In this document: piece after piece, positions 1-64,000 of the stretch
Numbering within the stretch: position 1 is the first letter of the stretch
How the letters are laid out: the number at the start of each line of letters is the position of its first letter
Assembly (NCBI GenBank): GCA_944358445.1
Contig: CALVRC010000003.1
Coordinates: 43,991-107,990 of the forward strand
Direction of reading: 5' to 3'
Origin: an uncultured Bacilli bacterium
Lineage (GTDB): Bacteria > Bacillota_I > Bacilli_A > RF39 > UBA660
Length of the DNA stretch: 64,000 nucleotides
Notes under the pieces: generated by a model
Database searches by the model: none
What the model was told of the DNA's origin: nothing
Seen by the model: only the letters and a program-made list of their open reading frames with translations
Position numbers and translations under genes: made by a program

Positions 1-922
1 TAGTGTTTGAGGTCATAAGGAAAACAATTGAAACAAATATTAATGGGATTATAGTAGCGATGGTTGTTACTTGGAAGTACTGATTTTCTAATGTGTTATA
101 GCCGGTTACTTCCGCATTTCTGCCGGTGATATACCAGCTTGAATCTAAGTCCGTCATTTCTGCATTTGTATTTCCTGTTAGCATGGCTGATTTAATTAAA
201 GCATCTTTTACTTCGGTTAATCTAGCTTCTTCTCTTTCACTTTGAATGCTTTCTACTTCGTTTGTTAATTCATCTAAGAAATCATCATAGGCTTTAGAAT
301 ATGGGATGTCATCTTCTGTTTTTTTACCGGTTATATATATTTCGGTATAGGTATCTAAATTAAATGCGGTTTTAGGAACATAAATATATGAGTGGAGTTT
401 TCCGTTTCCGATATTGGTATATCCATAATTAGTGCCGGTATATAATGGTGAAATGATTGTTCCGACAACTTTAAATTCCTTGGTTTTAAGGGCGCTTTCA
501 TCTGAGGTTATTTTGATGGTGTCACCAACTTTATAAAATGCACTATCAGCTAAACATTCATTATCGTTTTTAGGTTTTCTACCACTGATTAATTCATATT
601 GATTTATGTTTTCGGTTATGGCGTGAACTTTGATGGCTTCTTCGCCATTTAAGACATAAGCTGAATAAGATGGAATGGCATCTGAAACAGTATCTAGTTT
701 TTTTAAAGCATTTACATCTTCATCAGTAAGTCCTAGAGTACTTCTTACTGTTAAATCCATTAAATTGGTGTTTTCGTAGTAATCGTTTTGGATTCTTTTG
801 ATGCTTGGAACTGAGCTTTGGATTCCAGCATAAAAACCAATACCAATTAAAACGATTATTAATAAGGAAAAGTATCTTCCAAATGAATGTTTTAATTTTC
901 TAATGGTATTTTTTAATAGCAT
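1..922 (-). CDS. MacB/FtsX-type ABC transporter permease, 3' part cut by window edge
   Basis: The frame opens at an ATG at 922 and stays open to base 1, giving about 307 codons. The protein starts with a short basic stretch (MLLKNTIRKLKHSFGRYFS), then a hydrophobic segment at about residues 20-35, then a long extracytoplasmic region, and a second hydrophobic stretch begins near base 40. This is the layout of FtsX/MacB permeases: one N-terminal membrane helix, a large outer domain, then a helix bundle. The ATPase gene ends only 4 bases upstream, so the two are cotranscribed and probably form one exporter or envelope-stress transporter. The substrate cannot be read from the sequence. Confidence 0.85.
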   Translation of the reverse strand, partial: MLLKNTIRKLKHSFGRYFSLLIIVLIGIGFYAGIQSSVPSIKRIQNDYYENTNLMDLTVRSTLGLTDEDVNALKKLDTVSDAIPSYSAYVLNGEEAIKVHAITENINQYELISGRKPKNDNECLADSAFYKVGDTIKITSDESALKTKEFKVVGTIISPLYTGTNYGYTNIGNGKLHSYIYVPKTAFNLDTYTEIYITGKKTEDDIPYSKAYDDFLDELTNEVESIQSEREEARLTEVKDALIKSAMLTGNTNAEMTDLDSSWYITGRNAEVTGYNTLENQYFQVTTIATIIPLIFVSIVFLMTSNT

Positions 923-926
923 ATTA

Positions 927-1625
927 TCACCACACAATCTCTTTTGGATCTTTTGGATTTTCATTTATTTTTACATTGGTGACAGTACCATTTTTAACGG
1001 TTATTACTTTATGAGCTACTTCGGCAACCAACGAATTATGAGTGATTACAATAGTTGTGATATGGTATTTATCACAAACTGTTTTTAAAAGTTCTAAAAT
1101 CTTACTTCCTGTATCACTATCTAAGGCTCCGGTTGGTTCATCACATAGTAAGATTTTAGGGTTTTTAGCTATAGCTCTAGCGATAGCGACACGCTGTTGC
1201 TCACCACCTGATAATTGTGATGGGAAGTTATTTAATCTATGTCCTAGACCAACTTGCTTTAATATTTCTTTTGGCTTAAAAGCTTTTTTAGATAATTGAC
1301 AAGCTAGTTCAACGTTTTCTAAGGTAGTTAGGTTTTGAATTAAATTATAAAATTGAAAGACAAATCCAATATCATATCTTCTATATAGTAATAAATCTTT
1401 GGCTTTAAATTTAGCAATGTTTTTACCATCAACTAAAATATTTCCTGATGTTGGGTTATCCATACCACCTAACATATTTAAAATGGTTGTTTTTCCAGCA
1501 CCACTAGGACCTAGTACAACAACAAATTCACCTTCTTCGATTTCAAATGAGCAATCATCAACTGCTTTAACTGGAGTATCCCCTTTATAAATTTTTCCGA
1601 CTTTATCAAATTTTATATATGCCAT
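927..1625 (-). CDS. MacB/LolD-like ABC transporter ATP-binding protein
   Basis: A 232-residue ATPase with all expected motifs: Walker A GPSGAGKT near residue 39, a Q-loop in FVFQFYNL, signature LSGGEQQR near residue 138, Walker B ILLCDEPTGALD, and a switch histidine in VITHN. Length and motif spelling match the LolD/MacB/FtsE subfamily that powers FtsX-type permeases. The permease gene follows 4 bases downstream. The start has a ribosome site (GGAGGGATATT) just upstream. Confidence 0.95.
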   Translation of the reverse strand: MAYIKFDKVGKIYKGDTPVKAVDDCSFEIEEGEFVVVLGPSGAGKTTILNMLGGMDNPTSGNILVDGKNIAKFKAKDLLLYRRYDIGFVFQFYNLIQNLTTLENVELACQLSKKAFKPKEILKQVGLGHRLNNFPSQLSGGEQQRVAIARAIAKNPKILLCDEPTGALDSDTGSKILELLKTVCDKYHITTIVITHNSLVAEVAHKVITVKNGTVTNVKINENPKDPKEIVW

Positions 1626-1677
1626 AATATCCCTCCATTATCTATAATTATTATAACTAAGTTTGGGCTTTTTTACA

Positions 1678-1708
1678 AATAAAAAAGCTATTTTTTGATT
1701 TATAGCTT
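1678..1708 (-). terminator. Rho-independent terminator of the Fic gene
   Basis: A 7-bp stem AAGCTAT/ATAGCTT with a 10-base loop, followed on the minus strand by a T-rich run. Its stem covers the Fic stop codon (1707-1709). Confidence 0.7.
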
Positions 1709-2363
1709 ATTTTAATTCTAATCCGTATATACATTTATCATATAAAAATTTAGTGATTTTATCTTTATTTCCAGTATTATAGTATTCTGTTAGTAGTGTA
1801 TTAAACTCTCCAATATATTCTTCTTTTACCGTTATAATACCACAACCATTTTGAATAAGAATTTTATTAGCGACAATCATGCTTGTTCTTTTATTTCCAT
1901 CCCAAAATACTTGGCTTCTCATTAAATAAAGCATAAGGTTTATACTTTTAAGTGTAGTGCTTTTTTCTTTTAAAATGTTTTCTATATTATTAATAATATC
2001 TTTTTCATTTGGAATTTCTGGTATATAATCCACACCATTTATACCAGCTTTACCATTTCTAAGTACTCCCCACTCTAATGATTCATTCCTAGATACAAAG
2101 GAATTTACTTTACATATAAAATCTAAGTTAACTTCAGCATCTATATTTGTAAGAGTATAATTCCAAGCATCACGTAAATTTAATATACAATTAATTTCAT
2201 CTAGTTTTAAAGTTGGAACATTTACACCCTCTAAAATTGTTTTGGTATCTGGATATGTAGTATTAATACCTTCTAACCTTGCACTATTATAAATATTTAA
2301 AGCTAAAGTATTTTTTGCAAGAAAAAGATTTTGCTCTTTAGTTAAATGAAATTTATCTTGCAT
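1707..2363 (-). CDS. Fic-domain protein with a substituted catalytic histidine
   Basis: A 218-residue Fic/DOC-fold protein. The start is taken at 2363 because GAGGTG lies 7 bases upstream; an in-frame GTG at 2372 would overlap that site. The Fic core reads QVFWDGNKRT at about residues 151-160, where AMPylating Fic enzymes have H-P-F-x-x-G-N-G-R. The position of the catalytic His is Gln, while Phe, Asp, Gly, Asn and Arg remain. Near the N-terminus SARLEG (27-32) fits the inhibitory motif (S/T)xxxE(G/N) of class II Fic proteins, whose Glu blocks the ATP site. It may be a non-AMPylating Fic, or use other chemistry such as phosphotransfer. It stands alone, with no antitoxin-like partner beside it. 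Confidence 0.8.
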   Translation of the reverse strand: MQDKFHLTKEQNLFLAKNTLALNIYNSARLEGINTTYPDTKTILEGVNVPTLKLDEINCILNLRDAWNYTLTNIDAEVNLDFICKVNSFVSRNESLEWGVLRNGKAGINGVDYIPEIPNEKDIINNIENILKEKSTTLKSINLMLYLMRSQVFWDGNKRTSMIVANKILIQNGCGIITVKEEYIGEFNTLLTEYYNTGNKDKITKFLYDKCIYGLELK

Positions 2364-2414
2364 ATAAAACACCTCACTTAAATATTATTCTTTTTAATTA
2401 TATCATACTTGTTT

Positions 2415-3164
2415 TTAAATTTCTATTCCGATTGGACAGTGGTCACTACCTAAGATATCACGGTAAATTTTCACATCTTTTACATTATTTATAAATCTAT
2501 TTGAAACTAAGAAATAGTCAATACGCCATCCAATGTTTCTATCACGAACTCCCGGCATATAGCTCCACCAAGTATAAGCACCGGTTAAATCAGGGTTAAA
2601 ATGTCTAAAGGTATCAGTGAAACCACTATTTAAAAGTTCAGTGAATTTATCTCTTTCTTCATAAGTAAAGCCAGCATTCCCAATATTCGCTTTAGCATTA
2701 CAAATATCTATTTCTTCATGGGCGACATTAAAATCACCACATATTATTACAGGTTTCTTTTCATCTAATTTATTTAAATATTTTCTAAAGACATCTTCAA
2801 AATGCATTCTTGAATCCATTCTGGATAAATCTCGTTTGACATTTGGAACATAGACATTTACTAAATAAAAATTTTCAAATTCTAAAGTAATAGTTCTACC
2901 CTCTTCATCGTATTCTTCTTCGATGTTTCCATAGGTTACATTCAAAGGTTTTACTTTAGAATAAATTAAAGTTCCCGAGTAGCCTTTGCGAACAGCTGGG
3001 AATAGATACATGTTATAACCTTCTGGTCTAAAATCAAATTGATCTTCCATAGCTTTAGATTCTTGAATACAAAATATATCGGCATTTACTTCATTAAAGA
3101 AATCTATAAATCCTTTTTTTATACAAGCACGAATGCCTGCGACATTCCATGAAACTAATTTCAT
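2415..3164 (-). CDS. xth: Exodeoxyribonuclease III / AP endonuclease
   Basis: A 249-residue enzyme of the exonuclease III family, which cuts DNA at abasic sites and removes 3' blocks in base excision repair. Family motifs are visible in order: LVSWNVAGIRA at the N-terminus, IQESK, the Y and R region NVYVPN, GDFNVAHEEID with the catalytic Asp/Asn, WRIDYFLVS, and the terminal GSDHCPI carrying the Asp-His pair. Length and motif order are complete. It is a stand-alone gene between DUF362 and Fic on the same strand. Confidence 0.95.
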   Translation of the reverse strand: MKLVSWNVAGIRACIKKGFIDFFNEVNADIFCIQESKAMEDQFDFRPEGYNMYLFPAVRKGYSGTLIYSKVKPLNVTYGNIEEEYDEEGRTITLEFENFYLVNVYVPNVKRDLSRMDSRMHFEDVFRKYLNKLDEKKPVIICGDFNVAHEEIDICNAKANIGNAGFTYEERDKFTELLNSGFTDTFRHFNPDLTGAYTWWSYMPGVRDRNIGWRIDYFLVSNRFINNVKDVKIYRDILGSDHCPIGIEI

Positions 3165-3186
3165 AATTAATCACCTATATTATTAT

Positions 3187-3212
3187 ACCAAAAAAAGCGA
3201 TTTCTCGCTTTT
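3187..3212 (-). terminator. Terminator after the DUF362 gene
   Basis: A perfect 8-bp stem AAAAGCGA/TCGCTTTT with a 4-base loop, followed on the minus strand by a T7 run. It touches the DUF362 stop codon. Confidence 0.85.
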
Positions 3213-4086
3213 AAAATTCGATTAATTCGTACTCTCTTTCACCAAAGCCTAGTTCGCTTGCTGCTTCAACAGTATGAACACCATGTCTTGATTCGATTCT
3301 TTCGATTAATTTATCTCTACCTGGGTCTTTTGAATTATAAACTAAATCTAGACAAGCTTGGTCAACGGCAATTGGATCAGTACTAGCTAAAACTCCAATA
3401 TCCTCCATACAAGGTGCAGAAGCATTGCCATCGCAATCACAATCTACTGAGATGTTTTTCATAACATTTATATATACAATATTATCTTTGAAATGATTTA
3501 CAACGCTTTCAGCTGCATCAGCCATTGCTTCTAGGAATCTATCTTGCTCTGGAAGGTTATCCCAAAGTTTTGTTTGATCGTTAGTAGCGCCTGCTGTATG
3601 AATTAATGTTTTACCGGCAGAAGATGCACAACCAATTGAAAGTTGTTTTAAAGCTCCACCATAGCCACCCATCGCATGACCTTTAAAGTGAGATAGAACT
3701 AACATTGAATCATAGTTGGCTAAATCTTTACCAACATAATTTTTCTTTAAAATTTTTCCATTTGGAACATCTAATTCTAAATCTGGTCCTTCTTCATCTA
3801 ATAAATCAAATTTGAAATATTTATCCCATTCGTGTTCTTTAATTAACTCTTTATGTTTTTCGGTAGAGTTTCTAGCTCCTTCATAAGCTGTGTTACATTC
3901 AACTACTGTACCATTTACATGATCTACTAATGGTTTTACAAATTCTGGTCTTAAATAGTTTTGATTACCTTTTTCACCAGAATGTAATTTAACGGCAACA
4001 TTTCCTTCTAATTTAACACCTAACTTTTCATAGATTTTAACTAAAGATTCTGGTGTTATTTCTTTTGTAAAATAAACTTTTGACAT
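3211..4086 (-). CDS. DUF362 domain protein
   Basis: A 291-residue protein recognisable as DUF362: KLHSGEKGNQNYLRPEFV near the N-terminus, SHFKGHAMGGYGGALKQLSIGCAS in the centre (a G-rich segment with Cys), and VDCDCDGNASAPCMEDIG with clustered cysteines, which could bind a metal or Fe-S cluster, then STDPIAVDQACLD. No separate ferredoxin domain is seen. The biochemical role of the family is not established. A strong AAAGGAGG ribosome site precedes the ATG and a terminator follows, so it is probably a single-gene unit. Confidence 0.8.
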   Translation of the reverse strand: MSKVYFTKEITPESLVKIYEKLGVKLEGNVAVKLHSGEKGNQNYLRPEFVKPLVDHVNGTVVECNTAYEGARNSTEKHKELIKEHEWDKYFKFDLLDEEGPDLELDVPNGKILKKNYVGKDLANYDSMLVLSHFKGHAMGGYGGALKQLSIGCASSAGKTLIHTAGATNDQTKLWDNLPEQDRFLEAMADAAESVVNHFKDNIVYINVMKNISVDCDCDGNASAPCMEDIGVLASTDPIAVDQACLDLVYNSKDPGRDKLIERIESRHGVHTVEAASELGFGEREYELIEF

Positions 4087-4278
4087 TGTGTCAACCTCCT
4101 TTACAATATAATTATATTATTTTTTTTTGAAAAATGCAACTGGGGATTTTTTGGGTAATTTATGTTTTTTAATAAATTATGAAGGTTTGTATAAATGAAT
4201 AAATGATGATATCATTAAGTAGTGGTGATTTATCACAGATTTTTATAAAAACGATAAAATAAATTAGGGAGTGATTAA

Positions 4279-5649
4279 ATGTTTAAATATGAAACAAATT
4301 CAAGATTAATTAAACCTGGTCAAACTTTTGTAGCTATTAAAGGTTATACAGTAGATGGCCATGATTATATAGAAGATGCGATTAAAAATGGAGCTGTGGC
4401 AGTTATTGCCCAAAAGGAAGTTAAATGTGATGTTCCGGTTACAGTTGTAGAAAATTCAGCTGAATATTATCAGAAATTACTTGTAAAAGAATACAAAGAT
4501 GAATTTAAAGATTTAAAATTAATTGGAATTACGGGTACAAATGGTAAAACTACATCAGCTTATTTAACTTATCAAATGCTTTTGGATTTAGGCAAGAAAG
4601 CGGCTTATATTGGTACAATTGGATTTATGTGCGGTGATTACTTTAAAGAATTACCAAATACTTCTCCAGAAATTTTAACAACATATAAATTACTTGAAAA
4701 AGCTAAGGAAATGAAATCTGAATATGTTGTTATGGAAGTTAGTAATTTTGCTTTAGATCAAAAAAGAATTGAGGGCTTAGAGTTTGTAGCTGGAGCTTTT
4801 ACTAATTTAACTGAAGACCATTTAGATTATCATAAAACGATGGAAAATTATTTAAAAGCAAAACTTTTAATTACTGATTATATAAAGAAAGATGGAGTTT
4901 TACTTGTAAATAAAGATGATGAAGCAAGTAAAAAATTTATTGAAAGATTTAAAAATACTAAGACATTTGGTTATGGTAATGCGGATTATGATATTTTAAG
5001 TGACGATATTTATCCAGACCATACAGATATTATTTTTAAGGTTAATGAAAAAGAATATAAGGTAACAACTAATTTAACTAGTAAGTTTAATGTTTATAAT
5101 TATTTTACAATGTTTAGTATTTTGCATGAACTAGGGTTTAAAATAAATGAGTTAATAGAAAAAACTAAAGATTTAAAAGCGCCTAAAGGTAGATGTGAAA
5201 CTTATAAGGTAAAAGACGGTTTTGCGGTTGTTGATTATGCGCATACACCTGATGCGGTATTAAAGACAGTTACAGCTTATAAAGAGCTTGCCAAAGCCAG
5301 AGTTATTACTCTAGTTGGTTGTGGTGGAGATAGAGATCCAATGAAGAGACCTATTATGGGAGAGATTGCTTCTAATTATAGTGATTATGTGATCTTTACT
5401 AATGATAATCCTAGAACTGAAGATCCAGAAAATATTATGAAAGATATTTTAAAGGGTGTTAAAAAAGATAATTATGAAGTTTGTCTAGATAGACGTGAGG
5501 CTATTAAAAAAGCTTTAGATATGATTCAAAAAGATGATATTGTTTTGTTACTTGGTAAAGGACATGAAGATTATCAAATTTTAGGTCATACAAAAGTACA
5601 TTTGGATGATAGTGAAGAAATACTAAAATATATAGAAAAAAGCGAATAG
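4279..5649 (+). CDS. murE: UDP-N-acetylmuramyl-tripeptide synthetase (meso-DAP type)
   Basis: A 456-residue Mur ligase that adds the third amino acid to the peptidoglycan stem peptide in the cytoplasm. The ATP site is ITGTNGKTT near residue 86; the central domain shows EVSNFALDQKR and NLTEDHLDYH (a carbamylated-Lys region follows in YLKAK), then VDYAHTPDA. The specificity motif is DNPRTEDP at 376-383: DNPR is the meso-diaminopimelate signature, while lysine-adding enzymes have other residues there. The wall is therefore probably DAP-type (inference). It is one of few plus-strand genes, with GGGAG 7 bases before the ATG. Confidence 0.95.
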   Translation: MFKYETNSRLIKPGQTFVAIKGYTVDGHDYIEDAIKNGAVAVIAQKEVKCDVPVTVVENSAEYYQKLLVKEYKDEFKDLKLIGITGTNGKTTSAYLTYQMLLDLGKKAAYIGTIGFMCGDYFKELPNTSPEILTTYKLLEKAKEMKSEYVVMEVSNFALDQKRIEGLEFVAGAFTNLTEDHLDYHKTMENYLKAKLLITDYIKKDGVLLVNKDDEASKKFIERFKNTKTFGYGNADYDILSDDIYPDHTDIIFKVNEKEYKVTTNLTSKFNVYNYFTMFSILHELGFKINELIEKTKDLKAPKGRCETYKVKDGFAVVDYAHTPDAVLKTVTAYKELAKARVITLVGCGGDRDPMKRPIMGEIASNYSDYVIFTNDNPRTEDPENIMKDILKGVKKDNYEVCLDRREAIKKALDMIQKDDIVLLLGKGHEDYQILGHTKVHLDDSEEILKYIEKSE

Positions 5650-5668
5650 TTTAAAAATTCGCTTTTTA
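5636..5668 (+). terminator. Bidirectional terminator between murE and the DUF2752 locus
   Basis: A 10-bp stem AAAAAGCGAA/TTCGCTTTTT whose left arm is the last codons of murE. A T5 run ends it on the plus strand and an A-rich flank serves the converging minus-strand locus. Confidence 0.85.
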
Positions 5669-6044
5669 TATTGTGGTTGGTGCAAGAAAATCAAAGGCTG
5701 GAATATTTCTTAAAATACCATAAATTATAAAAATTATTATAACTACATACCACATTTTTTCTGGGATTTTTTTATATAATGATTTTTCTTTTCTTATTAA
5801 ATAATCAATATATATATATATATATATAAAATCCTATTGGAAGTGAGATAAAAAGTAAGGGATTATATCTAAATGCTCCATAAAAATCTAATTTTAATAT
5901 TGAAAGTAGCATTCTAGTGATACCACATCCTGGGCAATAAAATCCCGTTATTTTTTTAAAAGGACATGGTATATAAAAGTGAAAGTAACTAGAGATTAAT
6001 AAATATAAAATTAATAGGATAATTAAAATTATAAATTTTTTCAT
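5666..6044 (-). pseudogene. DUF2752 membrane protein, out of frame at a (TA)10 tract
   Basis: The first 79 codons give a DUF2752 protein: a membrane helix, then CPFKKITGFYCPGCGITRM with the family's CPxCGxTR motif, and a second helix ending in repeating Tyr-Ile codons and a TGA at 5805. The rest of the family domain is present just downstream in another frame: 49 codons from 5808 to a TAA at 5666-5668, including KIPEKMWYVV and GILRNIPAFDFLAPTTI, a typical DUF2752 C-terminus. The break is the dinucleotide tract at 5809-5828; 11 or 8 TA units would rejoin the frames to about 128 residues. It is either an off-phase switchable gene or a sequencing or mutational frameshift. The family's role is unknown. 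Confidence 0.8.
5809..5828. repeat. (TA)10 microsatellite inside a coding region
   Basis: Twenty bases of perfect TA repeat lie between the two halves of the DUF2752 gene. Slipped-strand mispairing changes such tracts by 2-base units; in the present state the gene is out of frame. Confidence 0.95.
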
Positions 6045-6055
6045 AAGAAAAAAGC

Positions 6056-6418
6056 TTAATTGCTTTGTCCTTGCTTTGCGTAAGTAATTTCGTTTAAACC
6101 ACTTTGAATTAGGGCAAAATTAATAATGCCAAATCCAATAATTTGTAAAATTAGGAATACTATAGAATTATCGTCAGCACGTAATCCATGTTTTTCTTTA
6201 GCTATCATTAAAAGCTTACCCATTTTGTATGCCCAATAAATGCCATAGATACCACATGTTATAATGGTAAGTAAGAAAGCAGCTCCACCTGAAGCTAACT
6301 CTTTATCTTCACTAGCAGCTTCTACTTCATTGGTTATGCAGACAAACCAATAGATTCCATAAATTCCACATGTTATAATGGTTAAAATAATACTTACAGC
6401 AACTCCTCTTTCTCTCAT
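6056..6418 (-). CDS. DUF4234 small membrane protein
   Basis: A 120-residue membrane protein with three hydrophobic segments. The segment TIITCGIYGIYW occurs twice, at residues 13-24 and 51-62, which is the internal duplication typical of DUF4234 proteins. No catalytic motif is visible. It lies 12 bases upstream of the DUF2752 start on the same strand. Small DUF4234 and DUF2752 membrane proteins are often found together in Firmicutes; their function is unknown. Confidence 0.8.
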   Translation of the reverse strand: MRERGVAVSIILTIITCGIYGIYWFVCITNEVEAASEDKELASGGAAFLLTIITCGIYGIYWAYKMGKLLMIAKEKHGLRADDNSIVFLILQIIGFGIINFALIQSGLNEITYAKQGQSN

Positions 6419-6461
6419 ACTCTCACCCCACTATTAATATAAAGGATAGATAACTACTCTG

Positions 6462-7067
6462 TCAATTTTTATTTAAGTATTTTTGAACTTTTGTTTTAAT
6501 TCTACTGATTGCATTGTCAATAGATTTACTATCTTTATCTAATATTTCTGCTATTTCTTTATAAGTGAATCCACTTATTTTTAATTCAAAGACGGCGCTT
6601 TCTAAGTTTGTTAATTGTTTTTGAATGTTTTTTACAAGTTCTTTTGTGTTCTCATCATCAATTAATCTATTTTCGGGATTGCTATTGTTGTCTTCTAATA
6701 AGTTGTCTATGCTTTGTTTATTACTTGCTAAATCTTCAACAGAATATGATTCATTTAGCGGTGAATGTTTGAAACGACTAGCTGATTTTAATAAACTATA
6801 GAGTCTACGTTCAATGCACGTTTTTGCATAAGTGAAAAAGGTAGCATCTTTATTTTCATCAAATGTATTTATAGCTGTACTAAATCCTATCATAGCTTCT
6901 TGAATTAAATCATTTAAATCAAAACCGTTGTTTTGAAATAATCCATATGTCTTTTTAGCTAATCCAACTATTAATGGTCTATACTTTTTGAATAACATTT
7001 CTGTAGCATCTTCATTATCCGCAACTACTGATAAAATTTCATAATCGTTTATATCATCATAATTCAT
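6462..7067 (-). CDS. SigH-like sigma-70 family RNA polymerase sigma factor
   Basis: A 201-residue alternative sigma factor. Region 2 is clear: EMLFKKYRPLIVGLAKK, then DLIQEAMIGFSTAINTFDENKDATFFTYAKTCIERRL with the region 2.2-2.3 DLxQEG-like and FxTYA motifs. A C-terminal region 4 helix-turn-helix reads LTNLESAVFELKISGFTYKEIAEILDKDSKSIDNAISRIKTKV. Its ATG overlaps the rlmB stop (ATGA). The order Mini-III, rlmB, sigma factor matches the sigH (spo0H) neighbourhood of Bacillus, so it is probably a SigH orthologue, a stationary-phase or competence sigma factor. Pseudopilin genes at 16.4 and 49 kb are possible targets (inference). Confidence 0.88.
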   Translation of the reverse strand: MNYDDINDYEILSVVADNEDATEMLFKKYRPLIVGLAKKTYGLFQNNGFDLNDLIQEAMIGFSTAINTFDENKDATFFTYAKTCIERRLYSLLKSASRFKHSPLNESYSVEDLASNKQSIDNLLEDNNSNPENRLIDDENTKELVKNIQKQLTNLESAVFELKISGFTYKEIAEILDKDSKSIDNAISRIKTKVQKYLNKN

Positions 7068-7750
7068 CGATTTATCACCGCCTCATATATAACTAGGGCC
7101 GCAGCGACAGAAGCATTTAAACTATTAACTTTTCCTCTCATAGGGATTTTTGCTATAAAATCACAATTATCTTCTACTAATCTGCTTAATCCTTTACCTT
7201 CATTACCAATGACTATTGCTATTTTTCCTTTATAGTCTAATTTTCTATAGTTAGTACCTTCCATATCAGTTCCGATAATCCAAAAATTATTATCTTTTAA
7301 AATTTTTATTGTGTTTACTAGATTAGTAACCATACATATATCAACGTTTTCTAATGTTCCAGCACTTGTTTTCATGACTGTTGCATTTACTTTAACAGTT
7401 CTATCTTTAGGTATAATAATACTATTTATTCCGGCCGCTTCACAGGTTCTGATAATAGCTCCAAAGTTATGTGGGTCTTCTAAATGATCTAATATAACAA
7501 TTATTTCTCTAGATAATAATTTATCTAATGGGCAATAATTATAATCATCTATTTCTATGATAATTCCTTGATGGTTACCTTCTTCTATATTATCTAAACC
7601 TCTTTTATCTAGAAATTTACATGGTACTTTTTCATTTTTTAACTCTTTTAATATTTCTTCATCTTTGAAGTTTTCATAGATGTAAGCTTTTTTTATAGTT
7701 TTTGGTTTATGTAAAATTTCTTTAACTACATTTTTTCCATATACTTTCAT
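7064..7750 (-). CDS. rlmB: TrmH/SpoU-family 23S rRNA 2'-O-methyltransferase (RlmB type)
   Basis: A 228-residue SPOUT methylase. The N-terminal substrate domain (MKVYGKNVVKEIL) is followed by the knotted SAM domain with motifs 1-3: ILDHLEDPHNFGAIIRTCEAAG, IVIGNEGKGLSRLV and IPMRGKVNSLNASVAAALVIYE. RlmB methylates a guanosine in the peptidyl-transferase centre of 23S rRNA. It overlaps the sigma factor by 4 bases and starts 1 base after the Mini-III fusion ends, so they share a transcript. Confidence 0.92.
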   Translation of the reverse strand: MKVYGKNVVKEILHKPKTIKKAYIYENFKDEEILKELKNEKVPCKFLDKRGLDNIEEGNHQGIIIEIDDYNYCPLDKLLSREIIVILDHLEDPHNFGAIIRTCEAAGINSIIIPKDRTVKVNATVMKTSAGTLENVDICMVTNLVNTIKILKDNNFWIIGTDMEGTNYRKLDYKGKIAIVIGNEGKGLSRLVEDNCDFIAKIPMRGKVNSLNASVAAALVIYEAVINR

Positions 7751-8503
7751 TTAATCACCTACTATATATTTCATTATTTGTTTTATTCTTTTTTCATTAT
7801 TTGTTAGTTCTAGGTAGCCTATCAAAGCTTCAAGTCCAGTTGCTTTTTTATATACTATTATACTTGTGTTTTTTGGATGTGATAATACTTTATGGTTCCT
7901 AGCTCTTTTTACTATTTCAAGTTCTTCTGTATTCAAAAAGTCATCTTTAATAAGATTATCCAAAAAATTACTTTGGGCTTTAGCTGAGACATAATTTACA
8001 GCTGATTTTTGCAAATCATTCACTTTATAATTTCCTTTACTTACTAAATATTTTCTGATATATAGTTCATAGCTGGCATCACCGACATAAGCGAGCGCTA
8101 GTGAATTTAAGTTTATATTGTTTAAATAATCTAAGATAAGTTTTATATCTTTTTTATCTTTTTCTCTATTTAATGTTTCTTTTAATTTTAATACTTCATT
8201 AGGTGTTTGAGTTAAATATCCTTCTATCCACTCTCCTTTAAAATCATTATAGTAATGAGTACTAAAATTAATTATATTATCTATAAAATATACTTTATGA
8301 CCATCTATCTCTTTTTGAAATTGACATTTGAAATTTTTTAGTAGATGGTTATTATACTCTTTTGTAGTTGCAATAGCAATATCATTACATTTTTCTTTTA
8401 ATCCATTTAAAACTAAGGCGGCAGATCCAATAATTATGATTTGTTTGTTATCTAAATCATATTTTTTTAGTTCTTTTAATATTTCTTCTTTATTCATTTT
8501 CAT
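7751..8503 (-). CDS. Nucleotidyltransferase-like domain fused to Mini-ribonuclease III
   Basis: A 250-residue protein of two parts. Residues about 132-250 are Mini-III (MrnC), the RNase that matures 23S rRNA ends: LALAYVGDASYELYIRKYL holds the catalytic signature GDAxYE, followed by QKSAVNYVSAKAQ, ARNHKVLSHPKN and KATGLEALIGYLEL. Residues about 1-130 are extra: IIIIGSAALVLNGLKEKCNDIAIAT resembles the GS motif and first Asp of a minimal nucleotidyltransferase fold, but the second Asp is replaced by Ala, so it is probably not catalytic. Mini-III is normally only about 130-150 residues. The frame is continuous with no internal ribosome site noticed. It overlaps rbgA by 14 bases and directly precedes rlmB. 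Confidence 0.8.
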   Translation of the reverse strand: MKMNKEEILKELKKYDLDNKQIIIIGSAALVLNGLKEKCNDIAIATTKEYNNHLLKNFKCQFQKEIDGHKVYFIDNIINFSTHYYNDFKGEWIEGYLTQTPNEVLKLKETLNREKDKKDIKLILDYLNNINLNSLALAYVGDASYELYIRKYLVSKGNYKVNDLQKSAVNYVSAKAQSNFLDNLIKDDFLNTEELEIVKRARNHKVLSHPKNTSIIVYKKATGLEALIGYLELTNNEKRIKQIMKYIVGD

Positions 8504-9353
8504 CTACCCTATCAAATGTTACGCCTTTGATGTAACCATTTTTAACGTCACCAATTATTAGAGAAACTACTTTTTCGTAATCAATGTCTCCACCTTTAAT
8601 TAAGCATCCTCTTTTTTTTCCAATTTCTTCAATGCTTACAACAATATCCTCATCTAGCTCATCTAAATTATATCTTTCTTTTAATATATTTGGATAATGC
8701 TTTTCTAGTGTAAGTAAAATATGACAAGCAACATCAAATAAAGGTAGGTTTTCTTCTTTGATTGCTGTTAAAGCAGCAAGATTTAATGCTTCTTTTTGGT
8801 CTAGTTTTGGCCATAATATTCCAGGAGAGTCTAATAACTCTATTTTATCATTGACTCTTATCCAATTTAGGTTTTTGGTAACTCCTGGTTTGTTGCCTAT
8901 GCTGGCGACTTTTTTACCGGCTAAACGATTTATCAAGGTTGATTTACCAACATTCGGAACACCAACTACTAATACTCTAGCTTTTCTATTTAATAAACCT
9001 TGGTCTTCTCTTTTCTTCCACTTATCTTCTAATAATTTTTCAGTTGCATTTAAAACCTGCTTTAAGTTACTATTATTTTCTAGGTTTATAAGTACTACTG
9101 TATAACCTTCTTTTTCATAGTACTTTATCCATTTATTAGTCTCTTCTTTATCACATAAATCAGCTTTGGTCATAATCATTAATCTAGGCTTATCTTTAGT
9201 ATAATCATCTATATCAATGATTTTAGATGATTTTGGCATACGACTATCTACCACTTCATAAACAATATCAATATATTTTAAGTTTTCTTTGATTAATCTT
9301 TTTGTTTTGGCCATATGACCTGGATACCAGTTGATATTTAACTTTTCATTCAT
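8490..9353 (-). CDS. rbgA: Ribosome biogenesis GTPase YlqF/RbgA
   Basis: A 287-residue circularly permuted GTPase. The motif order is G4 first (MTKADLCD), then G1 GVPNVGKST, then G3 DSPG, which defines the YlqF/YawG family; INWYPGHMAKTKR is the family's N-terminal signature. RbgA acts late in 50S subunit assembly, at the uL16 region. The start is placed at 9353 because GAGGAAG lies 8 bases upstream; the GTG at 9362 would bury that site. It is the first gene of a ribosome-maturation operon (rbgA, Mini-III fusion, rlmB, sigma factor). Confidence 0.95.
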   Translation of the reverse strand: MNEKLNINWYPGHMAKTKRLIKENLKYIDIVYEVVDSRMPKSSKIIDIDDYTKDKPRLMIMTKADLCDKEETNKWIKYYEKEGYTVVLINLENNSNLKQVLNATEKLLEDKWKKREDQGLLNRKARVLVVGVPNVGKSTLINRLAGKKVASIGNKPGVTKNLNWIRVNDKIELLDSPGILWPKLDQKEALNLAALTAIKEENLPLFDVACHILLTLEKHYPNILKERYNLDELDEDIVVSIEEIGKKRGCLIKGGDIDYEKVVSLIIGDVKNGYIKGVTFDRVDENE

Positions 9354-9426
9354 TATAATCACTTCCTCGTTTTAAATCCATTTCATTATATCATAATTTA
9401 TTACAAAAGAAAAAGCAGACATAAAT

Positions 9427-10023
9427 CTACTCAATATTATTAGGATAATCCTTCATTATTTGAATAGCAACGCTTTCTTTTCTGATAATTGTAATTTTTT
9501 CATTTTCTATTTTAATAATTGATGATGGTTCATTATTAATTATTCCAGCATCTTCAACATATGAAATATGTTTTAATAATTCTTTTTTTATTTTTTTAGG
9601 ATTAGTTATAGTACTTTGCCCAGAAATATTCGCACTTGTGGAAATAACTGGATTACCAAGTTCATTTATAATCCCCATTAATTCTTTATTATCAGGAATT
9701 CTTATTCCTACTAAATTAGTTCCAGCGGTTATTCTATTATTTACTTTATCATTTTTATGAAGTAAAATGGTTAATTTTCCTGGCAAAAATTTTTGAATTA
9801 TTTCTTCTTCTAATGGCTTTAAATCTTTAGTATACTTTTTTAACATATTAATACTATCTACTAATAATAGTAATGGCTTTTTTTCATCTCTTTGTTTACA
9901 TTCATAAACCTTTTCTATAGCTTTAATATTAGTCGCATCAGCCATAATTCCATATACAGTATCTGTCGGTGTTATTACTAAATTACCTTTTTTTATTTCA
10001 TCTACTATTTTCTTTTTGTTCAT
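9427..10023 (-). CDS. L-threonylcarbamoyladenylate synthase (TsaC/YrdC/YwlC type)
   Basis: A 198-residue YrdC-domain protein. TPTDTVYGIMADA and KQRDEKKPLLLLV match the ATP/threonine-binding YrdC signature, LPGKLTILL and RIPDN follow, and ISTSANISGQ closes the site. The enzyme makes threonylcarbamoyl-AMP for the t6A modification of ANN-decoding tRNAs. It lacks the extra C-terminal Sua5 domain. The start at 10023 is chosen because AAGGTGATTTAT precedes that ATG. Confidence 0.93.
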   Translation of the reverse strand: MNKKKIVDEIKKGNLVITPTDTVYGIMADATNIKAIEKVYECKQRDEKKPLLLLVDSINMLKKYTKDLKPLEEEIIQKFLPGKLTILLHKNDKVNNRITAGTNLVGIRIPDNKELMGIINELGNPVISTSANISGQSTITNPKKIKKELLKHISYVEDAGIINNEPSSIIKIENEKITIIRKESVAIQIMKDYPNNIE

Positions 10024-10209
10024 ATAAATCACCTTTTTTTAAATTAATATTATTTGTATCTAAGCACGTCTGTTAGAATACTATAGTCATATTATTTTCC
10101 AATTAGTTTTACTTTATTTGCCATATTTACATTAGTTTTATCATTAATAAATAAACTTTTATTTGTTATAAGATAATACTTTTCTTATTTATATAATCTT
10201 ACCTCATTT

Positions 10210-10695
10210 CTATATATTGCTTGAATTTGTTTGAATGTATTGTATCATATTTTCAAGGTTTTCTTCTACTACAAAATCATATCCTTGTTTAAACATGATT
10301 TGAGTTTTTTCATCCGTATCTTTCATTGTTTTTCCAACCATTTGTACAAGTAATTTTGAAAAATTTCCAAGTTTAGAATAATCAATGCCACCTCTTAGAT
10401 AAAATAATGGTGTGTTAATGTGATTAGCTGTTTTTAGTTCATTTAAATATTTATCTGAATATGGGTATGCGCCTACAGCTCCGTAGCAAATAACGGTATA
10501 TCTATTTTGTATTTTATTAATACCCTTGATTTTTCCTGCACATACCCAACCTAAATAAATTATTTTTTCACCATTTTCTAATTTTCTATTTACTTCTTCG
10601 GATGAATAAAAAGGAATATTTAATTTTTTACTTAACATCTCTGCATATTTTAAAGTATGACCACACTTACTTTCATATACTATACTTTTAATCAT
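10210..10695 (-). CDS. Flavodoxin-domain protein
   Basis: A 161-residue protein with the flavodoxin fold: an N-terminal beta strand then a phosphate loop-like stretch IVYESKCGHTLKYAEML, where flavodoxins have T/S-x-T-G-x-T, then IIYLGWVCAGKIKG and VICYGAVGAYPYS, which resemble the FMN-flanking loops. The family, close to PF12724, includes menaquinone-dependent protoporphyrinogen oxidase relatives. No partner is adjacent. AAAGGAAATAGGTG precedes the ATG. The electron partner is unknown. Confidence 0.7.
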   Translation of the reverse strand: MIKSIVYESKCGHTLKYAEMLSKKLNIPFYSSEEVNRKLENGEKIIYLGWVCAGKIKGINKIQNRYTVICYGAVGAYPYSDKYLNELKTANHINTPLFYLRGGIDYSKLGNFSKLLVQMVGKTMKDTDEKTQIMFKQGYDFVVEENLENMIQYIQTNSSNI

Positions 10696-10726
10696 ATATT
10701 CACCTATTTCCTTTTGTTTAATTATA

Positions 10727-11161
10727 TCATTTATTGAATGATAATAAAACTGTACATTTTTTGTACAGTTTTATTTTTGAGTTCATCATTATTTTATAAA
10801 TTGCTTTTAACTTTTCTTTTTTATTATGATTCATCTCAATAAAATTGATATGGAGTTGATATCCACTATCAAAACTAAATAGCAATTCTACTTTACCATG
10901 CTTAAAATTGATTGCACTACTGGAAATAGAAGTATAAGGAAATATATGAATTTTCTTATAAGTGAAAGCAAGAGGATCTCTATCAAATAAAATCATTTTT
11001 TTATCAGTAAATACTGCATAATCTTTACTATTTTTATAACTACCTAAAATAATTTCACTATCGCTAACATATTCTGTTGCATAATCTGGTAAATTAGGTG
11101 TTTCTATTTCTTGTTTAAAATCAAAATATTTAGATAATTCCTTAAATTTTATATACGCCAT
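10727..11161 (-). CDS. Bacterial PH-domain protein
   Basis: A 144-residue soluble protein. The start is set at 11161 (MAYIKFKELSKYFD) because GGTGGTG lies 6 bases upstream. It reads as one bacterial pleckstrin-homology-like domain: EIILGSYKNSKDYAVFTDKKMILFD with alternating strands, then KIHIFPYTSISSSAINF, VELLFSFDSGYQLHINF, and a closing helix KEKLKAIYKIMM. Such proteins (YvbH-like, bPH_1) are widespread in Firmicutes; their ligand is usually unknown. A terminator hairpin encodes its last residues. Confidence 0.65.
   Translation of the reverse strand: MAYIKFKELSKYFDFKQEIETPNLPDYATEYVSDSEIILGSYKNSKDYAVFTDKKMILFDRDPLAFTYKKIHIFPYTSISSSAINFKHGKVELLFSFDSGYQLHINFIEMNHNKKEKLKAIYKIMMNSKIKLYKKCTVLLSFNK
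10741..10776. terminator. Strong hairpin terminator inside the 3' end of the PH-domain gene
   Basis: A perfect 11-bp stem AAAACTGTACA/TGTACAGTTTT with a T5 loop, U-rich on the plus side and weaker on the minus side. The last residues of the PH-domain protein are encoded by the hairpin itself. Confidence 0.75.
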
Positions 11162-11186
11162 AAATACACCACCATCTTTATTGTAC

Positions 11187-11216
11187 AAAAAAAAGGAATA
11201 TTTTCAATTCCTTTTT
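11187..11216 (-). terminator. Terminator after the Ig-like fragment
   Basis: A 10-bp stem AAAAAGGAAT/ATTCCTTTTT with a 7-base loop, then T-rich sequence on the minus strand. Confidence 0.85.
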
Positions 11217-11222
11217 AAATTA

Positions 11223-12590
11223 TTAATTTTTTATTGAAATATTATTACGGAAAGTTTTATTTCCAGCTGCATCTACTAAACAAACACTAATGCCTTCATG
11301 ACTTCCAGGAATATAATAATCACCTTTATAAGTATCAGTTAAAGTACCAAATAAAGTGCCTTTAGCTATTAATTCATCACATGATTGAAAATTATTATCT
11401 AAATCATAGTAAAGTTTAAATGAACCGCTATTATCACTCATTTCGTAATGAATACTACCTGTATATTCTTTATTACTTTCCAAATCACCAATAGATGGAG
11501 CTGTATTATCAACTACTATATTACCAGTTTGACCACCTATTGTTGTATCGTCAGCAGTTAATGTTTTTCCTTCATTACCAGCAGCATCAGCATATCCATA
11601 AATTTCAAAACTTAAACGTCCTTCTTTGTTGTTAACATTATATACTTTTGAATAAATATAATATTTTTCACCATTTGCTGTTTGTTGTTCTACTGGTTCA
11701 CCATATTGGAAAACTTCTTCACCATTAATTTTTACATATGGACTTACTGCTAACTTTTCACTAAAATGAACATTTATATAAACTTTATCACCATTAGTAA
11801 CATACATGGTATCATTATACTTTTCTCCACCATAAATACCTAAAGATTTATAAACTGGTGCTGTTTTATCAACAATAACATATTCTTCTGTATTATTATT
11901 TGATAAATCTTCTGACTTATTTCCTGCTTTATCATAAATGTTAGAAATATTAAATTCTACTTTTCCTTCTTTAGTCTCATCAGTTACATCAAATAATACA
12001 GCATACATATATTTTCCATTATTAACTGCAGTTTGATTAACTTTATATGTTTGACCATTAATAGTAAATGTTGGATTTTCTCTTAATTCTTCATCTACAT
12101 TTAAGTAAATACCAACTTTATCTCCAACTTTAGCATATCTTTCATTGCTATTATTTGAATTTACACGAATATCTACTTTTGCAGCAGGAATAGTATCAAC
12201 TGTAAATTCTACTTCTGATTTGTTTAATGCGGCATCTTTAACTTGGATTTTATAACTTCCATTCTCATTAAAGTTTACTTCATTAAAATCTATTTTTTGA
12301 TTATCTTTCCATACAATAACTTCATAGTCGTTAGTCTCTTTAATTTCAAGGTCTACCTTATTAAAGAATAATCCTTTGTTTTCTGTACCTTCATAATCTA
12401 CACCATTAATAGCAATAACTGGTCCTGTTCTATCGACTCTAAATGTCATTTCATCTTTATTTCCTGCTTTATCTGTTGCTACTAAAGTGTGATCACCATC
12501 AGCACAAATTACACTTCCATCATAATTTTGTTCATTTAATGTAAATGATTTTAAGTTTGATTCTTCAACTGTTGCACTTGACTTTTTAAT
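11223..12590 (-). pseudogene. 5'-truncated surface protein with bacterial Ig-like repeats
   Basis: The first ATG (12449) gives 408 codons, but the reading frame is clearly coding above it: from 12590 to 12449 it encodes most of another Ig-like unit (SVICADGDHTLVATDKAGN, then TFRVDRTGP). The frame begins right after an in-frame TAA at 12591 with no ATG, GTG or TTG and no signal peptide. What remains is four to five beta-sandwich repeats with the marks D-x-A-G-N-K and V-D-x-T-x-P at unit ends, as in adhesins and Ig-like Big_3/cadherin-like domains. No LPXTG or membrane anchor is seen at the C-terminus. It is most likely the tail of a larger adhesin-like protein whose front was deleted up to the lepB terminator. 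Confidence 0.75.
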
Positions 12591-12608
12591 TTATAATAAA
12601 CTTTTACT

Positions 12609-12643
12609 TAAAAAAAATTATAGATTAATCTATTCTATAATTT
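12609..12643 (-). terminator. Terminator of lepB
   Basis: A 10-bp stem AAATTATAGA/TCTATAATTT with a 9-base loop, then T7 on the minus strand. The stem includes the lepB TAG stop at 12635-12637. Confidence 0.88.
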
Positions 12644-13183
12644 ATTAAAGTTACCAAATTTATTTAGGGGGAAAATTGCAAAATTAGTTGTTCCTTCAAT
12701 ATCTTTTTCAGAAATCAAGCCGATATATCTACTATCTGTAGAATTGGTTCTATTATCTCCCATAACGAAATAATATCCTTTTGGTATTTTTTTATAACCT
12801 ATTTCTTCTAGCTTAAAATCATATGTTTCTTGATTATTTTTTAAAAAATCTTCTTCTATATATTTATCATCTATATAAAGTTTATTATCTTTATATTCCA
12901 CAGTTTCTCCTGGAAGGCCAATTACTCTTTTGATTAATTTTGAATTATTATAATTAAAGACAACTATATCAAATCTTTTGTAAGATTTGTCATATTTTTT
13001 TAACAATAATATTTCTTTATCATTTAAAGTAGAATACATTGACATGCCTTCGACTTGAACTGGAGTTATAATAAAACTTCTTATTAGAGCTACAACAATA
13101 ACAATAATAATATATGGTAATGTTGCTTTTAAGGCATTACTTATTTTATTTTTTTTGCTTTCTTTGGGATTTTCTAATTCCAT
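12635..13183 (-). CDS. lepB: Signal peptidase I
   Basis: A 182-residue type I signal peptidase with one N-terminal membrane anchor (about 22-38). The catalytic serine is S48 in VEGMSMYSTL, the general-base lysine K85 in LIKRVIGLPGE, and the C-terminal signature is GDNRTNSTDSR. It cleaves Sec signal peptides on the outer face of the membrane. It lies just downstream of rplS on the same strand, after a terminator that overlaps the rplS stop, so expression may come by read-through or its own promoter. Confidence 0.96.
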   Translation of the reverse strand: MELENPKESKKNKISNALKATLPYIIIVIVVALIRSFIITPVQVEGMSMYSTLNDKEILLLKKYDKSYKRFDIVVFNYNNSKLIKRVIGLPGETVEYKDNKLYIDDKYIEEDFLKNNQETYDFKLEEIGYKKIPKGYYFVMGDNRTNSTDSRYIGLISEKDIEGTTNFAIFPLNKFGNFNKL

Positions 13184-13202
13184 TATTTCCCTCCTTTATA
13201 TG

Positions 13203-13231
13203 AAAAAATAAGGTCTTAACGGCCTTATTTT
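13203..13231 (-). terminator. Terminator of rplS
   Basis: A 9-bp stem AAAATAAGG/CCTTATTTT with a 9-base loop and T-rich tail on the minus strand. It contains the rplS stop codon. Confidence 0.85.
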
Positions 13232-13563
13232 CTTTCTTTAATTTTTGCTTGTCCTTTAAGGTCACGTAAATAATTAAGTTTAGCTCTTCTAACTTTACCT
13301 TTTCTAATTACTTCTACGCTATCAACCTTTGGTGAACTATATGGGAAAGTTCTTTCTACACCAATACCACTAGATTTTTTTCTAACTGTGTAGTTTTTAC
13401 TAACTCCACTACCTTTGATAGCTATTACGATACCTTCGAACGCTTGAATTCTTTCACGTTTTCCTTCAATAATACGAACATTTACTTTGATTGTATCACC
13501 AACGCGGAATTCTGGTAGGTCTGTTCTGATTTGTTTTTGAGTTATTTTATCTACCAAATTCAT
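13225..13563 (-). CDS. rplS: 50S ribosomal protein L19
   Basis: A 112-residue bL19. Typical blocks: [47 protein letters not shown] and [13 protein letters not shown]. The start is set at 13563 because the ribosome site AAAGGAGTGATAGT immediately precedes that ATG; an in-frame ATG 18 bases upstream would place this site inside the gene. It has its own promoter and leader (13564-13656). L19 lies at the 30S-50S interface. Confidence 0.97.
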
Positions 13564-13621
13564 ACTATCACTCCTTTGCATAAATCTATGTTCATAAGTT
13601 TACTCCCAGCGGAACATGACG
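13564..13621 (-). promoter_or_regulatory. rplS 5' leader with hairpin, possibly an L19 autoregulatory leader
   Basis: Between the predicted start of transcription and the rplS ribosome site is a leader of about 58 bases. ATGTTC and GAACAT (13588-13617) can pair around GCTGGGAGTAAAC. An L19 leader family is known in Firmicutes; assignment here is inference, since no covariance model could be run. Confidence 0.4.
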
Positions 13622-13627
13622 TATTAG

Positions 13628-13656
13628 ATTGTATCATAATTTTTAGGAAAGTTCAA
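13628..13656 (-). promoter_or_regulatory. rplS promoter
   Basis: A near-consensus vegetative promoter: -35 TTGAAC at 13651-13656, a 17-base spacer, and -10 TACAAT at 13628-13633. It begins 6 bases beyond the stop of the upstream gene. Confidence 0.85.
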
Positions 13657-13661
13657 GAGTA

Positions 13662-14048
13662 TTAAAGTTTATTTTCTATAATTAAATTATATGCCTCATA
13701 AGGGAAAATTAATTCACGCTTTGAAAGATTATATAATTTAATAATGTTCTTTATTTTTTCTTCAAGGTTATTTGTTTTTAGGATATTATTTTTATATGTT
13801 TTATATATTTGTATTTCTTCAAAAGTTAAGTTTTCATAATCATCTGCAGTAATCATAATAGTAAGCGCATAATTTATCTTTTCTTTTTTATTTAAATTAT
13901 GATTATTAGTTCTAAAGAAACTTTCTTCTAAGTCTTTTAAATCTTTTAGTTTTTTTAAATTATAGATGCATATTATTTCTATCAGTTCGTTTATTATACT
14001 TGAATTATCCTTATTTATATGTTTTTTTATCTCATTAATTAAATTCAT
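13662..14048 (-). CDS. Hypothetical protein, mostly helical
   Basis: A 128-residue, lysine- and asparagine-rich protein that I do not recognise. It has no signal peptide or membrane helix. The sequence reads as a chain of short amphipathic helices (INELIEIICIYNLKKLKDL, EEKIKNIIKLYNL). AGGTAAATC precedes the ATG. It follows the 147-residue hypothetical gene by 1 base and ends just before the rplS promoter, so it is the last gene of the rimM-trmD transcript. Confidence 0.6.
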   Translation of the reverse strand: MNLINEIKKHINKDNSSIINELIEIICIYNLKKLKDLKDLEESFFRTNNHNLNKKEKINYALTIMITADDYENLTFEEIQIYKTYKNNILKTNNLEEKIKNIIKLYNLSKRELIFPYEAYNLIIENKL

Positions 14049-14049
14049 A

Positions 14050-14493
14050 TTATCTTGATTTACCTGCTGACTTTGTGTTCTGCTTAGTTAATTGTTCTAA
14101 CTTTTCTTTTAATTCTAATTCAACCATGCCTACTTTTTTTAAAAGACTTTTTATATATTTTTTATCTAAAAATTTAGAGTATTTATTCATAATAATATTT
14201 TTATATCTGGCAACATCATCAATTACTAATTCTAAGTTTTCTGGGTCTTCGTCATCATCATCAATTACAGTGAGTAAGAAAGCTAAATAAGTATCTAACT
14301 TGTGTTTAATTTTTCTTTTTAAAACATTGGCAATTAAAAAAGGTTCAACCAAGACCAATCTACTGACTTCAACGCCTTCATAAGGGACATTATTTTGTGG
14401 TCTTATTTTAAAGCCATGGAGTCTATTATAGTCAATATATCCATATACTATTTCATTATTATCTTTATCACAAATATAATATCTCTCATCCAT
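14050..14493 (-). CDS. Hypothetical protein downstream of trmD
   Basis: A 147-residue soluble protein of unknown function. The start is set at 14493 ([13 protein letters not shown]) because GAAGGTGAT lies just upstream; the in-frame GTG at 14502 sits inside that site. It has an acidic centre ([15 protein letters not shown]) and a basic C-terminal coiled-coil-like helix ending KSAGKSR. The first 8 bases overlap the end of trmD, so translation is probably coupled. No domain is recognised. Confidence 0.65.
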
Positions 14494-15163
14494 TTTTATC
14501 ACCTTCTAATAAATCTGGCCTACGTTCTTTAGTCTTTTTTAATGCTTCTTCTTCTCTGAATTTTTTAATATTTGCATGGTGTCCAGATAATAAGACGTCA
14601 GGAACCTTCATCCCTCTAAAGTTTACTGGTTTAGTATATACAGGGTAATCTAATAAATTATTATTAAATGAATCATTTAAATGGGATTCTTTTTTTATTA
14701 CACCGTCTATTAATCTAACTACACTATCAGTTATAACCATACTAGCGAGTTCGCCACCAGTTAAAACATAATCACCTATACTTATTTCTAAATCGGCTAG
14801 TGTTCTAATTCTTTCATCAAATCCTTCATAATGACCACAAATTAGGATTAAATGTTTTTCTTTAGATAAATCATAAGCTATTTTTTGTTTATATACTTTG
14901 CCTTGTGGGGTCATAAGAATTACTTTAGTATTTTCTTTTTTTAAATCTTCTACTGCGTCAAAGATAGGCTCTGGCATTAAAACCATACCTCTACCCCCAC
15001 CAAAGCCATAGTCATCGACTTTTTTATGAGGATCTTTACTATATTTTCTTATATCATGAATTTGGATATCAACTAATTTATTTTGAATTGCCCTTTTGAT
15101 GATTGAAGCATTTATAAAACCTTCAAACATTTCTGGGAATATGGTTAAAATATCAATCTTCAT
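14486..15163 (-). CDS. trmD: tRNA (guanine37-N1)-methyltransferase
   Basis: A 225-residue TrmD. Motifs: [16 protein letters not shown] at the start, [31 protein letters not shown] and [14 protein letters not shown] (the trefoil knot binding SAM), then [16 protein letters not shown]. It methylates G37 next to the anticodon and prevents +1 frameshifts. The ATG at 15163 is preferred, with AAAGGA 7 bases upstream, over an in-frame TTG at 15166. It overlaps rimM by 11 bases. Confidence 0.96.
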
Positions 15164-15623
15164 CAATAAATCCTTTTATTAAATTTAGTTTGATATTTTC
15201 ATTTACTTCTTTGACAAATTCATCAACATAAGGTATTAAGTATTCTTTCTCACCTTTAACAACAAGGATTTCTCCCCCACCATTATTTATAATGTCTTTT
15301 AATATTCCTATATATTTATCATTATTATATACTTTTTTACCAATTAATTCTTCATTTAGTGGGCCATTAAATTTGAATTCTTCTTTGTTTATGTAAACTT
15401 TATTTCCTTTAAATTTTAAAACATCATTAATATTATTATAATTTTCAAAAGTAACCATATCATAATTTTTGTGTTTTCTATATGTTTTTATTTTTAATTT
15501 TTCATTATTTATATATAGATTATTATTTGGTTTAAAAACAATATCTTTATATTTAAAATTAGAGATGATGCGAGTTTCCCCTTTAATGCCATGGGTATTT
15601 ACCAAATCACCAATATAAAGCAT
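15153..15623 (-). CDS. rimM: Ribosome maturation factor RimM
   Basis: A 156-residue RimM: N-terminal [19 protein letters not shown] is the family signature, followed by a C-terminal PRC-barrel part ([39 protein letters not shown]). RimM binds uS19 during 30S head assembly. The ATG at 15623 is chosen because AGAGG lies 8 bases upstream; an ATG at 15629 would sit only 2 bases from that site. The order rimM-trmD is conserved in bacteria. Confidence 0.92.
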
Positions 15624-15634
15624 TTTCATCACCT

Positions 15635-16357
15635 CTACTTTGTTAATTCATATAAAATGATACTTGTGGCTACGCCAACATTTAAACTTTCGCATTTACT
15701 ATTCATTGGAATATATAAATATTCATCGCATAAGTCTAATAGTTTCTCATCTACGCCTTTGCCTTCATTGCCCATTATTATAGCAAAGGTTTGAAATTTT
15801 TCAATATTTTTTATATTTTTTCCACCTGTAACTTTGGTACCAAATATTGGAATTTTCCCTTTAATTTCTTTTAAATAATCATATAAATCTTTTTTTACAA
15901 TATTTGTTTTGAAAATCATTCCTTGGGAAGATCTAATTACTTTATCACTATATGGATCAGCACATTTATCATTTATGATGATAGTATCAATATTAAATGC
16001 GGCACTACTTCTAATAATTGTTCCTAAATTTCCTGGGTCTTGAACACTATCTAATATTAATAATTTATTACCAGTTATAGTAGTGTTTTTTAATTTGCAT
16101 ACCCCAATGATTCCGACTGGGGTTTCTACATCAGATAAGTATTTTAATACATTTTTAGTAATATAACTAGTTTTAGTGTCTAAACTAAATTCTTTATCTT
16201 CTAAAATTAATAATTCTTCTAGGAAACCACTTTCATAGGCTTCTTTGACTAAGTGAGCTCCTTCTACTAAGAATAATCCTTGTTTATCCCGATATTTCTT
16301 TTGTTTTAATTTAGCAAGTTCTTTTATTTTTGGATTATTTATGGATGAGTATAACAT
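15635..16357 (-). CDS. TrmH/SpoU-family RNA methyltransferase
   Basis: A 240-residue SpoU-class RNA 2'-O-methylase, a paralogue of the RlmB-type gene at 7 kb. An N-terminal substrate-binding part (NPKIKELAKLKQKKYRDKQGLFLVEG) precedes the knotted domain: LDSVQDPGNLGTIIRSSAAF, IIMGNEGKGVD and IPMNSKCESLNVGVATSIILYE. It is YsgA-like; the target nucleotide cannot be predicted. It lies 11 bases before rimM on the same strand. Confidence 0.87.
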   Translation of the reverse strand: MLYSSINNPKIKELAKLKQKKYRDKQGLFLVEGAHLVKEAYESGFLEELLILEDKEFSLDTKTSYITKNVLKYLSDVETPVGIIGVCKLKNTTITGNKLLILDSVQDPGNLGTIIRSSAAFNIDTIIINDKCADPYSDKVIRSSQGMIFKTNIVKKDLYDYLKEIKGKIPIFGTKVTGGKNIKNIEKFQTFAIIMGNEGKGVDEKLLDLCDEYLYIPMNSKCESLNVGVATSIILYELTK

Positions 16358-16373
16358 AATTTCACCTACTTTA

Positions 16374-16400
16374 GAAAAAAGAATTAAATATATTAATTCT
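16374..16400 (-). terminator. Terminator of the pseudopilin gene
   Basis: An 8-bp stem AGAATTAA/TTAATTCT with a 5-base loop, followed by TTTTTT on the minus strand; the gene's stop codon lies in the stem. Confidence 0.75.
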
Positions 16401-16767
16401 CGTCTTGAGTTATATCATATTCGTATGAAAATTTGCCAGAAGTATAATAAATTTCTACTTCATTAGTCATATCAAATGGTTCATCTGTTTTAGGATTTAT
16501 TATTTCACCTGATGGGAGGAATCCTAAATCTTGCAAATCTTTAAGCGTTATAGAACAATCTTTTGTTTCGCATTCTGTCATTTTATAAACGTCTGAAGCA
16601 ACATAGTTACCAGCCGCTCTTTCAAAACTTTGAATCTGTTCATCATAAGCATCTTCTGTACTTTCCAAAATTGTTCTTTGAACTATTGGTATAGTGATGA
16701 CGGCTATGATACCAAGAACAACAATAACTCCTAATAACTCAACTAACGTAAACCCTTTATTCTTCAT
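16393..16767 (-). CDS. Type IV pilin-like prepilin (ComGC-like)
   Basis: A 124-residue prepilin. The N-terminus MKNKGFTLVELLGVIVVLGI carries the prepilin peptidase site (G/F after a short basic leader), Glu at position +5, and the hydrophobic spine helix. The globular part has two cysteines close together (TECETKDCS). No pilus motor or prepilin peptidase genes are nearby, so it is probably an orphan or part of a scattered competence/pilus system. GTAGGTG precedes the ATG and a terminator follows. Confidence 0.85.
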   Translation of the reverse strand: MKNKGFTLVELLGVIVVLGIIAVITIPIVQRTILESTEDAYDEQIQSFERAAGNYVASDVYKMTECETKDCSITLKDLQDLGFLPSGEIINPKTDEPFDMTNEVEIYYTSGKFSYEYDITQDEN

Positions 16768-16843
16768 TTTTCTTCACCTACTATAAATTATAAAGTAGCC
16801 TAGATAATTAGTCAAGGTTAAAGAATTTAGTTACAAAACATTT

Positions 16844-18388
16844 TTATACTAATTTTACTAAAGCTAAATGTTTTTTTGATATTTCATTTAACTTTTCTTT
16901 TAATTTTCCTTTGCATTTATCATAATATTTGTCTTTTGATAAAATGCTTAAATATTTATTTATTTTATTAAAGTGATAATCTGATCCGGATTCTTTATAT
17001 TTTTCGGTATATAGATATATTAGTTCTTCATAAGCTTCCATAATTCCTTTTTGGGAAGCTTTATTAAAATATTCTATGGCTTTATCGATGTTTTTTTCTA
17101 TTCCGGCTTGATGATTTCCTTTTAAATAAAAGTATTTAGCAAGATTATAATAAGCCCAGTGGTCTAATATATTTAAAGGTACTTCGGTAGCTAAATTATA
17201 GTACATAAAGGCTTTATTCATATCTATATCAGTGACAATGCCAAGTCTATAATACTCTCCTACTTTATTGCAAGCCCAACTTTCTTCTTTTTCAGCGCCA
17301 AATAGAAAGTATTTAAAGGCTTTTTTATAATCTTTTTTATTTTCATATAGTTTTCCTAAATTGTTATAAGCATATACATAGTCAGAATTAATGGCTTTTT
17401 TAAAATAGGCAATTGCTTTTTCTTCACTTTGCTTTTCATCTGGGACTAATCCTTTAAGATAACATGTTCCTATAGTATTAATAGCTGCTACACTTCCTAC
17501 TTTTTCGGCTTTTTTTAAGTAATACCAAGCTAGTTTTAGGTCATCTTCTGATAAGTCGCCAATCTTTTTTTGATAAATCATTTGAGCAATTAACCAGCTT
17601 GCTCTAGGGTGATTTTTTTCGGCAGCTATTTTAAAATATTCATAACTTTTAATATATCTCGGATAACCAACCATTTTACCATTATATTCCATTTCTCCCA
17701 TTTCATAACATGCATATGGATTTTTTTCTTTAGCTAATATTTTTAATGAATGAGTATAATTAATACCATCTTGCATTTGTAATTTTAAAAATTTTTCTAG
17801 TTCTGAAACTGATATGTTTGTACTATTTAAAAGGTTTTCAATAATTTCTTTTTGAGATGTTTCGGTATAAATTGGCTGTTTTTTTTCTAAAACTATATAT
17901 ATAAGAATATCACAAATAGTTTGATATACTTTATTTTCTGATATTTGATTATATATTTTTTTAGTGAATTCATCTGGAACTGTTTCATCATTTTTAGCCA
18001 AGTTATAAAGCTCCATGATTAGTTTATTTAAAAGAGGATGGTTTTCTATTTTGGTTAATAATTCTTCATGTGAAATTTTTGAATAGACTTCACCATCTAA
18101 AATAGATATAAGTCCTATTATTACCTCATCAAATATTTCTGGTTTTTCATGATAGTTTTTTTTATACACTATATATTTCTGTCTAAATTCTGTCCCGATA
18201 GCTCTATATCCTATACAATAGTTATTTACTGTAGAGTCACTTACATCATCAACATTAAATAAGGTATAGAAAATTTCAGTTTGGTTCGCAAAGCTTTTGT
18301 TTTGTGCTAATTCTTTGACTATTTTACAAAAGTTACCTAGAGATAATTGATTTTGGTTGTTATTCATTTTTATAAAATTTTTTTTCAT
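16844..18388 (-). CDS. Sel1/TPR-repeat protein
   Basis: A 514-residue soluble helical-repeat protein. Residues about 1-200 show no known domain (SLGNFCKIVKELAQNKSF); from about 210 to 480 Sel1-like repeats occur, for example NPYACYEMGEMEYNGK, HPRASWLIAQMIYQ, VAAINTIGTCYLKG, YVYAYNNLGKLYENK, ESWACNKVGEYYRLG and HWAYYNLAKYFYLKG. Such repeats bind other proteins. There is no signal peptide, so it acts in the cytoplasm. The N-terminal part resembles cytoplasmic Sel1 proteins of Firmicutes of unknown role. Confidence 0.75.
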   Translation of the reverse strand: MKKNFIKMNNNQNQLSLGNFCKIVKELAQNKSFANQTEIFYTLFNVDDVSDSTVNNYCIGYRAIGTEFRQKYIVYKKNYHEKPEIFDEVIIGLISILDGEVYSKISHEELLTKIENHPLLNKLIMELYNLAKNDETVPDEFTKKIYNQISENKVYQTICDILIYIVLEKKQPIYTETSQKEIIENLLNSTNISVSELEKFLKLQMQDGINYTHSLKILAKEKNPYACYEMGEMEYNGKMVGYPRYIKSYEYFKIAAEKNHPRASWLIAQMIYQKKIGDLSEDDLKLAWYYLKKAEKVGSVAAINTIGTCYLKGLVPDEKQSEEKAIAYFKKAINSDYVYAYNNLGKLYENKKDYKKAFKYFLFGAEKEESWACNKVGEYYRLGIVTDIDMNKAFMYYNLATEVPLNILDHWAYYNLAKYFYLKGNHQAGIEKNIDKAIEYFNKASQKGIMEAYEELIYLYTEKYKESGSDYHFNKINKYLSILSKDKYYDKCKGKLKEKLNEISKKHLALVKLV

Positions 18389-18467
18389 ATTTCACCACTT
18401 CAATTTAATTATATCATATTTTGAGTAAAAAAAGTGGATTTTTTTTATATTCGTGGAATACACATGC

Positions 18468-18496
18468 TTACTGTTTTTGTTTTGTTTGCTTATAAT
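18468..18496 (+). promoter_or_regulatory. Promoter of the symporter gene
   Basis: A perfect -10 TATAAT at 18491-18496 with a 17-base spacer to a weak -35 TTACTG at 18468-18473. The predicted leader is about 16 bases, with GGAAGGAG before the ATG. Confidence 0.65.
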
Positions 18497-18518
18497 GTAA
18501 TAGGAAGGAGAGGACATT

Positions 18519-19832
18519 ATGTCAAAATTTAAAAACTTTTTAAAAAATTATAAGACAATGATATTTCTTGTTTTAGCAATGATTATTGGTGCGGTATGTG
18601 GACTTATATTTAAAGAAGATGCGATGGTTGTTAAACCATTAGGTGACTTATTTTTAAATTTAATGTTTGTTATTATTGTGCCTTTAGTTTTTTTAACAAT
18701 TTCACTTGCGGTTGCGAAGGTTAAACACCCAAAGAGACTTGGAAAAATAATGGGTACAACCGTTGTTGTATTTTTGATTACTTCTATAATTGCGGTTGGT
18801 GTTGGCTTTTTAAGCACTTATTTTGTTGATTTAGTTGATAAGGGTGACACTAGTGCAATAAAAGAGTTATTTGATGGCGAAGCAGCTAGTGACGCTGATT
18901 TAAATTTCTTAGAAAGAACTGTTCAATTAATTAGTGTAGATGATTTTACCGGATTACTTTCTAAGGAGAATGTGGTAGCCTTACTTGTTTGTGCTTTACT
19001 TGTTGGGTTTGCAATGAGAATGAGTGGCGAAAAGGCTGAACCACTTTTAAAGGTTATGGAAAGTGCTCATAGTGTAGTATTTAATTTTATTAAGATTACT
19101 ATGTATTATGCTCCTATTGGTATTGGTTGTTATTTTGCAGCTTATGTAGGAAGCTTTGGAGCAAGTATTGCAACAGGGTTCCTTAAGGTAGCTATTTTAT
19201 ATGCTTTAGTTGCTTTGGCTTACTATGTAATTGTATATAGTTTATATGCCTTTATTTCAGGAGGAGGAAAAGGAGTTAAAGTTTGGTGGAAAAATGTTTT
19301 ACCTTCAACCTTTACAGCTTTAGCTACATGTTCTTCAGCGGCATGTATTCCAATTAATATCGATTCAGCTAAGAAAATGAATGTATCTGAAGATGTTGCT
19401 GATACTACAATATCACTTGCTACTAATTTACACCAAGATGGGTCAATGATTGGTAGTGTATTTAAAATTATGTTCTTAGTTTGTCTATTTGGCACAAATA
19501 TTTCTAATCCTGGAACGGTTGCTCAAATACTTGTTACAGCTTTGGTAGCATCAGTACTTATTAGTGCAGTACCTATTGGTGGTGGTACTATTAGTGAAAT
19601 GGTTATTATTTCGATGATGGGTTATCCAGTAGCTGCTTTACCTGTTTTAACTATGATTGCGACAGTTATTGATGCTCCAGCTACTATGTTAAACGCAGTT
19701 GGTGATACAAGTTGTTCATTACTTGTTTCTAGAGTCGTTGATGGTAAGGACTGGGTTACAGCAAATCATGATAATAATAAAGTTTTAGAAGCTGAAATTA
19801 AAGAAAAACCAAAGAATACAAAAAAGAAATAA
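18519..19832 (+). CDS. Dicarboxylate/amino acid:cation symporter (DAACS family)
   Basis: A 437-residue membrane protein with about eight hydrophobic segments and the re-entrant loops of the glutamate transporter family: ATCSSAACIPINI (the serine-rich hairpin HP1), TNLHQDGSMIG in TM7, where other family members have NMDGT, SAVPIGGGTISEMVI (HP2) and DAPATMLNAVGDTSCSLLVSR (TM8 with Asp and Asn ligands). It imports glutamate, aspartate, serine or C4-dicarboxylates with Na+ or H+; which one is not decided here. The Cys-rich HP1 and Asp-Gly-Ser in TM7 are closest to the serine/threonine (SstT-like) or YhcL-type branches. It is a single plus-strand gene with its own promoter and terminator. Confidence 0.9.
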   Translation: MSKFKNFLKNYKTMIFLVLAMIIGAVCGLIFKEDAMVVKPLGDLFLNLMFVIIVPLVFLTISLAVAKVKHPKRLGKIMGTTVVVFLITSIIAVGVGFLSTYFVDLVDKGDTSAIKELFDGEAASDADLNFLERTVQLISVDDFTGLLSKENVVALLVCALLVGFAMRMSGEKAEPLLKVMESAHSVVFNFIKITMYYAPIGIGCYFAAYVGSFGASIATGFLKVAILYALVALAYYVIVYSLYAFISGGGKGVKVWWKNVLPSTFTALATCSSAACIPINIDSAKKMNVSEDVADTTISLATNLHQDGSMIGSVFKIMFLVCLFGTNISNPGTVAQILVTALVASVLISAVPIGGGTISEMVIISMMGYPVAALPVLTMIATVIDAPATMLNAVGDTSCSLLVSRVVDGKDWVTANHDNNKVLEAEIKEKPKNTKKK

Positions 19833-19864
19833 ACATTCGAGTGTAAATTCGAATGTTTTTTTAG
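19831..19864 (+). terminator. Bidirectional terminator between convergent genes
   Basis: A 10-bp stem AAACATTCGA/TCGAATGTTT with an 8-base loop and T-rich tail; it also closes the minus-strand gene ending at 19861. Confidence 0.88.
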
Positions 19865-20475
19865 TCTTTTGTATACTGTTTAATAAATGTAATTAAAGAA
19901 TCACAAACATTTTTTAAATTATCTATGTTATCTATATCACGAAACTTTTGATTTATTTCAATTTGAATAACATCGATATCGGTGTTTCCATAAATATATT
20001 TGGTTATTCCTCCACCCTTAAATGGTTCATTATAAACAATATTATAAATATTATGTTCTTTAAAAGAATCTTCTAGTTCTTTTACAGTACTGTAGTCAGC
20101 TGACAAGTTATTTAGTGTTCCAAATTCTATATCAAAATCTCGCTCTTTTTTTGAACCGTGAATGTCAATTAGAAGTTTTATGTTTTGAGTTTTGATAATT
20201 TGTAATAATGTTTCTTTAAAATCTTCCTTATTATCTGAATTTGCATCGACACCAGTATCTTTAGTTTTAATTAGAAATGATGTATCTAATTTATTGGCAA
20301 TGTACATAGCTATTGCTTTAGTGAATGGCTCAGGCAATTTGATAGTTCCATTTTCTTTTAATTGTTTTATTGTATGAGGAGCTGTTAGAATTACCGGAAG
20401 TAATCCTATTTTTATAATATATGGAGTGTTATAATTAGAAGATTCATAGTTTAACATTTCATCTTTAAACTGCAT
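19861..20475 (-). CDS. N-formylglutamate amidohydrolase-family protein
   Basis: A 204-residue hydrolase-like protein. LTAPHTIKQL resembles the S/T-x-PH metal-binding motif and LIDIHGSKKERDFDIEFGT the D-x-HG motif of the N-formylglutamate amidohydrolase (Zn peptidase-like) family; EINQKFRD near the end supplies the family's Glu. The substrate is uncertain because no histidine-degradation genes are present. The start at 20475 is preferred: GGTGATAAGT precedes that ATG, whereas the ATG at 20487 has no ribosome site. It lies directly downstream of the ftsW 3' end. Confidence 0.7.
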   Translation of the reverse strand: MQFKDEMLNYESSNYNTPYIIKIGLLPVILTAPHTIKQLKENGTIKLPEPFTKAIAMYIANKLDTSFLIKTKDTGVDANSDNKEDFKETLLQIIKTQNIKLLIDIHGSKKERDFDIEFGTLNNLSADYSTVKELEDSFKEHNIYNIVYNEPFKGGGITKYIYGNTDIDVIQIEINQKFRDIDNIDNLKNVCDSLITFIKQYTKD

Positions 20476-20537
20476 ACTTATCACCATAATTATTTTACCA
20501 TAAATATTCTAAATTATTTAAATTTTGTTATATTATT

Positions 20538-20630
20538 TTAATGTCTAGATATATTTAAGATAATACCCATGGAAGCTAGAGTTATTAATAAACTAGACCC
20601 TCCATAAGATAAAAACGGTAAAGTGACACC
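20538..20630 (-). pseudogene. ftsW: 3' end of ftsW, cut off by the mobile element
   Basis: On the minus strand from base 20630 this encodes GVTLPFLSYGGSS, then LLITLASMGIILNISRH and a TAA at 20538-20540. GVTLPFLSYGGSS is the conserved C-terminal signature of SEDS proteins (FtsW/RodA), just before the last membrane helix. It has no start codon and belongs to the ftsW gene whose front is at 43048-44029 on the same strand. Joining the two at the shared GG gives I-P-V-T-G-V-T-L-P-F-L-S-Y-G-G-S-S without a gap or extra residue. Confidence 0.95.
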
Positions 20631-20655
20631 GCATATATTGTAATTACCGCTTATT
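20606..20655. other. Attachment junction (ftsW 3' side of the element)
   Basis: Chromosome/element border. On the minus strand the element arm ends ...ATATATGC, then the core GG at 20629-20630, then ftsW TGTCACTTTA. The element arm (reading outward GCATATATTGTAATTACC) is an imperfect inverted copy of the arm at the other end (GTATGTCCTGCTAGG): G.AT.T..TG..A is shared, the symmetry expected of a serine recombinase attP. Confidence 0.85.
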
Positions 20656-20733
20656 TTTGGGTGGATACACTTACAATATAACTGAAAAACTAACTTAACA
20701 CTTCCATATAACTGATTTTTTTAGATAAAAATA

Positions 20734-22311
20734 TTATCCCTCTACTAATAATTCAGGGAACTTTAAATGTACATATATTTTCTTATCTTTATCTATTTCT
20801 ATTTTATCAACTAACCTCATAAGTTGTTCCTTAGTAGGATTTTTTAATGACATATAATCTAAAGCACTTTTTTTACATTTTGAAAAACTCGAATTATTAT
20901 CTTGTTTGCTTTCATTTATTCCTTTTTGTCTTTCTAACTCACTAATTTCTAATTCTAACTTTTTTATTTCTTTCATTGTTTTTTCATAAATTCTTTTATA
21001 CATCTCTTCATCTACTAAGCCATGAACTTTATCTAAGTATAAACTGTCTATAGTATTTTTATGAGTGTTAAGTACATTTTGTTTTCTTTCTATCTTCGTT
21101 TTAATTTCAACTATATTCTTAATAATGATATCTTCTGAATTATCTTCTACTTCACTGAAATTATAATATCTGCAAAAATTCTCACAAACATCTTGTAAAT
21201 ATTCAATAATATCTTCTTCTAGCCAATCATAGTTAACTCTATGTGATGAGCAAATTCCAAAATTACCTTTTCTTGTATATAAATTACATTGGGTATAATG
21301 TCTAATACCTTTTTTTAATACATCTTTACTTATCCTAATACTTCTTCCGCAATCCTTACAATAAAGTAATCCTCCAAGTAAATATTGTAATTGTTCATCA
21401 GTTTTCCTATCAGTAGTTCTACTACTTAAAATTTCTTGAACCTTATCAAAAGTTTCTTTATCGATAATAGCTTCATGAGTGTTTTTTACTATAATATGTT
21501 CTGAATTATCTGTTTTACGAATCTTTTTTGAATTATAACTTATCTTGTTATGAGTATTTTGAACCATATTACCAATGTACATTTGATTTGTTAGAATTCC
21601 AGCAACAGTTTGTCTTCGCCAAATTCCATAACCATCATTTTCTGTTACAAGTTTTGCTCTGGGTTCTTGTTTATGTACTATTGGAATTGCTATCTTTCTC
21701 ATAGTTAATAAATCTGCTATTTTTTTAGGACTATAACCTTCTAAAGCCAGCTCATAAATATATTCTACATTTTCTCTTACTTCCTCATCAACTATTAATT
21801 TATGTCTGTCGTTTGGATCTTTTTTATAACCATATAAAGGAAATGAACCAATATAATCACCACGATTTTGCTTAGCTCTTAAACTAGTCTTTACTTTTTT
21901 AGAAACATCTCTTAAATATAAATCATTAACACTCAATCTTATACCTAACATGGCATCTCCAATATTAGAATCATAAGAATCATTAATAGCTATATATCGT
22001 ACACCTTTTTCTAAAAAATATTCTTCAATATATTTTCCAGTTTTATAAAGTTCACGACCTAATCTTGATAAATCTTTTGTTATAACGCAATTAATTTTTC
22101 CTTTTTCTATATCTTCAATCATTGCTTTAAAACCAGGTCTATCAAAATTACCACCAGAATATCCATCATCAACATAATGCTTTACAATTTTTAAATTATT
22201 AAATTTTGCAAATGAATCAATTATAATTTTTTGACTTTGAATAGAAGAACTTTCATCATTTTTATTATCGGCATCTGATAGTCTATCATAGCCGGCACAT
22301 AAGTATTGCAT
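20734..22311 (-). CDS. Large serine recombinase (element integrase)
   Basis: A 525-residue large serine recombinase. The catalytic domain has YDRLS at residues 8-12 (catalytic Ser12, Arg10) and KDLSRLGR at 79-86. It continues with a long helix, the recombinase domain (GYSPKKIADLLTMRKIAIPI, TVAGILTNQMYIGN), a zinc ribbon (YCKDCG with later CN and CSS cysteines), a coiled coil at about 400-470, and a C-terminal strand region IDKDKKIYVHLKFPE. Such enzymes integrate and excise DNA between short att sites through a 2-base core, which fits the GG at both junctions. GTGGAGG precedes the ATG, which overlaps the stop of a 37-codon gene. Confidence 0.96.
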   Translation of the reverse strand: MQYLCAGYDRLSDADNKNDESSSIQSQKIIIDSFAKFNNLKIVKHYVDDGYSGGNFDRPGFKAMIEDIEKGKINCVITKDLSRLGRELYKTGKYIEEYFLEKGVRYIAINDSYDSNIGDAMLGIRLSVNDLYLRDVSKKVKTSLRAKQNRGDYIGSFPLYGYKKDPNDRHKLIVDEEVRENVEYIYELALEGYSPKKIADLLTMRKIAIPIVHKQEPRAKLVTENDGYGIWRRQTVAGILTNQMYIGNMVQNTHNKISYNSKKIRKTDNSEHIIVKNTHEAIIDKETFDKVQEILSSRTTDRKTDEQLQYLLGGLLYCKDCGRSIRISKDVLKKGIRHYTQCNLYTRKGNFGICSSHRVNYDWLEEDIIEYLQDVCENFCRYYNFSEVEDNSEDIIIKNIVEIKTKIERKQNVLNTHKNTIDSLYLDKVHGLVDEEMYKRIYEKTMKEIKKLELEISELERQKGINESKQDNNSSFSKCKKSALDYMSLKNPTKEQLMRLVDKIEIDKDKKIYVHLKFPELLVEG

Positions 22312-22424
22312 TAATATATTACCTCCACTTCTTTTTTTAGCAATACCAGTACCTCACATTGCCATGCTACCATCAAAACTTCAAAAAAGCAAGTCATCTT
22401 GTCTTTAAATTTCTTAAATAACAT
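22311..22424 (-). CDS. 37-residue small protein coupled to the recombinase
   Basis: An ATG at 22424 is preceded by a very strong ribosome site (AAAGGAGGGATATTT). The frame gives MLFKKFKDKMTCFFEVLMVA and ends EVEVIY with TAA overlapping the recombinase ATG (TAATG), so translation is coupled. The sequence is basic then hydrophobic. No family is recognised; its place next to the integrase makes it a candidate accessory or directionality factor (inference only). Confidence 0.5.
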   Translation of the reverse strand: MLFKKFKDKMTCFFEVLMVAWQCEVLVLLKKEVEVIY

Positions 22425-22528
22425 AAATATCCCTCCTTTAGAATTTCTTCTAACTTAGTTCCATCTTTTTTATAAATAAATTTAATATCTAATTTTCTTC
22501 TTTTTCCATCTTTATCTAATCGTTTCAT
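22394..22528 (-). CDS. 44-residue small basic protein upstream of the recombinase
   Basis: The ATG at 22528 follows GAGAGGGGGACTCT, a good ribosome site. The product starts MKRLDKDGKRRKLDIKFIYK and ends YLRNLKTR; it is charged and has no membrane helix. It overlaps the next small gene. Function unknown. It is probably a real gene, because two ribosome sites, two overlapping frames and the recombinase form one compact unit. Confidence 0.45.
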   Translation of the reverse strand: MKRLDKDGKRRKLDIKFIYKKDGTKLEEILKEGYLCYLRNLKTR

Positions 22529-22582
22529 AGAGTCCCCCTCTCTATAAAAACTATTCTTAAAGAAAAAGAATAATGAATACGA

Positions 22583-24412
22583 TTAATAGACATTATTCTT
22601 TTTTCCTTTCTCTAAAGTTAATTCATTCTCTAATGGATTCTTCAAATGAATTTCAATAACCGAATTTCCGTTGTTACCATTATCAATATTTATATGATAA
22701 ATTTCTTTATTAACTTTGCCTTTTACAAATGTTAATTCTTTATTAGATAATGGTTTATCAATTTCAAAACTAGCATAAGTTCTAGTATTTCTTTCTTTAT
22801 ATTCAAATAAACGAATTTTACCTTTTAGTAGTTCATTTATAATATCTACTACTTTTTCTAATTTTTTTATTTCTTCTTGTCTAAAGTCTTCATATTCAGG
22901 CAATTCTTCATGTTCTTTTGATTTATCAACTCTATTTCTATATTCTCTATCAAATTTTGTTTTAATATTTTCTACAGTAAAATAAGTATTACTTAAATCT
23001 AATAAAGGGTAAATTTTTCTCTTCACTTCACCACTTGAATAACAAGACAATTTTTTATAAATAACAGTATCTCTAAAAATCGGATAACCTATATTAGGGA
23101 ATATTATCGTTTTATAATGCAAATTTTTAACTTCGTCCGGTGTTAATAAATCTCTTGCTATTAAAGATGTTGACTTATTACCATTATAATTTGTTAAGCT
23201 TACAGATTGACTAATAGAAGAAGACTCTATTGTCTTTTTACCTAACCTTTTTGATATAGCCTCCGCTGTATCCATTGTGTTAGTTTTTAAATAAGCAAGT
23301 CCTGAGTTATCTAAAATAATTTGTGCTACTTCTTTACCATAGACATTATCTAATTGTGATAAACTTTGAATAAACAAATGATATCTTAATCCTCTAGATC
23401 TTGCCACAGATATAATTGACTCAATACTAGGTTCTACTAAAGGTGGACAATTACTAAATTCATCACAAATCCAATCAATTTCGATTGGTACTCTCTTATT
23501 AACTTGATTATTAGCCAATTTAACAAGCTCTTTATATAATAAACCTAATATAATTGTAACTAAGGTATAATAAATTTTATCTTCGTCTGGAACTATTACA
23601 AATAATGCTGATTTTTCTTTTCCTAAAATATCAAAATCAAAATCTGATTTACTAGTTACATTTGCAACATTAACATCATCAAAAATAGCCATCTTCTCAC
23701 TAAACACACTTGTAATAGATTTATAAGTATTCTCACTTGATGATAAAATAGGAATCAAACTATCTTTAGATTTACAACCATAAGGTTTTTGTTCAATATA
23801 TGATTTAAATTTTCTTGAATTTTTTTCTTCCATAGTAGAATTTTGAAACTTACGAATAGAAGTCATTGTTATTTGTTCTCTTTTAATTTTTTCGTCTTTA
23901 TATTCTTCTAAGAAAAATCCTATTAAACCCTCTAATAAGTTTTTAGCTGAGTTATTCCAAAACGGATCTTTTCCTTGTACTTTTTCATAAGTTATCATAC
24001 TGGCAAGTGAAGTAATTAATCTATTTGTTTCTGCATAGTTAGATATTGATTTATTTTGTAGTTCTAATTTTTCTTTTTTATCAGATGTTTCTAGTGCTTG
24101 CTTATTATATTTAATATAGTTTTCATATTCACATATAATAGGCTCTAAAATATTAATATGATTAGATAATTCAGGATGTCTAAAATCGATTGTATAAATT
24201 TTATAACCATTATCATATAGCATTTTAGAAGTAGCATGAAATATTTCCCCTTTTGGATCTGTTACAAAAACACTTCTTTTTACTTTAGCTGTTGCTATGA
24301 AACTAATCATTGGAATAACTGCAGTAACACTTTTACCAGAACCACTTGAACCTAAATATACATAATGTGGCGTTTCTTTATCGAACCACACATGCTTTAT
24401 TTTTTTTATCAT
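22583..24412 (-). CDS. VirD4/TraG-type conjugal coupling protein, main part
   Basis: A 609-residue ATPase with Walker A LGSSGSGKSVTAV (about 20-32), VFVTDPKGEIF, a Walker B WICDEFSNCPPL, and SIISVARSRGLRYHLFIQSLSQL, all hallmarks of VirD4/TraG coupling proteins that feed DNA to a type IV secretion channel. Its beginning, KHVWFDKETPHYVYLGSS, normally continues from an N-terminal membrane part. That part is encoded immediately upstream in another frame (24378-24617); the two overlap by 35 bases around an A8 tract. The present ATG lacks a good ribosome site. It is either made by slippage or is a broken gene. The C-terminal 120 residues are charged and coiled. Confidence 0.85.
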   Translation of the reverse strand: MIKKIKHVWFDKETPHYVYLGSSGSGKSVTAVIPMISFIATAKVKRSVFVTDPKGEIFHATSKMLYDNGYKIYTIDFRHPELSNHINILEPIICEYENYIKYNKQALETSDKKEKLELQNKSISNYAETNRLITSLASMITYEKVQGKDPFWNNSAKNLLEGLIGFFLEEYKDEKIKREQITMTSIRKFQNSTMEEKNSRKFKSYIEQKPYGCKSKDSLIPILSSSENTYKSITSVFSEKMAIFDDVNVANVTSKSDFDFDILGKEKSALFVIVPDEDKIYYTLVTIILGLLYKELVKLANNQVNKRVPIEIDWICDEFSNCPPLVEPSIESIISVARSRGLRYHLFIQSLSQLDNVYGKEVAQIILDNSGLAYLKTNTMDTAEAISKRLGKKTIESSSISQSVSLTNYNGNKSTSLIARDLLTPDEVKNLHYKTIIFPNIGYPIFRDTVIYKKLSCYSSGEVKRKIYPLLDLSNTYFTVENIKTKFDREYRNRVDKSKEHEELPEYEDFRQEEIKKLEKVVDIINELLKGKIRLFEYKERNTRTYASFEIDKPLSNKELTFVKGKVNKEIYHINIDNGNNGNSVIEIHLKNPLENELTLEKGKKNNVY

Positions 24413-24617
24413 AATAAATAGGAAATCCTACTTCATTTATGTTACTTATAATTTCTTTTGAAAAATTTTTATTAATCTCACTTAAAGTAGAAAATCTAGC
24501 TGATCCATATTCATTATTATTTTTTACTTTATGTTTTGCAATAATTGGCTCAATATATATAAAACCTATTAAGAAAACAATTAAAAATACTAATAGTAAA
24601 ATAAGGGATATACTCAT
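24378..24617 (-). CDS. N-terminal part of the split VirD4/TraG protein
   Basis: A 79-codon frame starts with a membrane helix (SLILLLVFLIVFLIGFIYI), then NNEYGSARFSTLSEI, the N-terminal signature of VirD4/TraG proteins, and ends GFPIYYDKKNKACVVR. Deleting one A from the A8 tract at 24400-24407 makes YYDKK run into IKHVWFDKETPHYVYLGSS of the downstream frame, giving an uninterrupted coupling protein of about 675 residues. A ribosome site (GGGGATATATT) precedes its ATG. Confidence 0.8.
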   Translation of the reverse strand: MSISLILLLVFLIVFLIGFIYIEPIIAKHKVKNNNEYGSARFSTLSEINKNFSKEIISNINEVGFPIYYDKKNKACVVR

Positions 24618-24641
24618 AATATATCCCCTATCAATCTTTTA

Positions 24642-24842
24642 CTATAAATCATAATTCTCCTTACTAAAAATAAGATTATTTTTGTCTTTTATGTTATATT
24701 CTTTTAAAACATATATTCTTTTATGATAAATTAACAATTCAGTTACCTTATCATCATTAAATATCCTATATCTACTTCCCCAAAACTTTTTATGATTCCA
24801 AGTTAAGAAAGAAAGTATTTTTTTAAATTTCATATTCTTCAT
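24642..24842 (-). CDS. Hypothetical 66-residue protein
   Basis: A short basic protein (MKNMKFKKILSFLTWNHKK). There is no recognised domain. It overlaps the end of the previous gene by 20 bases, is in the same run of tightly spaced genes as the coupling protein, and ends 24 bases before it. Small-protein status is supported mainly by this packing. Confidence 0.45.
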   Translation of the reverse strand: MKNMKFKKILSFLTWNHKKFWGSRYRIFNDDKVTELLIYHKRIYVLKEYNIKDKNNLIFSKENYDL

Positions 24843-25041
24843 CGTATATTCTATCCTTATCTACAATTATATTAGCTAAAGTTTCTTTATCTAATTTTGA
24901 TAAATCCAAGCAAATTTCTTTATTGCCATAGTATTGTCTTATTACAAGAATTGTATCTTTTTTAAAATTAAATTCTTTTGAAGAAAAAAGTATTTCTTGT
25001 AAATCTTCATATTTTTCGTCTAAATTAATTTTATCATTCAT
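24823..25041 (-). CDS. Hypothetical 72-residue protein
   Basis: A short acidic protein beginning MNDKINLDEKYEDLQEILFS and ending DRIYDEEYEI. The start at 25041 is preferred because AAAGGG lies 9 bases upstream; ATGs at 25047 and 25050 are too close to it. It overlaps the end of the DNA methylase gene by 8 bases. No family is recognised. Confidence 0.5.
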   Translation of the reverse strand: MNDKINLDEKYEDLQEILFSSKEFNFKKDTILVIRQYYGNKEICLDLSKLDKETLANIIVDKDRIYDEEYEI

Positions 25042-25774
25042 CAACATCATCCCTTTCTTTTAATGTATCACTAATTCTCTTTTTAGCTATTTCATAATAT
25101 TTTTTATTTATTTCATATCCAATATAATTTCTATTTTCTAAAACAGATGCTACTGCTGTAGTACCACTACCTAAAAAACAATCTAAAACTAAATCATTTT
25201 CTTTACTACTATTTCTAATTATTTTTCTAATTAATTCAACTGGTTTAATAGTAGGATGTCCATATAATTTTTTATCTTTAATATTAATAGTGGAATAATA
25301 TACCGTTTTAGCATCTTCATAATTTTTTGGCTGACAATAACCATTTTTTCTAAAATATAAACAATATTCTTTATCACTCATATATTTACAACTGTATAAA
25401 GGCATTGGATTAGTTTTATTCCATATTAATATTTCTAATTTACAATCCAGTTTTTCTATAAAATATTTAATATATATTGGTATTTGTCTTCCATTACACC
25501 ATATATAAATATTTATTCTTTTCATAACTCTTACTAATTCATCTAAAACAGAATAATTAAATGCATTAACCAAGTCATTTTTGATTAATTCATCTTCTAA
25601 ATTTTTCATGTGTTTAGCAATTCTTGTTTTCCCTTTACATCCACCTTTAGTACATATATCGTAAGGTGGATCAATAATAACAAGATCTATTGTTTTATCA
25701 GGTATATCTTTTAAACCGATTAGGCAATCTTGATTATATATTTGATTTACCTGCAATATATTTTTTCCTTTCAT
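25034..25774 (-). CDS. Solitary DNA adenine/cytosine-N4 methyltransferase
   Basis: A 246-residue N6/N4 DNA methylase. The catalytic motif IV IIDPPYD (33-39) precedes the SAM motif I DCFLGSGTT (about 200), the beta-class order, with GHPTIKP between them. No cognate endonuclease is adjacent, so it may modify element DNA for regulation or protection from host restriction. The ATG at 25774 has no ribosome site; a TTG 18 bases downstream has AAAGGA 7 bases before it and could be the true start. It overlaps the XRE gene by 41 bases. Confidence 0.9.
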   Translation of the reverse strand: MKGKNILQVNQIYNQDCLIGLKDIPDKTIDLVIIDPPYDICTKGGCKGKTRIAKHMKNLEDELIKNDLVNAFNYSVLDELVRVMKRINIYIWCNGRQIPIYIKYFIEKLDCKLEILIWNKTNPMPLYSCKYMSDKEYCLYFRKNGYCQPKNYEDAKTVYYSTINIKDKKLYGHPTIKPVELIRKIIRNSSKENDLVLDCFLGSGTTAVASVLENRNYIGYEINKKYYEIAKKRISDTLKERDDVDE

Positions 25775-26000
25775 TTAAAAAGATGGGATGAATTTCCCAT
25801 CTTATTCTTGTTAAATAATCATAATCTATATTTAATATTTTACATAACCTATATATAAAAACACTATTAACTTTTTTTAGTTTATCATTTTCAATATTAT
25901 ATAGTGTTGAAACTGAAATATTAGATAACTTTGATAATTTATCTAATGAAACATTATTTTTTATCCTTTGTTCTTTTATTATATATCCAATATTATTCAA
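25734..26000 (-). CDS. XRE-family HTH regulator
   Basis: An 88-residue protein with an XRE helix-turn-helix: IGYIIKEQRIKNNVSLDKLS, then KLSNISVSTLYNIEND, then SVFIYRLCKILNIDYDYL. The last 25 residues (RWEIHPIFLNERKKY) are encoded across a strong terminator-like hairpin (25781-25806) and overlap the methylase start. A GGAGGTAAG-type site precedes the ATG. Confidence 0.8.
   Translation of the reverse strand: MNNIGYIIKEQRIKNNVSLDKLSKLSNISVSTLYNIENDKLKKVNSVFIYRLCKILNIDYDYLTRIRWEIHPIFLNERKKYIAGKSNI
25781..25806 (-). terminator. Terminator-like hairpin within the XRE gene, before the methylase
   Basis: A 9-bp perfect stem AAGATGGGA/TCCCATCTT with a 6-base loop, followed by a U-rich stretch on the minus strand. 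It lies inside the XRE frame and a few bases upstream of the methylase ATG. Confidence 0.6.
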
Positions 26001-26016
26001 TATTCTTACCTCCTTC

Positions 26017-26259
26017 TTATGTTAATTTATTTAAAATAAAACTTTTATATCCTTCTTCACTTAATAACGAAAATATACTTATTTGTAAAGCATCACATAT
26101 TTTTAACATCAAATAAAAACTAGGATTTTTGTTAATCCCAGTTTCAATTTCTTCTACTTCATCAAATTCTAAATTAGTAAGTTTTCCTAATCTTCTTCTA
26201 GACATTCCCCATGCTTTTCTTTCCATTTTTATGATTTTACCTAAATCATCTACATACAT
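26017..26259 (-). CDS. XRE-family HTH regulator
   Basis: An 80-residue helix-turn-helix protein: LGKIIKMERKAWGMSRRRLGKLTNLEFDEVEEIETG, then a helix YLMLKICDALQISIFSLL. Start at 26259 because AGAGGTG lies 8 bases upstream; the GTG at 26268 lies within that site. Its ribosome site overlaps the stop of the 45-codon membrane protein gene, so the two are coupled. Confidence 0.75.
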   Translation of the reverse strand: MYVDDLGKIIKMERKAWGMSRRRLGKLTNLEFDEVEEIETGINKNPSFYLMLKICDALQISIFSLLSEEGYKSFILNKLT

Positions 26260-26264
26260 TTCTT

Positions 26265-26402
26265 TCACCTCTTCTTTATTATTTTTTTAAAATTTTCTCT
26301 TTCTTCTTCCCTTGAACATCTGCTTGATATAACACAAACAGAATATAAAAAAAGTACTAGTACAATAACTAGCACCATAAATATAAATATCAAACCACTC
26401 AT
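26265..26402 (-). CDS. 45-residue single-helix membrane protein
   Basis: The ATG at 26402 has an excellent ribosome site (AAGGAGAGAAA). The product is one membrane helix (IFIFMVLVIVLVLFLYSVCV) and a charged tail (SREEERENFKKIIKKR). It precedes and overlaps the ribosome site of the XRE gene. Function is unknown; small membrane proteins of this kind occur in conjugative elements. Confidence 0.6.
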   Translation of the reverse strand: MSGLIFIFMVLVIVLVLFLYSVCVISSRCSREEERENFKKIIKKR

Positions 26403-26446
26403 TTTCTCTCCTTATATTTAAAAATTAATATTGAAAATTTTAGTAA

Positions 26447-26475
26447 TTAAAAAAGCAAACACAAAGTCCGCTTTC
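26447..26475 (-). terminator. Probable terminator after the coiled-coil membrane protein gene
   Basis: Stem AAAGC/GCTTT with inner AC/GT pairs, then T6 on the minus strand. The stem is imperfect. Confidence 0.55.
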
Positions 26476-26528
26476 TAATTATTATATTTATTTTTTTTGA
26501 ATTGACTCTATGATTTTAATCAGGTCAT

Positions 26529-27683
26529 CTATAGAAAAACTTTTTTCTCTTCATATTTTGTAGTATATGTATTTTGAGCTTGCCCAAACATTTTAGAAGA
26601 TAACTCTTTTTTAATGAATTCTTTATTTTCTTGACTCATATTATCAAGATATACATCTATAGAAGCTAGTTCTAGTTCTTGTTTTCTATAATATACTTCA
26701 TCTTTTCTTGAATTTGATGCTTGCCTACCAGTATAAGTAGCAGCACCCATTACAACAGCACTTATTAAATATTTTACTATCGTAAATTTATCATAGTTTT
26801 TAGTAAAAAAAGTTACAAACATCATTATTAAAAGAGCAACAATAAATAAGAAAACCGTAATACCTTGCCAAACAAATCTTTCTTTTCGTGATGCATTAGC
26901 ATTTTTATTATATTCACCTATTCTAGCTTTTTCACCAACTATATCCAATAAATTCGATATTTGTTTATCTTTAATTTTTACATTTTCATATAATTCATCA
27001 AATTTTTTAATATTTTCCTTTGAAAGTTCGTCAAAATTAGAGTTTAATCTAATTTTTTCATTCTCATAATTTTTTGCTAATTTATTTTTTTCTTCTTCAA
27101 TTAAAGTATCTATTTTAGTTTTACTTTGTGAAATTAATTCATCAGCATTCTTATTTAATGTCTGTTGTTTATTATCTAATTCATCAGTTTTTTTATTTAG
27201 TCCAGAAAACAACAAATTAATATTTGAATCTTCATCTTCTAAGTTATGCTTTTTTTGATGCATATATTCCATTAGTTCTTTAATTTCTTTTTCAATTAAA
27301 TTACTTTGCCTTGTTATTTCAGTCTTATAATTTCTAACACTATTTTTTATACCAGATTTATTATTTAGTAAAATACTATAATCAATATATTGAAGAATAT
27401 TATTTAAAATTGAATTAGTTGTATTAAATAAATTAGTTAAATAATTATGATTACCATTGCAAAAGTTATCACAATAATTAATTAAATTTTTATAATCACT
27501 TTCTATAATACTAGAATATAAACTCTCATCTACATTCTCTGATATAGAATCTATATTTCTTAATTTAAAAAGTAATTTATTAATTTTATTTGTTTCATCA
27601 ACATTAAACTCAATATTACATATATAATCTTCTAATTTTTTTATCACATCTTTAAATGCATATTTTTCTTCAACTTCTATCAT
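26529..27683 (-). CDS. Coiled-coil protein with two membrane helices, unknown function
   Basis: A 384-residue protein: helical N-terminal region (1-140), long coiled coil (about 145-245, ELDNKQQTLNKNADELISQS), two membrane helices (about 273-295 and 306-325), and a cytoplasmic helix. I do not recognise a family. A downstream 19-codon run in the -1 frame (SFSIDDLIKIIESIQKK) ends cleanly at a TAA and would be joined by one extra A in the A6 tract at the present C-terminus, so the true tail may be longer. GAGGAGG precedes the ATG. It is divergent from an XRE gene across a palindrome, a regulator/effector arrangement also seen in defence and toxin loci (inference). Confidence 0.6.
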   Translation of the reverse strand: MIEVEEKYAFKDVIKKLEDYICNIEFNVDETNKINKLLFKLRNIDSISENVDESLYSSIIESDYKNLINYCDNFCNGNHNYLTNLFNTTNSILNNILQYIDYSILLNNKSGIKNSVRNYKTEITRQSNLIEKEIKELMEYMHQKKHNLEDEDSNINLLFSGLNKKTDELDNKQQTLNKNADELISQSKTKIDTLIEEEKNKLAKNYENEKIRLNSNFDELSKENIKKFDELYENVKIKDKQISNLLDIVGEKARIGEYNKNANASRKERFVWQGITVFLFIVALLIMMFVTFFTKNYDKFTIVKYLISAVVMGAATYTGRQASNSRKDEVYYRKQELELASIDVYLDNMSQENKEFIKKELSSKMFGQAQNTYTTKYEEKKVFL

Positions 27684-27705
27684 ATTTACCTCCTCAAATA
27701 ATATA

Positions 27706-27733
27706 GGTAGTGTGCAATGTTTTTCACACTACC
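27706..27733. promoter_or_regulatory. Palindromic operator between divergent genes
   Basis: A perfect 9-bp inverted repeat GGTAGTGTG/CACACTACC with a 10-base spacer, centred between starts at 27683 (-) and 27757 (+). It is placed to let the XRE protein control both genes (inference). Confidence 0.65.
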
Positions 27734-27756
27734 AAATTATTTATGAGGTGTACTTT

Positions 27757-28206
27757 ATGATTTTTGAACGAATGAAAGATATAAGAGAATATTTTGACAA
27801 AACACAAATAGAAATGGCTAATATTTTAAAAGTTAGTAGATCAACATATGCTGGTTGGGAAAATGGAATAGATTTAATACCACTTTTAAAATTAAATGAA
27901 TTTTGTAATTATTTTGGAATATGTCTTGATTATATTTGTGGATTAACAAATACTAAAAAATATGAAATTTCAAATTTAGATATTAATAAAATAATTTTAG
28001 GACAAAATATAAAAAATACTAGAAATAAAAATAACGCTACACAAGAAAATGTTGCTAAAACAATCGGAGTTGATCAATCTAACTATTCTAAATATGAATT
28101 AGGTAAAATATTAATTCACACCTACCCATTAATTGAGTTTGCAAAATATTATAATGTTTCTATTGATTGGCTATGTGGAAAAACAAAAGACTCGAACATT
28201 AAATAA
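27757..28206 (+). CDS. Tandem XRE-domain transcriptional regulator
   Basis: A 149-residue protein with two XRE helix-turn-helix units: MKDIREYFDKTQIEMANILKV...STYAGWENG (about 5-55) and GQNIKNTRNKNNATQENVAKTIGV...SNYSKYELG (about 80-125), each followed by a DY(I/L)CG-type closing motif. Start at 27757 is set by GAGGTG 7 bases upstream; an ATG at 27712 lies in the operator. It is the only plus-strand gene inside the element. Confidence 0.85.
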   Translation: MIFERMKDIREYFDKTQIEMANILKVSRSTYAGWENGIDLIPLLKLNEFCNYFGICLDYICGLTNTKKYEISNLDINKIILGQNIKNTRNKNNATQENVAKTIGVDQSNYSKYELGKILIHTYPLIEFAKYYNVSIDWLCGKTKDSNIK

Positions 28207-28217
28207 TCGAGTCTTTT
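28185..28217. terminator. Bidirectional terminator: XRE gene and defence operon
   Basis: An 11-bp perfect stem AAAAGACTCGA/TCGAGTCTTTT with an 11-base loop, T-rich on both strands. It ends both the plus-strand XRE gene and the minus-strand operon. Confidence 0.88.
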
Positions 28218-28218
28218 A

Positions 28219-31200
28219 TTATACTAATAAATTTATTAGTGATTGATAACTATCTACTACATCATATCTTATTTTATCATCACCTAAACATGCAAAATGT
28301 TTTCTTGCACATTCTATTTTAGCCTTCTCAACTTCCCTTAATTCCATAGAGTCCATACTACCTTTTGTTTCTGCAACAAAATAAATATATTTAAAAGAAG
28401 GATTATCAAAAACGATTGCCCAATCAGGATTATAATTACCTACAGGTGTAGGAATCTTAAACCCATTAGGTAATTTTGCATAAACTGTCACTTCTCCGGA
28501 CTCTAGTTTTTTTGCAAATTCTCTTTCATTTTTAGAATCAGTTACCAAGAAATCATAAATATGTTTTCTAACATCTATAGCATTTTCACCTAATTCACCA
28601 CGAACATTATTAATTGTAAAAATATCATTATCAAATTTTTTATCTGTTTTATGATATGTAATACCATCAATTATAGTTGTAGCTTTTTCTTGATTAATCA
28701 AATTACATACTTTTCTAATAAATTCTTCAGGATTATTTTGAAAATAATTAAATTTTTCTGGTGTTATTTTAGTTAATATTTCAATTACTGTTTTTCTAGT
28801 CAAACCTGTATCTTTTGTAATTTCGCCAATTAAATCATATTCAACCATAGAAGCTGAAAAATCGGTAACGGTTTCAGTTTTAGTTTTTCCATCAGTCATA
28901 GAAGCACCTGAATTTATAGAAACAGCGGATAACTTGTCTTTTTGCTCACCTTCTGTTATTTTAACTTGCATTTTAGTAATGTTTAATTTACCATTAATTG
29001 CTTGGACAGACTTATCAATTAACTCATTTGTATCAAAATCTACTTCGTATATTGTTTTAATATTAATTTTATTCCATAAATCTTGGAATTCTTTTTTCAT
29101 AAAGTTAGAATTTGGTTTTAGATTTTTAATATTTTCTCTTCTTTCATCACTAACAAGTTTGGTATTATTTGTTGAATATAATCTTTTCATTAATGTTGCA
29201 ATTTGTTCTTCAAATCCAATTAAATCAGGCATTACTTCTAATTTACCATTTTCCATGTCTTCAACAAATTTATCTGTAATTTTATAATTATCTTTTTGAT
29301 CTACATAGCCATTCATTACATTAAAAATTAATAAATCTTGGAAATGTTCTGGAGTAAATTCATAATGTTCTCCATTTTCATTAGTTAAGATTTTACCAAT
29401 AAATGATTCTTGAGTAAAATTTTTAGGTCTAGAAGATAAACTTTCAGCAATTTCTGTTTGCAGTGATTTTGCAAAACTATCATAAGATTCACTTGCAACA
29501 ACAGTTAAAGTATTAACTGAATGAAAACTATTTTCAAGAACGCTATAATCCATTCTTTCTCCATCTTTATTTACGCAAATACGAAGTCCTCTACCAATTT
29601 CTTGTCTTTTACTTATTTCTGAATTACTATGCTTTAATGTACAAATTTGAAAGATATTAGGATTATCCCAACCTTCTCTTAATGCTGAATGGGAAAATAT
29701 AAATCTTACTGGCTCTTCTAAAGATAATAATCTTTCTTTGTCTTTCATTATTAAATCGTAAGCATCTTCATCAAAACTTAAATATTCTTTTTTATCATTG
29801 ATACTTGGATCTACTTCATGTCCTTTTTTATCAATAGAGAAATAACCAGCATGAATTTTACTTGTTTCAAAAGAATCTAAATATTTTTGATAATCATCTT
29901 CAAAAATAGTTCTATAATCTACTAAAGCCTTATTATATTCTTCTTCAAAAATTCTAGCATATTCACCTTTTAATGCTTGATTATTTTCATAATACTTATA
30001 TTTAGCTACTTCATCAATAAAGAATAATGATAAAACTTTAATTCCTATTTTGTTTAATTCTTTTTCTTTTTCAAAATGTGATCTAATAGTTTCTCTAATT
30101 TGAATTCTTATAATATGAGAACTATCTACATCTCCAAATGCTTGACCAACTTGTATTTCAACTCCATTAGTAAAAAATACTTTATCGTATTGATCATATC
30201 TACCGTCTATTTCACTAACAACATAGCCTTTATATTGTTGTAATTCACCAGATTTAACATATAAATCATCACCTGCTTTTATTTTCAATAATTTTCTATT
30301 GACTCCAGTAGATGATTTAACTTCAATTTCCATAATTGCTTCTGGATCATGTTTTTGACTTATATTAACACTATCTAAGAATAAATAAGTATCCTCCGAT
30401 TTATTATGCAAAACTTCAATACCTTTTACATTAATTTTCTTTACCAACTTTTGATTATAGGCATCAATTGCATCTAAACGATAAATCTTATTATATTCTT
30501 TATTTTTTTTATGAGTAGCAGAATATCTAATCTTGAATAATGGTTTAAATTCATTAAACAACTCTTCTGTTTTATCACCAAATTTTTGTGGTTCATCAAT
30601 AATTAAAATTGGATGAACTGATTTTATAACATCAATTGGTCTTCTTGATTGTAATTCATCTAATTCTTCATATATTCTTCTATTTGCTGTTCCTTTAGCA
30701 TTAAACGCTTGATAATTTATTATCATAACTTGGATAGAATCATCTGAAGCAAATGTATTAATATTTGCTATATTTGAACTGTTACCAGAATTATAAACAA
30801 AATATCTTATTTTTTTGTGATATAGTTCTTGAAAATAATCTTGAGTTATTTCAAATGATTTTTGTACTCCTTCACGAATAGCTATAGATGGAACCATTAC
30901 TATAAATTTACTCCATCCATATTCTTTATTAAGTTCATACATAGATTTAATATATGTAAATGTTTTACCAGTACCAGTTTCCATTTCAACACTAAATTCA
31001 TCTAATGGCTGTCCTTCTGTATAATTTATATCATTTAACCTTTGCACTTCTCTTATGTTTTTTACTCTCTCAGATTCTGTAAGTGTAATTGAATTATTAC
31101 CAAACGAAATTACATCTACTTCTTCTTCATGAGCAAATAAGCCTGTATCTACTGTATGTTTATATCTTGCAAGCAAGTCTCTTCTAGAACCTTTTTTTTG

Positions 31201-31272
31201 CCCTAAAAAACAGTTAACCAATGATTTAACAGCGTCATCTTGATAAGATTGATGTTTAAATTTTAATTTCAT
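28219..31272 (-). CDS. Type III restriction enzyme Res subunit
   Basis: A 1017-residue helicase-nuclease. SF2 motifs: Q-like HQSYQDDAV, Walker A METGTGKTFTYIK (about 98-110), DEAD-box variant LIIDEPQKFG (about 225), motif III RYSATHK, and motif VI SKRQEIGRGLRI. The C-terminal nuclease reads NPDWAIVFDN...YFVAETKGS, the PD-(D/E)xK of type III Res. With Mod it cuts DNA after meeting two oppositely oriented unmethylated sites. Start at 31272 because AAAGGAGG is 8 bases before that ATG; it overlaps the Shedu-like stop (TGATG). Last gene of the operon. Confidence 0.95.
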   Translation of the reverse strand: MKLKFKHQSYQDDAVKSLVNCFLGQKKGSRRDLLARYKHTVDTGLFAHEEEVDVISFGNNSITLTESERVKNIREVQRLNDINYTEGQPLDEFSVEMETGTGKTFTYIKSMYELNKEYGWSKFIVMVPSIAIREGVQKSFEITQDYFQELYHKKIRYFVYNSGNSSNIANINTFASDDSIQVMIINYQAFNAKGTANRRIYEELDELQSRRPIDVIKSVHPILIIDEPQKFGDKTEELFNEFKPLFKIRYSATHKKNKEYNKIYRLDAIDAYNQKLVKKINVKGIEVLHNKSEDTYLFLDSVNISQKHDPEAIMEIEVKSSTGVNRKLLKIKAGDDLYVKSGELQQYKGYVVSEIDGRYDQYDKVFFTNGVEIQVGQAFGDVDSSHIIRIQIRETIRSHFEKEKELNKIGIKVLSLFFIDEVAKYKYYENNQALKGEYARIFEEEYNKALVDYRTIFEDDYQKYLDSFETSKIHAGYFSIDKKGHEVDPSINDKKEYLSFDEDAYDLIMKDKERLLSLEEPVRFIFSHSALREGWDNPNIFQICTLKHSNSEISKRQEIGRGLRICVNKDGERMDYSVLENSFHSVNTLTVVASESYDSFAKSLQTEIAESLSSRPKNFTQESFIGKILTNENGEHYEFTPEHFQDLLIFNVMNGYVDQKDNYKITDKFVEDMENGKLEVMPDLIGFEEQIATLMKRLYSTNNTKLVSDERRENIKNLKPNSNFMKKEFQDLWNKINIKTIYEVDFDTNELIDKSVQAINGKLNITKMQVKITEGEQKDKLSAVSINSGASMTDGKTKTETVTDFSASMVEYDLIGEITKDTGLTRKTVIEILTKITPEKFNYFQNNPEEFIRKVCNLINQEKATTIIDGITYHKTDKKFDNDIFTINNVRGELGENAIDVRKHIYDFLVTDSKNEREFAKKLESGEVTVYAKLPNGFKIPTPVGNYNPDWAIVFDNPSFKYIYFVAETKGSMDSMELREVEKAKIECARKHFACLGDDKIRYDVVDSYQSLINLLV

Positions 31273-32474
31273 CAATTACACCTCCTTTTTTTTATAATAT
31301 TTATTGTATTTTTGACTCTTCCTATCAAATCATCATAGGTAATTATTTCAACCACATTTGCATACATCTTTTTTATAATTTCTAAATCTTGTTTTTGTTT
31401 TTCATTTAAGTTTTTTTCTTTACCTAAAATTGCAATCCCTTTTGGATTCATAACATTAATACTCACAATATCAGATATATTTTTAAATCTTGTTTTTTTA
31501 TTTAGTTTTGAATTTGTATCATATCCTAAACTATTTAAATGATAAATATATTTTTCAAGTTGCATAACTGTTTTCGATAAAAAATTAGTTGAGTAATAAT
31601 TATCTCGATCTGTACCATTACTTATTATATTAGTATTTTGTGGTTTTTTTATTTCCAAAATATCTACATTACCTGAAGCTGTTATTAATAACATATCAAA
31701 TTCTTCATACTTTTTATTACTATTCTTTATAGGAATTCTAACTTTTTCAACAAATTCAATATATTTTGGAAAAATCAAAAGAATAATTTGAGCTATTTCT
31801 TTTTGCCATTGTTTCTCACTATATTTATCTTCATTATTATACATATATTTTAATTTTTCAAAGATAGTATTATATTTTTCTAATTCATACTTATTTAATT
31901 TATTAATATCATCATTAATAATAGTATTATTATGTTTATCCCGATAATTTTCTAATTTTTCTTTAAAATTAATTGTGTTTTCAAAATAATTTTCAATAGA
32001 TTGATAAACTCTACTTTTTAAATATAATTTTTTTTCATGAGCTTTTGGAAATGATTTTATTATATTTTCAAAATCTTCTAAACTTATATTAGCTTGCTCT
32101 CCACCTATATACAAATCTTTTGGCTTGTTTAATACTTCAGAAATCACTTTAAAAACAGAAATACCTCTATAACTACCATTCGAATAATTGAAAAAATCAT
32201 GCTTTAACTTTATACTTTTATGAAAAAATATATTCATCTTAGAATTAAGTTTCTTCTTAGAAATTCTATAATAATTTTTATCTAAAGTTCCTAGCTTAAA
32301 ACTAACTGTAAAATTCTTTTCATCAAATAAAATAATATCTTTTTCTTCAAAAATATATGTTCCTTTAACCCTAACGAAAGATTCTTCTGATATTTTCTTT
32401 TTTATCCAATCAATATCATTTTCTAAAGAATATTTTAAAATTAGATATTCATTAGCATATGCAAACTCTATCAT
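31272..32474 (-). CDS. Shedu-like (DUF4263) nuclease inserted between mod and res
   Basis: A 400-residue protein. The C-terminal domain matches the Shedu/DUF4263 nuclease pattern: SEKQWQKEIAQIILLIFP (Glu220, Gln222-Trp223), then VRIP, then FDMLLITASGNVDILEIKKP with Asp260, Glu274 and Lys276 forming a D-x13-ExK site. The N-terminal 200 residues are helical and beta-rich without a known domain, as in other Shedu proteins whose N-terminus is a sensor. SduA alone protects against phages in Bacillus. Here it lies in the same operon between mod and res, 6 bases after mod and overlapping res by 1 base. Ribosome site weak. Confidence 0.78.
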   Translation of the reverse strand: MIEFAYANEYLILKYSLENDIDWIKKKISEESFVRVKGTYIFEEKDIILFDEKNFTVSFKLGTLDKNYYRISKKKLNSKMNIFFHKSIKLKHDFFNYSNGSYRGISVFKVISEVLNKPKDLYIGGEQANISLEDFENIIKSFPKAHEKKLYLKSRVYQSIENYFENTINFKEKLENYRDKHNNTIINDDINKLNKYELEKYNTIFEKLKYMYNNEDKYSEKQWQKEIAQIILLIFPKYIEFVEKVRIPIKNSNKKYEEFDMLLITASGNVDILEIKKPQNTNIISNGTDRDNYYSTNFLSKTVMQLEKYIYHLNSLGYDTNSKLNKKTRFKNISDIVSINVMNPKGIAILGKEKNLNEKQKQDLEIIKKMYANVVEIITYDDLIGRVKNTINIIKKRRCN

Positions 32475-32480
32475 AAATAC

Positions 32481-34355
32481 CTATAATATACTTATCTCTG
32501 TTTCTGGAGATAATTTTTTTACTCTTTCCTCTAAATTTATTTTATCTTTATCAGATTTAAACGATATATCTTTAAATACAACTTTTAATGGATTATATTT
32601 ACAAATTTCATCAATTATATCAATATTTATATTGTCATCAAAGCAAGCAATTAGAGCATTATTTTCAACGAAATATACATTATTATTCATTATATTTTTT
32701 TCTTCAATCTTTAGATCTAATGTCAACCCTAAATCTAACATTACTTGTGTTAATAAATCTTCAGCAGTTCTATCTTCTTTAATATTGGAAGCCATATCTA
32801 ATATATTTAATTGAGTTATATCAGATGGCTTATAAAATACATCTTTCATATTTGACGAATCAACTTTATAAACTCTAAATCCATAATCAATATCAGCATT
32901 TGTTTCTTCTTTTATTTTTTTTCCTGCTCTACGAATTCTTTCTTGCCCAATATCACAAATCGTCTTATAACCATTTTTATACCCTTCACTATCTTCAGAT
33001 AATAGTTCAGGTATTTGCACTAAAATAAATTGTCTTTTAAAATTATCTTCTGCATTAAGTTGCATAACAGCGTCAGCAGTTGAAGAACTTCCTGCAAAAA
33101 AATCTAACACTATATCATTTTGCGAAGTTGCCATTTTAATAAGGTATTTTAATAATTTTGTAGGTTTTGGAAAAGAAAAATAATTTTTATCTCCAAATAA
33201 TATTTCAATTTCTTTTGATCCTTGGGTATTTGATACCAAATTAGTTAATAAAGTTTCATGTTTTTGAGTTCTATCTTTATCTTCATAATATCTTTCTTTA
33301 TAATAAACTTTCCATGTGTTATCATTTTGCTTGACAAAATCTATATTATTAGAATCTTTTTCTCTCAAAAAAGTTTCTTTAGAATAAGTCCATCTGCCAT
33401 CCTCACCGTTTGCCTTTTTTGGAACTATTTTACTTCCATCAGGGGCGATAATTTCATAATATAAAGTTGGTCTATCAACTCTTCTATCTGCTGTTCCACT
33501 TTTTCGTAAATCTCTTCTTTTATATAAACTCTTATCATCCTGAAAATTATAAATTTTTTTTACGTCTTGATCATCTTTTACAATATCAATTAATTTAATT
33601 GCTGAACTTTTAGAATATAATAAAATATATTCGTGATTAATAGATAAAATTGAATTTGAAAATCCACCACCTGTTCTTTTTTGCCATACAAATGTTGCAA
33701 TATAACAAGCTTCACCAAAAATTTCATCGCAAATTTTCTTTAAATTTACATACTCATTTTCATCAATACTAATAAATATCATTCCATCTTTAGTTAATAA
33801 ATTTCTTGCTAATTTTAATCTCGGATACATCATCGATAACCAATCACTATGAAATCTTCCATTTGAATTATTGTTTGATACTAACCTATTTCCAACATCA
33901 TCTATTTGCCCAGAATCTATTAATTCAGAAATTCTATCTTTACCAAAATTATCTTTATATATAAAATCATTACCAGTATTATATGGAGGGTCTATATAAA
34001 TACACTTTACTTTTTCTAAATATGATTCTTGTAAAATTTTTAATACTTCAAAATTATCACCTTCAATATATACATTTTTAGTTTCATCATATTGAACTGA
34101 TTTATCTATTTGTGGTAATAAAGTATTAGTCGTCGATTGTTCAGAATTAAAAATTATATTTTTTTTCCCCGGCCAAAACAATTCATATTTTTCTTTTATA
34201 TTATTTCTAATATGTCCAGCTAATTCAGACTTTAAAATATCAAAATTTATTAAATTATTATCTGTTTCATCATCAAATGCATTTGGAAATTTTAACTTTA
34301 AAAATTTTACAACTGTTTCAATATTTGAATTGTTCTTCATGTCTAAATTATTCAT
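32481..34355 (-). CDS. Type III DNA adenine methyltransferase Mod subunit
   Basis: A 624-residue methylase. Motif IV is IDPPYNTGND at 121-130, and the SAM motif DFFAGSSSTADAVMQL comes later, the beta-class order of type III Mod proteins. The middle holds the target recognition region (WQKRTGGGFSNSIL, DRRVDRPTLYYEI). Mod alone methylates one strand of an asymmetric site and is needed for cutting. AAGGAGCTTAAAT precedes the ATG, which overlaps the DUF4357 gene by 8 bases. Res follows after the Shedu-like gene. Confidence 0.95.
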   Translation of the reverse strand: MNNLDMKNNSNIETVVKFLKLKFPNAFDDETDNNLINFDILKSELAGHIRNNIKEKYELFWPGKKNIIFNSEQSTTNTLLPQIDKSVQYDETKNVYIEGDNFEVLKILQESYLEKVKCIYIDPPYNTGNDFIYKDNFGKDRISELIDSGQIDDVGNRLVSNNNSNGRFHSDWLSMMYPRLKLARNLLTKDGMIFISIDENEYVNLKKICDEIFGEACYIATFVWQKRTGGGFSNSILSINHEYILLYSKSSAIKLIDIVKDDQDVKKIYNFQDDKSLYKRRDLRKSGTADRRVDRPTLYYEIIAPDGSKIVPKKANGEDGRWTYSKETFLREKDSNNIDFVKQNDNTWKVYYKERYYEDKDRTQKHETLLTNLVSNTQGSKEIEILFGDKNYFSFPKPTKLLKYLIKMATSQNDIVLDFFAGSSSTADAVMQLNAEDNFKRQFILVQIPELLSEDSEGYKNGYKTICDIGQERIRRAGKKIKEETNADIDYGFRVYKVDSSNMKDVFYKPSDITQLNILDMASNIKEDRTAEDLLTQVMLDLGLTLDLKIEEKNIMNNNVYFVENNALIACFDDNINIDIIDEICKYNPLKVVFKDISFKSDKDKINLEERVKKLSPETEISIL

Positions 34356-34665
34356 TATTTAAGCTCCTTAAATATTCAGCAATAGAAACTTTGTTCTTAT
34401 CTTTCCATTTTTCTTTTCCATTACAAGATGTTCCAAACACAAATTCTCCTGCAGTTGATGGACTTGAAAACTTTATATTTTCTAATACTATAAAATCTTT
34501 AGAAAATTCTTTTCTTCTTTTTTCAACCATTGTTTTTCCTTTGAATTTATTAGATACATTATGAGATATTTTACTATTTTTTAATAAAATATATTCATTA
34601 TCACTATACATTTCTAACACAGCATCAATTCCTTTGCTATTACTTTTTATATAAAATTTTTTCAT
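34348..34665 (-). CDS. DUF4357-domain small protein
   Basis: A 105-residue protein. The C-terminal half IKFSSPSTAGEFVFGTSCNGKEKWKDKN matches DUF4357 (FsSPS-A-A-x-V-x-G-x-S-x-N-G-x-x-x-W). DUF4357 occurs as a tail in some type III/R-M linked and nuclease proteins and is thought to recognise nucleic acid or a protein partner, though this is not established. It overlaps DUF4391 upstream by 4 bases (ATGA) and mod downstream by 8 bases. GAGGAATTTAA precedes its ATG. Confidence 0.75.
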   Translation of the reverse strand: MKKFYIKSNSKGIDAVLEMYSDNEYILLKNSKISHNVSNKFKGKTMVEKRRKEFSKDFIVLENIKFSSPSTAGEFVFGTSCNGKEKWKDKNKVSIAEYLRSLNNE

Positions 34666-35261
34666 TTAAATTCCTCCATTTCTTTTATTAGCAAATTTAA
34701 TTCTCTATTTAATTCTACTTTTCTATTAAATTGTTTTTCCAATTTTATTTTTTGTTGTAATTTATTAATCTTTTTTTCTAGTTCTAACTTCTGAGCATTA
34801 TCTTCAATTATTTTAGAAAATGCTTTTTCGTTAGTGTCTTCTTTCATTATTTTTTTTACTATATTTTCATACAATATTTTTAAATTAATTGCATTAAAAT
34901 CAAAATCTATATTATCATTCCATTCGCTATTATAAATATCTTCTACTTTTATTGCATAGCAGTATTCATTTTGAAATTTAATAATAAATAAAATTTTGTA
35001 TTGTACACCTTTAGTTATTGTTTTAATAACTGATAAAGGTATTCTTTTTTCTTTAGCATCTATTTGAAATATTTGAATTTCTTCTATTTCTTCTGTTTTT
35101 GTTATGCCTATTATATCTTCTGATAATTTATATAACCAAGTTATTCTATCAACTAAATTTACAAATTCATCCTTAACTTTTGACGAAACTCCAACTTTTT
35201 CATAAAATACCTTTTTAGGTATAAATTTGTTTACAAAACATTTTTTAGGCAAATCAAACAT
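34662..35261 (-). CDS. DUF4391-domain protein
   Basis: A 199-residue protein: N-terminal LPKKCFVNKFIPKKVFYE, then FVNLVDRITWLYKLSEDIIGI and EIQIFQIDAKEKRIPLSVIKTITKGV, which match DUF4391; the C-terminus (about 150-199) is a coiled coil. It starts one base into the helicase stop (TAATG overlap), so it is translated in step with it. DUF4391 proteins are recurrently found beside a large SNF2-like helicase and a type III-like Mod; their activity is unknown. Confidence 0.75.
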   Translation of the reverse strand: MFDLPKKCFVNKFIPKKVFYEKVGVSSKVKDEFVNLVDRITWLYKLSEDIIGITKTEEIEEIQIFQIDAKEKRIPLSVIKTITKGVQYKILFIIKFQNEYCYAIKVEDIYNSEWNDNIDFDFNAINLKILYENIVKKIMKEDTNEKAFSKIIEDNAQKLELEKKINKLQQKIKLEKQFNRKVELNRELNLLIKEMEEFK

Positions 35262-38200
35262 TATACCACCACCATAAATGTAATTAGTTCAAAATCTTCT
35301 AATCCTTTAATGTCATTCTTTAACATTGTAGTGCCACCAGTTCTAAATAAACTATCAATATCATTTTCTTCTTTTATATTTATTATCGAATTAATACTTT
35401 GACTTAATAGTTCAGAATATAAATTCATATCTTTACCATCATTAGTAAAATCATTAAATATATTATAAGCATCTTTTATTGGTTCACTATTTCCTTTAGA
35501 AACAATTCTTAATAAATCTAATGTGTTTTTAACATTTAAATGATTAGATAATATTTCGCCATCCTCTTTTATATAAATCAAATAGAAAGGATGTAATTGG
35601 TTCATACTATCTATATTTACTTCATTATTTATATTTTTTAATACATAAATAACTCCTTTTTCAATACCTAATGATTGATTTTCATGAACAACAGAATGTA
35701 GTCCAAATGGTATTCCATCTAACTCACCATTGTTTTTGACATACTCAACTAAATCCATTCTAAATTCATTAAGTCCTAAATCAGTAATAGAAATACCCGT
35801 ATTCATTTCTTCTAAATCCACTACTTCTTCTTGAAGTTTTTGCAATTGAATTTTTCTATAATCCATATCACTTGATTTGTTAGTTAAGACATTATCCTCA
35901 CCTGTACCAGATATATCTAACATTAGCATTCTATTTTCTACTCTATTTTTTAAATTAATATAATCATCTAAAGATAAATTTGGCCAAAAATTAACTAATT
36001 GAATTACTTCATTAGATGAACCAATTCTATCTACACGCCCAAATCTTTGTATGATTCTTACTGGATTCCAATGTATGTCATAATTAATTAAATAATCACA
36101 ATCTTGTAAATTTTGTCCTTCTGATATACAATCTGTAGCAATTAAAATATCTATGTCATCAGTTGAATTTGGATCTAACATATCACGATGCTTCGATTTT
36201 GGAGAAAAATTCAATAATAAATTGTTAAATTCCTTATTCATTTCAATCGTACATTCGTTAGTTCCTGAACCTGTTATTTTACAAGTTTGTAATCCATAAT
36301 GATTTTTTAAATTCCCAGATATATTTTTATAAATATAATCAGCTGTATCAGCAAATGCACTAAATATAATTACTTTTTTATTTCCACTATTTATTGGATT
36401 ATTTACTTTATTAATAATTAAATTAAATAAATCTATTAATTTTGAATCATGTTCTGGAGTAACTTTATCCATTTCACATAATAATTGTTTTAATATAACA
36501 TAGTCAGATAATAAATCTTGTCTCCAGCCAATTGTATTCATATCTTCAAGATTAATTTTAACTTTTTTACCAATACTAAATTGATCATTTAATAAATCAT
36601 CAACATCTTCATCTGAATTATAATTAGTTACTTCTACATCTTCGAAACTTTTATTAATCCCTCTATTTTCAAACTCCTCAATTGATTTTAATATTGTCTC
36701 AATTTGATATAAAACTTTATTTAAAGTTAATCTAAATGATTCTACTGAAGACTCTAATCTTTTTAAAAAATTAATTCTCATTAATATTTGTAAACTTCTT
36801 TCACGATCTGCTTGCCTAAAACTTGATTGTCCACCCTTAACTGAAATATCATACATTTCCTCATACTTCGATAATGACGCTGGTAAAATATAATCAAATG
36901 GTGCATACACACACATATTAAGTTTAGACAAAGTTTCAGCAATTTCTTTAATTGACATAAAGCCTTCAATATTTGTCAATTCTGAACTAATACTAATTGG
37001 TTTTAATCTAGTAGGAAATTTACCAATACTACTCATATTATAGTATTTTTCTATATGTTTTCTACTTCTAGCTATAGTCACACTATCTAACAATTTAAAG
37101 AAATCAAAATTTGTATTTAATCTGTTTAATAATTCTTGACTTGTCCTTTGCTCTGGTTCTAGTTTACTCCATTCATTAAAGATTGTTTGAGCATTTTTCA
37201 AGATTGTATCTATTGATTTTGTATTACTTATTTTATCATCAATTTTTCCAGTGTTTCCTTCATAAGCTAAAGCTAATTGATTTTTTAAATCTAAGAATTT
37301 ATTATTTACTGGAGTTGCAGATAGCATTAAAACTTTGGTTTTAACGCCTGCCTTCATTACTTGATTCATTAATTTATCATATCTTGTTTCTCTATCATTT
37401 CTAGCACTATTGTTTCTAAAATTATGGGATTCATCAATAACAACTAAATCATAGTTACCCCAATTAACTCTTGATAAGTCCATTCCATTAGAATCGCCAT
37501 GTGTTCTTGATAAATCTGTATGAAATAATACATCATAATTAAACCTATCTTCTTGTAATGGATTATCTTTATAGTTCTTTATATATGTATTCCAATTTTC
37601 AGATAATTTTTTTGGACATAATACTAATATACTTTTATTTCTTTCTTGATAATATTTAATAACAGCTAATGCTGTATATGTTTTTCCTAAACCAACGCTA
37701 TCAGCTAATATACAACCATTATGCCTTTCTAACTTATTTATTATTCCTAATACAGCATCTTTTTGAAATTCATATAATGAGTTCCATATTTTAGATTCTT
37801 TAAATCCAGTTTTCTCATTAGCCAATTCATCTTCAGAAATATCTTCCAAAAACTCTGTAAATATATTATACAAAGTAACATAATAAACAAACTCAGGCGA
37901 ATTTTCTTTATATAAATCAGACATAAATTCAATTACTTCATCTGTAACATCTTTTAATTGTTTCTCATCATTCCATATTTGTTCGAATGATGTAATATAA
38001 TTTTTCGTTATTTCGTATTCAATATCAAGTTTTGTAACTGGCATAAAAATAGAATTATCTTTTTCATATCCAAAACCTACTGAAGAAAACTCTTCCACAT
38101 TTATATATCCAATTGCATTATTAGAATTTTCAATTGTCATAAACTTTTGAATTGCATTACCATTCACATTCGTTTTAAATTTGGCTTTTTCTTTAATCCA

Positions 38201-38521
38201 ATTAGCACATTCCTTAGCAATAGATTTACCATTTAATTCATTTTTTAACTTAACTTCAAAAGATGAACCACTAATACTTTTTTCTCTATTTCTAGTATTT
38301 ATCTCAAATAGTTTTTGTTCTTTAGAATTCTTTGATATTTCTATAAATGTCGGATCAGAAAATATAAATTTAAATTCTGAAATTTGCGACAATTCTTTTT
38401 TTAAAGCTTTATATCCGTACATCGAAAAAATTGATGCACAAACTTGTAGTTTAGATTTAAATTTTATTGAATCTTTTAAATCATCACCAAGTTTTTCAAA
38501 TTTATTATCTATTACCTTCAT
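35261..38521 (-). CDS. SNF2-like SF2 helicase of the defence operon
   Basis: A 1086-residue helicase. Motif I ILADSVGLGKTYTAL (about 272-286), motif Ia LVLCPKKLSENW, motif II VIDESHNFRN (about 361-370), motif III LMLSATPVNN, C-terminal VIIFSAFADTADYI, IATDCISEGQNLQDCDYLINYD, and motif VI IIQRFGRVDRIGS (about 825). This is the HepA/SNF2 pattern also seen in defence helicases such as DrmD of DISARM; the DISARM genes drmA, drmB and drmC are absent here. The N-terminal 200 residues show no known domain. It is the first gene of a six-gene operon that runs to 28219. Confidence 0.92.
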   Translation of the reverse strand: MKVIDNKFEKLGDDLKDSIKFKSKLQVCASIFSMYGYKALKKELSQISEFKFIFSDPTFIEISKNSKEQKLFEINTRNREKSISGSSFEVKLKNELNGKSIAKECANWIKEKAKFKTNVNGNAIQKFMTIENSNNAIGYINVEEFSSVGFGYEKDNSIFMPVTKLDIEYEITKNYITSFEQIWNDEKQLKDVTDEVIEFMSDLYKENSPEFVYYVTLYNIFTEFLEDISEDELANEKTGFKESKIWNSLYEFQKDAVLGIINKLERHNGCILADSVGLGKTYTALAVIKYYQERNKSILVLCPKKLSENWNTYIKNYKDNPLQEDRFNYDVLFHTDLSRTHGDSNGMDLSRVNWGNYDLVVIDESHNFRNNSARNDRETRYDKLMNQVMKAGVKTKVLMLSATPVNNKFLDLKNQLALAYEGNTGKIDDKISNTKSIDTILKNAQTIFNEWSKLEPEQRTSQELLNRLNTNFDFFKLLDSVTIARSRKHIEKYYNMSSIGKFPTRLKPISISSELTNIEGFMSIKEIAETLSKLNMCVYAPFDYILPASLSKYEEMYDISVKGGQSSFRQADRERSLQILMRINFLKRLESSVESFRLTLNKVLYQIETILKSIEEFENRGINKSFEDVEVTNYNSDEDVDDLLNDQFSIGKKVKINLEDMNTIGWRQDLLSDYVILKQLLCEMDKVTPEHDSKLIDLFNLIINKVNNPINSGNKKVIIFSAFADTADYIYKNISGNLKNHYGLQTCKITGSGTNECTIEMNKEFNNLLLNFSPKSKHRDMLDPNSTDDIDILIATDCISEGQNLQDCDYLINYDIHWNPVRIIQRFGRVDRIGSSNEVIQLVNFWPNLSLDDYINLKNRVENRMLMLDISGTGEDNVLTNKSSDMDYRKIQLQKLQEEVVDLEEMNTGISITDLGLNEFRMDLVEYVKNNGELDGIPFGLHSVVHENQSLGIEKGVIYVLKNINNEVNIDSMNQLHPFYLIYIKEDGEILSNHLNVKNTLDLLRIVSKGNSEPIKDAYNIFNDFTNDGKDMNLYSELLSQSINSIINIKEENDIDSLFRTGGTTMLKNDIKGLEDFELITFMVVV

Positions 38522-38558
38522 ATTACCACCCGTTTAATCGATATAAAAATCTATAACT

Positions 38559-38567
38559 ATTATATCA
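38559..38567 (-). promoter_or_regulatory. Extended -10 promoter of the defence operon
   Basis: TG-A-TATAAT on the minus strand, about 30 bases before the ribosome site GGGTGG of the helicase gene. No good -35 is seen, which fits an extended -10 promoter. Confidence 0.6.
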
Positions 38568-38629
38568 TGAAATTCACATTATTTCTTTATTGATTTCAAA
38601 TTTCCTTATGAAAATTCGGTAATATTATT

Positions 38630-39028
38630 TTAATAACTTATACTAATAATATCTGAAAAAAATATTTTTAATTTATTCGTAAATATTATACATTTTTCAA
38701 CTTCGTCAATTCTTTTAACATTCCCTGATATAGTTTTATAAACTCCTCCACTTTTTTTATTATCATGTACAAAATAAGTAATAACTACTTCAGGCTGTAA
38801 CTTTATATTTTCGATAATCAATTTTATCTTTTGATTTAACATATTTTTTAACTCATCACTTAGTTCAATTTTTTGTTCTGTTAATCTTGCTGTTTCTTTT
38901 ATTGCATCATTGTATCCTGTTAAAGCAGCAAAAGGAGCAAATTGAGCAACTCTATTATATAAACTCATAGGGTTTCTAGTCTTAGAAACATGATGTGGTA
39001 AATTTATTATATCTTTATACTTATTCAT
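38630..39028 (-). CDS. YolD-like protein, partner of the Y-family polymerase
   Basis: A 132-residue protein with the YolD-like signature [28 protein letters not shown] and an ensuing helix ([15 protein letters not shown]); the C-terminal half is a beta-rich domain ([27 protein letters not shown]). YolD-like proteins are typically encoded next to UvrX-type Y-family polymerases in Firmicutes prophages and ICEs. It overlaps the polymerase gene by 8 bases, so it is part of the same SOS unit. Confidence 0.85.
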
Positions 39029-40523
39029 GATGTCCTCCTATTTGATGATTTCTTTCTATAGCTGTTGCACCTTCTATGATATTCATTCCTTTTAAAATAG
39101 CATTTTTGCCATATTTATTTTTAATTTGTAACATAACTTTCTGTATTTCTTTTTTGTTTTTCTCATTCAATTTTTGCTGTGCTTTCTTTTTTTCTTGTTC
39201 TTCATAATTAGTAAACAAATCAATTTGTTCCACTACTTTTTTATTTTGAACCTTGTCCTCACTAATTAATTTATTAACTGATAAATTTAATTTTCTAATA
39301 AGTAATATTGGATTAGAAATTTTATCAAACAAATTTACAAACCCTTCCATAATAGCAGTTGAAGAAGATGTTAACTGATTTAAATTAATTGTTCCATGAG
39401 AATGTTTAGGAATCTTTCTACCATACGAATCAATAGTTATTTCTCCAAAATATTTATCAAAAATGTCTGGATTAGTTAAATTTTCTATATCATAATCTAT
39501 TGTCATTACTAATTGTTCTGTAAGAAGTCTTTTATTTACTAAATCTAATGCTAGGTTATCAGCCATTTCTCTTACAATTAATCTAGCTTTTTTATTATCA
39601 TAAGGACAATGTAAAACTTGACCAGAACTTAGAGAAGTTGTTGTTGGTTTATAACTTTTTGCAATATCAATAGTACAAGGTTCGTATCCCCAAGCATGAT
39701 CAATTAATAACTCTGCATTTATTCCAAATAACTTATATAATAAATCTTCATTATAATGCGAGCATCTAGCAACATCACCCATCGTAAACATATTATTTTT
39801 AGCAAGCTTATCAGCTATACCTTTTCCTACTCTCCAAAAATCAGTGATGGGCTTATGATCCCATAATTTTTTTCTAAAAGTCATTTCATCCAACCCTGCA
39901 ATTCTAACTCCAAATTCATTTGCTTTACTTTTTTTAGCTACTATATCCATAGCAACTTTTGCCAAGAACATATTTGTACCTATTCCAGCAGTTGCAGTAA
40001 TTCCTGTTGTGTCATAAACATCTTTAATTATTTTAGTAACTAATTGTCTAGGTGTACATCTATAAAGAGAAATATAATTTGTAATATCTATAAACACTTC
40101 ATCAATTGAATATACTAGAATATCTTCAGGTGCAATATATTTTAAATAAATATTGTATATATTAGTACTGTATTTCATATAATAAGCCATTCTAGGTGGA
40201 GCTATAATTAAATCTAATTCTAGACCTCTATTATTCTTTAGTTCATCATCAAGATATGACTTTCCAATAAATTTTTTATAATTATTCAATTTCTTTCTTT
40301 GATAATTTACCTCTTTTATTTTTTGTTTAACTTCAAATAATCTTGCCCTTCCACCAATGCCATATTGTTTTAAAGATGGGCTAACAGCTAAACAAACTGT
40401 TTTATCTGTTCTTGATTCATCGGCAACAACCAAATTAGTATTTAATGGTTCTAGTTTTCTTTCAACGCATTCAACAGAAGCATAGAAACTTTTTAAATCA
40501 ATACACATATAAATTCTTTCCAT
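39021..40523 (-). CDS. Y-family DNA polymerase (UmuC/UvrX type), SOS-controlled
   Basis: A 501-residue translesion polymerase. Catalytic acids are in [15 protein letters not shown] and in [10 protein letters not shown], and the fingers/palm text [21 protein letters not shown] and [19 protein letters not shown] is typical of UvrX proteins of mobile elements. The little-finger domain ends near 400; the tail is coiled and basic. The ATG at 40523 is chosen: it follows GGTGATGGGT and lies downstream of the promoter, whereas the longer frame from 40589 would start upstream of the -10. A LexA box overlaps the promoter, so damage should induce it. Confidence 0.93.
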
Positions 40524-40539
40524 ACCCATCACCATAATT

Positions 40540-40561
40540 ATTATACTGCGAACATTTGTTC
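40540..40561 (-). promoter_or_regulatory. LexA (DinR) box and -10 of the Y-family polymerase operon
   Basis: The palindrome GAAC-ATTT-GTTC at 40550-40561 matches the Gram-positive SOS box GAACN4GTTC and ends 4 bases above a perfect -10 TATAAT (40540-40545). It would block RNA polymerase until LexA is cleaved after DNA damage. Confidence 0.88.
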
Positions 40562-40620
40562 TTTGAAATGAATTCTTTTCAATTACCATTAATTTACATA
40601 ATCTTTTCTAATTTTCGTAC

Positions 40621-40650
40621 AAAAAAACAGCAAATCTAAAGTTTACTGTT
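40621..40650 (-). terminator. Terminator of the 422-codon hypothetical gene
   Basis: A 9-bp stem AACAGTAAA/TTTGCTGTT (one G.T pair) with a 6-base loop, then T7 on the minus strand. Confidence 0.8.
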
Positions 40651-40660
40651 ATAGTCGTTT

Positions 40661-41926
40661 TTATCTATAAGTATCTGTATTAGGAATGATCATATTAATT
40701 AATCCTTTATTTTCTAATTCATGAAAATAAGTTGCAATTTGAGATAATATATATAATTCATTATCTGTATATTCATTTAGACAATCTTCAGATATATCAA
40801 TATATCTACTAAATACTGATATAAGTTCTTTATAGCATATAAATGCATAATGTTTATTTCCGGGATAATTATCTTTTAAATACAAAATCTTACTTTGATA
40901 ATATGAATGACTACTTCCATCTTGATTTTTTACATATATTTTTCCCAATAATAAATTAGAAAGTAAATTGTCAGATAGAGAATTTCCTTTAAAATCCATA
41001 TTTTGTAATTGTCTTTGAATTGTTTTCATTGCATATTTAAGTGAATTACAATATTTATTGTACTTTATTTTATTATTATCTCCTATGTTAAAACAATTTA
41101 ATATAGATTTTACTTCTTTGATATCATCTTCTAAGTTTGGGCATCTTTTGTTGCTTTCATCAATCAAATTATCCAAATAATCATTATATGAATCAAATTC
41201 TTCACTTTTTCTTATCTTTGTGTTTCTCAATATAGAGATATTTCTTTCATTGTATTTTTTTACTTTTTTGGATAGATAATTTAATGAATAATATTTAAAT
41301 TTAACAAAATTAAAAACTTCATTAATATATATTGATTTATTAGTTAAAAAATGTTCAGAACCATTATTATAAGTAACTAATACTATTTCTCCATCACATC
41401 TAGGATCTATAGTATATATTCCACCTGTCCATACAACATAAGGGCTTACTTCTAAATCTGCTAATTGAAATTCTTTATGCCTGTTAGTTTTACTTGGATG
41501 AACAGAACTTAGTGCTCTTATGTATTCAAAATAGTCTTTATCATCGATTTTTAATTTTTTTGAATTTTTATTAGCTTTTTCAATATAAGTATCATTGAAA
41601 GTTTTATGTTTAAATATTTTATTGCTTTTCGGAGGTTCAAATCCATATATTTTGTATGCTTCGTCTATACATTCAATTAATACTGCTGCTTGTTCCATAA
41701 ATTCAAAAAAATCAAATGCACATCTTTTCCATTTGCCATTATTTAATTCTTTTTCATTTAGATAAATAACTAAATCATCTATTCTGTCCATTATTGCACA
41801 TATACTATTCCATGCATTTTCTTTTTCATTATCATGATATGTTTTATTTATAGAAAAATCTAAATATTCATTAACAATATCTCTAAAGTTAATACTTACA
41901 TTCTTGTTTAAAATAATTTTATACAA
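40661..41926 (-). CDS. Hypothetical helical protein of the element
   Basis: A 421-residue protein that I do not recognise. A TTG at 41926 is preferred as the start because GGGGAGG lies 7 bases before it; an ATG at 41965 has no ribosome site. The first 140 residues are helical; a stretch YIRALSSVHPSKTNRH contains R-x5-H, loosely like the HEPN RNase motif, but this is weak. VSPYVVWTGGIYTIDPRCDGEIVLVTY suggests a beta-domain in the middle; the C-terminus is helical. An inverted repeat ACAATTTT/AAAATTGT lies upstream near 42050. It follows the methyltransferase-like gene and ends at its own terminator. Confidence 0.6.
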   Translation of the reverse strand: MYKIILNKNVSINFRDIVNEYLDFSINKTYHDNEKENAWNSICAIMDRIDDLVIYLNEKELNNGKWKRCAFDFFEFMEQAAVLIECIDEAYKIYGFEPPKSNKIFKHKTFNDTYIEKANKNSKKLKIDDKDYFEYIRALSSVHPSKTNRHKEFQLADLEVSPYVVWTGGIYTIDPRCDGEIVLVTYNNGSEHFLTNKSIYINEVFNFVKFKYYSLNYLSKKVKKYNERNISILRNTKIRKSEEFDSYNDYLDNLIDESNKRCPNLEDDIKEVKSILNCFNIGDNNKIKYNKYCNSLKYAMKTIQRQLQNMDFKGNSLSDNLLSNLLLGKIYVKNQDGSSHSYYQSKILYLKDNYPGNKHYAFICYKELISVFSRYIDISEDCLNEYTDNELYILSQIATYFHELENKGLINMIIPNTDTYR

Positions 41927-42115
41927 ATTATAACCTCCCCTATAATAAAACTGATAAACAGCCATTTGTTTTACATAATATGTTAGTAATTTTTTAACTT
42001 AACTCACTACTCATCACTTATCATTAACATTAAATATAATATCACAATTTTTCTAAAATTGTTATTATATCAATCTTAAATTTATTGAAAACTTATATAA
42101 AATAAAAAAGAATTA

Positions 42116-42820
42116 TCAATTAGATGATAATCCAATTATTTCATAATAATATTTATGAACAAGTCTTCTATTTATTTTTCGAGCAAATACATGTCCAACT
42201 CTGTGTGTATGATTTTTCTTATGATATGGATGTCCTTCGTGGTAAGTTAAATCATTATGTTCTATTAAGGTAATAACTTCCCAAAATCTAGGATCAAAAT
42301 ATCTTTTCATTTCACCACTTCTAAAATATTGATTAACTGAAAAGTTGCTAATATCTTTTTCATTTTTAGCCATATGATAAAAAATATAAATATATCCATT
42401 CTCTTTTACAGACGATAATAATTTTCTCATCTTTCTATTCATTGGTACATTCTTATTATGTTTTTCATGCAAAGAGCGATAACAATATACAAAATTGTAT
42501 TTATCTTCTACTCTTTCTTCATAAAAGTTTTTATTTCTTATCTCTATGTTATTTTTATATTCTTTATAATATTTTCTATTAATTATAGGAGAAATTATAT
42601 CATCAGCTATAACCCCACCTTTTATATAAACTTCATTTGGCTCATACATTACAACATTTGCTCCGTGATTAGCAAAAGGAATCGAATGAAGTCCATCTTT
42701 ATCATCTACTACTAAAACTTTAAATTCACCATTATACTCTTTATTTAACAATTTCATGTATTCATAACTTGTTCTTTGGGCATTACCAAAAACACTTCCA
42801 ACATCTATTTTTCTTTTCAT
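42116..42820 (-). CDS. Class I SAM-dependent methyltransferase-like protein
   Basis: A 234-residue protein. EFKVLVVDDKDGLHSIPFANHGANVVMYEPN resembles the first half of a Rossmann methyltransferase (motif I and the acidic end of strand 2), then YNFVYCYRSLHEKH and ENGYIYIFYHM for later strands. Glycine-rich motif I is degenerate, so activity and substrate are uncertain. The C-terminus is rich in His (HPYHKKNHTHRVGH). Start at 42820 since TTGGAGGAAGAA precedes it; the TTG at 42832 lies inside that site. It is the gene nearest the ftsW 5' junction. Confidence 0.6.
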   Translation of the reverse strand: MKRKIDVGSVFGNAQRTSYEYMKLLNKEYNGEFKVLVVDDKDGLHSIPFANHGANVVMYEPNEVYIKGGVIADDIISPIINRKYYKEYKNNIEIRNKNFYEERVEDKYNFVYCYRSLHEKHNKNVPMNRKMRKLLSSVKENGYIYIFYHMAKNEKDISNFSVNQYFRSGEMKRYFDPRFWEVITLIEHNDLTYHEGHPYHKKNHTHRVGHVFARKINRRLVHKYYYEIIGLSSN

Positions 42821-43021
42821 TTCTTCCTCCAAAAATATGTGAGGTATCTTTGGTATTGCTCATAGAAACTTTTTCGCAGTAATGGCAAAACAACCCCCAT
42901 TTTTATCTGCATTTTTTTTGATTTTTTCATAGTTTTATTCATTTTTATCATTTTTTTAAGAAATCAATTAGAACAGTAATGTAAGAATTCCTTTGAAAAT
43001 AAAGGAAAAACTTCTTCGTCG

Positions 43022-43073
43022 TAATCAGTTACCTAGCAGGACATACCCAGTTACTGGTATTAAGCCAATTACG
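43022..43073. other. Attachment junction (ftsW 5' side of the element)
   Basis: On the minus strand ftsW reads CCAGTAACT, then the core GG at 43047-43048, then the element arm GTATGTCCTGCTAGG. The break codon is the Gly of P-V-T-G in FtsW. Only GG is shared with the other junction, as expected for a serine recombinase crossover. Confidence 0.88.
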
Positions 43074-44029
43074 ACACTTAAATTTAATACAGCTTGAAAT
43101 CCTAGCATGAATATTATTCCAAAAGCTAGATATTTTCCAAATAAGTTTTCACAGTTTAAAGCAATCTTTATAGCTTCATAAATGATGAAGGCAAATAAAC
43201 CAGAGACAATTAACACACCCATAAAACCAAATTCTTCACTAATTATTGAAAAAATGAAATCTGTTTGAGGTTCTGGAAGATAAAAGTGTTTTTGCCTTGA
43301 ACCACCAAATCCATAGCCAAATAATCCACCTGGTCCTATAGCATATAATGATTGAATAATTTGAAATCCACTACCTAAAGGATCACTCCAAGGATTTAAA
43401 AATGATAAAATTCTTTTCAATCTATAAGGTGCGGCTAAAATTAAACCAACAATACCAGCTACACCTAAAACACCTATTTTTAAGAAAAATTTTAAATCTA
43501 CTCCACCAACAAAAAGTAGACCAATTACTCCCATAACTAAAATTACACCTGTTCCAAAATCTGGTTGCAGCATGATTAGTAAAAATACAATTAAGGTTAA
43601 GCCAAGTATTGGCATAACTCCTTTTTTTATGTTTCCAATATCTTTTCTATTATTATAAAGATATTTACTTGTGAAAATTATCATGGCTAATTTCATAAAT
43701 TCACTAGGCTGAATACCAAAAGAACCAACACCAAACCAACTTTTACTACCATTTCTTTCAGTTCCAACGAATAAGACTAATATGATTAAAGCAAAACAAA
43801 CAAGAAATATTTTACTTGCATATTTATAATATTTTTTATAATCTATTTTACTTACAATATACATGATTATTATTCCAACTATTAAAAATATTCCTTGATT
43901 TTTGACATATTTAAAGGGATCTGAAAATTTATATTCAGCCCAAATACTAGATGATGAATAGACCATTAGAAGTCCAAATAAAGATAAAATGATAACACTT
44001 ATAAATAGAGAAATATTGAATTTTTTCAT
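43025..44029 (-). CDS. ftsW: FtsW, truncated by the element (5' part with a foreign tail)
   Basis: The SEDS glycosyltransferase that polymerises septal peptidoglycan. The frame from 44029 gives 334 codons: about nine membrane segments, GVGSFGIQPSEFMKLAMI, LLIMLQPDFGTGVILV, and FLNPWSDPLGSGFQIIQSLYAIGPGG, all FtsW marks. It breaks at SVVIGLIPVTG; the native VTLPFLSYGGSS and last helix are replaced by the element-encoded YVLLGN and a stop at 43025. Intact FtsW would be about 358 residues. The start is at 44029, where ATGA overlaps the mraY stop and GGGGTG precedes it. Whether this form works is unknown; precise excision would restore it. Confidence 0.93.
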   Translation of the reverse strand: MKKFNISLFISVIILSLFGLLMVYSSSSIWAEYKFSDPFKYVKNQGIFLIVGIIIMYIVSKIDYKKYYKYASKIFLVCFALIILVLFVGTERNGSKSWFGVGSFGIQPSEFMKLAMIIFTSKYLYNNRKDIGNIKKGVMPILGLTLIVFLLIMLQPDFGTGVILVMGVIGLLFVGGVDLKFFLKIGVLGVAGIVGLILAAPYRLKRILSFLNPWSDPLGSGFQIIQSLYAIGPGGLFGYGFGGSRQKHFYLPEPQTDFIFSIISEEFGFMGVLIVSGLFAFIIYEAIKIALNCENLFGKYLAFGIIFMLGFQAVLNLSVVIGLIPVTGYVLLGN

Positions 44030-45018
44030 AACCACACCCCATATACTAAAGCAAACATTGAGGCAATTAAACCAATAGTCCAAAAAAGTTTAACTATATC
44101 TGTTTCTTTCCACCCTTTCTTTTCAAATGTATGATGAATGGGTGTCATAGGAAAAACTCTTTTTTTGGTTAATTTATATACTACTATTTGAATCATACAA
44201 CTTAATGTTTCTATAACAAAAACTAAACCGATGACAACTAAAAGTAGTTCATGACGGGTTAATATGGCATAAGCTCCTAAGGTAGCTCCTAAAGATAAAG
44301 ATCCGGTATCACCCATAAACACTTTGGCTTTATTTGTGTTATAAAGAAGAAAACCTAATAACGATCCTACTAAAGTGAAGGCAAATACAGCAATATCTTC
44401 ATATCCTTCAAGCCAGCCAGTATTCCACGATATTATTCCAAAAGTTAAGAAACTAATAACTGAAAGTCCACCAGCAAGTCCATCTAGTCCATCAGTCAAA
44501 TTTACCGCATTACTGCTGGCAACTAAAATGAATAAGATAAATACACCATAGAGCCAACCTATATCTATTTTAATATTTAAGCTATGAATCCAAAGTAGTG
44601 GTTCACTACCCGATTTCATAAATAAATAGAAAAAAATGATAGCTACTATTACTTGTAAGTTAAATTTTTGTCCTTTGGTTAATCCTTTGTTGTTATGTTT
44701 TTTTATAATTAAATAATCATCAATAAAACCTATTAAACCATAACTTAAAAAGGTAAAAATAATAATTATTAAAGTATAGGTGATTTCAATTTTTTTTAAA
44801 TATATAAAAATTAATGTTATTAAGATGGTTGAAATTATAAAGATTAATCCTCCCATTGTTGGAGTACCTTCTTTTGATTTATGTGTTCTTTGTAAATAAA
44901 TACTTAAACTTTGAGAGGCGTGAAGTTTTTTTAAAAGTGGAATTATTGTTAATCCAATTATGGCGGCAAATATAAAACCAATCATCATTGCCATAATAGA
45001 TTTAGTTAGAATAAGCAT
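44026..45018 (-). CDS. mraY: Phospho-N-acetylmuramoyl-pentapeptide-transferase
   Basis: A 330-residue membrane enzyme with about ten helices that makes lipid I from UDP-MurNAc-pentapeptide and undecaprenyl phosphate. Marks: TPTMGGLIFI, GFIDDYLIIKKHNNKGL, AVNLTDGLDGLAGGL, AKVFMGDTGSLSLGA and PMTPIHHTFEKKGW (the histidine-rich loop). It sits between a PBP gene (10 bases upstream) and ftsW (4-base overlap), as in other dcw clusters. Confidence 0.97.
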   Translation of the reverse strand: MLILTKSIMAMMIGFIFAAIIGLTIIPLLKKLHASQSLSIYLQRTHKSKEGTPTMGGLIFIISTILITLIFIYLKKIEITYTLIIIIFTFLSYGLIGFIDDYLIIKKHNNKGLTKGQKFNLQVIVAIIFFYLFMKSGSEPLLWIHSLNIKIDIGWLYGVFILFILVASSNAVNLTDGLDGLAGGLSVISFLTFGIISWNTGWLEGYEDIAVFAFTLVGSLLGFLLYNTNKAKVFMGDTGSLSLGATLGAYAILTRHELLLVVIGLVFVIETLSCMIQIVVYKLTKKRVFPMTPIHHTFEKKGWKETDIVKLFWTIGLIASMFALVYGVWL

Positions 45019-45028
45019 TTAATCACCT

Positions 45029-46933
45029 CTACTCTGTAAACAATCTAACAGTTTTTCCTTCATCTAATTTAGTTCCAGCTTCTGGTGATTGGTAAGTAAC
45101 CTTTTTTCCATTACCTTCGACTGATACTTCAAAATTTTTTAATTCTTTTTTAGCATCTTCAATACTTTTTCCAGTTACATCAGGTACACTATAAGTTTTA
45201 GGATCAGGCCATTTGTATTTTTTGTCTTTGCCTCCTTCACTTTTAGGAATGTTTAAAGCTTTGATACAATCTTTTAAAACGGCTTTAGAAATTGGTCCAA
45301 CAGTTGTTCCTCCATACTGAACTGTTCCTTTTGGATTATCAATAGCAATATAGACAACAACCTGCGGATTATCTGCGGGAAGAAACCCTATAAATGATAA
45401 AATATAGTTATTTGATAAGTATCTACCATTTTCTACTTTTTGAGCTGTTCCGGTTTTACCACCGACTCTATAACCATCTATATATGAGGTTCTTCCACTT
45501 CCGTTAGCGACAACATTTTCTAAAGCTTCTCTTACTTTTTTACTTGTTTCTTCACTGATTACTTGCCTTACTTTAGTTGGTTTTGTTTCTTTAATGACTG
45601 TGTTTGTTTCTGGTTCATTGATACTTTTCACAATATATGGTTTATATAAAGTTCCACCATTAATAGCAGCACTTACGGCGGTAACTTGTTGAATTGGTGT
45701 TACTGATACACCTTGACCAAAGGCTGTGGTTGCTAGTTCAACTGGTCCAACTTTGCTTCTATCAAAGATAATTCCACTGGCTTCTCCATTTAAATCTACT
45801 CCTGTTTTTTTTCCAAAGCCAAATGAATCTATATAATCGAATAATGTGTTTTTCCCTAATCTTTGCCCCAAAACAACAAATCCTGGGTTACATGAATTTT
45901 CTACAACCTGCATAAAAGTTTCTTTCCCATGTCCACCATGTTTCCAGCAATGAATGGTAGCATTTTCTACTTTGATGCTTCCTTTGTCATAATAAGTGTC
46001 TTTATTTAAATCGACTTTTCCTTCTTCTAAGGCTGCGGCTAATGTGATGATTTTAAAAGTAGAACCTGGTTCATAAGTTGCCCATATTGGTAAGTTTCTA
46101 TTTATTTCTTCTAAACTATATTCTTGATAATTACTAGGTGAGAAGTTTGGTCTAGCAGATATAGCTAATATTTCTCCATTACTTGGATCCATAACTAAGC
46201 CTATTGCTCTATCTGGATTATATTTTGTTACTGCATTACTTAATTCTCTTTCTAAGGATGTTTGTATTTCGTTATTTATGGTTAAGGTAATGTTCATACC
46301 GTCTTGTGGTTGTTCATAGACTTCGCTTAAGGATAATTTGTTTCCTTTGGCATCACTAAAATATTTGATTGCACCATCTTCACCAGTTAAGTATTCATCA
46401 TAGGTTAGTTCAATTCCACTTAACCCTTGATTATCAATACCAACAAATCCTAGAGTGTGTGCCATATAACTATCGTATGGATATACTCTTTTAGATTCTT
46501 TAACTAAATATACACCATCTAATTTTAAATTTTTTATTTTGTCAGCGACTTCATATGATAGTCTTCTTCCTTCTGGATGAACTCTTTCTATTGATGTTTT
46601 TTTACTTACATGTTTATACATTGTTTCATAACTTACGTTTAATATTTCAGCTAATTTTGTAGCTGTCATTTTTTTATCTTTTATTTGATTTGGAATTACA
46701 ACTAATGATGTGGTTGTCGCATTATCTGCAAGTATTACACCAGTTCTATCATAGATTAATCCTCTATCAGCTTTAATTGGTAAGTTTCTACTCCATAGGT
46801 CGCTTGCTTTTTTATTTAATTTTTTATAATCTATTACTTGAATATAAAAAACTCTTAAGATTATAACTACAAATATGAATAAGATAATGCATAATGTTAT
46901 TTTCATTCTTTTGTGTATATTTTTAAAGAACAT
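45029..46933 (-). CDS. Penicillin-binding protein with PASTA domain (FtsI/SpoVD type)
   Basis: A class B transpeptidase of about 634 residues: N-terminal membrane anchor (KITLCIILFIFVVIILRVFYI), dimer domain with ADRGLIYDRTG, transpeptidase with EPGSTFKII (catalytic Ser about 296), a SxN-like SCNPG (about 346), and KTGTAQK (about 496), then one PASTA domain (SVPDVTGKSIEDAKKEL). The order pbp-mraY-ftsW fits SpoVD or FtsI. The start is set at 46933 because GGTGAAG lies before that ATG; the ATG at 46945 lacks a ribosome site. It is the second class B PBP of the cluster. Confidence 0.92.
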   Translation of the reverse strand: MFFKNIHKRMKITLCIILFIFVVIILRVFYIQVIDYKKLNKKASDLWSRNLPIKADRGLIYDRTGVILADNATTTSLVVIPNQIKDKKMTATKLAEILNVSYETMYKHVSKKTSIERVHPEGRRLSYEVADKIKNLKLDGVYLVKESKRVYPYDSYMAHTLGFVGIDNQGLSGIELTYDEYLTGEDGAIKYFSDAKGNKLSLSEVYEQPQDGMNITLTINNEIQTSLERELSNAVTKYNPDRAIGLVMDPSNGEILAISARPNFSPSNYQEYSLEEINRNLPIWATYEPGSTFKIITLAAALEEGKVDLNKDTYYDKGSIKVENATIHCWKHGGHGKETFMQVVENSCNPGFVVLGQRLGKNTLFDYIDSFGFGKKTGVDLNGEASGIIFDRSKVGPVELATTAFGQGVSVTPIQQVTAVSAAINGGTLYKPYIVKSINEPETNTVIKETKPTKVRQVISEETSKKVREALENVVANGSGRTSYIDGYRVGGKTGTAQKVENGRYLSNNYILSFIGFLPADNPQVVVYIAIDNPKGTVQYGGTTVGPISKAVLKDCIKALNIPKSEGGKDKKYKWPDPKTYSVPDVTGKSIEDAKKELKNFEVSVEGNGKKVTYQSPEAGTKLDEGKTVRLFTE

Positions 46934-46956
46934 ATTCTTCACCATTTAAATATATG

Positions 46957-46962
46957 ATTATA
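46957..46962 (-). promoter_or_regulatory. -10 element upstream of the PBP-mraY-ftsW operon
   Basis: A perfect TATAAT on the minus strand, 24 bases above the start codon. The -35 is weak (T-rich). It implies that this part of the division cluster has its own promoter, below a terminator at 46981-47007. Confidence 0.55.
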
Positions 46963-46980
46963 GCCTATAAATGTTTACAA

Positions 46981-47007
46981 GAAAAAAGTTCATTTGACTG
47001 AACTTTT
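46981..47007 (-). terminator. Terminator upstream of the PBP operon
   Basis: A 9-bp stem AAAAGTTCA/TGAACTTTT with a 6-base loop and T6 on the minus strand; it follows the remnant gene at 47010-47314. Confidence 0.85.
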
Positions 47008-47009
47008 GA

Positions 47010-47314
47010 CTATAATACAGGAATAATTTTCTTTTCTAATATATTATTTATTTGTTGAACAGAGTTTATAACATTTTTAAAAGATATATTTTCGCATATT
47101 CATAGTTATTTTGATAATTATTCCATAATGATTTTAATCTTGAATCATCACTAATTAATTCTATATATTTACTAGCATTATCAATATAATCTAATGTTTC
47201 ACGGGCTTTAGAGGTATTAATAATTGCATTTTTTAAAGTTTCTTTATTAATGTCATTCCATTTTAAATTAACAAACATATATAGATCATAGTAATTTTTT
47301 TCTAATATTATCAA
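47010..47314 (-). pseudogene. Frameshifted small hypothetical gene
   Basis: An 82-codon frame starts at TTG (47314) and ends EYAKIYLLKML at 47066. The neighbouring frame continues naturally (ISFKNVINSVQQINNILEKKIIPVL) to a TAG at 47010-47012, next to the terminator, and one extra A in the AAAA at the join makes a single frame (EYAKNISFKNVINSVQQ). Upstream of the TTG there is no ATG and a TAA soon interrupts. It is probably a decayed helical protein gene. No family is recognised. Confidence 0.55.
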
Positions 47315-47461
47315 TGTTTCTGCTATGATAAAAGGATGATTTTAATCACCCTCTCCTTACAGTTACTTGTATCTTTTAACACCTATCGACACTATTTGAC
47401 AAAGAACCATTTTATTAAGCGTACTTAAAAGCATACAAGCTGATATATAATTATGCTTATG

Positions 47462-47854
47462 TTAATAATTATTTACTCCATAATCTATATAATAGTAACT
47501 GCTGTTACCTGTGAATGATATAGAGGTTGCTTCTCCTTGCCCACTTGTAAACACTGATGTTTTCCAGTCTACTGGAGCACTACTACTATGGTTATATTTA
47601 TATATTGTATATGTATTATTTGCTGGATTATTTACTATATAATTTAAATCATATCCTCTTACTGTTCCAGAAATTGTTACATTTGAATATTCTAAAGATG
47701 ATACCTGTCCAGTGCCACTTGTAAACACTGATGTTTTCCAATCTACTGGAGCTCCACTATTATGATTATATCTATAAATTGTATATGTATTATTAGCAAT
47801 ATCGTTAACTGCATAATCTATATAATAATATTTTAATTTGTATGTGGTTTTGTG
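47462..47854 (-). pseudogene. Remnant of a tandem-repeat surface protein
   Basis: An open frame of 131 codons from 47854 (just after an in-frame TGA) to a TAA at 47462 has no ATG; a GTG at 47728 is the only internal start. It encodes two copies of a 58-residue unit (174 bp period; TYTIYRYNHNSGAPVDWKTS and TYTIYKYNHSSSAPVDWKTS), aromatic-, Asn- and Ser-rich, as in secreted wall proteins. The front of this frame overlaps the end of the next gene upstream. It looks like the tail of a larger repeat protein left after deletion. Confidence 0.6.
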
Positions 47855-48249
47855 TCATAGATGATTTTATCTATGCCTTGTTTTAGTAAATCTTCATTAG
47901 CTGTAGTTTCAATTCCTCTAATTTCATCTGGCTTGAAATCTTCACCTAATAGTCCTTGTAATTCATATATTTTTTTGTTATCTTTCATAAAACTAATATA
48001 AATTGTATCATTTGATAGTGTTTCGTCACTAGTGTTTGTTACATAGAATTCAATTTTTGTTTTATTATCAATGTTTTTTATACTAACATTATTTATTTTA
48101 TAGTTTGTTAGGGTATAATTTTTGGTTAAGTCTTTTAAATTAACACTTTCTTCTTTTGAATTATTATAAAGAATTAAACCAATAACACTTCCAATAATTA
48201 CTAGTAAAACTATAATGATTGTTACAATTATTAAAACTTTTTTCTTCAT
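47833..48249 (-). CDS. Membrane-anchored small protein with a beta domain
   Basis: A 138-residue protein: MKKKVLIIVTIIIVLLVIIG is an uncleaved N-terminal membrane anchor, followed by an extracytoplasmic beta-sandwich-like domain (IKNIDNKTKIEFYVTNTSDETLSNDTIYISF...YELQGLLGEDFKPDEIRGIETTAN), similar to FxLYD-type domains. It follows the cysteine-rich pseudopilin gene by 6 bases, so it is likely cotranscribed and outside the cell with it. It has AAAGGAT before the start. Confidence 0.6.
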   Translation of the reverse strand: MKKKVLIIVTIIIVLLVIIGSVIGLILYNNSKEESVNLKDLTKNYTLTNYKINNVSIKNIDNKTKIEFYVTNTSDETLSNDTIYISFMKDNKKIYELQGLLGEDFKPDEIRGIETTANEDLLKQGIDKIIYDTKPHTN

Positions 48250-48255
48250 TTTGAT

Positions 48256-49623
48256 TTATCCTTTCACACATTTTTTATTATTTAAGACATATCCTGGTGG
48301 ACAGTTATATTGTATTGTTTCTATGACATCTACGGTATCAATTACTGTTTTATTACATTTCATGGAACTACCATAGCCACTTGATGTGTATCCTGACGGA
48401 CAGCTATAGCTATAACTTGTTGTAGGATTTGCATATACGGTAGTGGATTTTGTACATCTCATTGAACTACCATAGCCACTTGATGTATAACCTGATGGGC
48501 AATAATAAGTTGTTGAAGTGGTTGGGTTTGCATATACCGTTGTGGATTTTGTACATTTCATAGAACTTCCTGAGCCACTTTTTTTATAGCCTGATGGACA
48601 AGTATATCCTGTTGAAGTACGTGGGCTTTCGGTCCAACTTCTATGACAAAAAGTTCCGGCATCATAATAAGCTCCTGTATAGCTACCACATTTATCTTGC
48701 TTTCTATAGCATTCATTACCAGAACCCGAATATCCTTGTGAGGTTAAAGCAAGTACATTACATTCGCAACGATATCCTTGTGATAGATATCCATTTACAT
48801 AACTTCGCCATTTTTGTTTTGAACCTTCAGGATCACTACAATAAATTTTGTAATATAACTGCATACTGTGTCTACAAGAACACTGATTTCCAGAAAGACT
48901 ACAACCACCATTACAACTTTTAGTTGTTGTTTGAGTAGGAGATGTGGTGGTAGTTGATTTTTTTGAACATTTTGTAGAACTACCTGAGCCACTTTTTGTA
49001 TAGCCCGATGGACAGGAATAATTTTTTTTGGATAATCTAGAGGTTGATGTGGTTGTTCTTTTATAACATGATGTAGAACTTCCTGAACCCCTTTTTGTAT
49101 AGCCTGATGGGCAATTATACACTTTAGTAGCTATATTATTAGCTGATAAAACTGTTGTTTTTGAACATTTCTTGGGATCTTTATCTGATTTAGTATATCC
49201 TGTTGGGCAAGACTGCAATGTAACAATTAAAGCATTATCTAATTCTTTATCACACTCTTCTTGTGTCATTATTTTATAATCAATATTATTTTCTGATAAT
49301 TTTTGAACTAAAACCACTTTGTCTTCAATGTTTTTTCCAGTAGTAATATCTTCAACAGGAGAGGTCAATTCTCCAGATTCAACTAGATCTTTTATAGGAA
49401 CACAATATTTACTACTTTTACCTGGTGGGTATTTTTGAGTATTTTCGTTAATATGTATTAAAGTAGAATCATAAATAAACTGATTCATAGTTTCATTTGT
49501 ATCATCAGAACTAGAAGATAATCTATTTAGTATTGTTGGAGCAATTAAAACTAGTAATAATCCTATGACTACTATTACTCCCAATATTTCGGCTAGTGTG
49601 AAACCATTATTATTTGTTTTCAT
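48256..49623 (-). CDS. Prepilin-like protein with cysteine-rich tandem repeats
   Basis: A 455-residue protein. The N-terminus NNGFTLAEILGVIVVIGLLL is a type IV prepilin leader and spine. The middle and C-terminus carry seven related modules of the form CPSGYTKSGSGSSTKC (C-x13-14-C), separated by Ser/Thr-rich linkers; the two best conserved copies share the linker TTVYANPTTS. A central cysteine-rich region (SCNGGCSLSGNQCSC) lies between. With about 30 cysteines, it is probably stabilised by disulfides outside the cell. Length is far above normal pilins. It could be a minor-pilin adhesin (inference). Confidence 0.75.
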   Translation of the reverse strand: MKTNNNGFTLAEILGVIVVIGLLLVLIAPTILNRLSSSSDDTNETMNQFIYDSTLIHINENTQKYPPGKSSKYCVPIKDLVESGELTSPVEDITTGKNIEDKVVLVQKLSENNIDYKIMTQEECDKELDNALIVTLQSCPTGYTKSDKDPKKCSKTTVLSANNIATKVYNCPSGYTKRGSGSSTSCYKRTTTSTSRLSKKNYSCPSGYTKSGSGSSTKCSKKSTTTTSPTQTTTKSCNGGCSLSGNQCSCRHSMQLYYKIYCSDPEGSKQKWRSYVNGYLSQGYRCECNVLALTSQGYSGSGNECYRKQDKCGSYTGAYYDAGTFCHRSWTESPRTSTGYTCPSGYKKSGSGSSMKCTKSTTVYANPTTSTTYYCPSGYTSSGYGSSMRCTKSTTVYANPTTSYSYSCPSGYTSSGYGSSMKCNKTVIDTVDVIETIQYNCPPGYVLNNKKCVKG

Positions 49624-49755
49624 GTTCTCTCCCCTTCTATTATTTTTAATGTATTTATATTATATCATTTCTTTAATTTATTTCCTAACATTATCTCATA
49701 TCTTTTTAAATGAATTTTATATTTTGTAATATTTTGTCAATTTTCAAAAAAAGGC

Positions 49756-50916
49756 TTAAGCCTCTTTTGCTGGATTTACTTTTATATCTTTATTATACAT
49801 TTTAACTACTTCGCTATATTTGTTATATAATCTTTGATAATCACTATTATAATCAGCAGTCATTTGGCTAAATGGAATAACTTTGAAGTTTGTCCAGCGA
49901 CTACCTTTATGATAGTAATTATATAAAAGTTCGTTGTTTAAATTTTCTAATTTTATAGTAGTTTGTCCATCCTTTTCTTCTTTGACAACATCAACAGATG
50001 TCATAAGTTCGACCATAGTATTATAGTCATTATTTGTGCTTTGAGCTGATATAAAATTACCTAATGAATAAATGACTAATGTATTATTTATGTAGGTTAT
50101 TGGTTCAATTACATGTGGATGAGTTCCAATAATGATATCAACACCTAGTGAAGATAAGTATTCAGCCTGTCTTTTCTGTTCTTCGGTTGGCTCTGTTTTA
50201 TATTCTGTTCCCCAGTGCATAGATACCATCAATAAATCTACTTTATCTCTCACTTTTTCTATATCACTTTTTACTTTTTCATCACTATATATGTTGACTA
50301 AATATTCTTTTCCTGAGGGTACACTGATACCATTTGTTCCATAGGTATAGGCTAATAATGTATATTTAATTCCATTTTTTTCTTTGATTTTTATTTCTTC
50401 TGACTCTTCTTTAGAACAGTAACTACCGGCAGTTAAAGCATCTTTTGTTTTCCAATATTCACATGAATTTAATACCGCCTTTTCTCCTCTATCCATAGTA
50501 TGATTATTGGCAAGTGAAACTAGATTAAAACCAGCATCTATCATGGCATCACCAAACTCCTGTGGTGAATTAAAAGTTGGATAATCAGATAAACCTAGAG
50601 CTGTTCCACCTAAAATACTTTCTTGATTATAAAAAGCTAAATCATAGTTTTGAATAATAGGTTTAATATATTCTAAATGTGAATCAAAATTATACACTCC
50701 ATTTTTATAAGCATCTCTATAAACTGAGCCGTGTAATAAAGCATCTCCTACCATTACTAAGGATAATTTGCTTGTTTTTACTTCTGGTTCTTTTTTGACT
50801 TCTTCTACTTTATTTTCTTTCTTTGGTTTTTCTTTTTCATTATTTAAAAAGAAAAACGCTCCTAGTATTCCTATTAATATGATTACTAAAATTAATATAA
50901 CATACTTCTTTTTCAT
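49756..50916 (-). CDS. CapA-family protein (poly-gamma-glutamate type metallophosphatase fold)
   Basis: A 386-residue protein with an N-terminal anchor (YVILILVIILIGILGAFFFL) and an extracytoplasmic CapA domain: LVMVGDALLHG, YNQESILGG, LANNHTMDRGEKAV, SMHWGTEYK and IIGTHPHVIEP, which are the metal-binding motifs of the CapA/PgsA family. PgsBC partners are not in the window, so its role may be other wall polymer processing. It follows a lipoprotein gene by 12 bases. Confidence 0.88.
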   Translation of the reverse strand: MKKKYVILILVIILIGILGAFFFLNNEKEKPKKENKVEEVKKEPEVKTSKLSLVMVGDALLHGSVYRDAYKNGVYNFDSHLEYIKPIIQNYDLAFYNQESILGGTALGLSDYPTFNSPQEFGDAMIDAGFNLVSLANNHTMDRGEKAVLNSCEYWKTKDALTAGSYCSKEESEEIKIKEKNGIKYTLLAYTYGTNGISVPSGKEYLVNIYSDEKVKSDIEKVRDKVDLLMVSMHWGTEYKTEPTEEQKRQAEYLSSLGVDIIIGTHPHVIEPITYINNTLVIYSLGNFISAQSTNNDYNTMVELMTSVDVVKEEKDGQTTIKLENLNNELLYNYYHKGSRWTNFKVIPFSQMTADYNSDYQRLYNKYSEVVKMYNKDIKVNPAKEA

Positions 50917-50928
50917 AATTTTCTCCTT

Positions 50929-51201
50929 TTAAAAACTACAACTACCACTTAATGAACTAACATATTTTTTTAAGGCATCTTTTCCTTCTTCATTATTAGT
51001 ACTGCTTGTAAAATATGTTCCATTTATTTCATCTACTACACTACTACTTTGGGCTTTTCCATCTAATTTATATGATGTAATCATACCATCTTTCATTTCA
51101 AAAATAGCTTCCTTATTATTAATGGTACACACAAATTCTTCTCCGTTAGTACAACCTGTTAAAGCAAACATTCCAAACAATACAATAATTAATTTTTTCA
51201 T
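50929..51201 (-). CDS. Small lipoprotein
   Basis: A 90-residue protein with a type II signal peptide: MKKLIIVLFGMFALTGC, lipobox LTGC with the acylated Cys17. The mature part is 74 residues and contains two more cysteines (VCTIN and SGSCSF), perhaps a disulfide. No family is recognised. It lies between cls and capA with short spacers (11 and 12 bases), suggesting one transcript. Confidence 0.8.
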   Translation of the reverse strand: MKKLIIVLFGMFALTGCTNGEEFVCTINNKEAIFEMKDGMITSYKLDGKAQSSSVVDEINGTYFTSSTNNEEGKDALKKYVSSLSGSCSF

Positions 51202-51212
51202 TTTTTCTCTCC

Positions 51213-52754
51213 TTACATTAATGGGGCAAAAGCTTTTAAGATTTGCCTTTTTAAATTATTAAACCAATTTAATTTTCCCATATTTTTTAAAGTTATTTCT
51301 TTTGATTCTTTTAGTGTTTGAGCAAAGTCTTTTTTTATAGTAAATATGGACGAACAATCATATAGCCACACTCCACATTCGAAATGAAGATATAAACTTC
51401 GGTAGTCTAGATTTACTGTGCCTATTGTAGCATACTCATCATCAATTATAAATGTTTTGGCATGAATAAATCCTTTAGTATATTCATATATTTTAACACC
51501 ACCATCTAAAAGAACATCATAATAGGCTTTTGTTACTTCATTAACTAATTTTTTATCGGGAATTCCTGGTGTTATGATTCTTACATCAACTCCTCTTTTA
51601 GCGGCAGTAGTGAGTGCTGTAATAATTTCATTATCTAGGACTAAATATGGGGTTGTTATATAAATATATTTATTTGCTTTACCTATTAGATTTAAATAAA
51701 TCGTTTCTCCTACTGCTTCACTATTCCACGGGCTATCACTATAAGGAATAACATAACCATCTGATGATGTTTCATACTCATATGGAGAATGATATTTTTC
51801 ATAATCCTCATTTTCTTCTTTTATGAAATCCCACATTGATAAAAACATTACTGTAAAGTTCCAAACGGCTTCTCCTTCGAGCATAATTCCATTATCTTTC
51901 CAATGACCAAAGCGAATTTTTTCACCAATATATTCATCGGCTAGATTAATACCTCCTGTAAAGGCTATATGTCCATCGATAACAGCAATTTTTCTATGAT
52001 CGCGGTTATTAAATTTTGATTTTAAATTAGGAACAAATGGATTAAATACGGCACATTTTATTCCTATTTTTTCTAAAGTTTTATCATAATGATTTGGAAG
52101 TGTCATAATGGATCCAAAATCATCATAAATAATTCTAACCTCAATACCTTCTTCTACTTTTTGTTTTAAAATTTCTAAAATGGTATTCCACATTTTACCT
52201 TCACCTATAATAAAATATTCAAGGAAAATGTATTTTCTAGCACTCTTGATAGATTCTAACAATTTTGTATAATATGTTTTTCCATTAGATAAGTATGTTG
52301 TTTTTGTGTGTTTACATATGTTGGTCAAGGCATAATTTTCAATATATTTTGCTTGATTATGGGCAGCTATATTTTCATATCTTAATTCGCCCATAACTAT
52401 GTTATGTGAATCTTTATATTTAACTTGTTTATAATAAATGTTTTTCATTTTTTCTTTTTGTCTTTTGGAAAGTTGATTACCCCCAAATAAAGAATATAAA
52501 AGCAATCCAAAAATCGGTAAAACTAAGATAGGAATAACCCATGCTATTTTATATCCAGGGTTTGCTCTACTATTAACAATATGAAGAACTAATATGAGAG
52601 CAAATATTACGCATATAAAATAAAAAATTATAAAATAGCTATAAAATTCAAATATCATAATAAAAATAATGGCTATTTGTATAATCATAAGTAAAGGAAC
52701 TAGGAAAACACGATGACCTAATAAATTTAAATGTTTTTTCATGAATTTGACCAT
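51213..52754 (-). CDS. cls: Cardiolipin synthase
   Basis: A 513-residue phospholipase D-superfamily enzyme. Two N-terminal membrane helices precede two HKD motifs: HRKIAVIDGHIAFTGGIN and HAKTFIIDDEYATIGTVN. It condenses two phosphatidylglycerols to cardiolipin at the membrane. The start at 52754 is chosen because AAGGTGATT precedes that ATG; the GTG at 52763 lies inside that site. It is first in the run cls-lipoprotein-capA. Confidence 0.94.
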   Translation of the reverse strand: MVKFMKKHLNLLGHRVFLVPLLMIIQIAIIFIMIFEFYSYFIIFYFICVIFALILVLHIVNSRANPGYKIAWVIPILVLPIFGLLLYSLFGGNQLSKRQKEKMKNIYYKQVKYKDSHNIVMGELRYENIAAHNQAKYIENYALTNICKHTKTTYLSNGKTYYTKLLESIKSARKYIFLEYFIIGEGKMWNTILEILKQKVEEGIEVRIIYDDFGSIMTLPNHYDKTLEKIGIKCAVFNPFVPNLKSKFNNRDHRKIAVIDGHIAFTGGINLADEYIGEKIRFGHWKDNGIMLEGEAVWNFTVMFLSMWDFIKEENEDYEKYHSPYEYETSSDGYVIPYSDSPWNSEAVGETIYLNLIGKANKYIYITTPYLVLDNEIITALTTAAKRGVDVRIITPGIPDKKLVNEVTKAYYDVLLDGGVKIYEYTKGFIHAKTFIIDDEYATIGTVNLDYRSLYLHFECGVWLYDCSSIFTIKKDFAQTLKESKEITLKNMGKLNWFNNLKRQILKAFAPLM

Positions 52755-52805
52755 AATAATCACCTTAACTTATCTCTATTTTGATTATACCTTATTTTTG
52801 TCAGT

Positions 52806-52833
52806 TTGACAATTAATGTATAAATGATATACT
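52806..52833 (+). promoter_or_regulatory. Promoter of the CmpB-family gene
   Basis: Consensus -35 TTGACA (52806-52811), a 16-base spacer and -10 TATACT (52828-52833). Confidence 0.88.
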
Positions 52834-52873
52834 ATGTGTAAATTTAGTGAAATTTTTGTTTGTGAGGTAGTAT

Positions 52874-53524
52874 ATGAAGCAAAAGAAAGAAATTTTCGCA
52901 AAAGGAATTTGTTTTAAAAAAGCTTTATGGGTTTTTCTTATTGGCTCTATTTTTGGAGTTATTATGGAAACCATTATAAGTTATTTCCAATATGGGAATT
53001 TTGAAAGTAGAAGAGGTCTTATTTATGGTCCTTTAAATCCAGTATATGGTTTTGGAGCAATGATTTTTATGGTTTTTTTAGCTAAATATAAAAACCCTTT
53101 AAAAGTTTTTATTGGTGGAATGCTTTTAGGTGGAGGTTTTGAATATTTATGTTCTTTGCTTCAAGAATGGATTTTTGGAACGACTTCTTGGGATTATAGT
53201 GGTCATGCTTTCAATATTGGTGGTAGAACTAGTTTACTTTTTATGTTCTACTGGGGAATAATTGCTTTATTGTTTGTTTTTCTTATATATTCTTTTCTTT
53301 CTAAGATGATTGAAAAAATACCGGTTAGAATTGGAGAAGTTTTAACTATTTTACTTATAATTTTTTTACTTGTAGACTGTGCGATTTCAATTACAGCATG
53401 TTTAAGGCAAACAGAGCGTTCTAAAGGATTAGAAGCTAGTAATGGGATAGAGGTATTTTTAGATAAACATTATCCTGATAAACGGTTGAATGAAATATTT
53501 GAAAATGCAAAAAGGCAGAAGTAA
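52874..53524 (+). CDS. CmpB-family putative ABC transporter permease
   Basis: A 216-residue membrane protein with about five helices. LIYGPLNPVYGFGAMI and WDYSGHAFNIGGRTSLLFMFYWGI match the CmpB/ABC_trans_CmpB (PF06541) family, annotated as ABC permease-like though no ATPase partner is known. A plus-strand gene with its own promoter and terminator, it separates two minus-strand cluster segments. GAGGTAGTAT precedes the ATG. Confidence 0.82.
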   Translation: MKQKKEIFAKGICFKKALWVFLIGSIFGVIMETIISYFQYGNFESRRGLIYGPLNPVYGFGAMIFMVFLAKYKNPLKVFIGGMLLGGGFEYLCSLLQEWIFGTTSWDYSGHAFNIGGRTSLLFMFYWGIIALLFVFLIYSFLSKMIEKIPVRIGEVLTILLIIFLLVDCAISITACLRQTERSKGLEASNGIEVFLDKHYPDKRLNEIFENAKRQK

Positions 53525-53538
53525 TTTCTGTCTTTTTA
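53512..53538 (+). terminator. Terminator of the CmpB-family gene
   Basis: An 8-bp stem AGGCAGAA/TTCTGTCT (one G.T pair) then T5; it includes the gene's stop codon. Confidence 0.75.
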
Positions 53539-53552
53539 TCAACCATTTTTTA

Positions 53553-53584
53553 AATAAAAAACAACAATTTTTATGTTGTTTTTT
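53553..53584 (-). terminator. Terminator of the first PBP gene
   Basis: A 10-bp stem AAAAAACAAC/GTTGTTTTTT with a 9-base loop, T-rich on the minus strand, overlapping the PBP stop at 53571. Confidence 0.85.
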
Positions 53585-55742
53585 CATTTAAGGTTATTTT
53601 TACAGTATTATCCCCTACTAATTCCCCAGCTTTAATGCTTTGAGCAGTAACATAGCCATATCCTTCTAATTTGTATTCATAACCTAATGTTTTCATTAAA
53701 TAGATAGCATCGCTTCTTGAATATCCTAGTAAGTCAGGCATTTTTCCTTGATCACCATTTGTTATTAAGAATACTCTATCATATGACAATACTGTTTCGC
53801 CTTTATTTGGATACTGATTAATGATTTTATCACCATTACCAATTATAGTGGTATTGATATGGTTTTCATCCATTATTTTTTTTACATCGGTAACTTTTTT
53901 ATTTATATATGAATCTAATTTTAACGAGGTTACACTACTGTTATTTTTTGTTTCTTCTTCAAACATATTTTTATATTTAGCAATGTTTTTCATTAAATTA
54001 TTAATTGAAGTACTTAAGGTACTTGATGAACCTACATTTGGCTGTTTTATTGTAGCATATATTATAATTTCTGGATCTTCTTTAGGATACATACCAGCAA
54101 ATGAATATATGTAATCATTAGATCCTTTTAGATATCCACCTCTTTTTTCATCATATATTTGGGAAGTTCCGGTTTTACCAATTACATCAAAACCATCTAT
54201 GTGATATTTTTTTCCTGTTGCTTCTGGATCAGGACTATTAACAACATTATCCATCAAATCTTTTATTTTATCAATAGTACTTTGTTTTACTAGTTTGGCA
54301 CTTTTTTCAATTTTTCTTTTATATGTTGTTTTTCCAGTATTTGAGTCAACTATTTTAGAAACAATATGAGGAGTTAATTCTTGACCATCGTTAGCAATCA
54401 TTGATAAAGCTTTAAGGTGCTGAATCGGGGTTGTGGTGATACCTTGTCCAAATGCAGCATTAGCTACTTCTACTGGATATTTAAAACCTAAACTTCCAGA
54501 CAATTCTCTAGATAAATCAATTCCTGTTGATGAGCCAAATCCATATTTTTTAAAGCAATCCTTCATTTCATCTCTATCAATAAAATGATTAATCATGGTA
54601 CTGACACCAACGTTTGATGAATATTCAAAACCTTTATCGTAGGTTATGCTTCCCCATCCTCTATTATTCCAGTCTCTAATTACTGCATCAGCTACTTCGA
54701 TACTTCCTGATTTAAAGGTTTCTTCACCATTATATGTTCCTTTATCTATGGCACACATATAAGTATATATTTTCATTGTTGAGCCTGGCTCAAAAGCATT
54801 TGATACTAGTGGGTTTTCATAACTTGTGATATTACGTAAATTAGGATTGAATGATGGTGTTGAGGCGCTTGCTAAAATATCACCTGTTTTGGCATCCATG
54901 ACCGTAATTAATGTCCACTGTGGTTCATATTCTGATTGCATATACTGCACTTCTGTTTCAGCAAATCTTTGAATACTGGAATCTAAGGTTAAATATATAT
55001 CTTTACCGTCTAAGGCATCAATTCTTTCTTCTTTTGTGTCTGGAATTTTATATCCAAAGCGATCTTGCTGATACATTAAATATCCATCTGTTCCTTTTAA
55101 TTCATCATCAAATTTAGCTTCAATTCCTAGTTCTCCATCTATAGATGTGACGAGTTTACCATTTTTATCCGTATATTCATTTGTTTTAGCGTAACCTAAA
55201 ATATATGAAGCAAAGTCACCATTTGGATAGTATCTTTTATAACTTTCTTCAAAATCAATACCTGGTAAATTTAGACTTTCTATTTCACTTTTCTTTAATT
55301 CAGTTAAATTTTTTCCAGCACTTCCAAATTCTATTTGATATTTTCCTTGTTCTTTTCCTTTTTGTAACATTCTTTTTAAGGATTCTTCTTCTGTTTCTAA
55401 AACAGGGGCAAGAGCTTTGGCGGTGGAATCTATGTCTTTGACATGGTTTATTTGTGTTTTAGTACTTCTTTCTTCATCTAGGTAAGCAATCAATGTATAT
55501 GAGGTAACATTTTGTGCTAGAACATTACCACTCATATCATATATCGTTCCTCTTTTGGCTGTTAACACTTTAGATACGGTGTTTCTGTTAGAGGCAAAAA
55601 CTTTGATATCTCTTCCATTAATAGTTGGTGATAAGGCTAGATAGCAATAACGACCAAATAGAACAAACATTAAAAACAAAAAAACAAGAAAAATTTTTCT
55701 TGGGGTTTTCCATTCTTTGATTTTTTGTTTATTTTTGGTCAC
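53571..55742 (-). CDS. Class B penicillin-binding protein with PASTA domains (PBP2B/FtsI type)
   Basis: A 723-residue transpeptidase. A membrane anchor (IFLVFLFLMFVLFGRYCYLAL) precedes AKRGTIYDMSG, then EPGSTMKIY (catalytic Ser about 319), SSNVG (about 374) and KTGTSQ (about 523), followed by two PASTA modules (to the C-terminus, GKMPDLLGYSRSDAIYLMKTLGY). It follows ftsL by 12 bases, the usual position of pbpB/ftsI, and should crosslink septal peptidoglycan. It ends at a terminator, so in this genome the cluster is split into two transcripts. Confidence 0.94.
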   Translation of the reverse strand: MTKNKQKIKEWKTPRKIFLVFLFLMFVLFGRYCYLALSPTINGRDIKVFASNRNTVSKVLTAKRGTIYDMSGNVLAQNVTSYTLIAYLDEERSTKTQINHVKDIDSTAKALAPVLETEEESLKRMLQKGKEQGKYQIEFGSAGKNLTELKKSEIESLNLPGIDFEESYKRYYPNGDFASYILGYAKTNEYTDKNGKLVTSIDGELGIEAKFDDELKGTDGYLMYQQDRFGYKIPDTKEERIDALDGKDIYLTLDSSIQRFAETEVQYMQSEYEPQWTLITVMDAKTGDILASASTPSFNPNLRNITSYENPLVSNAFEPGSTMKIYTYMCAIDKGTYNGEETFKSGSIEVADAVIRDWNNRGWGSITYDKGFEYSSNVGVSTMINHFIDRDEMKDCFKKYGFGSSTGIDLSRELSGSLGFKYPVEVANAAFGQGITTTPIQHLKALSMIANDGQELTPHIVSKIVDSNTGKTTYKRKIEKSAKLVKQSTIDKIKDLMDNVVNSPDPEATGKKYHIDGFDVIGKTGTSQIYDEKRGGYLKGSNDYIYSFAGMYPKEDPEIIIYATIKQPNVGSSSTLSTSINNLMKNIAKYKNMFEEETKNNSSVTSLKLDSYINKKVTDVKKIMDENHINTTIIGNGDKIINQYPNKGETVLSYDRVFLITNGDQGKMPDLLGYSRSDAIYLMKTLGYEYKLEGYGYVTAQSIKAGELVGDNTVKITLNEKTT

Positions 55743-55754
55743 AAAATCACCTTC

Positions 55755-56048
55755 TTATTCATCAATTACAATTATATTATCATTATTATAAGCTAATCCC
55801 ATTTCTTTGACAACTTTTTGGACATTTTCAAATGATGTTAATTCATTTACTTTCATAGTTAAACTTTCATTTGTTTTTTCTTGCTCATCAATATTGTATT
55901 TTATTTCTTCAATACTCATTTTCATTTCTCCAACCCAGGCACCACAGAATATTTTTAAACCGAGCATTAGAAAGAATGCTACTGTAGCATAAAAATATAG
56001 TAATCTTTCACCTTTGGTTATTTTTGATTTATTTTTCTTTTTTGCCAT
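55755..56048 (-). CDS. ftsL: Cell division protein FtsL-like
   Basis: A 97-residue single-pass membrane protein: a basic N-terminus (KKKNKSKITKGE), one helix (LLYFYATVAFFLMLGLKIF) and an outer coiled coil (SIEEIKYNIDEQEKTNESLTMKVNELTS). This fits FtsL, which joins DivIC/FtsB at the septum; the call rests on topology and on its place 1 base after rsmH and before the PBP. Confidence 0.85.
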   Translation of the reverse strand: MAKKKNKSKITKGERLLYFYATVAFFLMLGLKIFCGAWVGEMKMSIEEIKYNIDEQEKTNESLTMKVNELTSFENVQKVVKEMGLAYNNDNIIVIDE

Positions 56049-56049
56049 T

Positions 56050-56964
56050 TTACATTACCCTTTCTATTACTCTTAGTCTAGCACTTCTAGAACGATTATT
56101 TTTTTCTATTTCTTCATTTGTTGGTTTTATATTAGCAATTATTTTGTATTTTGGTTTATATTCATCAGGGATTATTGGTAAGTTTTGTAATTCTTTGGGA
56201 ATACTACTTACTTCATTGAATATTTTTTTACATATTTTATCTTCTAGGGAATGGAATGTTATAACACATACTCTTCCACCTACATTTATTAAGTCTAAAG
56301 CATCTTTTAAGGCTTTTTCAAAAACGTTTAATTCGTCATTTACTTCTATCCTAATAGCTTGAAATACTTTTCTTGCTGGATGACCCATTCTTCTATATTT
56401 TTCTGTAACGTTTTCTTTGATTATTTCAGCTAATTCTAATGTTGTTTCTATCTTCTTATTTTCTCTTGCTTTAACTATTCCTCTGGCAATACTTAATGAA
56501 TATTTTTCTTCACCATATGTTTGAAATATTTTGGTTAATTTTTCTAATGGATAGTTATTAACAATGTCATAAGCATTTAGAGGCTGATTTCTATTCATAC
56601 GCATATCTAACTTAGCGTCTTTATGAAAGCTAAAGCCTCTTTCTGCCTCATCTAGCTGAGGAGATGAAACTCCTAAGTCAAATAAAATGCCATCAACTTT
56701 GTCTATTCTTTTGTTTATTTCTTCTTTTAAATTAACAAAGTTAGTATTTATTATTTCATAGTTGTTTCCTATTTCTTTTAGTTTTTTTTCTGCTTCTTTA
56801 ATAGCATCTTTATCTTGGTCAAAAGCATACAAGTAACCTTCTTTTATTTGTTTTAAGATATGTGAACTATGTCCGGCATAACCTAAAGTACAATCTACAA
56901 TGATGCTTTTAGGATTTAAGTTTAGATATTGGATACTTTCAGTTAATAAGACACTTTCATGCAT
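56050..56964 (-). CDS. rsmH: 16S rRNA (cytosine1402-N4)-methyltransferase
   Basis: A 304-residue RsmH (MraW). HESVLLTESIQYL and VDCTLGYAGHSSHIL form the SAM site, then AFDQDKDAI, LFDLGVSSPQLD, RGFSFHKDAKLDMRMN and VITFHSLEDKICK, with ARLRVIERV at the end. It methylates C1402 in the ribosomal decoding site. It lies between mraZ and ftsL. Confidence 0.97.
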   Translation of the reverse strand: MHESVLLTESIQYLNLNPKSIIVDCTLGYAGHSSHILKQIKEGYLYAFDQDKDAIKEAEKKLKEIGNNYEIINTNFVNLKEEINKRIDKVDGILFDLGVSSPQLDEAERGFSFHKDAKLDMRMNRNQPLNAYDIVNNYPLEKLTKIFQTYGEEKYSLSIARGIVKARENKKIETTLELAEIIKENVTEKYRRMGHPARKVFQAIRIEVNDELNVFEKALKDALDLINVGGRVCVITFHSLEDKICKKIFNEVSSIPKELQNLPIIPDEYKPKYKIIANIKPTNEEIEKNNRSRSARLRVIERVM

Positions 56965-56974
56965 GCTTTTCCTC

Positions 56975-57406
56975 CTAATTTAAATTTTGTGAAAATAAGT
57001 TGTCAGCCATTTCTGAGAAGTTTTCTTCATTATTTTCAATGAATTCATTCCATCTATCATTACTCCAAATTTCTAATCTATCACCAACACCAATTATGAT
57101 AGTGTCTTTTGATAAATCTGCATATTTCATTAATGGAGATGAAATATTTATTCTTCCTTGCTTATCAAAATCTTGTGGGGTTGCACCTGATAAGAAAAAT
57201 CTCATAAAGTTTCTAGCTTCTTTAACATTAGGAAGTTCTTGATAATGGTTTATGATTTTTTCCCATGTTTCTTTTTTATAGACAAATAAGCAGCCATCTA
57301 AACCACGAGTTACGATGAAATTTTCACCTAATTCGTATCTTATTTTGGCTGGGATGGTTAAACGTCCTTTTTCGTCAATCTTTTGATGGTATTCACCCAT
57401 GAACAT
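56975..57406 (-). CDS. mraZ: MraZ transcriptional regulator of the dcw cluster
   Basis: A 143-residue protein with two AbrB-like halves: MFMGEYHQKIDEKGRLTIPAKIR and ATPQDFDKQGRINISSPLMKYADL, each with the DxxGR motif. MraZ forms a ring and binds repeats upstream of its own gene, usually repressing the division cluster. The start MFMGEYH matches the Bacillus homologue and is spaced well from GGTGAT. Four 10-base repeats lie immediately upstream. Confidence 0.96.
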   Translation of the reverse strand: MFMGEYHQKIDEKGRLTIPAKIRYELGENFIVTRGLDGCLFVYKKETWEKIINHYQELPNVKEARNFMRFFLSGATPQDFDKQGRINISSPLMKYADLSKDTIIIGVGDRLEIWSNDRWNEFIENNEENFSEMADNLFSQNLN

Positions 57407-57409
57407 TTA

Positions 57410-57449
57410 TATCACCCACTTTTCCCCACTTATTTTCACTTTACACCAC
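57410..57449 (-). promoter_or_regulatory. MraZ operator: four direct repeats at 10-base spacing
   Basis: On the minus strand four 10-mers GTGGTGTAAA, GTGAAAATAA, GTGGGGAAAA and GTGGGTGATA follow each other exactly, each beginning GTG. This matches the periodic GTGG-like MraZ boxes known in other bacteria and starts just below the -10. Confidence 0.85.
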
Positions 57450-57450
57450 C

Positions 57451-57479
57451 ATTTTACTATCATACTTAATAAAAGTAAA
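57451..57479 (-). promoter_or_regulatory. Promoter of mraZ
   Basis: -35 TTTACT (57474-57479), a 17-base spacer and -10 TAAAAT (57451-57456). The MraZ repeats begin 1 base downstream, so bound MraZ would block initiation. Confidence 0.75.
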
Positions 57480-57523
57480 GGAAAATTAGATGATTTCTTT
57501 GTTTTTTAATGTCAATTTTACAG

Positions 57524-57558
57524 AGAAAAAATACCGTAGTTTAGATTTTACGGTATTT
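57524..57558 (-). terminator. Terminator of the thioredoxin-like membrane protein gene
   Basis: A 10-bp stem AAATACCGTA/TACGGTATTT with a 10-base loop and T-rich tail on the minus strand. It separates this gene from the mraZ promoter. Confidence 0.85.
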
Positions 57559-57592
57559 GTATAAACTAATTATTGATTTGGCAATATTTTTT

Positions 57593-58738
57593 TTACCAAA
57601 CCATCATAAATGCACCTGGGAAATATAATAAAATAAAGGCAGCAACAAGGATAACAATACCAGCAATTAATCTATTATATGTTCCGATTGTATTTTCAAT
57701 GATTAATTCTTTGATAATTGTATTTAAAACGGAGAATAGTATTAAGCTTGTTATTAAGTATGCGAGGAAATATAAGATTATATGCATTGCATAGCTTATT
57801 CCTTCTATGTTTTGGATTTCTAATAATGTTTTAAAAAGTGCGGGTGAACTATTAGCTTGATTTACTAAAGTAAATGAAGCAATAACACTTGTAATTATTA
57901 TACTTACGGCATATAGTAACATTTGTTTTTTACCAAATAATTCTTGAAGTATTTGGAGAAAGCTTTTTTTTGGAATGTTTATTTTTAAATGAGCATCAAT
58001 ACTAATTGCTGCAATTATAATGCACATTATGCTTATAAAGCTTCTTATAAAGGTTGTTTGGTTAATTGTAAATTCTACGTTTGTTAGGGCTAGTATCATA
58101 TAAGTTATGGTACTGGTTAAAACAAATATACCGCCTAAGATCCAACGCTTTTTCTTATTATATACAGAAAGTAATATGCCTCCTAAAAATAGTATAACCC
58201 ATAAAGATCCTAAATTAATAGCATCACTCATACCTTCTGTTACAGCTGTGGCAGCTGCATTTGCTTCTTTAGCATCCTGATTTTTCATAATAGAAAAATG
58301 GATGGTTGGGTTAGTTTTTAATGGGACATCGGTTGGAACGACTTTGTTGTTTTTGATTAAATCTACAACATCTAAACTATTTTGCTTTATATTATCGAAG
58401 ATAGTTTTTTTTATGTCTTTAGCTATATCATCATTATAGCCATTAAAATATTCGTTTCCAATAACTACAAAAGGTACACCTTCGTTTTCGTCATTTAAGG
58501 TTGTTCTTACTTTTTTTAATAATTCGTTATTTTCTTTATTATCCCAGACTTCGTATTTTTTTATTTCTATGTTATCTTTAAGTTCTTGTTTTAGAACGTT
58601 TAGATATTTATCTTCTTTTGCGCAGTGTGGACAGCCATTACCATAAAATACGTTTACTGTAACTTCTTCAGCATTTACTTTAGTAAACGGTAATATTAAA
58701 AATAAGGTTAATAGGAATAATATTTTTTTTATTTTCAT
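57593..58738 (-). CDS. Thioredoxin-like domain fused to a multi-pass membrane domain
   Basis: A 381-residue protein: signal peptide (KILFLLTLFLILPFTKVNA), an outer thioredoxin-like domain with the redox pair GNGCPHCAKE (about 34-43) and EGVPFVVIGNEYFNGYN, then about six membrane helices (about 175-381). It may pass electrons across the membrane like CcdA/DsbD-type systems, but the helices lack visible cysteines, so it could also be a sensor or a holder of a thioredoxin domain. It overlaps the cysteine desulfurase by 4 bases (ATGA), pointing to sulfur or redox metabolism. Confidence 0.75.
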   Translation of the reverse strand: MKIKKILFLLTLFLILPFTKVNAEEVTVNVFYGNGCPHCAKEDKYLNVLKQELKDNIEIKKYEVWDNKENNELLKKVRTTLNDENEGVPFVVIGNEYFNGYNDDIAKDIKKTIFDNIKQNSLDVVDLIKNNKVVPTDVPLKTNPTIHFSIMKNQDAKEANAAATAVTEGMSDAINLGSLWVILFLGGILLSVYNKKKRWILGGIFVLTSTITYMILALTNVEFTINQTTFIRSFISIMCIIIAAISIDAHLKINIPKKSFLQILQELFGKKQMLLYAVSIIITSVIASFTLVNQANSSPALFKTLLEIQNIEGISYAMHIILYFLAYLITSLILFSVLNTIIKELIIENTIGTYNRLIAGIVILVAAFILLYFPGAFMMVW

Positions 58739-59850
58739 AAATTTCCCTCCAATTTTTTATAACTTTCATCAAAAGCTTTTAAAAAGTTTTCAATATCTTT
58801 ATCGGTTGTTTTTTTTGATATGCTTATTCTTATACTGGTCATAGCTTTTTCTTCGTCATTTGTTAAGACTAAAACTGCTTTAGAGACATCTTTAGTAAAG
58901 CAGGCACTTTTGGTTGAAATATATACTTCTTTTTCTTCTAAACTATGAAGTAATGTTTCTGGTTTTATTCCTTTGATACTTATATTTAAAATATGAGGAA
59001 TAGAGTTTTCATTGCTATTTATAGAAACATTTTTATAAATAGATAATTTTTCTTTTAATAGTTCATTATATTTTTTTACTTTTTGATAATCTTCATCAAT
59101 ATTTTCATAACTTAATCTTAGGGCTTTTGCTGTAGATGCGATAAGTTCTGTTGGTGGGGTGCCGCTTCTAAATGTAGTTGTACTTTTACCTCCAGAGATT
59201 AAGGGTTCTAAGTTTAAGCTTTCTTTTTTATATAAAACACCTATTCCTTTAAAGCCAAAGAATTTATGAGCAGAAAAGCTAGCTGCATCAACATCAGTTA
59301 AATCAAATTTTATTTTACCGGCAGCTTGAGTAATATCACTATGAAATATTATTTTTGGATATTTTTTTAACATTTTTCCAATTTCTTCAATTGGCTGTCT
59401 GATACCTGTTTCACTACTAACCATACTTATAGTAACTAAAACGGTATCTTCGGTTATCATTTTTTCTACTTCATCTAATTTAACTATTCCTTTTTCTAAA
59501 GGAACATAATCAATACTAAAGCCTTTTTCTTTTAATTGTTTTAAGGGGGCATATATAGATGAATGTTCTAATTCTGTTGTTATTATATGCTTTCCCCTAT
59601 TTTGATATTTTTCCATAGCTTTAATAATTGTGTTATTACTTTCGGATGCGCCTGAGGTGTATATTATTTCATTTGGTTTGATATTTAAAATATTAGCTAT
59701 TTGATTTGTAGAAGCATCTATTAAATGTTTAGCTTTTACTCCGAGTTTATGTAGTGAATTAGGGTTACCTATATATTTTGAGGCTTTAACAAAGGTATCT
59801 AACACTTGTTCATCTACGGGAGTTGTCGCACTATAATCTAAATATGTCAT
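58735..59850 (-). CDS. Cysteine desulfurase (NifS/IscS family)
   Basis: A 371-residue PLP enzyme: MTYLDYSATTPVDEQVLDTF, GASESNNTIIKAM, TTELEHSSIYAPL, SFSAHKFFGFKGIGVLY (PLP Lys), ISGGKSTTTFRSGTPP and the C-terminal SACFTKDVSKAVL with the catalytic Cys. It releases sulfur from cysteine for tRNA thiolation or Fe-S clusters. In Bacilli the gene usually pairs with thiI; here a thioredoxin-like membrane protein follows. Confidence 0.93.
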   Translation of the reverse strand: MTYLDYSATTPVDEQVLDTFVKASKYIGNPNSLHKLGVKAKHLIDASTNQIANILNIKPNEIIYTSGASESNNTIIKAMEKYQNRGKHIITTELEHSSIYAPLKQLKEKGFSIDYVPLEKGIVKLDEVEKMITEDTVLVTISMVSSETGIRQPIEEIGKMLKKYPKIIFHSDITQAAGKIKFDLTDVDAASFSAHKFFGFKGIGVLYKKESLNLEPLISGGKSTTTFRSGTPPTELIASTAKALRLSYENIDEDYQKVKKYNELLKEKLSIYKNVSINSNENSIPHILNISIKGIKPETLLHSLEEKEVYISTKSACFTKDVSKAVLVLTNDEEKAMTSIRISISKKTTDKDIENFLKAFDESYKKLEGNL

Positions 59851-59862
59851 AATGATTCCTTT

Positions 59863-61683
59863 CTATTTAATGGTGTCAAAACCACTACGTTTAAATAATT
59901 TTTCTAAGTCATAATTTGAGTAATAAATCATTGTTGGTCTACCATGTGGGCAATTGAATGGGTTTTTGCAATTCCTCAAATCAGTTATTAAGGCTTCCAT
60001 TTCTTCTAATGTAATGTTTGTATTTGCTTTAATGGCATGTTTACAGCTCATCATGGTGGCTACTTTTTCATTAAATTTTTCTATATTAAAATCTTTTTGA
60101 GTATGAATTACAATTTCAATTATTTTTCTGATTGATTCTTCTTCAAAGCCTTTAGGTAACCAGGCAGGATGTTCTTTTACTATAACTGAATTAATTCCAA
60201 ATTCTTCTATTTTGAATTTTAAATCTTCTAAGATATGCATGTTTTCTTTTAATATGATAAATTCATCATTTGATAGTTCGATGGTGATTGGAAATAGTAA
60301 CGGAGTGGATGCGATATTAGGTTTACCCATAGCTTCTTTAAATCTTTCATAGTTGCATCTTTCTTTAGCTGCGTGCTGATCAATGATATACATACCTTTT
60401 TCATTTTGTGCAATAATATATGTTCCATGAACTAAACCCACTGGGTACATTTCTGGCATAAATTCTTTTTCTTCTTCTTTGGTGTTTATTTTGTATTCAT
60501 CATTTTCCATGACTACTTCATGGACTATATCTCCATTATTTTCGTCTTCATAAATACTTTCATTTACGGGTATTTCTGGCTCTTCAAACTCTATTTTTTC
60601 TTCGGTGATTAATGGGATTGGTTTTGAATGCCTTTCTAAATCAAAACGGAGCTCTTCTCTTTTTGGTTTTTCTTTTCTAACAGATACTTCTGGGATTAAA
60701 TTTCTATCTATGATGGCGGCTTTAACGGTTGTTTTTATTAGCTCTAATAAGGTATCCATTTTACTAAATTTTATATCCATTTTTGTTGGATGAATGTTTA
60801 CATCGATTACACTTGGATCTACTAAAATATTGATAACGGTTATAGGATATCTATTATCTGGCTTATATGAGTGATAGGCATCATTAATTATTCTATTTAT
60901 ATCCATATTTCTAACTACCCTACCATTAACAATAGTAACCATATTATTTCGGCTAGATCTATGAACTTCAGGAAGAGAAACATAACCTGATATTTCATAG
61001 TCTGGATTTTCACCTTTAATTGGAACCATTTTTCTAGCGACATCTGTTCCATAAATACTTTGAATAACTTTTAAAATGTTGCCACTTCCATCTGTTCTTA
61101 ATATAACATTATCATTATTTTGTAAAGTAAAGCGGATGTTTGGCTGTGAAAGAGCAAGTTTGTTTATATAATCGGTTATACTGGCAAGTTCGGTATATAG
61201 ACTTTTCATATGTTTTAATCTAGCTGGTGTGTTATAGAAAAGTTCACTTACAGTAATTGTCGTTCCTTTTCTAGCATCACCTAAACCTACTTCTTTTATT
61301 TTTCCACCGTTAATTATAACATGGGTTCCAATATCTTTCATGCAGGTTTTTAAATCAACTTTACTTACTGCGGCTATAGATGCGAGGGCTTCACCTCTAA
61401 AACCTAAGGTTTTTAATCTATATAAATCATCTTCATCGTCTATTTTACTGGTGGCATGTCTTGAGAATGCTAAAACGGCATCATCTTTATCCATACCTTT
61501 TCCATTATCTATTACTTTGATTTGTCTAGTTCCGGCATCTTCTAATTCTACTTTTATTTCGGTGCTTCCAGCATCGATACTATTTTCTACTAATTCTTTA
61601 ACAACTGAGGCACATCTTTCTACAACTTCACCAGCTGCTATTTTATTAGCAAGAAGTTCATCCATTACTTTTATTACTGCCAT
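59863..61683 (-). CDS. mutL: DNA mismatch repair protein MutL
   Basis: A 606-residue MutL. The N-terminal GHKL ATPase has ELVENSIDAGSTEI, DNGKGM and GFRGEALASIAAVSKV; the C-terminal nuclease has DQHAAKERCNYERF (the DQHA-x2-E-x4-E metal site) and CPHGRPT. It should therefore be nicking-competent, as in Gram-positive bacteria without MutH. No mutS occurs in the window. It lies upstream of the cysteine desulfurase by 12 bases. Confidence 0.96.
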   Translation of the reverse strand: MAVIKVMDELLANKIAAGEVVERCASVVKELVENSIDAGSTEIKVELEDAGTRQIKVIDNGKGMDKDDAVLAFSRHATSKIDDEDDLYRLKTLGFRGEALASIAAVSKVDLKTCMKDIGTHVIINGGKIKEVGLGDARKGTTITVSELFYNTPARLKHMKSLYTELASITDYINKLALSQPNIRFTLQNNDNVILRTDGSGNILKVIQSIYGTDVARKMVPIKGENPDYEISGYVSLPEVHRSSRNNMVTIVNGRVVRNMDINRIINDAYHSYKPDNRYPITVINILVDPSVIDVNIHPTKMDIKFSKMDTLLELIKTTVKAAIIDRNLIPEVSVRKEKPKREELRFDLERHSKPIPLITEEKIEFEEPEIPVNESIYEDENNGDIVHEVVMENDEYKINTKEEEKEFMPEMYPVGLVHGTYIIAQNEKGMYIIDQHAAKERCNYERFKEAMGKPNIASTPLLFPITIELSNDEFIILKENMHILEDLKFKIEEFGINSVIVKEHPAWLPKGFEEESIRKIIEIVIHTQKDFNIEKFNEKVATMMSCKHAIKANTNITLEEMEALITDLRNCKNPFNCPHGRPTMIYYSNYDLEKLFKRSGFDTIK

Positions 61684-61767
61684 ACTATCACCTTTTGTTT
61701 AACTTTCTTATAAGATTATACCATTAATTGATTAGAAAAAACAGATTACTTTACAATATTTTTACCA

Positions 61768-61806
61768 AAGAAAAAGAAGGTTTAATTTGTAATTTTACCT
61801 TCTTTT
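61768..61806 (-). terminator. Terminator of the ABC transporter operon
   Basis: A 10-bp stem AAAAGAAGGT/ACCTTCTTTT with a 15-base loop, then T-rich on the minus strand; it contains the ATPase stop codon (61782). Confidence 0.8.
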
Positions 61807-62432
61807 AAGTATTTAACGATATCGACTTTTTCTTTGACATTATTTGAGTGAGATATAATTATAATACATTTTTTATCTTTATGAGCTAGACTTGTGAAAA
61901 TATCTAAAACTTCTTCTTCAGTTTCTTTGTCTAAGTTTCCTGTTGGCTCATCAGCTAGAATTATACTTGGATTATAGGCCAAAGCTCTTGCTATAGCTAC
62001 ACGTTGTTGCTGTCCACCAGATAGAGTTAAAATTCTTTTATTTGCTTTAGATTTATCTATGCCAACTTTTTCTAAACATTCTAAGGCTTTTTCTTTTTTA
62101 TCTTTTTCTTTATAACCACTAATATCCATTGATAGGATTACGTTTTCTAAAGCGGTTAAGTAAGGGAGTAAATTATAACTTTGAAAGACTATTCCGACAT
62201 CATGACATCTATAATAGTCATGGTTTATTTTATTTAGATCTTTTCCATTATAAAGAATTTCACCTTCTTTATAGTTTTCTAAACCAGCCATTAGACTTAA
62301 TAATGTTGATTTTCCTGCACCACTTTTACCAAATATTCCATATACTTTTCCTTTTTTAAATTCTAAGTTTATATCTTTTAAAACATAATCATCATTTTCA
62401 TATGCAAAATTTAGTTTTTTTAATTTTAAAAT
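61782..62432 (-). CDS. MacB-like ABC ATPase, apparently starting at ATT
   Basis: The first ATG (62291) would remove Walker A, yet the frame above it encodes the expected beginning: LKLKKLNFAYENDDYVLKD and GIFGKSGAGKSTLLSLMAG. The frame opens after an in-frame TAA (62445); the only plausible start is an ATT at 62432, 8 bases after AAGGAG, giving 216 residues, the family's usual size. Signature LSGGQQQR, Walker B IILADEPTGNLD and the switch His IISHS follow. ATT starts are rare; a lost base near the start is the alternative. The permease gene ends 12 bases upstream. Confidence 0.85.
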   Translation of the reverse strand: MLKLKKLNFAYENDDYVLKDINLEFKKGKVYGIFGKSGAGKSTLLSLMAGLENYKEGEILYNGKDLNKINHDYYRCHDVGIVFQSYNLLPYLTALENVILSMDISGYKEKDKKEKALECLEKVGIDKSKANKRILTLSGGQQQRVAIARALAYNPSIILADEPTGNLDKETEEEVLDIFTSLAHKDKKCIIIISHSNNVKEKVDIVKYLKEGKITN

Positions 62433-62444
62433 ATTATCATCTCC

Positions 62445-63854
62445 TTAATTTTGATTTCTAAGTATTTGATTTGGATTATATTTGGTAATGAATATAGCTG
62501 ATACTGAGCCACTAGCAATAACTAATATTAATCCTAAACAAAATAATAAGATTACGGAATTAGCATCTAAGGTTACTTTTAAACTATCTTCATAATTTTG
62601 GTTTGCTCTTTGTTCGTTTGGTCTTTCAAATCCTCTACCACCAAAGTTTTCTCTTGTATTTTGAGAATTTGTTTGATATGAGGCTATTTCGTTTTCTAGC
62701 ATTTTGTTTGTGACTGGCTGACTTATTAATTTACCACCTATAATACCTATGGTGAATGCTATGACTGTTACGATAAATAATTCGGTAAGTAAGCTTAAAA
62801 TTAATTTTACTTTACTCATTCCTATGGCTCTTAAAACACCAATTTCATATTTTCTATCTCTAATATTAAGCATGTTTATGATTGCTAGTATAATAGCTCC
62901 AACAATTAATATGATTATTAGGAATGTCATAGAAAAGTTACTGATGTTTTGAATTGGGGTTAAGGTACTTGTTATTTCATCTGTATTATCAGATACGGTG
63001 TAATAATCACTCAATCCTTTTTCTTTGACTTCTTTAGTGTATGCTTCTAAATCATCTGGATTATTTAAATAAATGATCGAATTTAAACTATTTGGACTAT
63101 CATCATTTTCTAGAATTTTATTTATAGCTGTTATGCTTGTATACATTTGGTTTTGAGCATTTAAGGCATTCATATTCATAAAGTCTTCGGATGCGCTATC
63201 ATCAGTTGTTTCAAATATACCTATGATTTCAAATGTATAAGTGATAGAAGAATCAGATAGTAAATAAAATGTTATTTCATCTCCTACTTCTAAGTCGTTT
63301 TGGTTAGCTAACTCTTCACTAATAACGATATGGTTTTCTTCATCATCTTTAGTAATCATTGAACCAGATGTTATTTTAGATGTTCCATTTATAAAGTTTT
63401 CAATATAAGATGTATCTGAGTAAGCAGTGATTTTGAAATCACCTTGTGATGGCATATTTTCTTTTCTACTTTCTGGCATTTCTCCTTTAGGAACATCTTC
63501 TTTTGGTTCGAATTTTTCGCTTATGTCGATTGCTTCGATGTCATCTGATGATAAACTAGTGTCTAAGGTGTAATAGTAACTAGATACATAATCTGAGTCG
63601 GCATAGTTTTCAATATCATCTACTGTCAATTTTGTATATGTAGTATTTTCATCTCTTAGTTTACTCATGTCTAATTTGAAAGATACTTCTAGTTCATTTT
63701 TGTTTTTATAGCTTTCAATTAGTTTATTTCCTGAGGTGTTTATCGAGAGTGCTACTGTAGAACTCAGCGCTACTACTAATACTATTAACCCTATTAAAAT
63801 ATTTCTGCCTAGATGTCTTTTTATATTAATCCAAGCATTTTTTATAATATACAT
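62445..63854 (-). CDS. MacB/FtsX-type ABC transporter permease
   Basis: A 469-residue permease: an N-terminal helix (NILIGLIVLVVALSSTVALS), a large outer domain (about 50-290, with ITAYSDTSYIENFING), then three helices (about 305-330, 355-375, 440-460). The FtsX-like core reads NMLNIRDRKYEIGVLRAIGMSK. A disordered Asn/Arg/Gly-rich stretch (about 393-425) lies before the last helix. It partners the ATPase at 61782-62432. Substrate unknown. GGAGAGAGAA precedes the ATG. Confidence 0.9.
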   Translation of the reverse strand: MYIIKNAWINIKRHLGRNILIGLIVLVVALSSTVALSINTSGNKLIESYKNKNELEVSFKLDMSKLRDENTTYTKLTVDDIENYADSDYVSSYYYTLDTSLSSDDIEAIDISEKFEPKEDVPKGEMPESRKENMPSQGDFKITAYSDTSYIENFINGTSKITSGSMITKDDEENHIVISEELANQNDLEVGDEITFYLLSDSSITYTFEIIGIFETTDDSASEDFMNMNALNAQNQMYTSITAINKILENDDSPNSLNSIIYLNNPDDLEAYTKEVKEKGLSDYYTVSDNTDEITSTLTPIQNISNFSMTFLIIILIVGAIILAIINMLNIRDRKYEIGVLRAIGMSKVKLILSLLTELFIVTVIAFTIGIIGGKLISQPVTNKMLENEIASYQTNSQNTRENFGGRGFERPNEQRANQNYEDSLKVTLDANSVILLFCLGLILVIASGSVSAIFITKYNPNQILRNQN

Positions 63855-64000
63855 TTCTCTCTCCTTTCACGTTTAAGTATATTTTTAATGTGTGAAATAA
63901 TTATGCGGTTAAAGTGAAAAATAACGCAAATTTTTAGACTAAATGCAGGTTTATGAAGAACCATTTAATTTACAAGACTTATTGCTGCTTTGGGATGTAA

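What the first reader, a model, noticed from the sequence alone, without database searches (positions are those of the whole stretch)
20538..44029. A 22.4 kb serine-recombinase element splits the cell-division gene ftsW
The ftsW frame from 44029 stops being FtsW-like after P-V-T-G (43047) and the missing signature V-T-L-P-F-L-S-Y-G-G-S-S plus the last helix is found at 20538-20630, same strand. The two junctions share only GG, and joining them rebuilds FtsW of about 358 residues without a gap. A large serine recombinase lies 0.1 kb inside one end, and the two element arms are imperfect inverted copies, as in attP. I know of elements in comK, sigK and similar genes that excise to restore function; ftsW is normally essential, so either a second FtsW/RodA covers for it, the truncated protein works, or excision is controlled or happens in part of the population.
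Basis: partly seen in the sequence, partly recalled or inferred. Interest (0 to 1): 0.93.

Follow-up and report, generated by a model that had tools for sequence, protein, structure and literature searches.

The report
Mobile element splitting sporulation gene spoVE
In an uncultured bacterium related to gut bacteria, a 22.4-kb mobile element that carries its own integrase cuts in two a gene that likely builds the spore wall (spoVE, rather than the division gene ftsW), at the codon where related elements cut it in other species, and it is predicted to pop out during sporulation and restore the gene.

Summary
A 22,418-bp element (20629-43046) splits a SEDS gene after I-P-V-T-G; the halves share only GG and join into an open 357-aa frame. 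A near relative has the empty site, its flanks meeting at exactly those two bases.
The gene is most likely spoVE, not ftsW. Separate ftsW-like and rodA-like genes exist. Outside the host family a close homologue occurs in 10 of 10 SpoIVA-positive and 0 of 29 SpoIVA-negative genomes; only 11 of the 29 have any SEDS gene.
The cut recurs at this codon in nine other genomes with both halves found; the tree needs at least six changes. The four nearest of 15 other class-level integrases (47-51%) abut the spoVE 3' end; more distant relatives abut spoIVA and cwlD-like 3' parts. Element ends identical over 60 nt in three diverged hosts show recent transfer.
Excision in the mother cell, as for skin, is inferred: there are no reads, no sigma-E/K promoter was found, and one relative is inverted.

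The parts
43047..44029 (-). 5' part of the spoVE-like SEDS gene (residues 1-327 and the GG of codon 328)
   Evidence: the joined protein is 99-100% identical to the intact ones of G027 and G064
20538..20630 (-). 3' part of the gene (GVTLPFLSYGGSS..NISRH and stop), beginning at the GG core
   Evidence: one search finds it as a separate PF01098 fragment
20629..43046 (-). inserted element, 22,418 bp, GC 24.3% against 27.6 and 28.9% in the flanks
   Evidence: empty site
43047..43048 (.). GG crossover core at the 5' junction
20629..20630 (.). GG crossover core at the 3' junction
20734..22311 (-). large serine recombinase (integrase), 525 aa
   Evidence: dN/dS 0.124 against the G070 and G071 integrases, dS above 1
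22394..22528 (-). 44-aa small ORF just upstream of the integrase; candidate recombination directionality factor (inferred)
   Evidence: small ORFs of this kind at the same place in G070, G071, G238, G058, G082 and the spoIVA element of G015, none recognised in G172; no Pfam match for three of them
22583..24412 (-). VirD4-like conjugative coupling protein, CD1115 family
   Evidence: 292 bits, cut-off 250
25034..25774 (-). type II-like DNA methyltransferase
28219..31275 (-). type III restriction enzyme
   Evidence: 976 bits
31272..32474 (-). Shedu SduA
   Evidence: 360 bits
32481..34355 (-). type III methyltransferase
   Evidence: 687 bits
35261..38521 (-). SNF2-type defence helicase
   Evidence: C3a139, 430 bits
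38630..40589 (-). YolD-like protein (weak match, below its cut-off) and Y-family DNA polymerase
42116..42832 (-). left-end ORF; relatives (34-36% identity) beside the 5' junction in G172, G082 and G238, that is in 3 of 8 loci searched
44026..46945 (-). mraY and spoVD-type PBP upstream of the split gene
   Evidence: SpoVD 745.6 bits, cut-off 688

Best explanation
A 22.4-kb mobile element with a large serine integrase gene sits at a conserved codon of what is most likely spoVE, the spore-cortex SEDS polymerase gene, and is predicted to excise in the sporulating mother cell and thereby restore the gene. SHOWN: the precise insertion with a 2-bp GG core and an empty allele in relatives; both halves in frame; recurrence at the same codon in many hosts with related integrases; transfer of one element between diverged hosts; intact ftsW-like and rodA-like paralogues and sporulation genes in the genome. 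INFERRED: the integrase made the insertion, using V-T-G-V-T (GTNACN-GG-NGTNAC) as attB; the gene is not needed in vegetative growth, so the insertion is tolerated; the 44-aa ORF upstream of the integrase turns the reaction to excision; excision happens in the mother cell, which dies anyway, so the spore inherits the element. Until excision the cell lacks the LPFLSYGGSS loop and last helix and would not make cortex. The element itself looks like a non-phage, perhaps mobilizable defence island (coupling protein, type III restriction-modification with Shedu).
For: Junctions and open 357-aa join. Empty site meeting at GG in G027 and L036. Gene identity: spoVE is the best model (437.7 bits, just under its 448.8 cut-off; ftsW 404.9); the paralogues on C21 and C2 match ftsW and rodA best, both below those cut-offs; the Neobacillus homologue found (L091) is SpoVE (596.5) between murD and murG. 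Close homologue in 10 of 10 SpoIVA-positive and 0 of 29 SpoIVA-negative genomes outside the family; counting only the 11 negatives that have some SEDS gene, 0 of 11. Own genome has spo0A, spoIVA and spoIIID. Recurrence: both halves found in G067-G071, G058, G238, G172 and G082; at least 6 changes for 7 split among 56 genes. The 4 nearest of 15 other genomes with an integrase at E<=1e-100, of 395 sampled, abut the spoVE 3' end. Related integrases abut the 3' parts of spoIVA and of a CwlD-like gene (147 bits over positions 30-189 of 189; full-length cut-off 221.6). Integrase and small ORF persist in a 2,967-bp element that otherwise holds one CYTH ORF.
Against: No read, RNA or circle evidence; the exact 20-base attP pattern has 0 hits in viral contigs. 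No strict sigma-E or sigma-K consensus within 300 nt upstream of 5 integrases or 250 nt upstream of spoVD; over the whole element, coding strand only, the sigma-K pattern matched twice, both inside ORFs, sigma-E never. In G058 the halves lie 48 kb apart in opposite orientation, so excision could not restore that gene. G082's spoVE also carries a second serine-recombinase element in its middle, which could mean a dead gene. Constraint does not decide: the window's and L088's nearest-pair dN/dS are low (0.021, 0.047; intact median 0.067), but the other five split genes give 0.16-0.20, which only 3 of 46 intact genes reach; matched for distance the difference nearly vanishes (57 split-intact pairs, median 0.166; 198 intact pairs, median 0.150; L083 highest at 0.228). 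Six of the 10 SpoIVA-positive class genomes have no other SEDS match than this gene, so it might also serve division there. SpoIIID not found in 3 of 13 genomes (G172, G058, G069). The patchy, horizontal distribution also fits a parasite that makes its host asporogenous.
Confidence: 0.6

Rival explanations
1. A plain integrative element that uses a growth-dispensable sporulation gene as a safe attB. Carriers are sporulation-defective and the element persists by horizontal transfer; no developmental excision.
For: Patchy distribution with at least 6 changes, identical element ends in three diverged hosts, no sigma-E/K motif upstream of the integrases, second insertion in G082, inverted halves in G058, dN/dS of five split genes above the intact median.
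Against: Halves stay in frame; distance-matched dN/dS hardly differs from intact genes; integrase and small ORF kept even in a 3.0-kb element; spoIVA and a CwlD-like gene are hit likewise; the elements described in the passages seen excise.
Confidence: 0.31
2. The gene is the vegetative division ftsW, and a truncated protein or partial excision keeps the cell alive.
For: The joined protein also passes the ftsW cut-off (404.9 against 337.5); a source names a relative FtsW (P0083); six SpoIVA-positive class genomes have only this SEDS gene.
Against: The spoVE model scores higher; separate ftsW-like and rodA-like genes; no close homologue in any of 11 SpoIVA-negative class genomes that do have SEDS genes; the SpoIVA-negative family member G079 keeps only a C21-like SEDS gene.
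Confidence: 0.08
3. Assembly chimera.
For: The genome is a 40-contig draft.
Against: Exact empty site; the same junction with a related integrase on one contig in G070 and G071 and both halves in the single-contig genome G058.
Confidence: 0.01

Closest known systems
skin element in sigK (B. subtilis, C. difficile)
   Same: recombinase-bearing element inside a sporulation gene, gene rebuilt by excision (start of the abstract of PMC5025042 seen; passages of PMC4191935)
   Different: other target gene; skin is prophage-like; here excision is not shown
gin in gerE, Bacillus cereus ATCC10987 (PMC5595907; passages seen)
   Same: non-phage element, serine recombinase plus an additional factor (GirC, GirX), sporulation gene
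   Different: gin has three recombinases and a 9-bp overlap; ours has one and 2 bp, a coupling protein and a defence island
SPbeta in spsM, vfbin in spoVFB, vrin in spoVR (PMC4191935; passages seen)
   Same: element interrupts a mother-cell sporulation gene
   Different: prophage or prophage-like; other targets
yin in yabG, C. botulinum (PMC10747680; passages seen)
   Same: interrupts a sporulation gene
   Different: prophage-like and unique to one isolate; ours recurs in many species
Mobilizable serine-integrase elements with a CD1115-type VirD4 coupling protein
   Same: integrase and coupling protein
   Different: no relaxase found among the 20 ORFs scanned

Membership tests
sporulation gene-intervening elements (skin, SPbeta, gin, yin type) | inserted in the frame of a sporulation gene, halves in frame | tested here: met
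   that the gene is spoVE is a strong inference
sporulation gene-intervening elements (skin, SPbeta, gin, yin type) | element-encoded site-specific recombinase, precise att site, empty allele in relatives | tested here: met
sporulation gene-intervening elements (skin, SPbeta, gin, yin type) | excision and circularisation | not testable with these tools
   no reads; exact attP pattern not in viral contigs
sporulation gene-intervening elements (skin, SPbeta, gin, yin type) | mother-cell timing through sigma-E/K control and a directionality factor | tested here: inconclusive
   no promoter consensus upstream of the integrase; a recurring small ORF is a candidate factor
large serine recombinases | Resolvase + Recombinase + zinc-ribbon domains, 2-bp crossover core | tested here: met
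   recombination activity not tested
temperate phage | structural or lysis genes | tested here: not met
   10 element proteins against PHROGs: only the integrase and one family of unknown function; the rest by Pfam only
integrative conjugative element | relaxase and secretion channel | tested here: not met
   20 element ORFs against Pfam: coupling protein only
FtsW | best match to FtsW among SEDS models, and present regardless of sporulation | tested here: not met
   passes the ftsW cut-off but spoVE is higher; no close homologue in 29 of 29 SpoIVA-negative class genomes, 11 of which have SEDS genes
SpoVE | passes the spoVE model cut-off and tracks sporulation | tested here: inconclusive
   437.7 bits against 448.8; tracks SpoIVA 10 of 10 against 0 of 29 outside the family, less cleanly within the family

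The most novel reading that the evidence does not exclude
Gut Bacilli harbour a whole guild of non-phage serine-integrase elements specialised on spore-building genes: one clade on spoVE (always the V-T-G-V-T codons), another on spoIVA (T-P-W|Y), another on a cwlD-like gene. Each makes cortex or coat assembly depend on its own excision, so mobile defence islands hold the keys to sporulation; in one host spoVE would need two excisions.
Probability: 0.35. Interest if true: 0.86.

Novelty: new variant of a known kind. Interest (0 to 1): 0.72.

Why it matters
If excision is confirmed, the synthesis of the spore cortex itself, not only sigK or a coat gene, is under the control of a mobile element, and the same target has been hit repeatedly across families by related integrases. 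It would show that non-phage defence islands can live at little growth cost by parking in sporulation genes, would explain apparently broken sporulation genes in metagenome-assembled gut Bacilli (which may be passed over as FtsW fragments), and offers an integrase group with a defined, codon-imposed attB.

Tried and rejected
Essential ftsW: disfavoured on model scores, paralogues and co-occurrence. Chimera: rejected. Prophage: no phage genes beyond the integrase among 10 proteins. attP inverted arms: weak, 7 of 20. Sigma-E/K promoters: none at the strict consensus, which was recalled and not taken from a call. Free circle: exact attP pattern 0 hits in viral contigs; integrase relatives there are at most 42% identical over a long stretch (two short matches of 44-47%). 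dN/dS to decide whether split genes are dead: inconclusive, since most pairs are saturated and the window pair is too young; that script also picks open frames only. Rfam on 4 kb of G082 around the start of its second insertion: nothing. Literature: spoVE with intervening and excision gave 1 paper, on the mother-cell transcription programme; the listings (10 of 39 shown; 1; 15 of 181 shown, all with 0 occurrences of spoVE; 2) show no report of these targets; the library lacks most subscription papers. A likeness of the small ORF to TnpW came from memory only and was not matched by Pfam.
Full report
OBSERVATION. On the minus strand the SEDS gene from 44029 is open to I-P-V-T-G, then reads YVLLGN and stops. 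The missing signature and last helix are at 20628-20538. Cut at the shared GG, the flanks give a 357-aa frame without stop; the element between is 22,418 bp and 24.3% GC against 27.6 and 28.9% in the flanks. L195, a contig of genome G027, aligns to window 43047-45667 (98.4%) and to 20530-20630 (98.0%), the two alignments overlapping by just the 2-bp core; L036 shows the same. The insertion is therefore real and exact.

WHICH GENE. The joined protein scores 437.7 bits with the spoVE model (cut-off 448.8), 404.9 with ftsW (cut-off 337.5) and 328.5 with rodA (cut-off 336.7), so model scores alone do not settle it. Three further results favour spoVE. The upstream neighbour passes the SpoVD cut-off, with mraY between. 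The genome holds two other intact SEDS genes, best matched by ftsW (264.5) and rodA (256.2), both below those cut-offs. Across the 39 sampled class genomes outside the host family, a close homologue (E below 1e-100) is present in 10 of 10 with SpoIVA above cut-off and in 0 of 29 without (best there 4.9e-51). A family search shows the limits of that contrast: 18 of the 29 have no SEDS match at all, leaving 0 of 11 as the fair comparison, and six of the 10 positives (G037, G039, G042, G049, G053, G096) have this gene as their only SEDS match, where it might serve division too. Within the family the SpoIVA-negative G079 (93% complete) keeps one SEDS gene only, like that on C21, but three other SpoIVA-negative drafts (G011, G017, G059) have the gene whole or in part, and some SpoIVA-positive drafts lack it (for example G066 and G080, both 93% complete). 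The own genome also has spo0A, spoIVA and spoIIID.

RECURRENCE. Of the 44 genus genomes, 33 have the gene in full, the window's is split, G017 has only the last 30 residues at the very start of a contig, G005 and G059 have partial genes at contig ends, and 7 have none. Elsewhere the gene is cut at the same codon with both halves found in G070 (14,632-bp element) and G071 (2,967 bp) on one contig each, in G067, G068 and G069 on separate contigs that end near the junction, and in G238, G172 and G082 on separate contigs; L079 shows an N-half followed by a different arm. In G058, a single-contig 2.5-Mb genome, the halves lie 48 kb apart in opposite orientation, mraY and murD before the N-half and murG and murB after the C-half; both halves there carry V-T-G-V-T-L, so the crossover cannot be placed to the base. 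Among the best 120 of 8000 protein homologues, P0014 and P0092 also stop at the site (P0001 is the window's own; P0092 may be a contig end). A maximum-likelihood tree of 56 N-halves, 7 of them split, needs 6 changes of state, and supported branches alone force 6; gains and losses are not told apart.

INTEGRASES. The 525-aa recombinase has 65 homologues at 60-84% identity before a drop to 57% and lower (best 120 listed). In 395 class genomes, evenly drawn and with three candidates scored in each, 16 (own included) have a match at E<=1e-100. Of 53 loci brought in by integrase searches (L005-L034, L200-L222), the spoVE 3' fragment was found in 5 (the own and the four next-nearest at 47-51%: G238, G058, G172, G082) and spoIVA in 1 (G015). 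By eye, others lie beside LysM genes (5 loci), an amidase with LysM and a carboxypeptidase-like frame; in G031 the neighbour matches positions 30-189 of the CwlD model (147 bits, below the full-length cut-off; its 5' part was not located). Many showed no recognisable split gene, and part of the output was cut (13 loci were reprinted). The integrases of the window, G070 and G071 are 76-79% identical, more than the host N-halves (68%), with dN/dS of 0.12-0.16 at dS above 1. The first 60 nt of the element are identical in L078, L083 and L086, whose N-halves are only 60-67% identical: recent horizontal transfer.

spoIVA. In G015 one contig holds SpoIVA residues 1-123 and, 44 kb on, the rest, with an integrase 38-40% identical to ours directly before it. 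Halves cut at the same T-P-W|Y codons lie on separate contigs in G024, G076 and G067, and an N-half in G001, which also has a whole spoIVA gene. In G076 both contigs end exactly at the crossover, and in G017 the spoVE C-half contig starts exactly at it. An assembly graph can break this way when occupied and empty alleles, or different elements, coexist in the sample; this is suggestive only.

THE ELEMENT. From the integrase inward: a 44-aa ORF with small ORFs of this kind upstream of the integrase in G070, G071, G238, G058, G082 and the spoIVA element (elsewhere the pattern is looser or absent, none recognised in G172), a VirD4-like coupling protein, a DNA methyltransferase, HTH regulators, a type III restriction-modification system with Shedu SduA between its subunits, a SNF2-type defence helicase, a YolD-like ORF (weak) and Y-family polymerase, and a left-end ORF with relatives beside the 5' junction in G172, G082 and G238 but not in the five other loci searched. 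No phage structural gene (10 proteins) and no relaxase (20 proteins) was recognised. The 3.0-kb element of G071 holds a CYTH ORF, the small ORF and the integrase.

CONSTRAINT. Nearest-pair dN/dS is low for the window (0.021) and L088 (0.047) against an intact median of 0.067, but 0.16-0.20 for the other five split genes, a level reached by 3 of 46 intact genes. At matched distance (dN 0.18-0.24) split-intact pairs have a median of 0.166 (57 pairs) and intact pairs 0.150 (198 pairs); L083 is the highest at 0.228. The data neither show decay nor exclude it.

MECHANISM. The integrase most likely recognises the near-palindrome that V-T-G-V-T codons impose around GG. SpoVE is expected to be needed only in the mother cell (general knowledge of B. 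subtilis), so insertion would cost little in growth. Known elements of this type (sigK, spsM, spoVFB, spoVR, gerE, yabG) are described as excised during sporulation, and the mother cell's genome is discarded, so the same is proposed here. Against it stand the missing sigma-E/K motif, the inverted G058 locus, and the double insertion in G082, where a second serine recombinase (36% identical to ours) splits the gene near residue 235 as well. I put developmental excision at about 0.6.

NOVELTY. In the papers searched within, spoVE and spoIVA have 0 occurrences in PMC4191935 and PMC10747680, and spoVE 0 in PMC5595907 (passages seen, not the whole texts), and the listings show no such report. It is a new variant of a known kind: new target, non-phage carrier, repeated use across families.

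Noticed in passing
L293 (G082:C14:15500-21500): spoVE is split a second time near residue 235 (G-P-G-G-L) by a roughly 3.6-kb element with its own serine recombinase; the gene lies in three pieces.
   Followed up: partly
L181 (G024:C62:1-7000), L183 (G010:C22): In G024 an intact spoVE is followed by a roughly 0.9-kb cassette with an ORF6N gene and a second copy of the 3' end of spoVE: a non-disrupting insertion type; G010 looks alike across two contigs.
   Followed up: partly
L190/L188 (G058:C1:861850-910033): The spoVE halves lie in opposite orientation at the ends of a 48-kb segment whose inversion would rejoin them.
   Followed up: partly
G037, G039, G042, G049, G053, G096: Six SpoIVA-positive class genomes have the spoVE-type gene as their only SEDS match, while 18 SpoIVA-negative ones have none; possibly lineages with little or no vegetative wall.
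   Followed up: no
window 43047-45667: mraY and the 5' part of spoVE are 98.4% identical to G027 while other aligned blocks away from the gene are 83-90%: a recombination mosaic.
   Followed up: no
window 19864-20529: This stretch (ORF 19861-20487) right after spoVE has no counterpart in the aligned G027 contig.
   Followed up: no
L276 (G031:C42): A serine recombinase lies directly before the 3' part of a CwlD-like gene, possibly another split spore gene.
   Followed up: partly
L056, L057 (JAGBES010000032 and 000006): Two contigs of one draft genome carry spoVE-type genes with identical N-halves.
   Followed up: no
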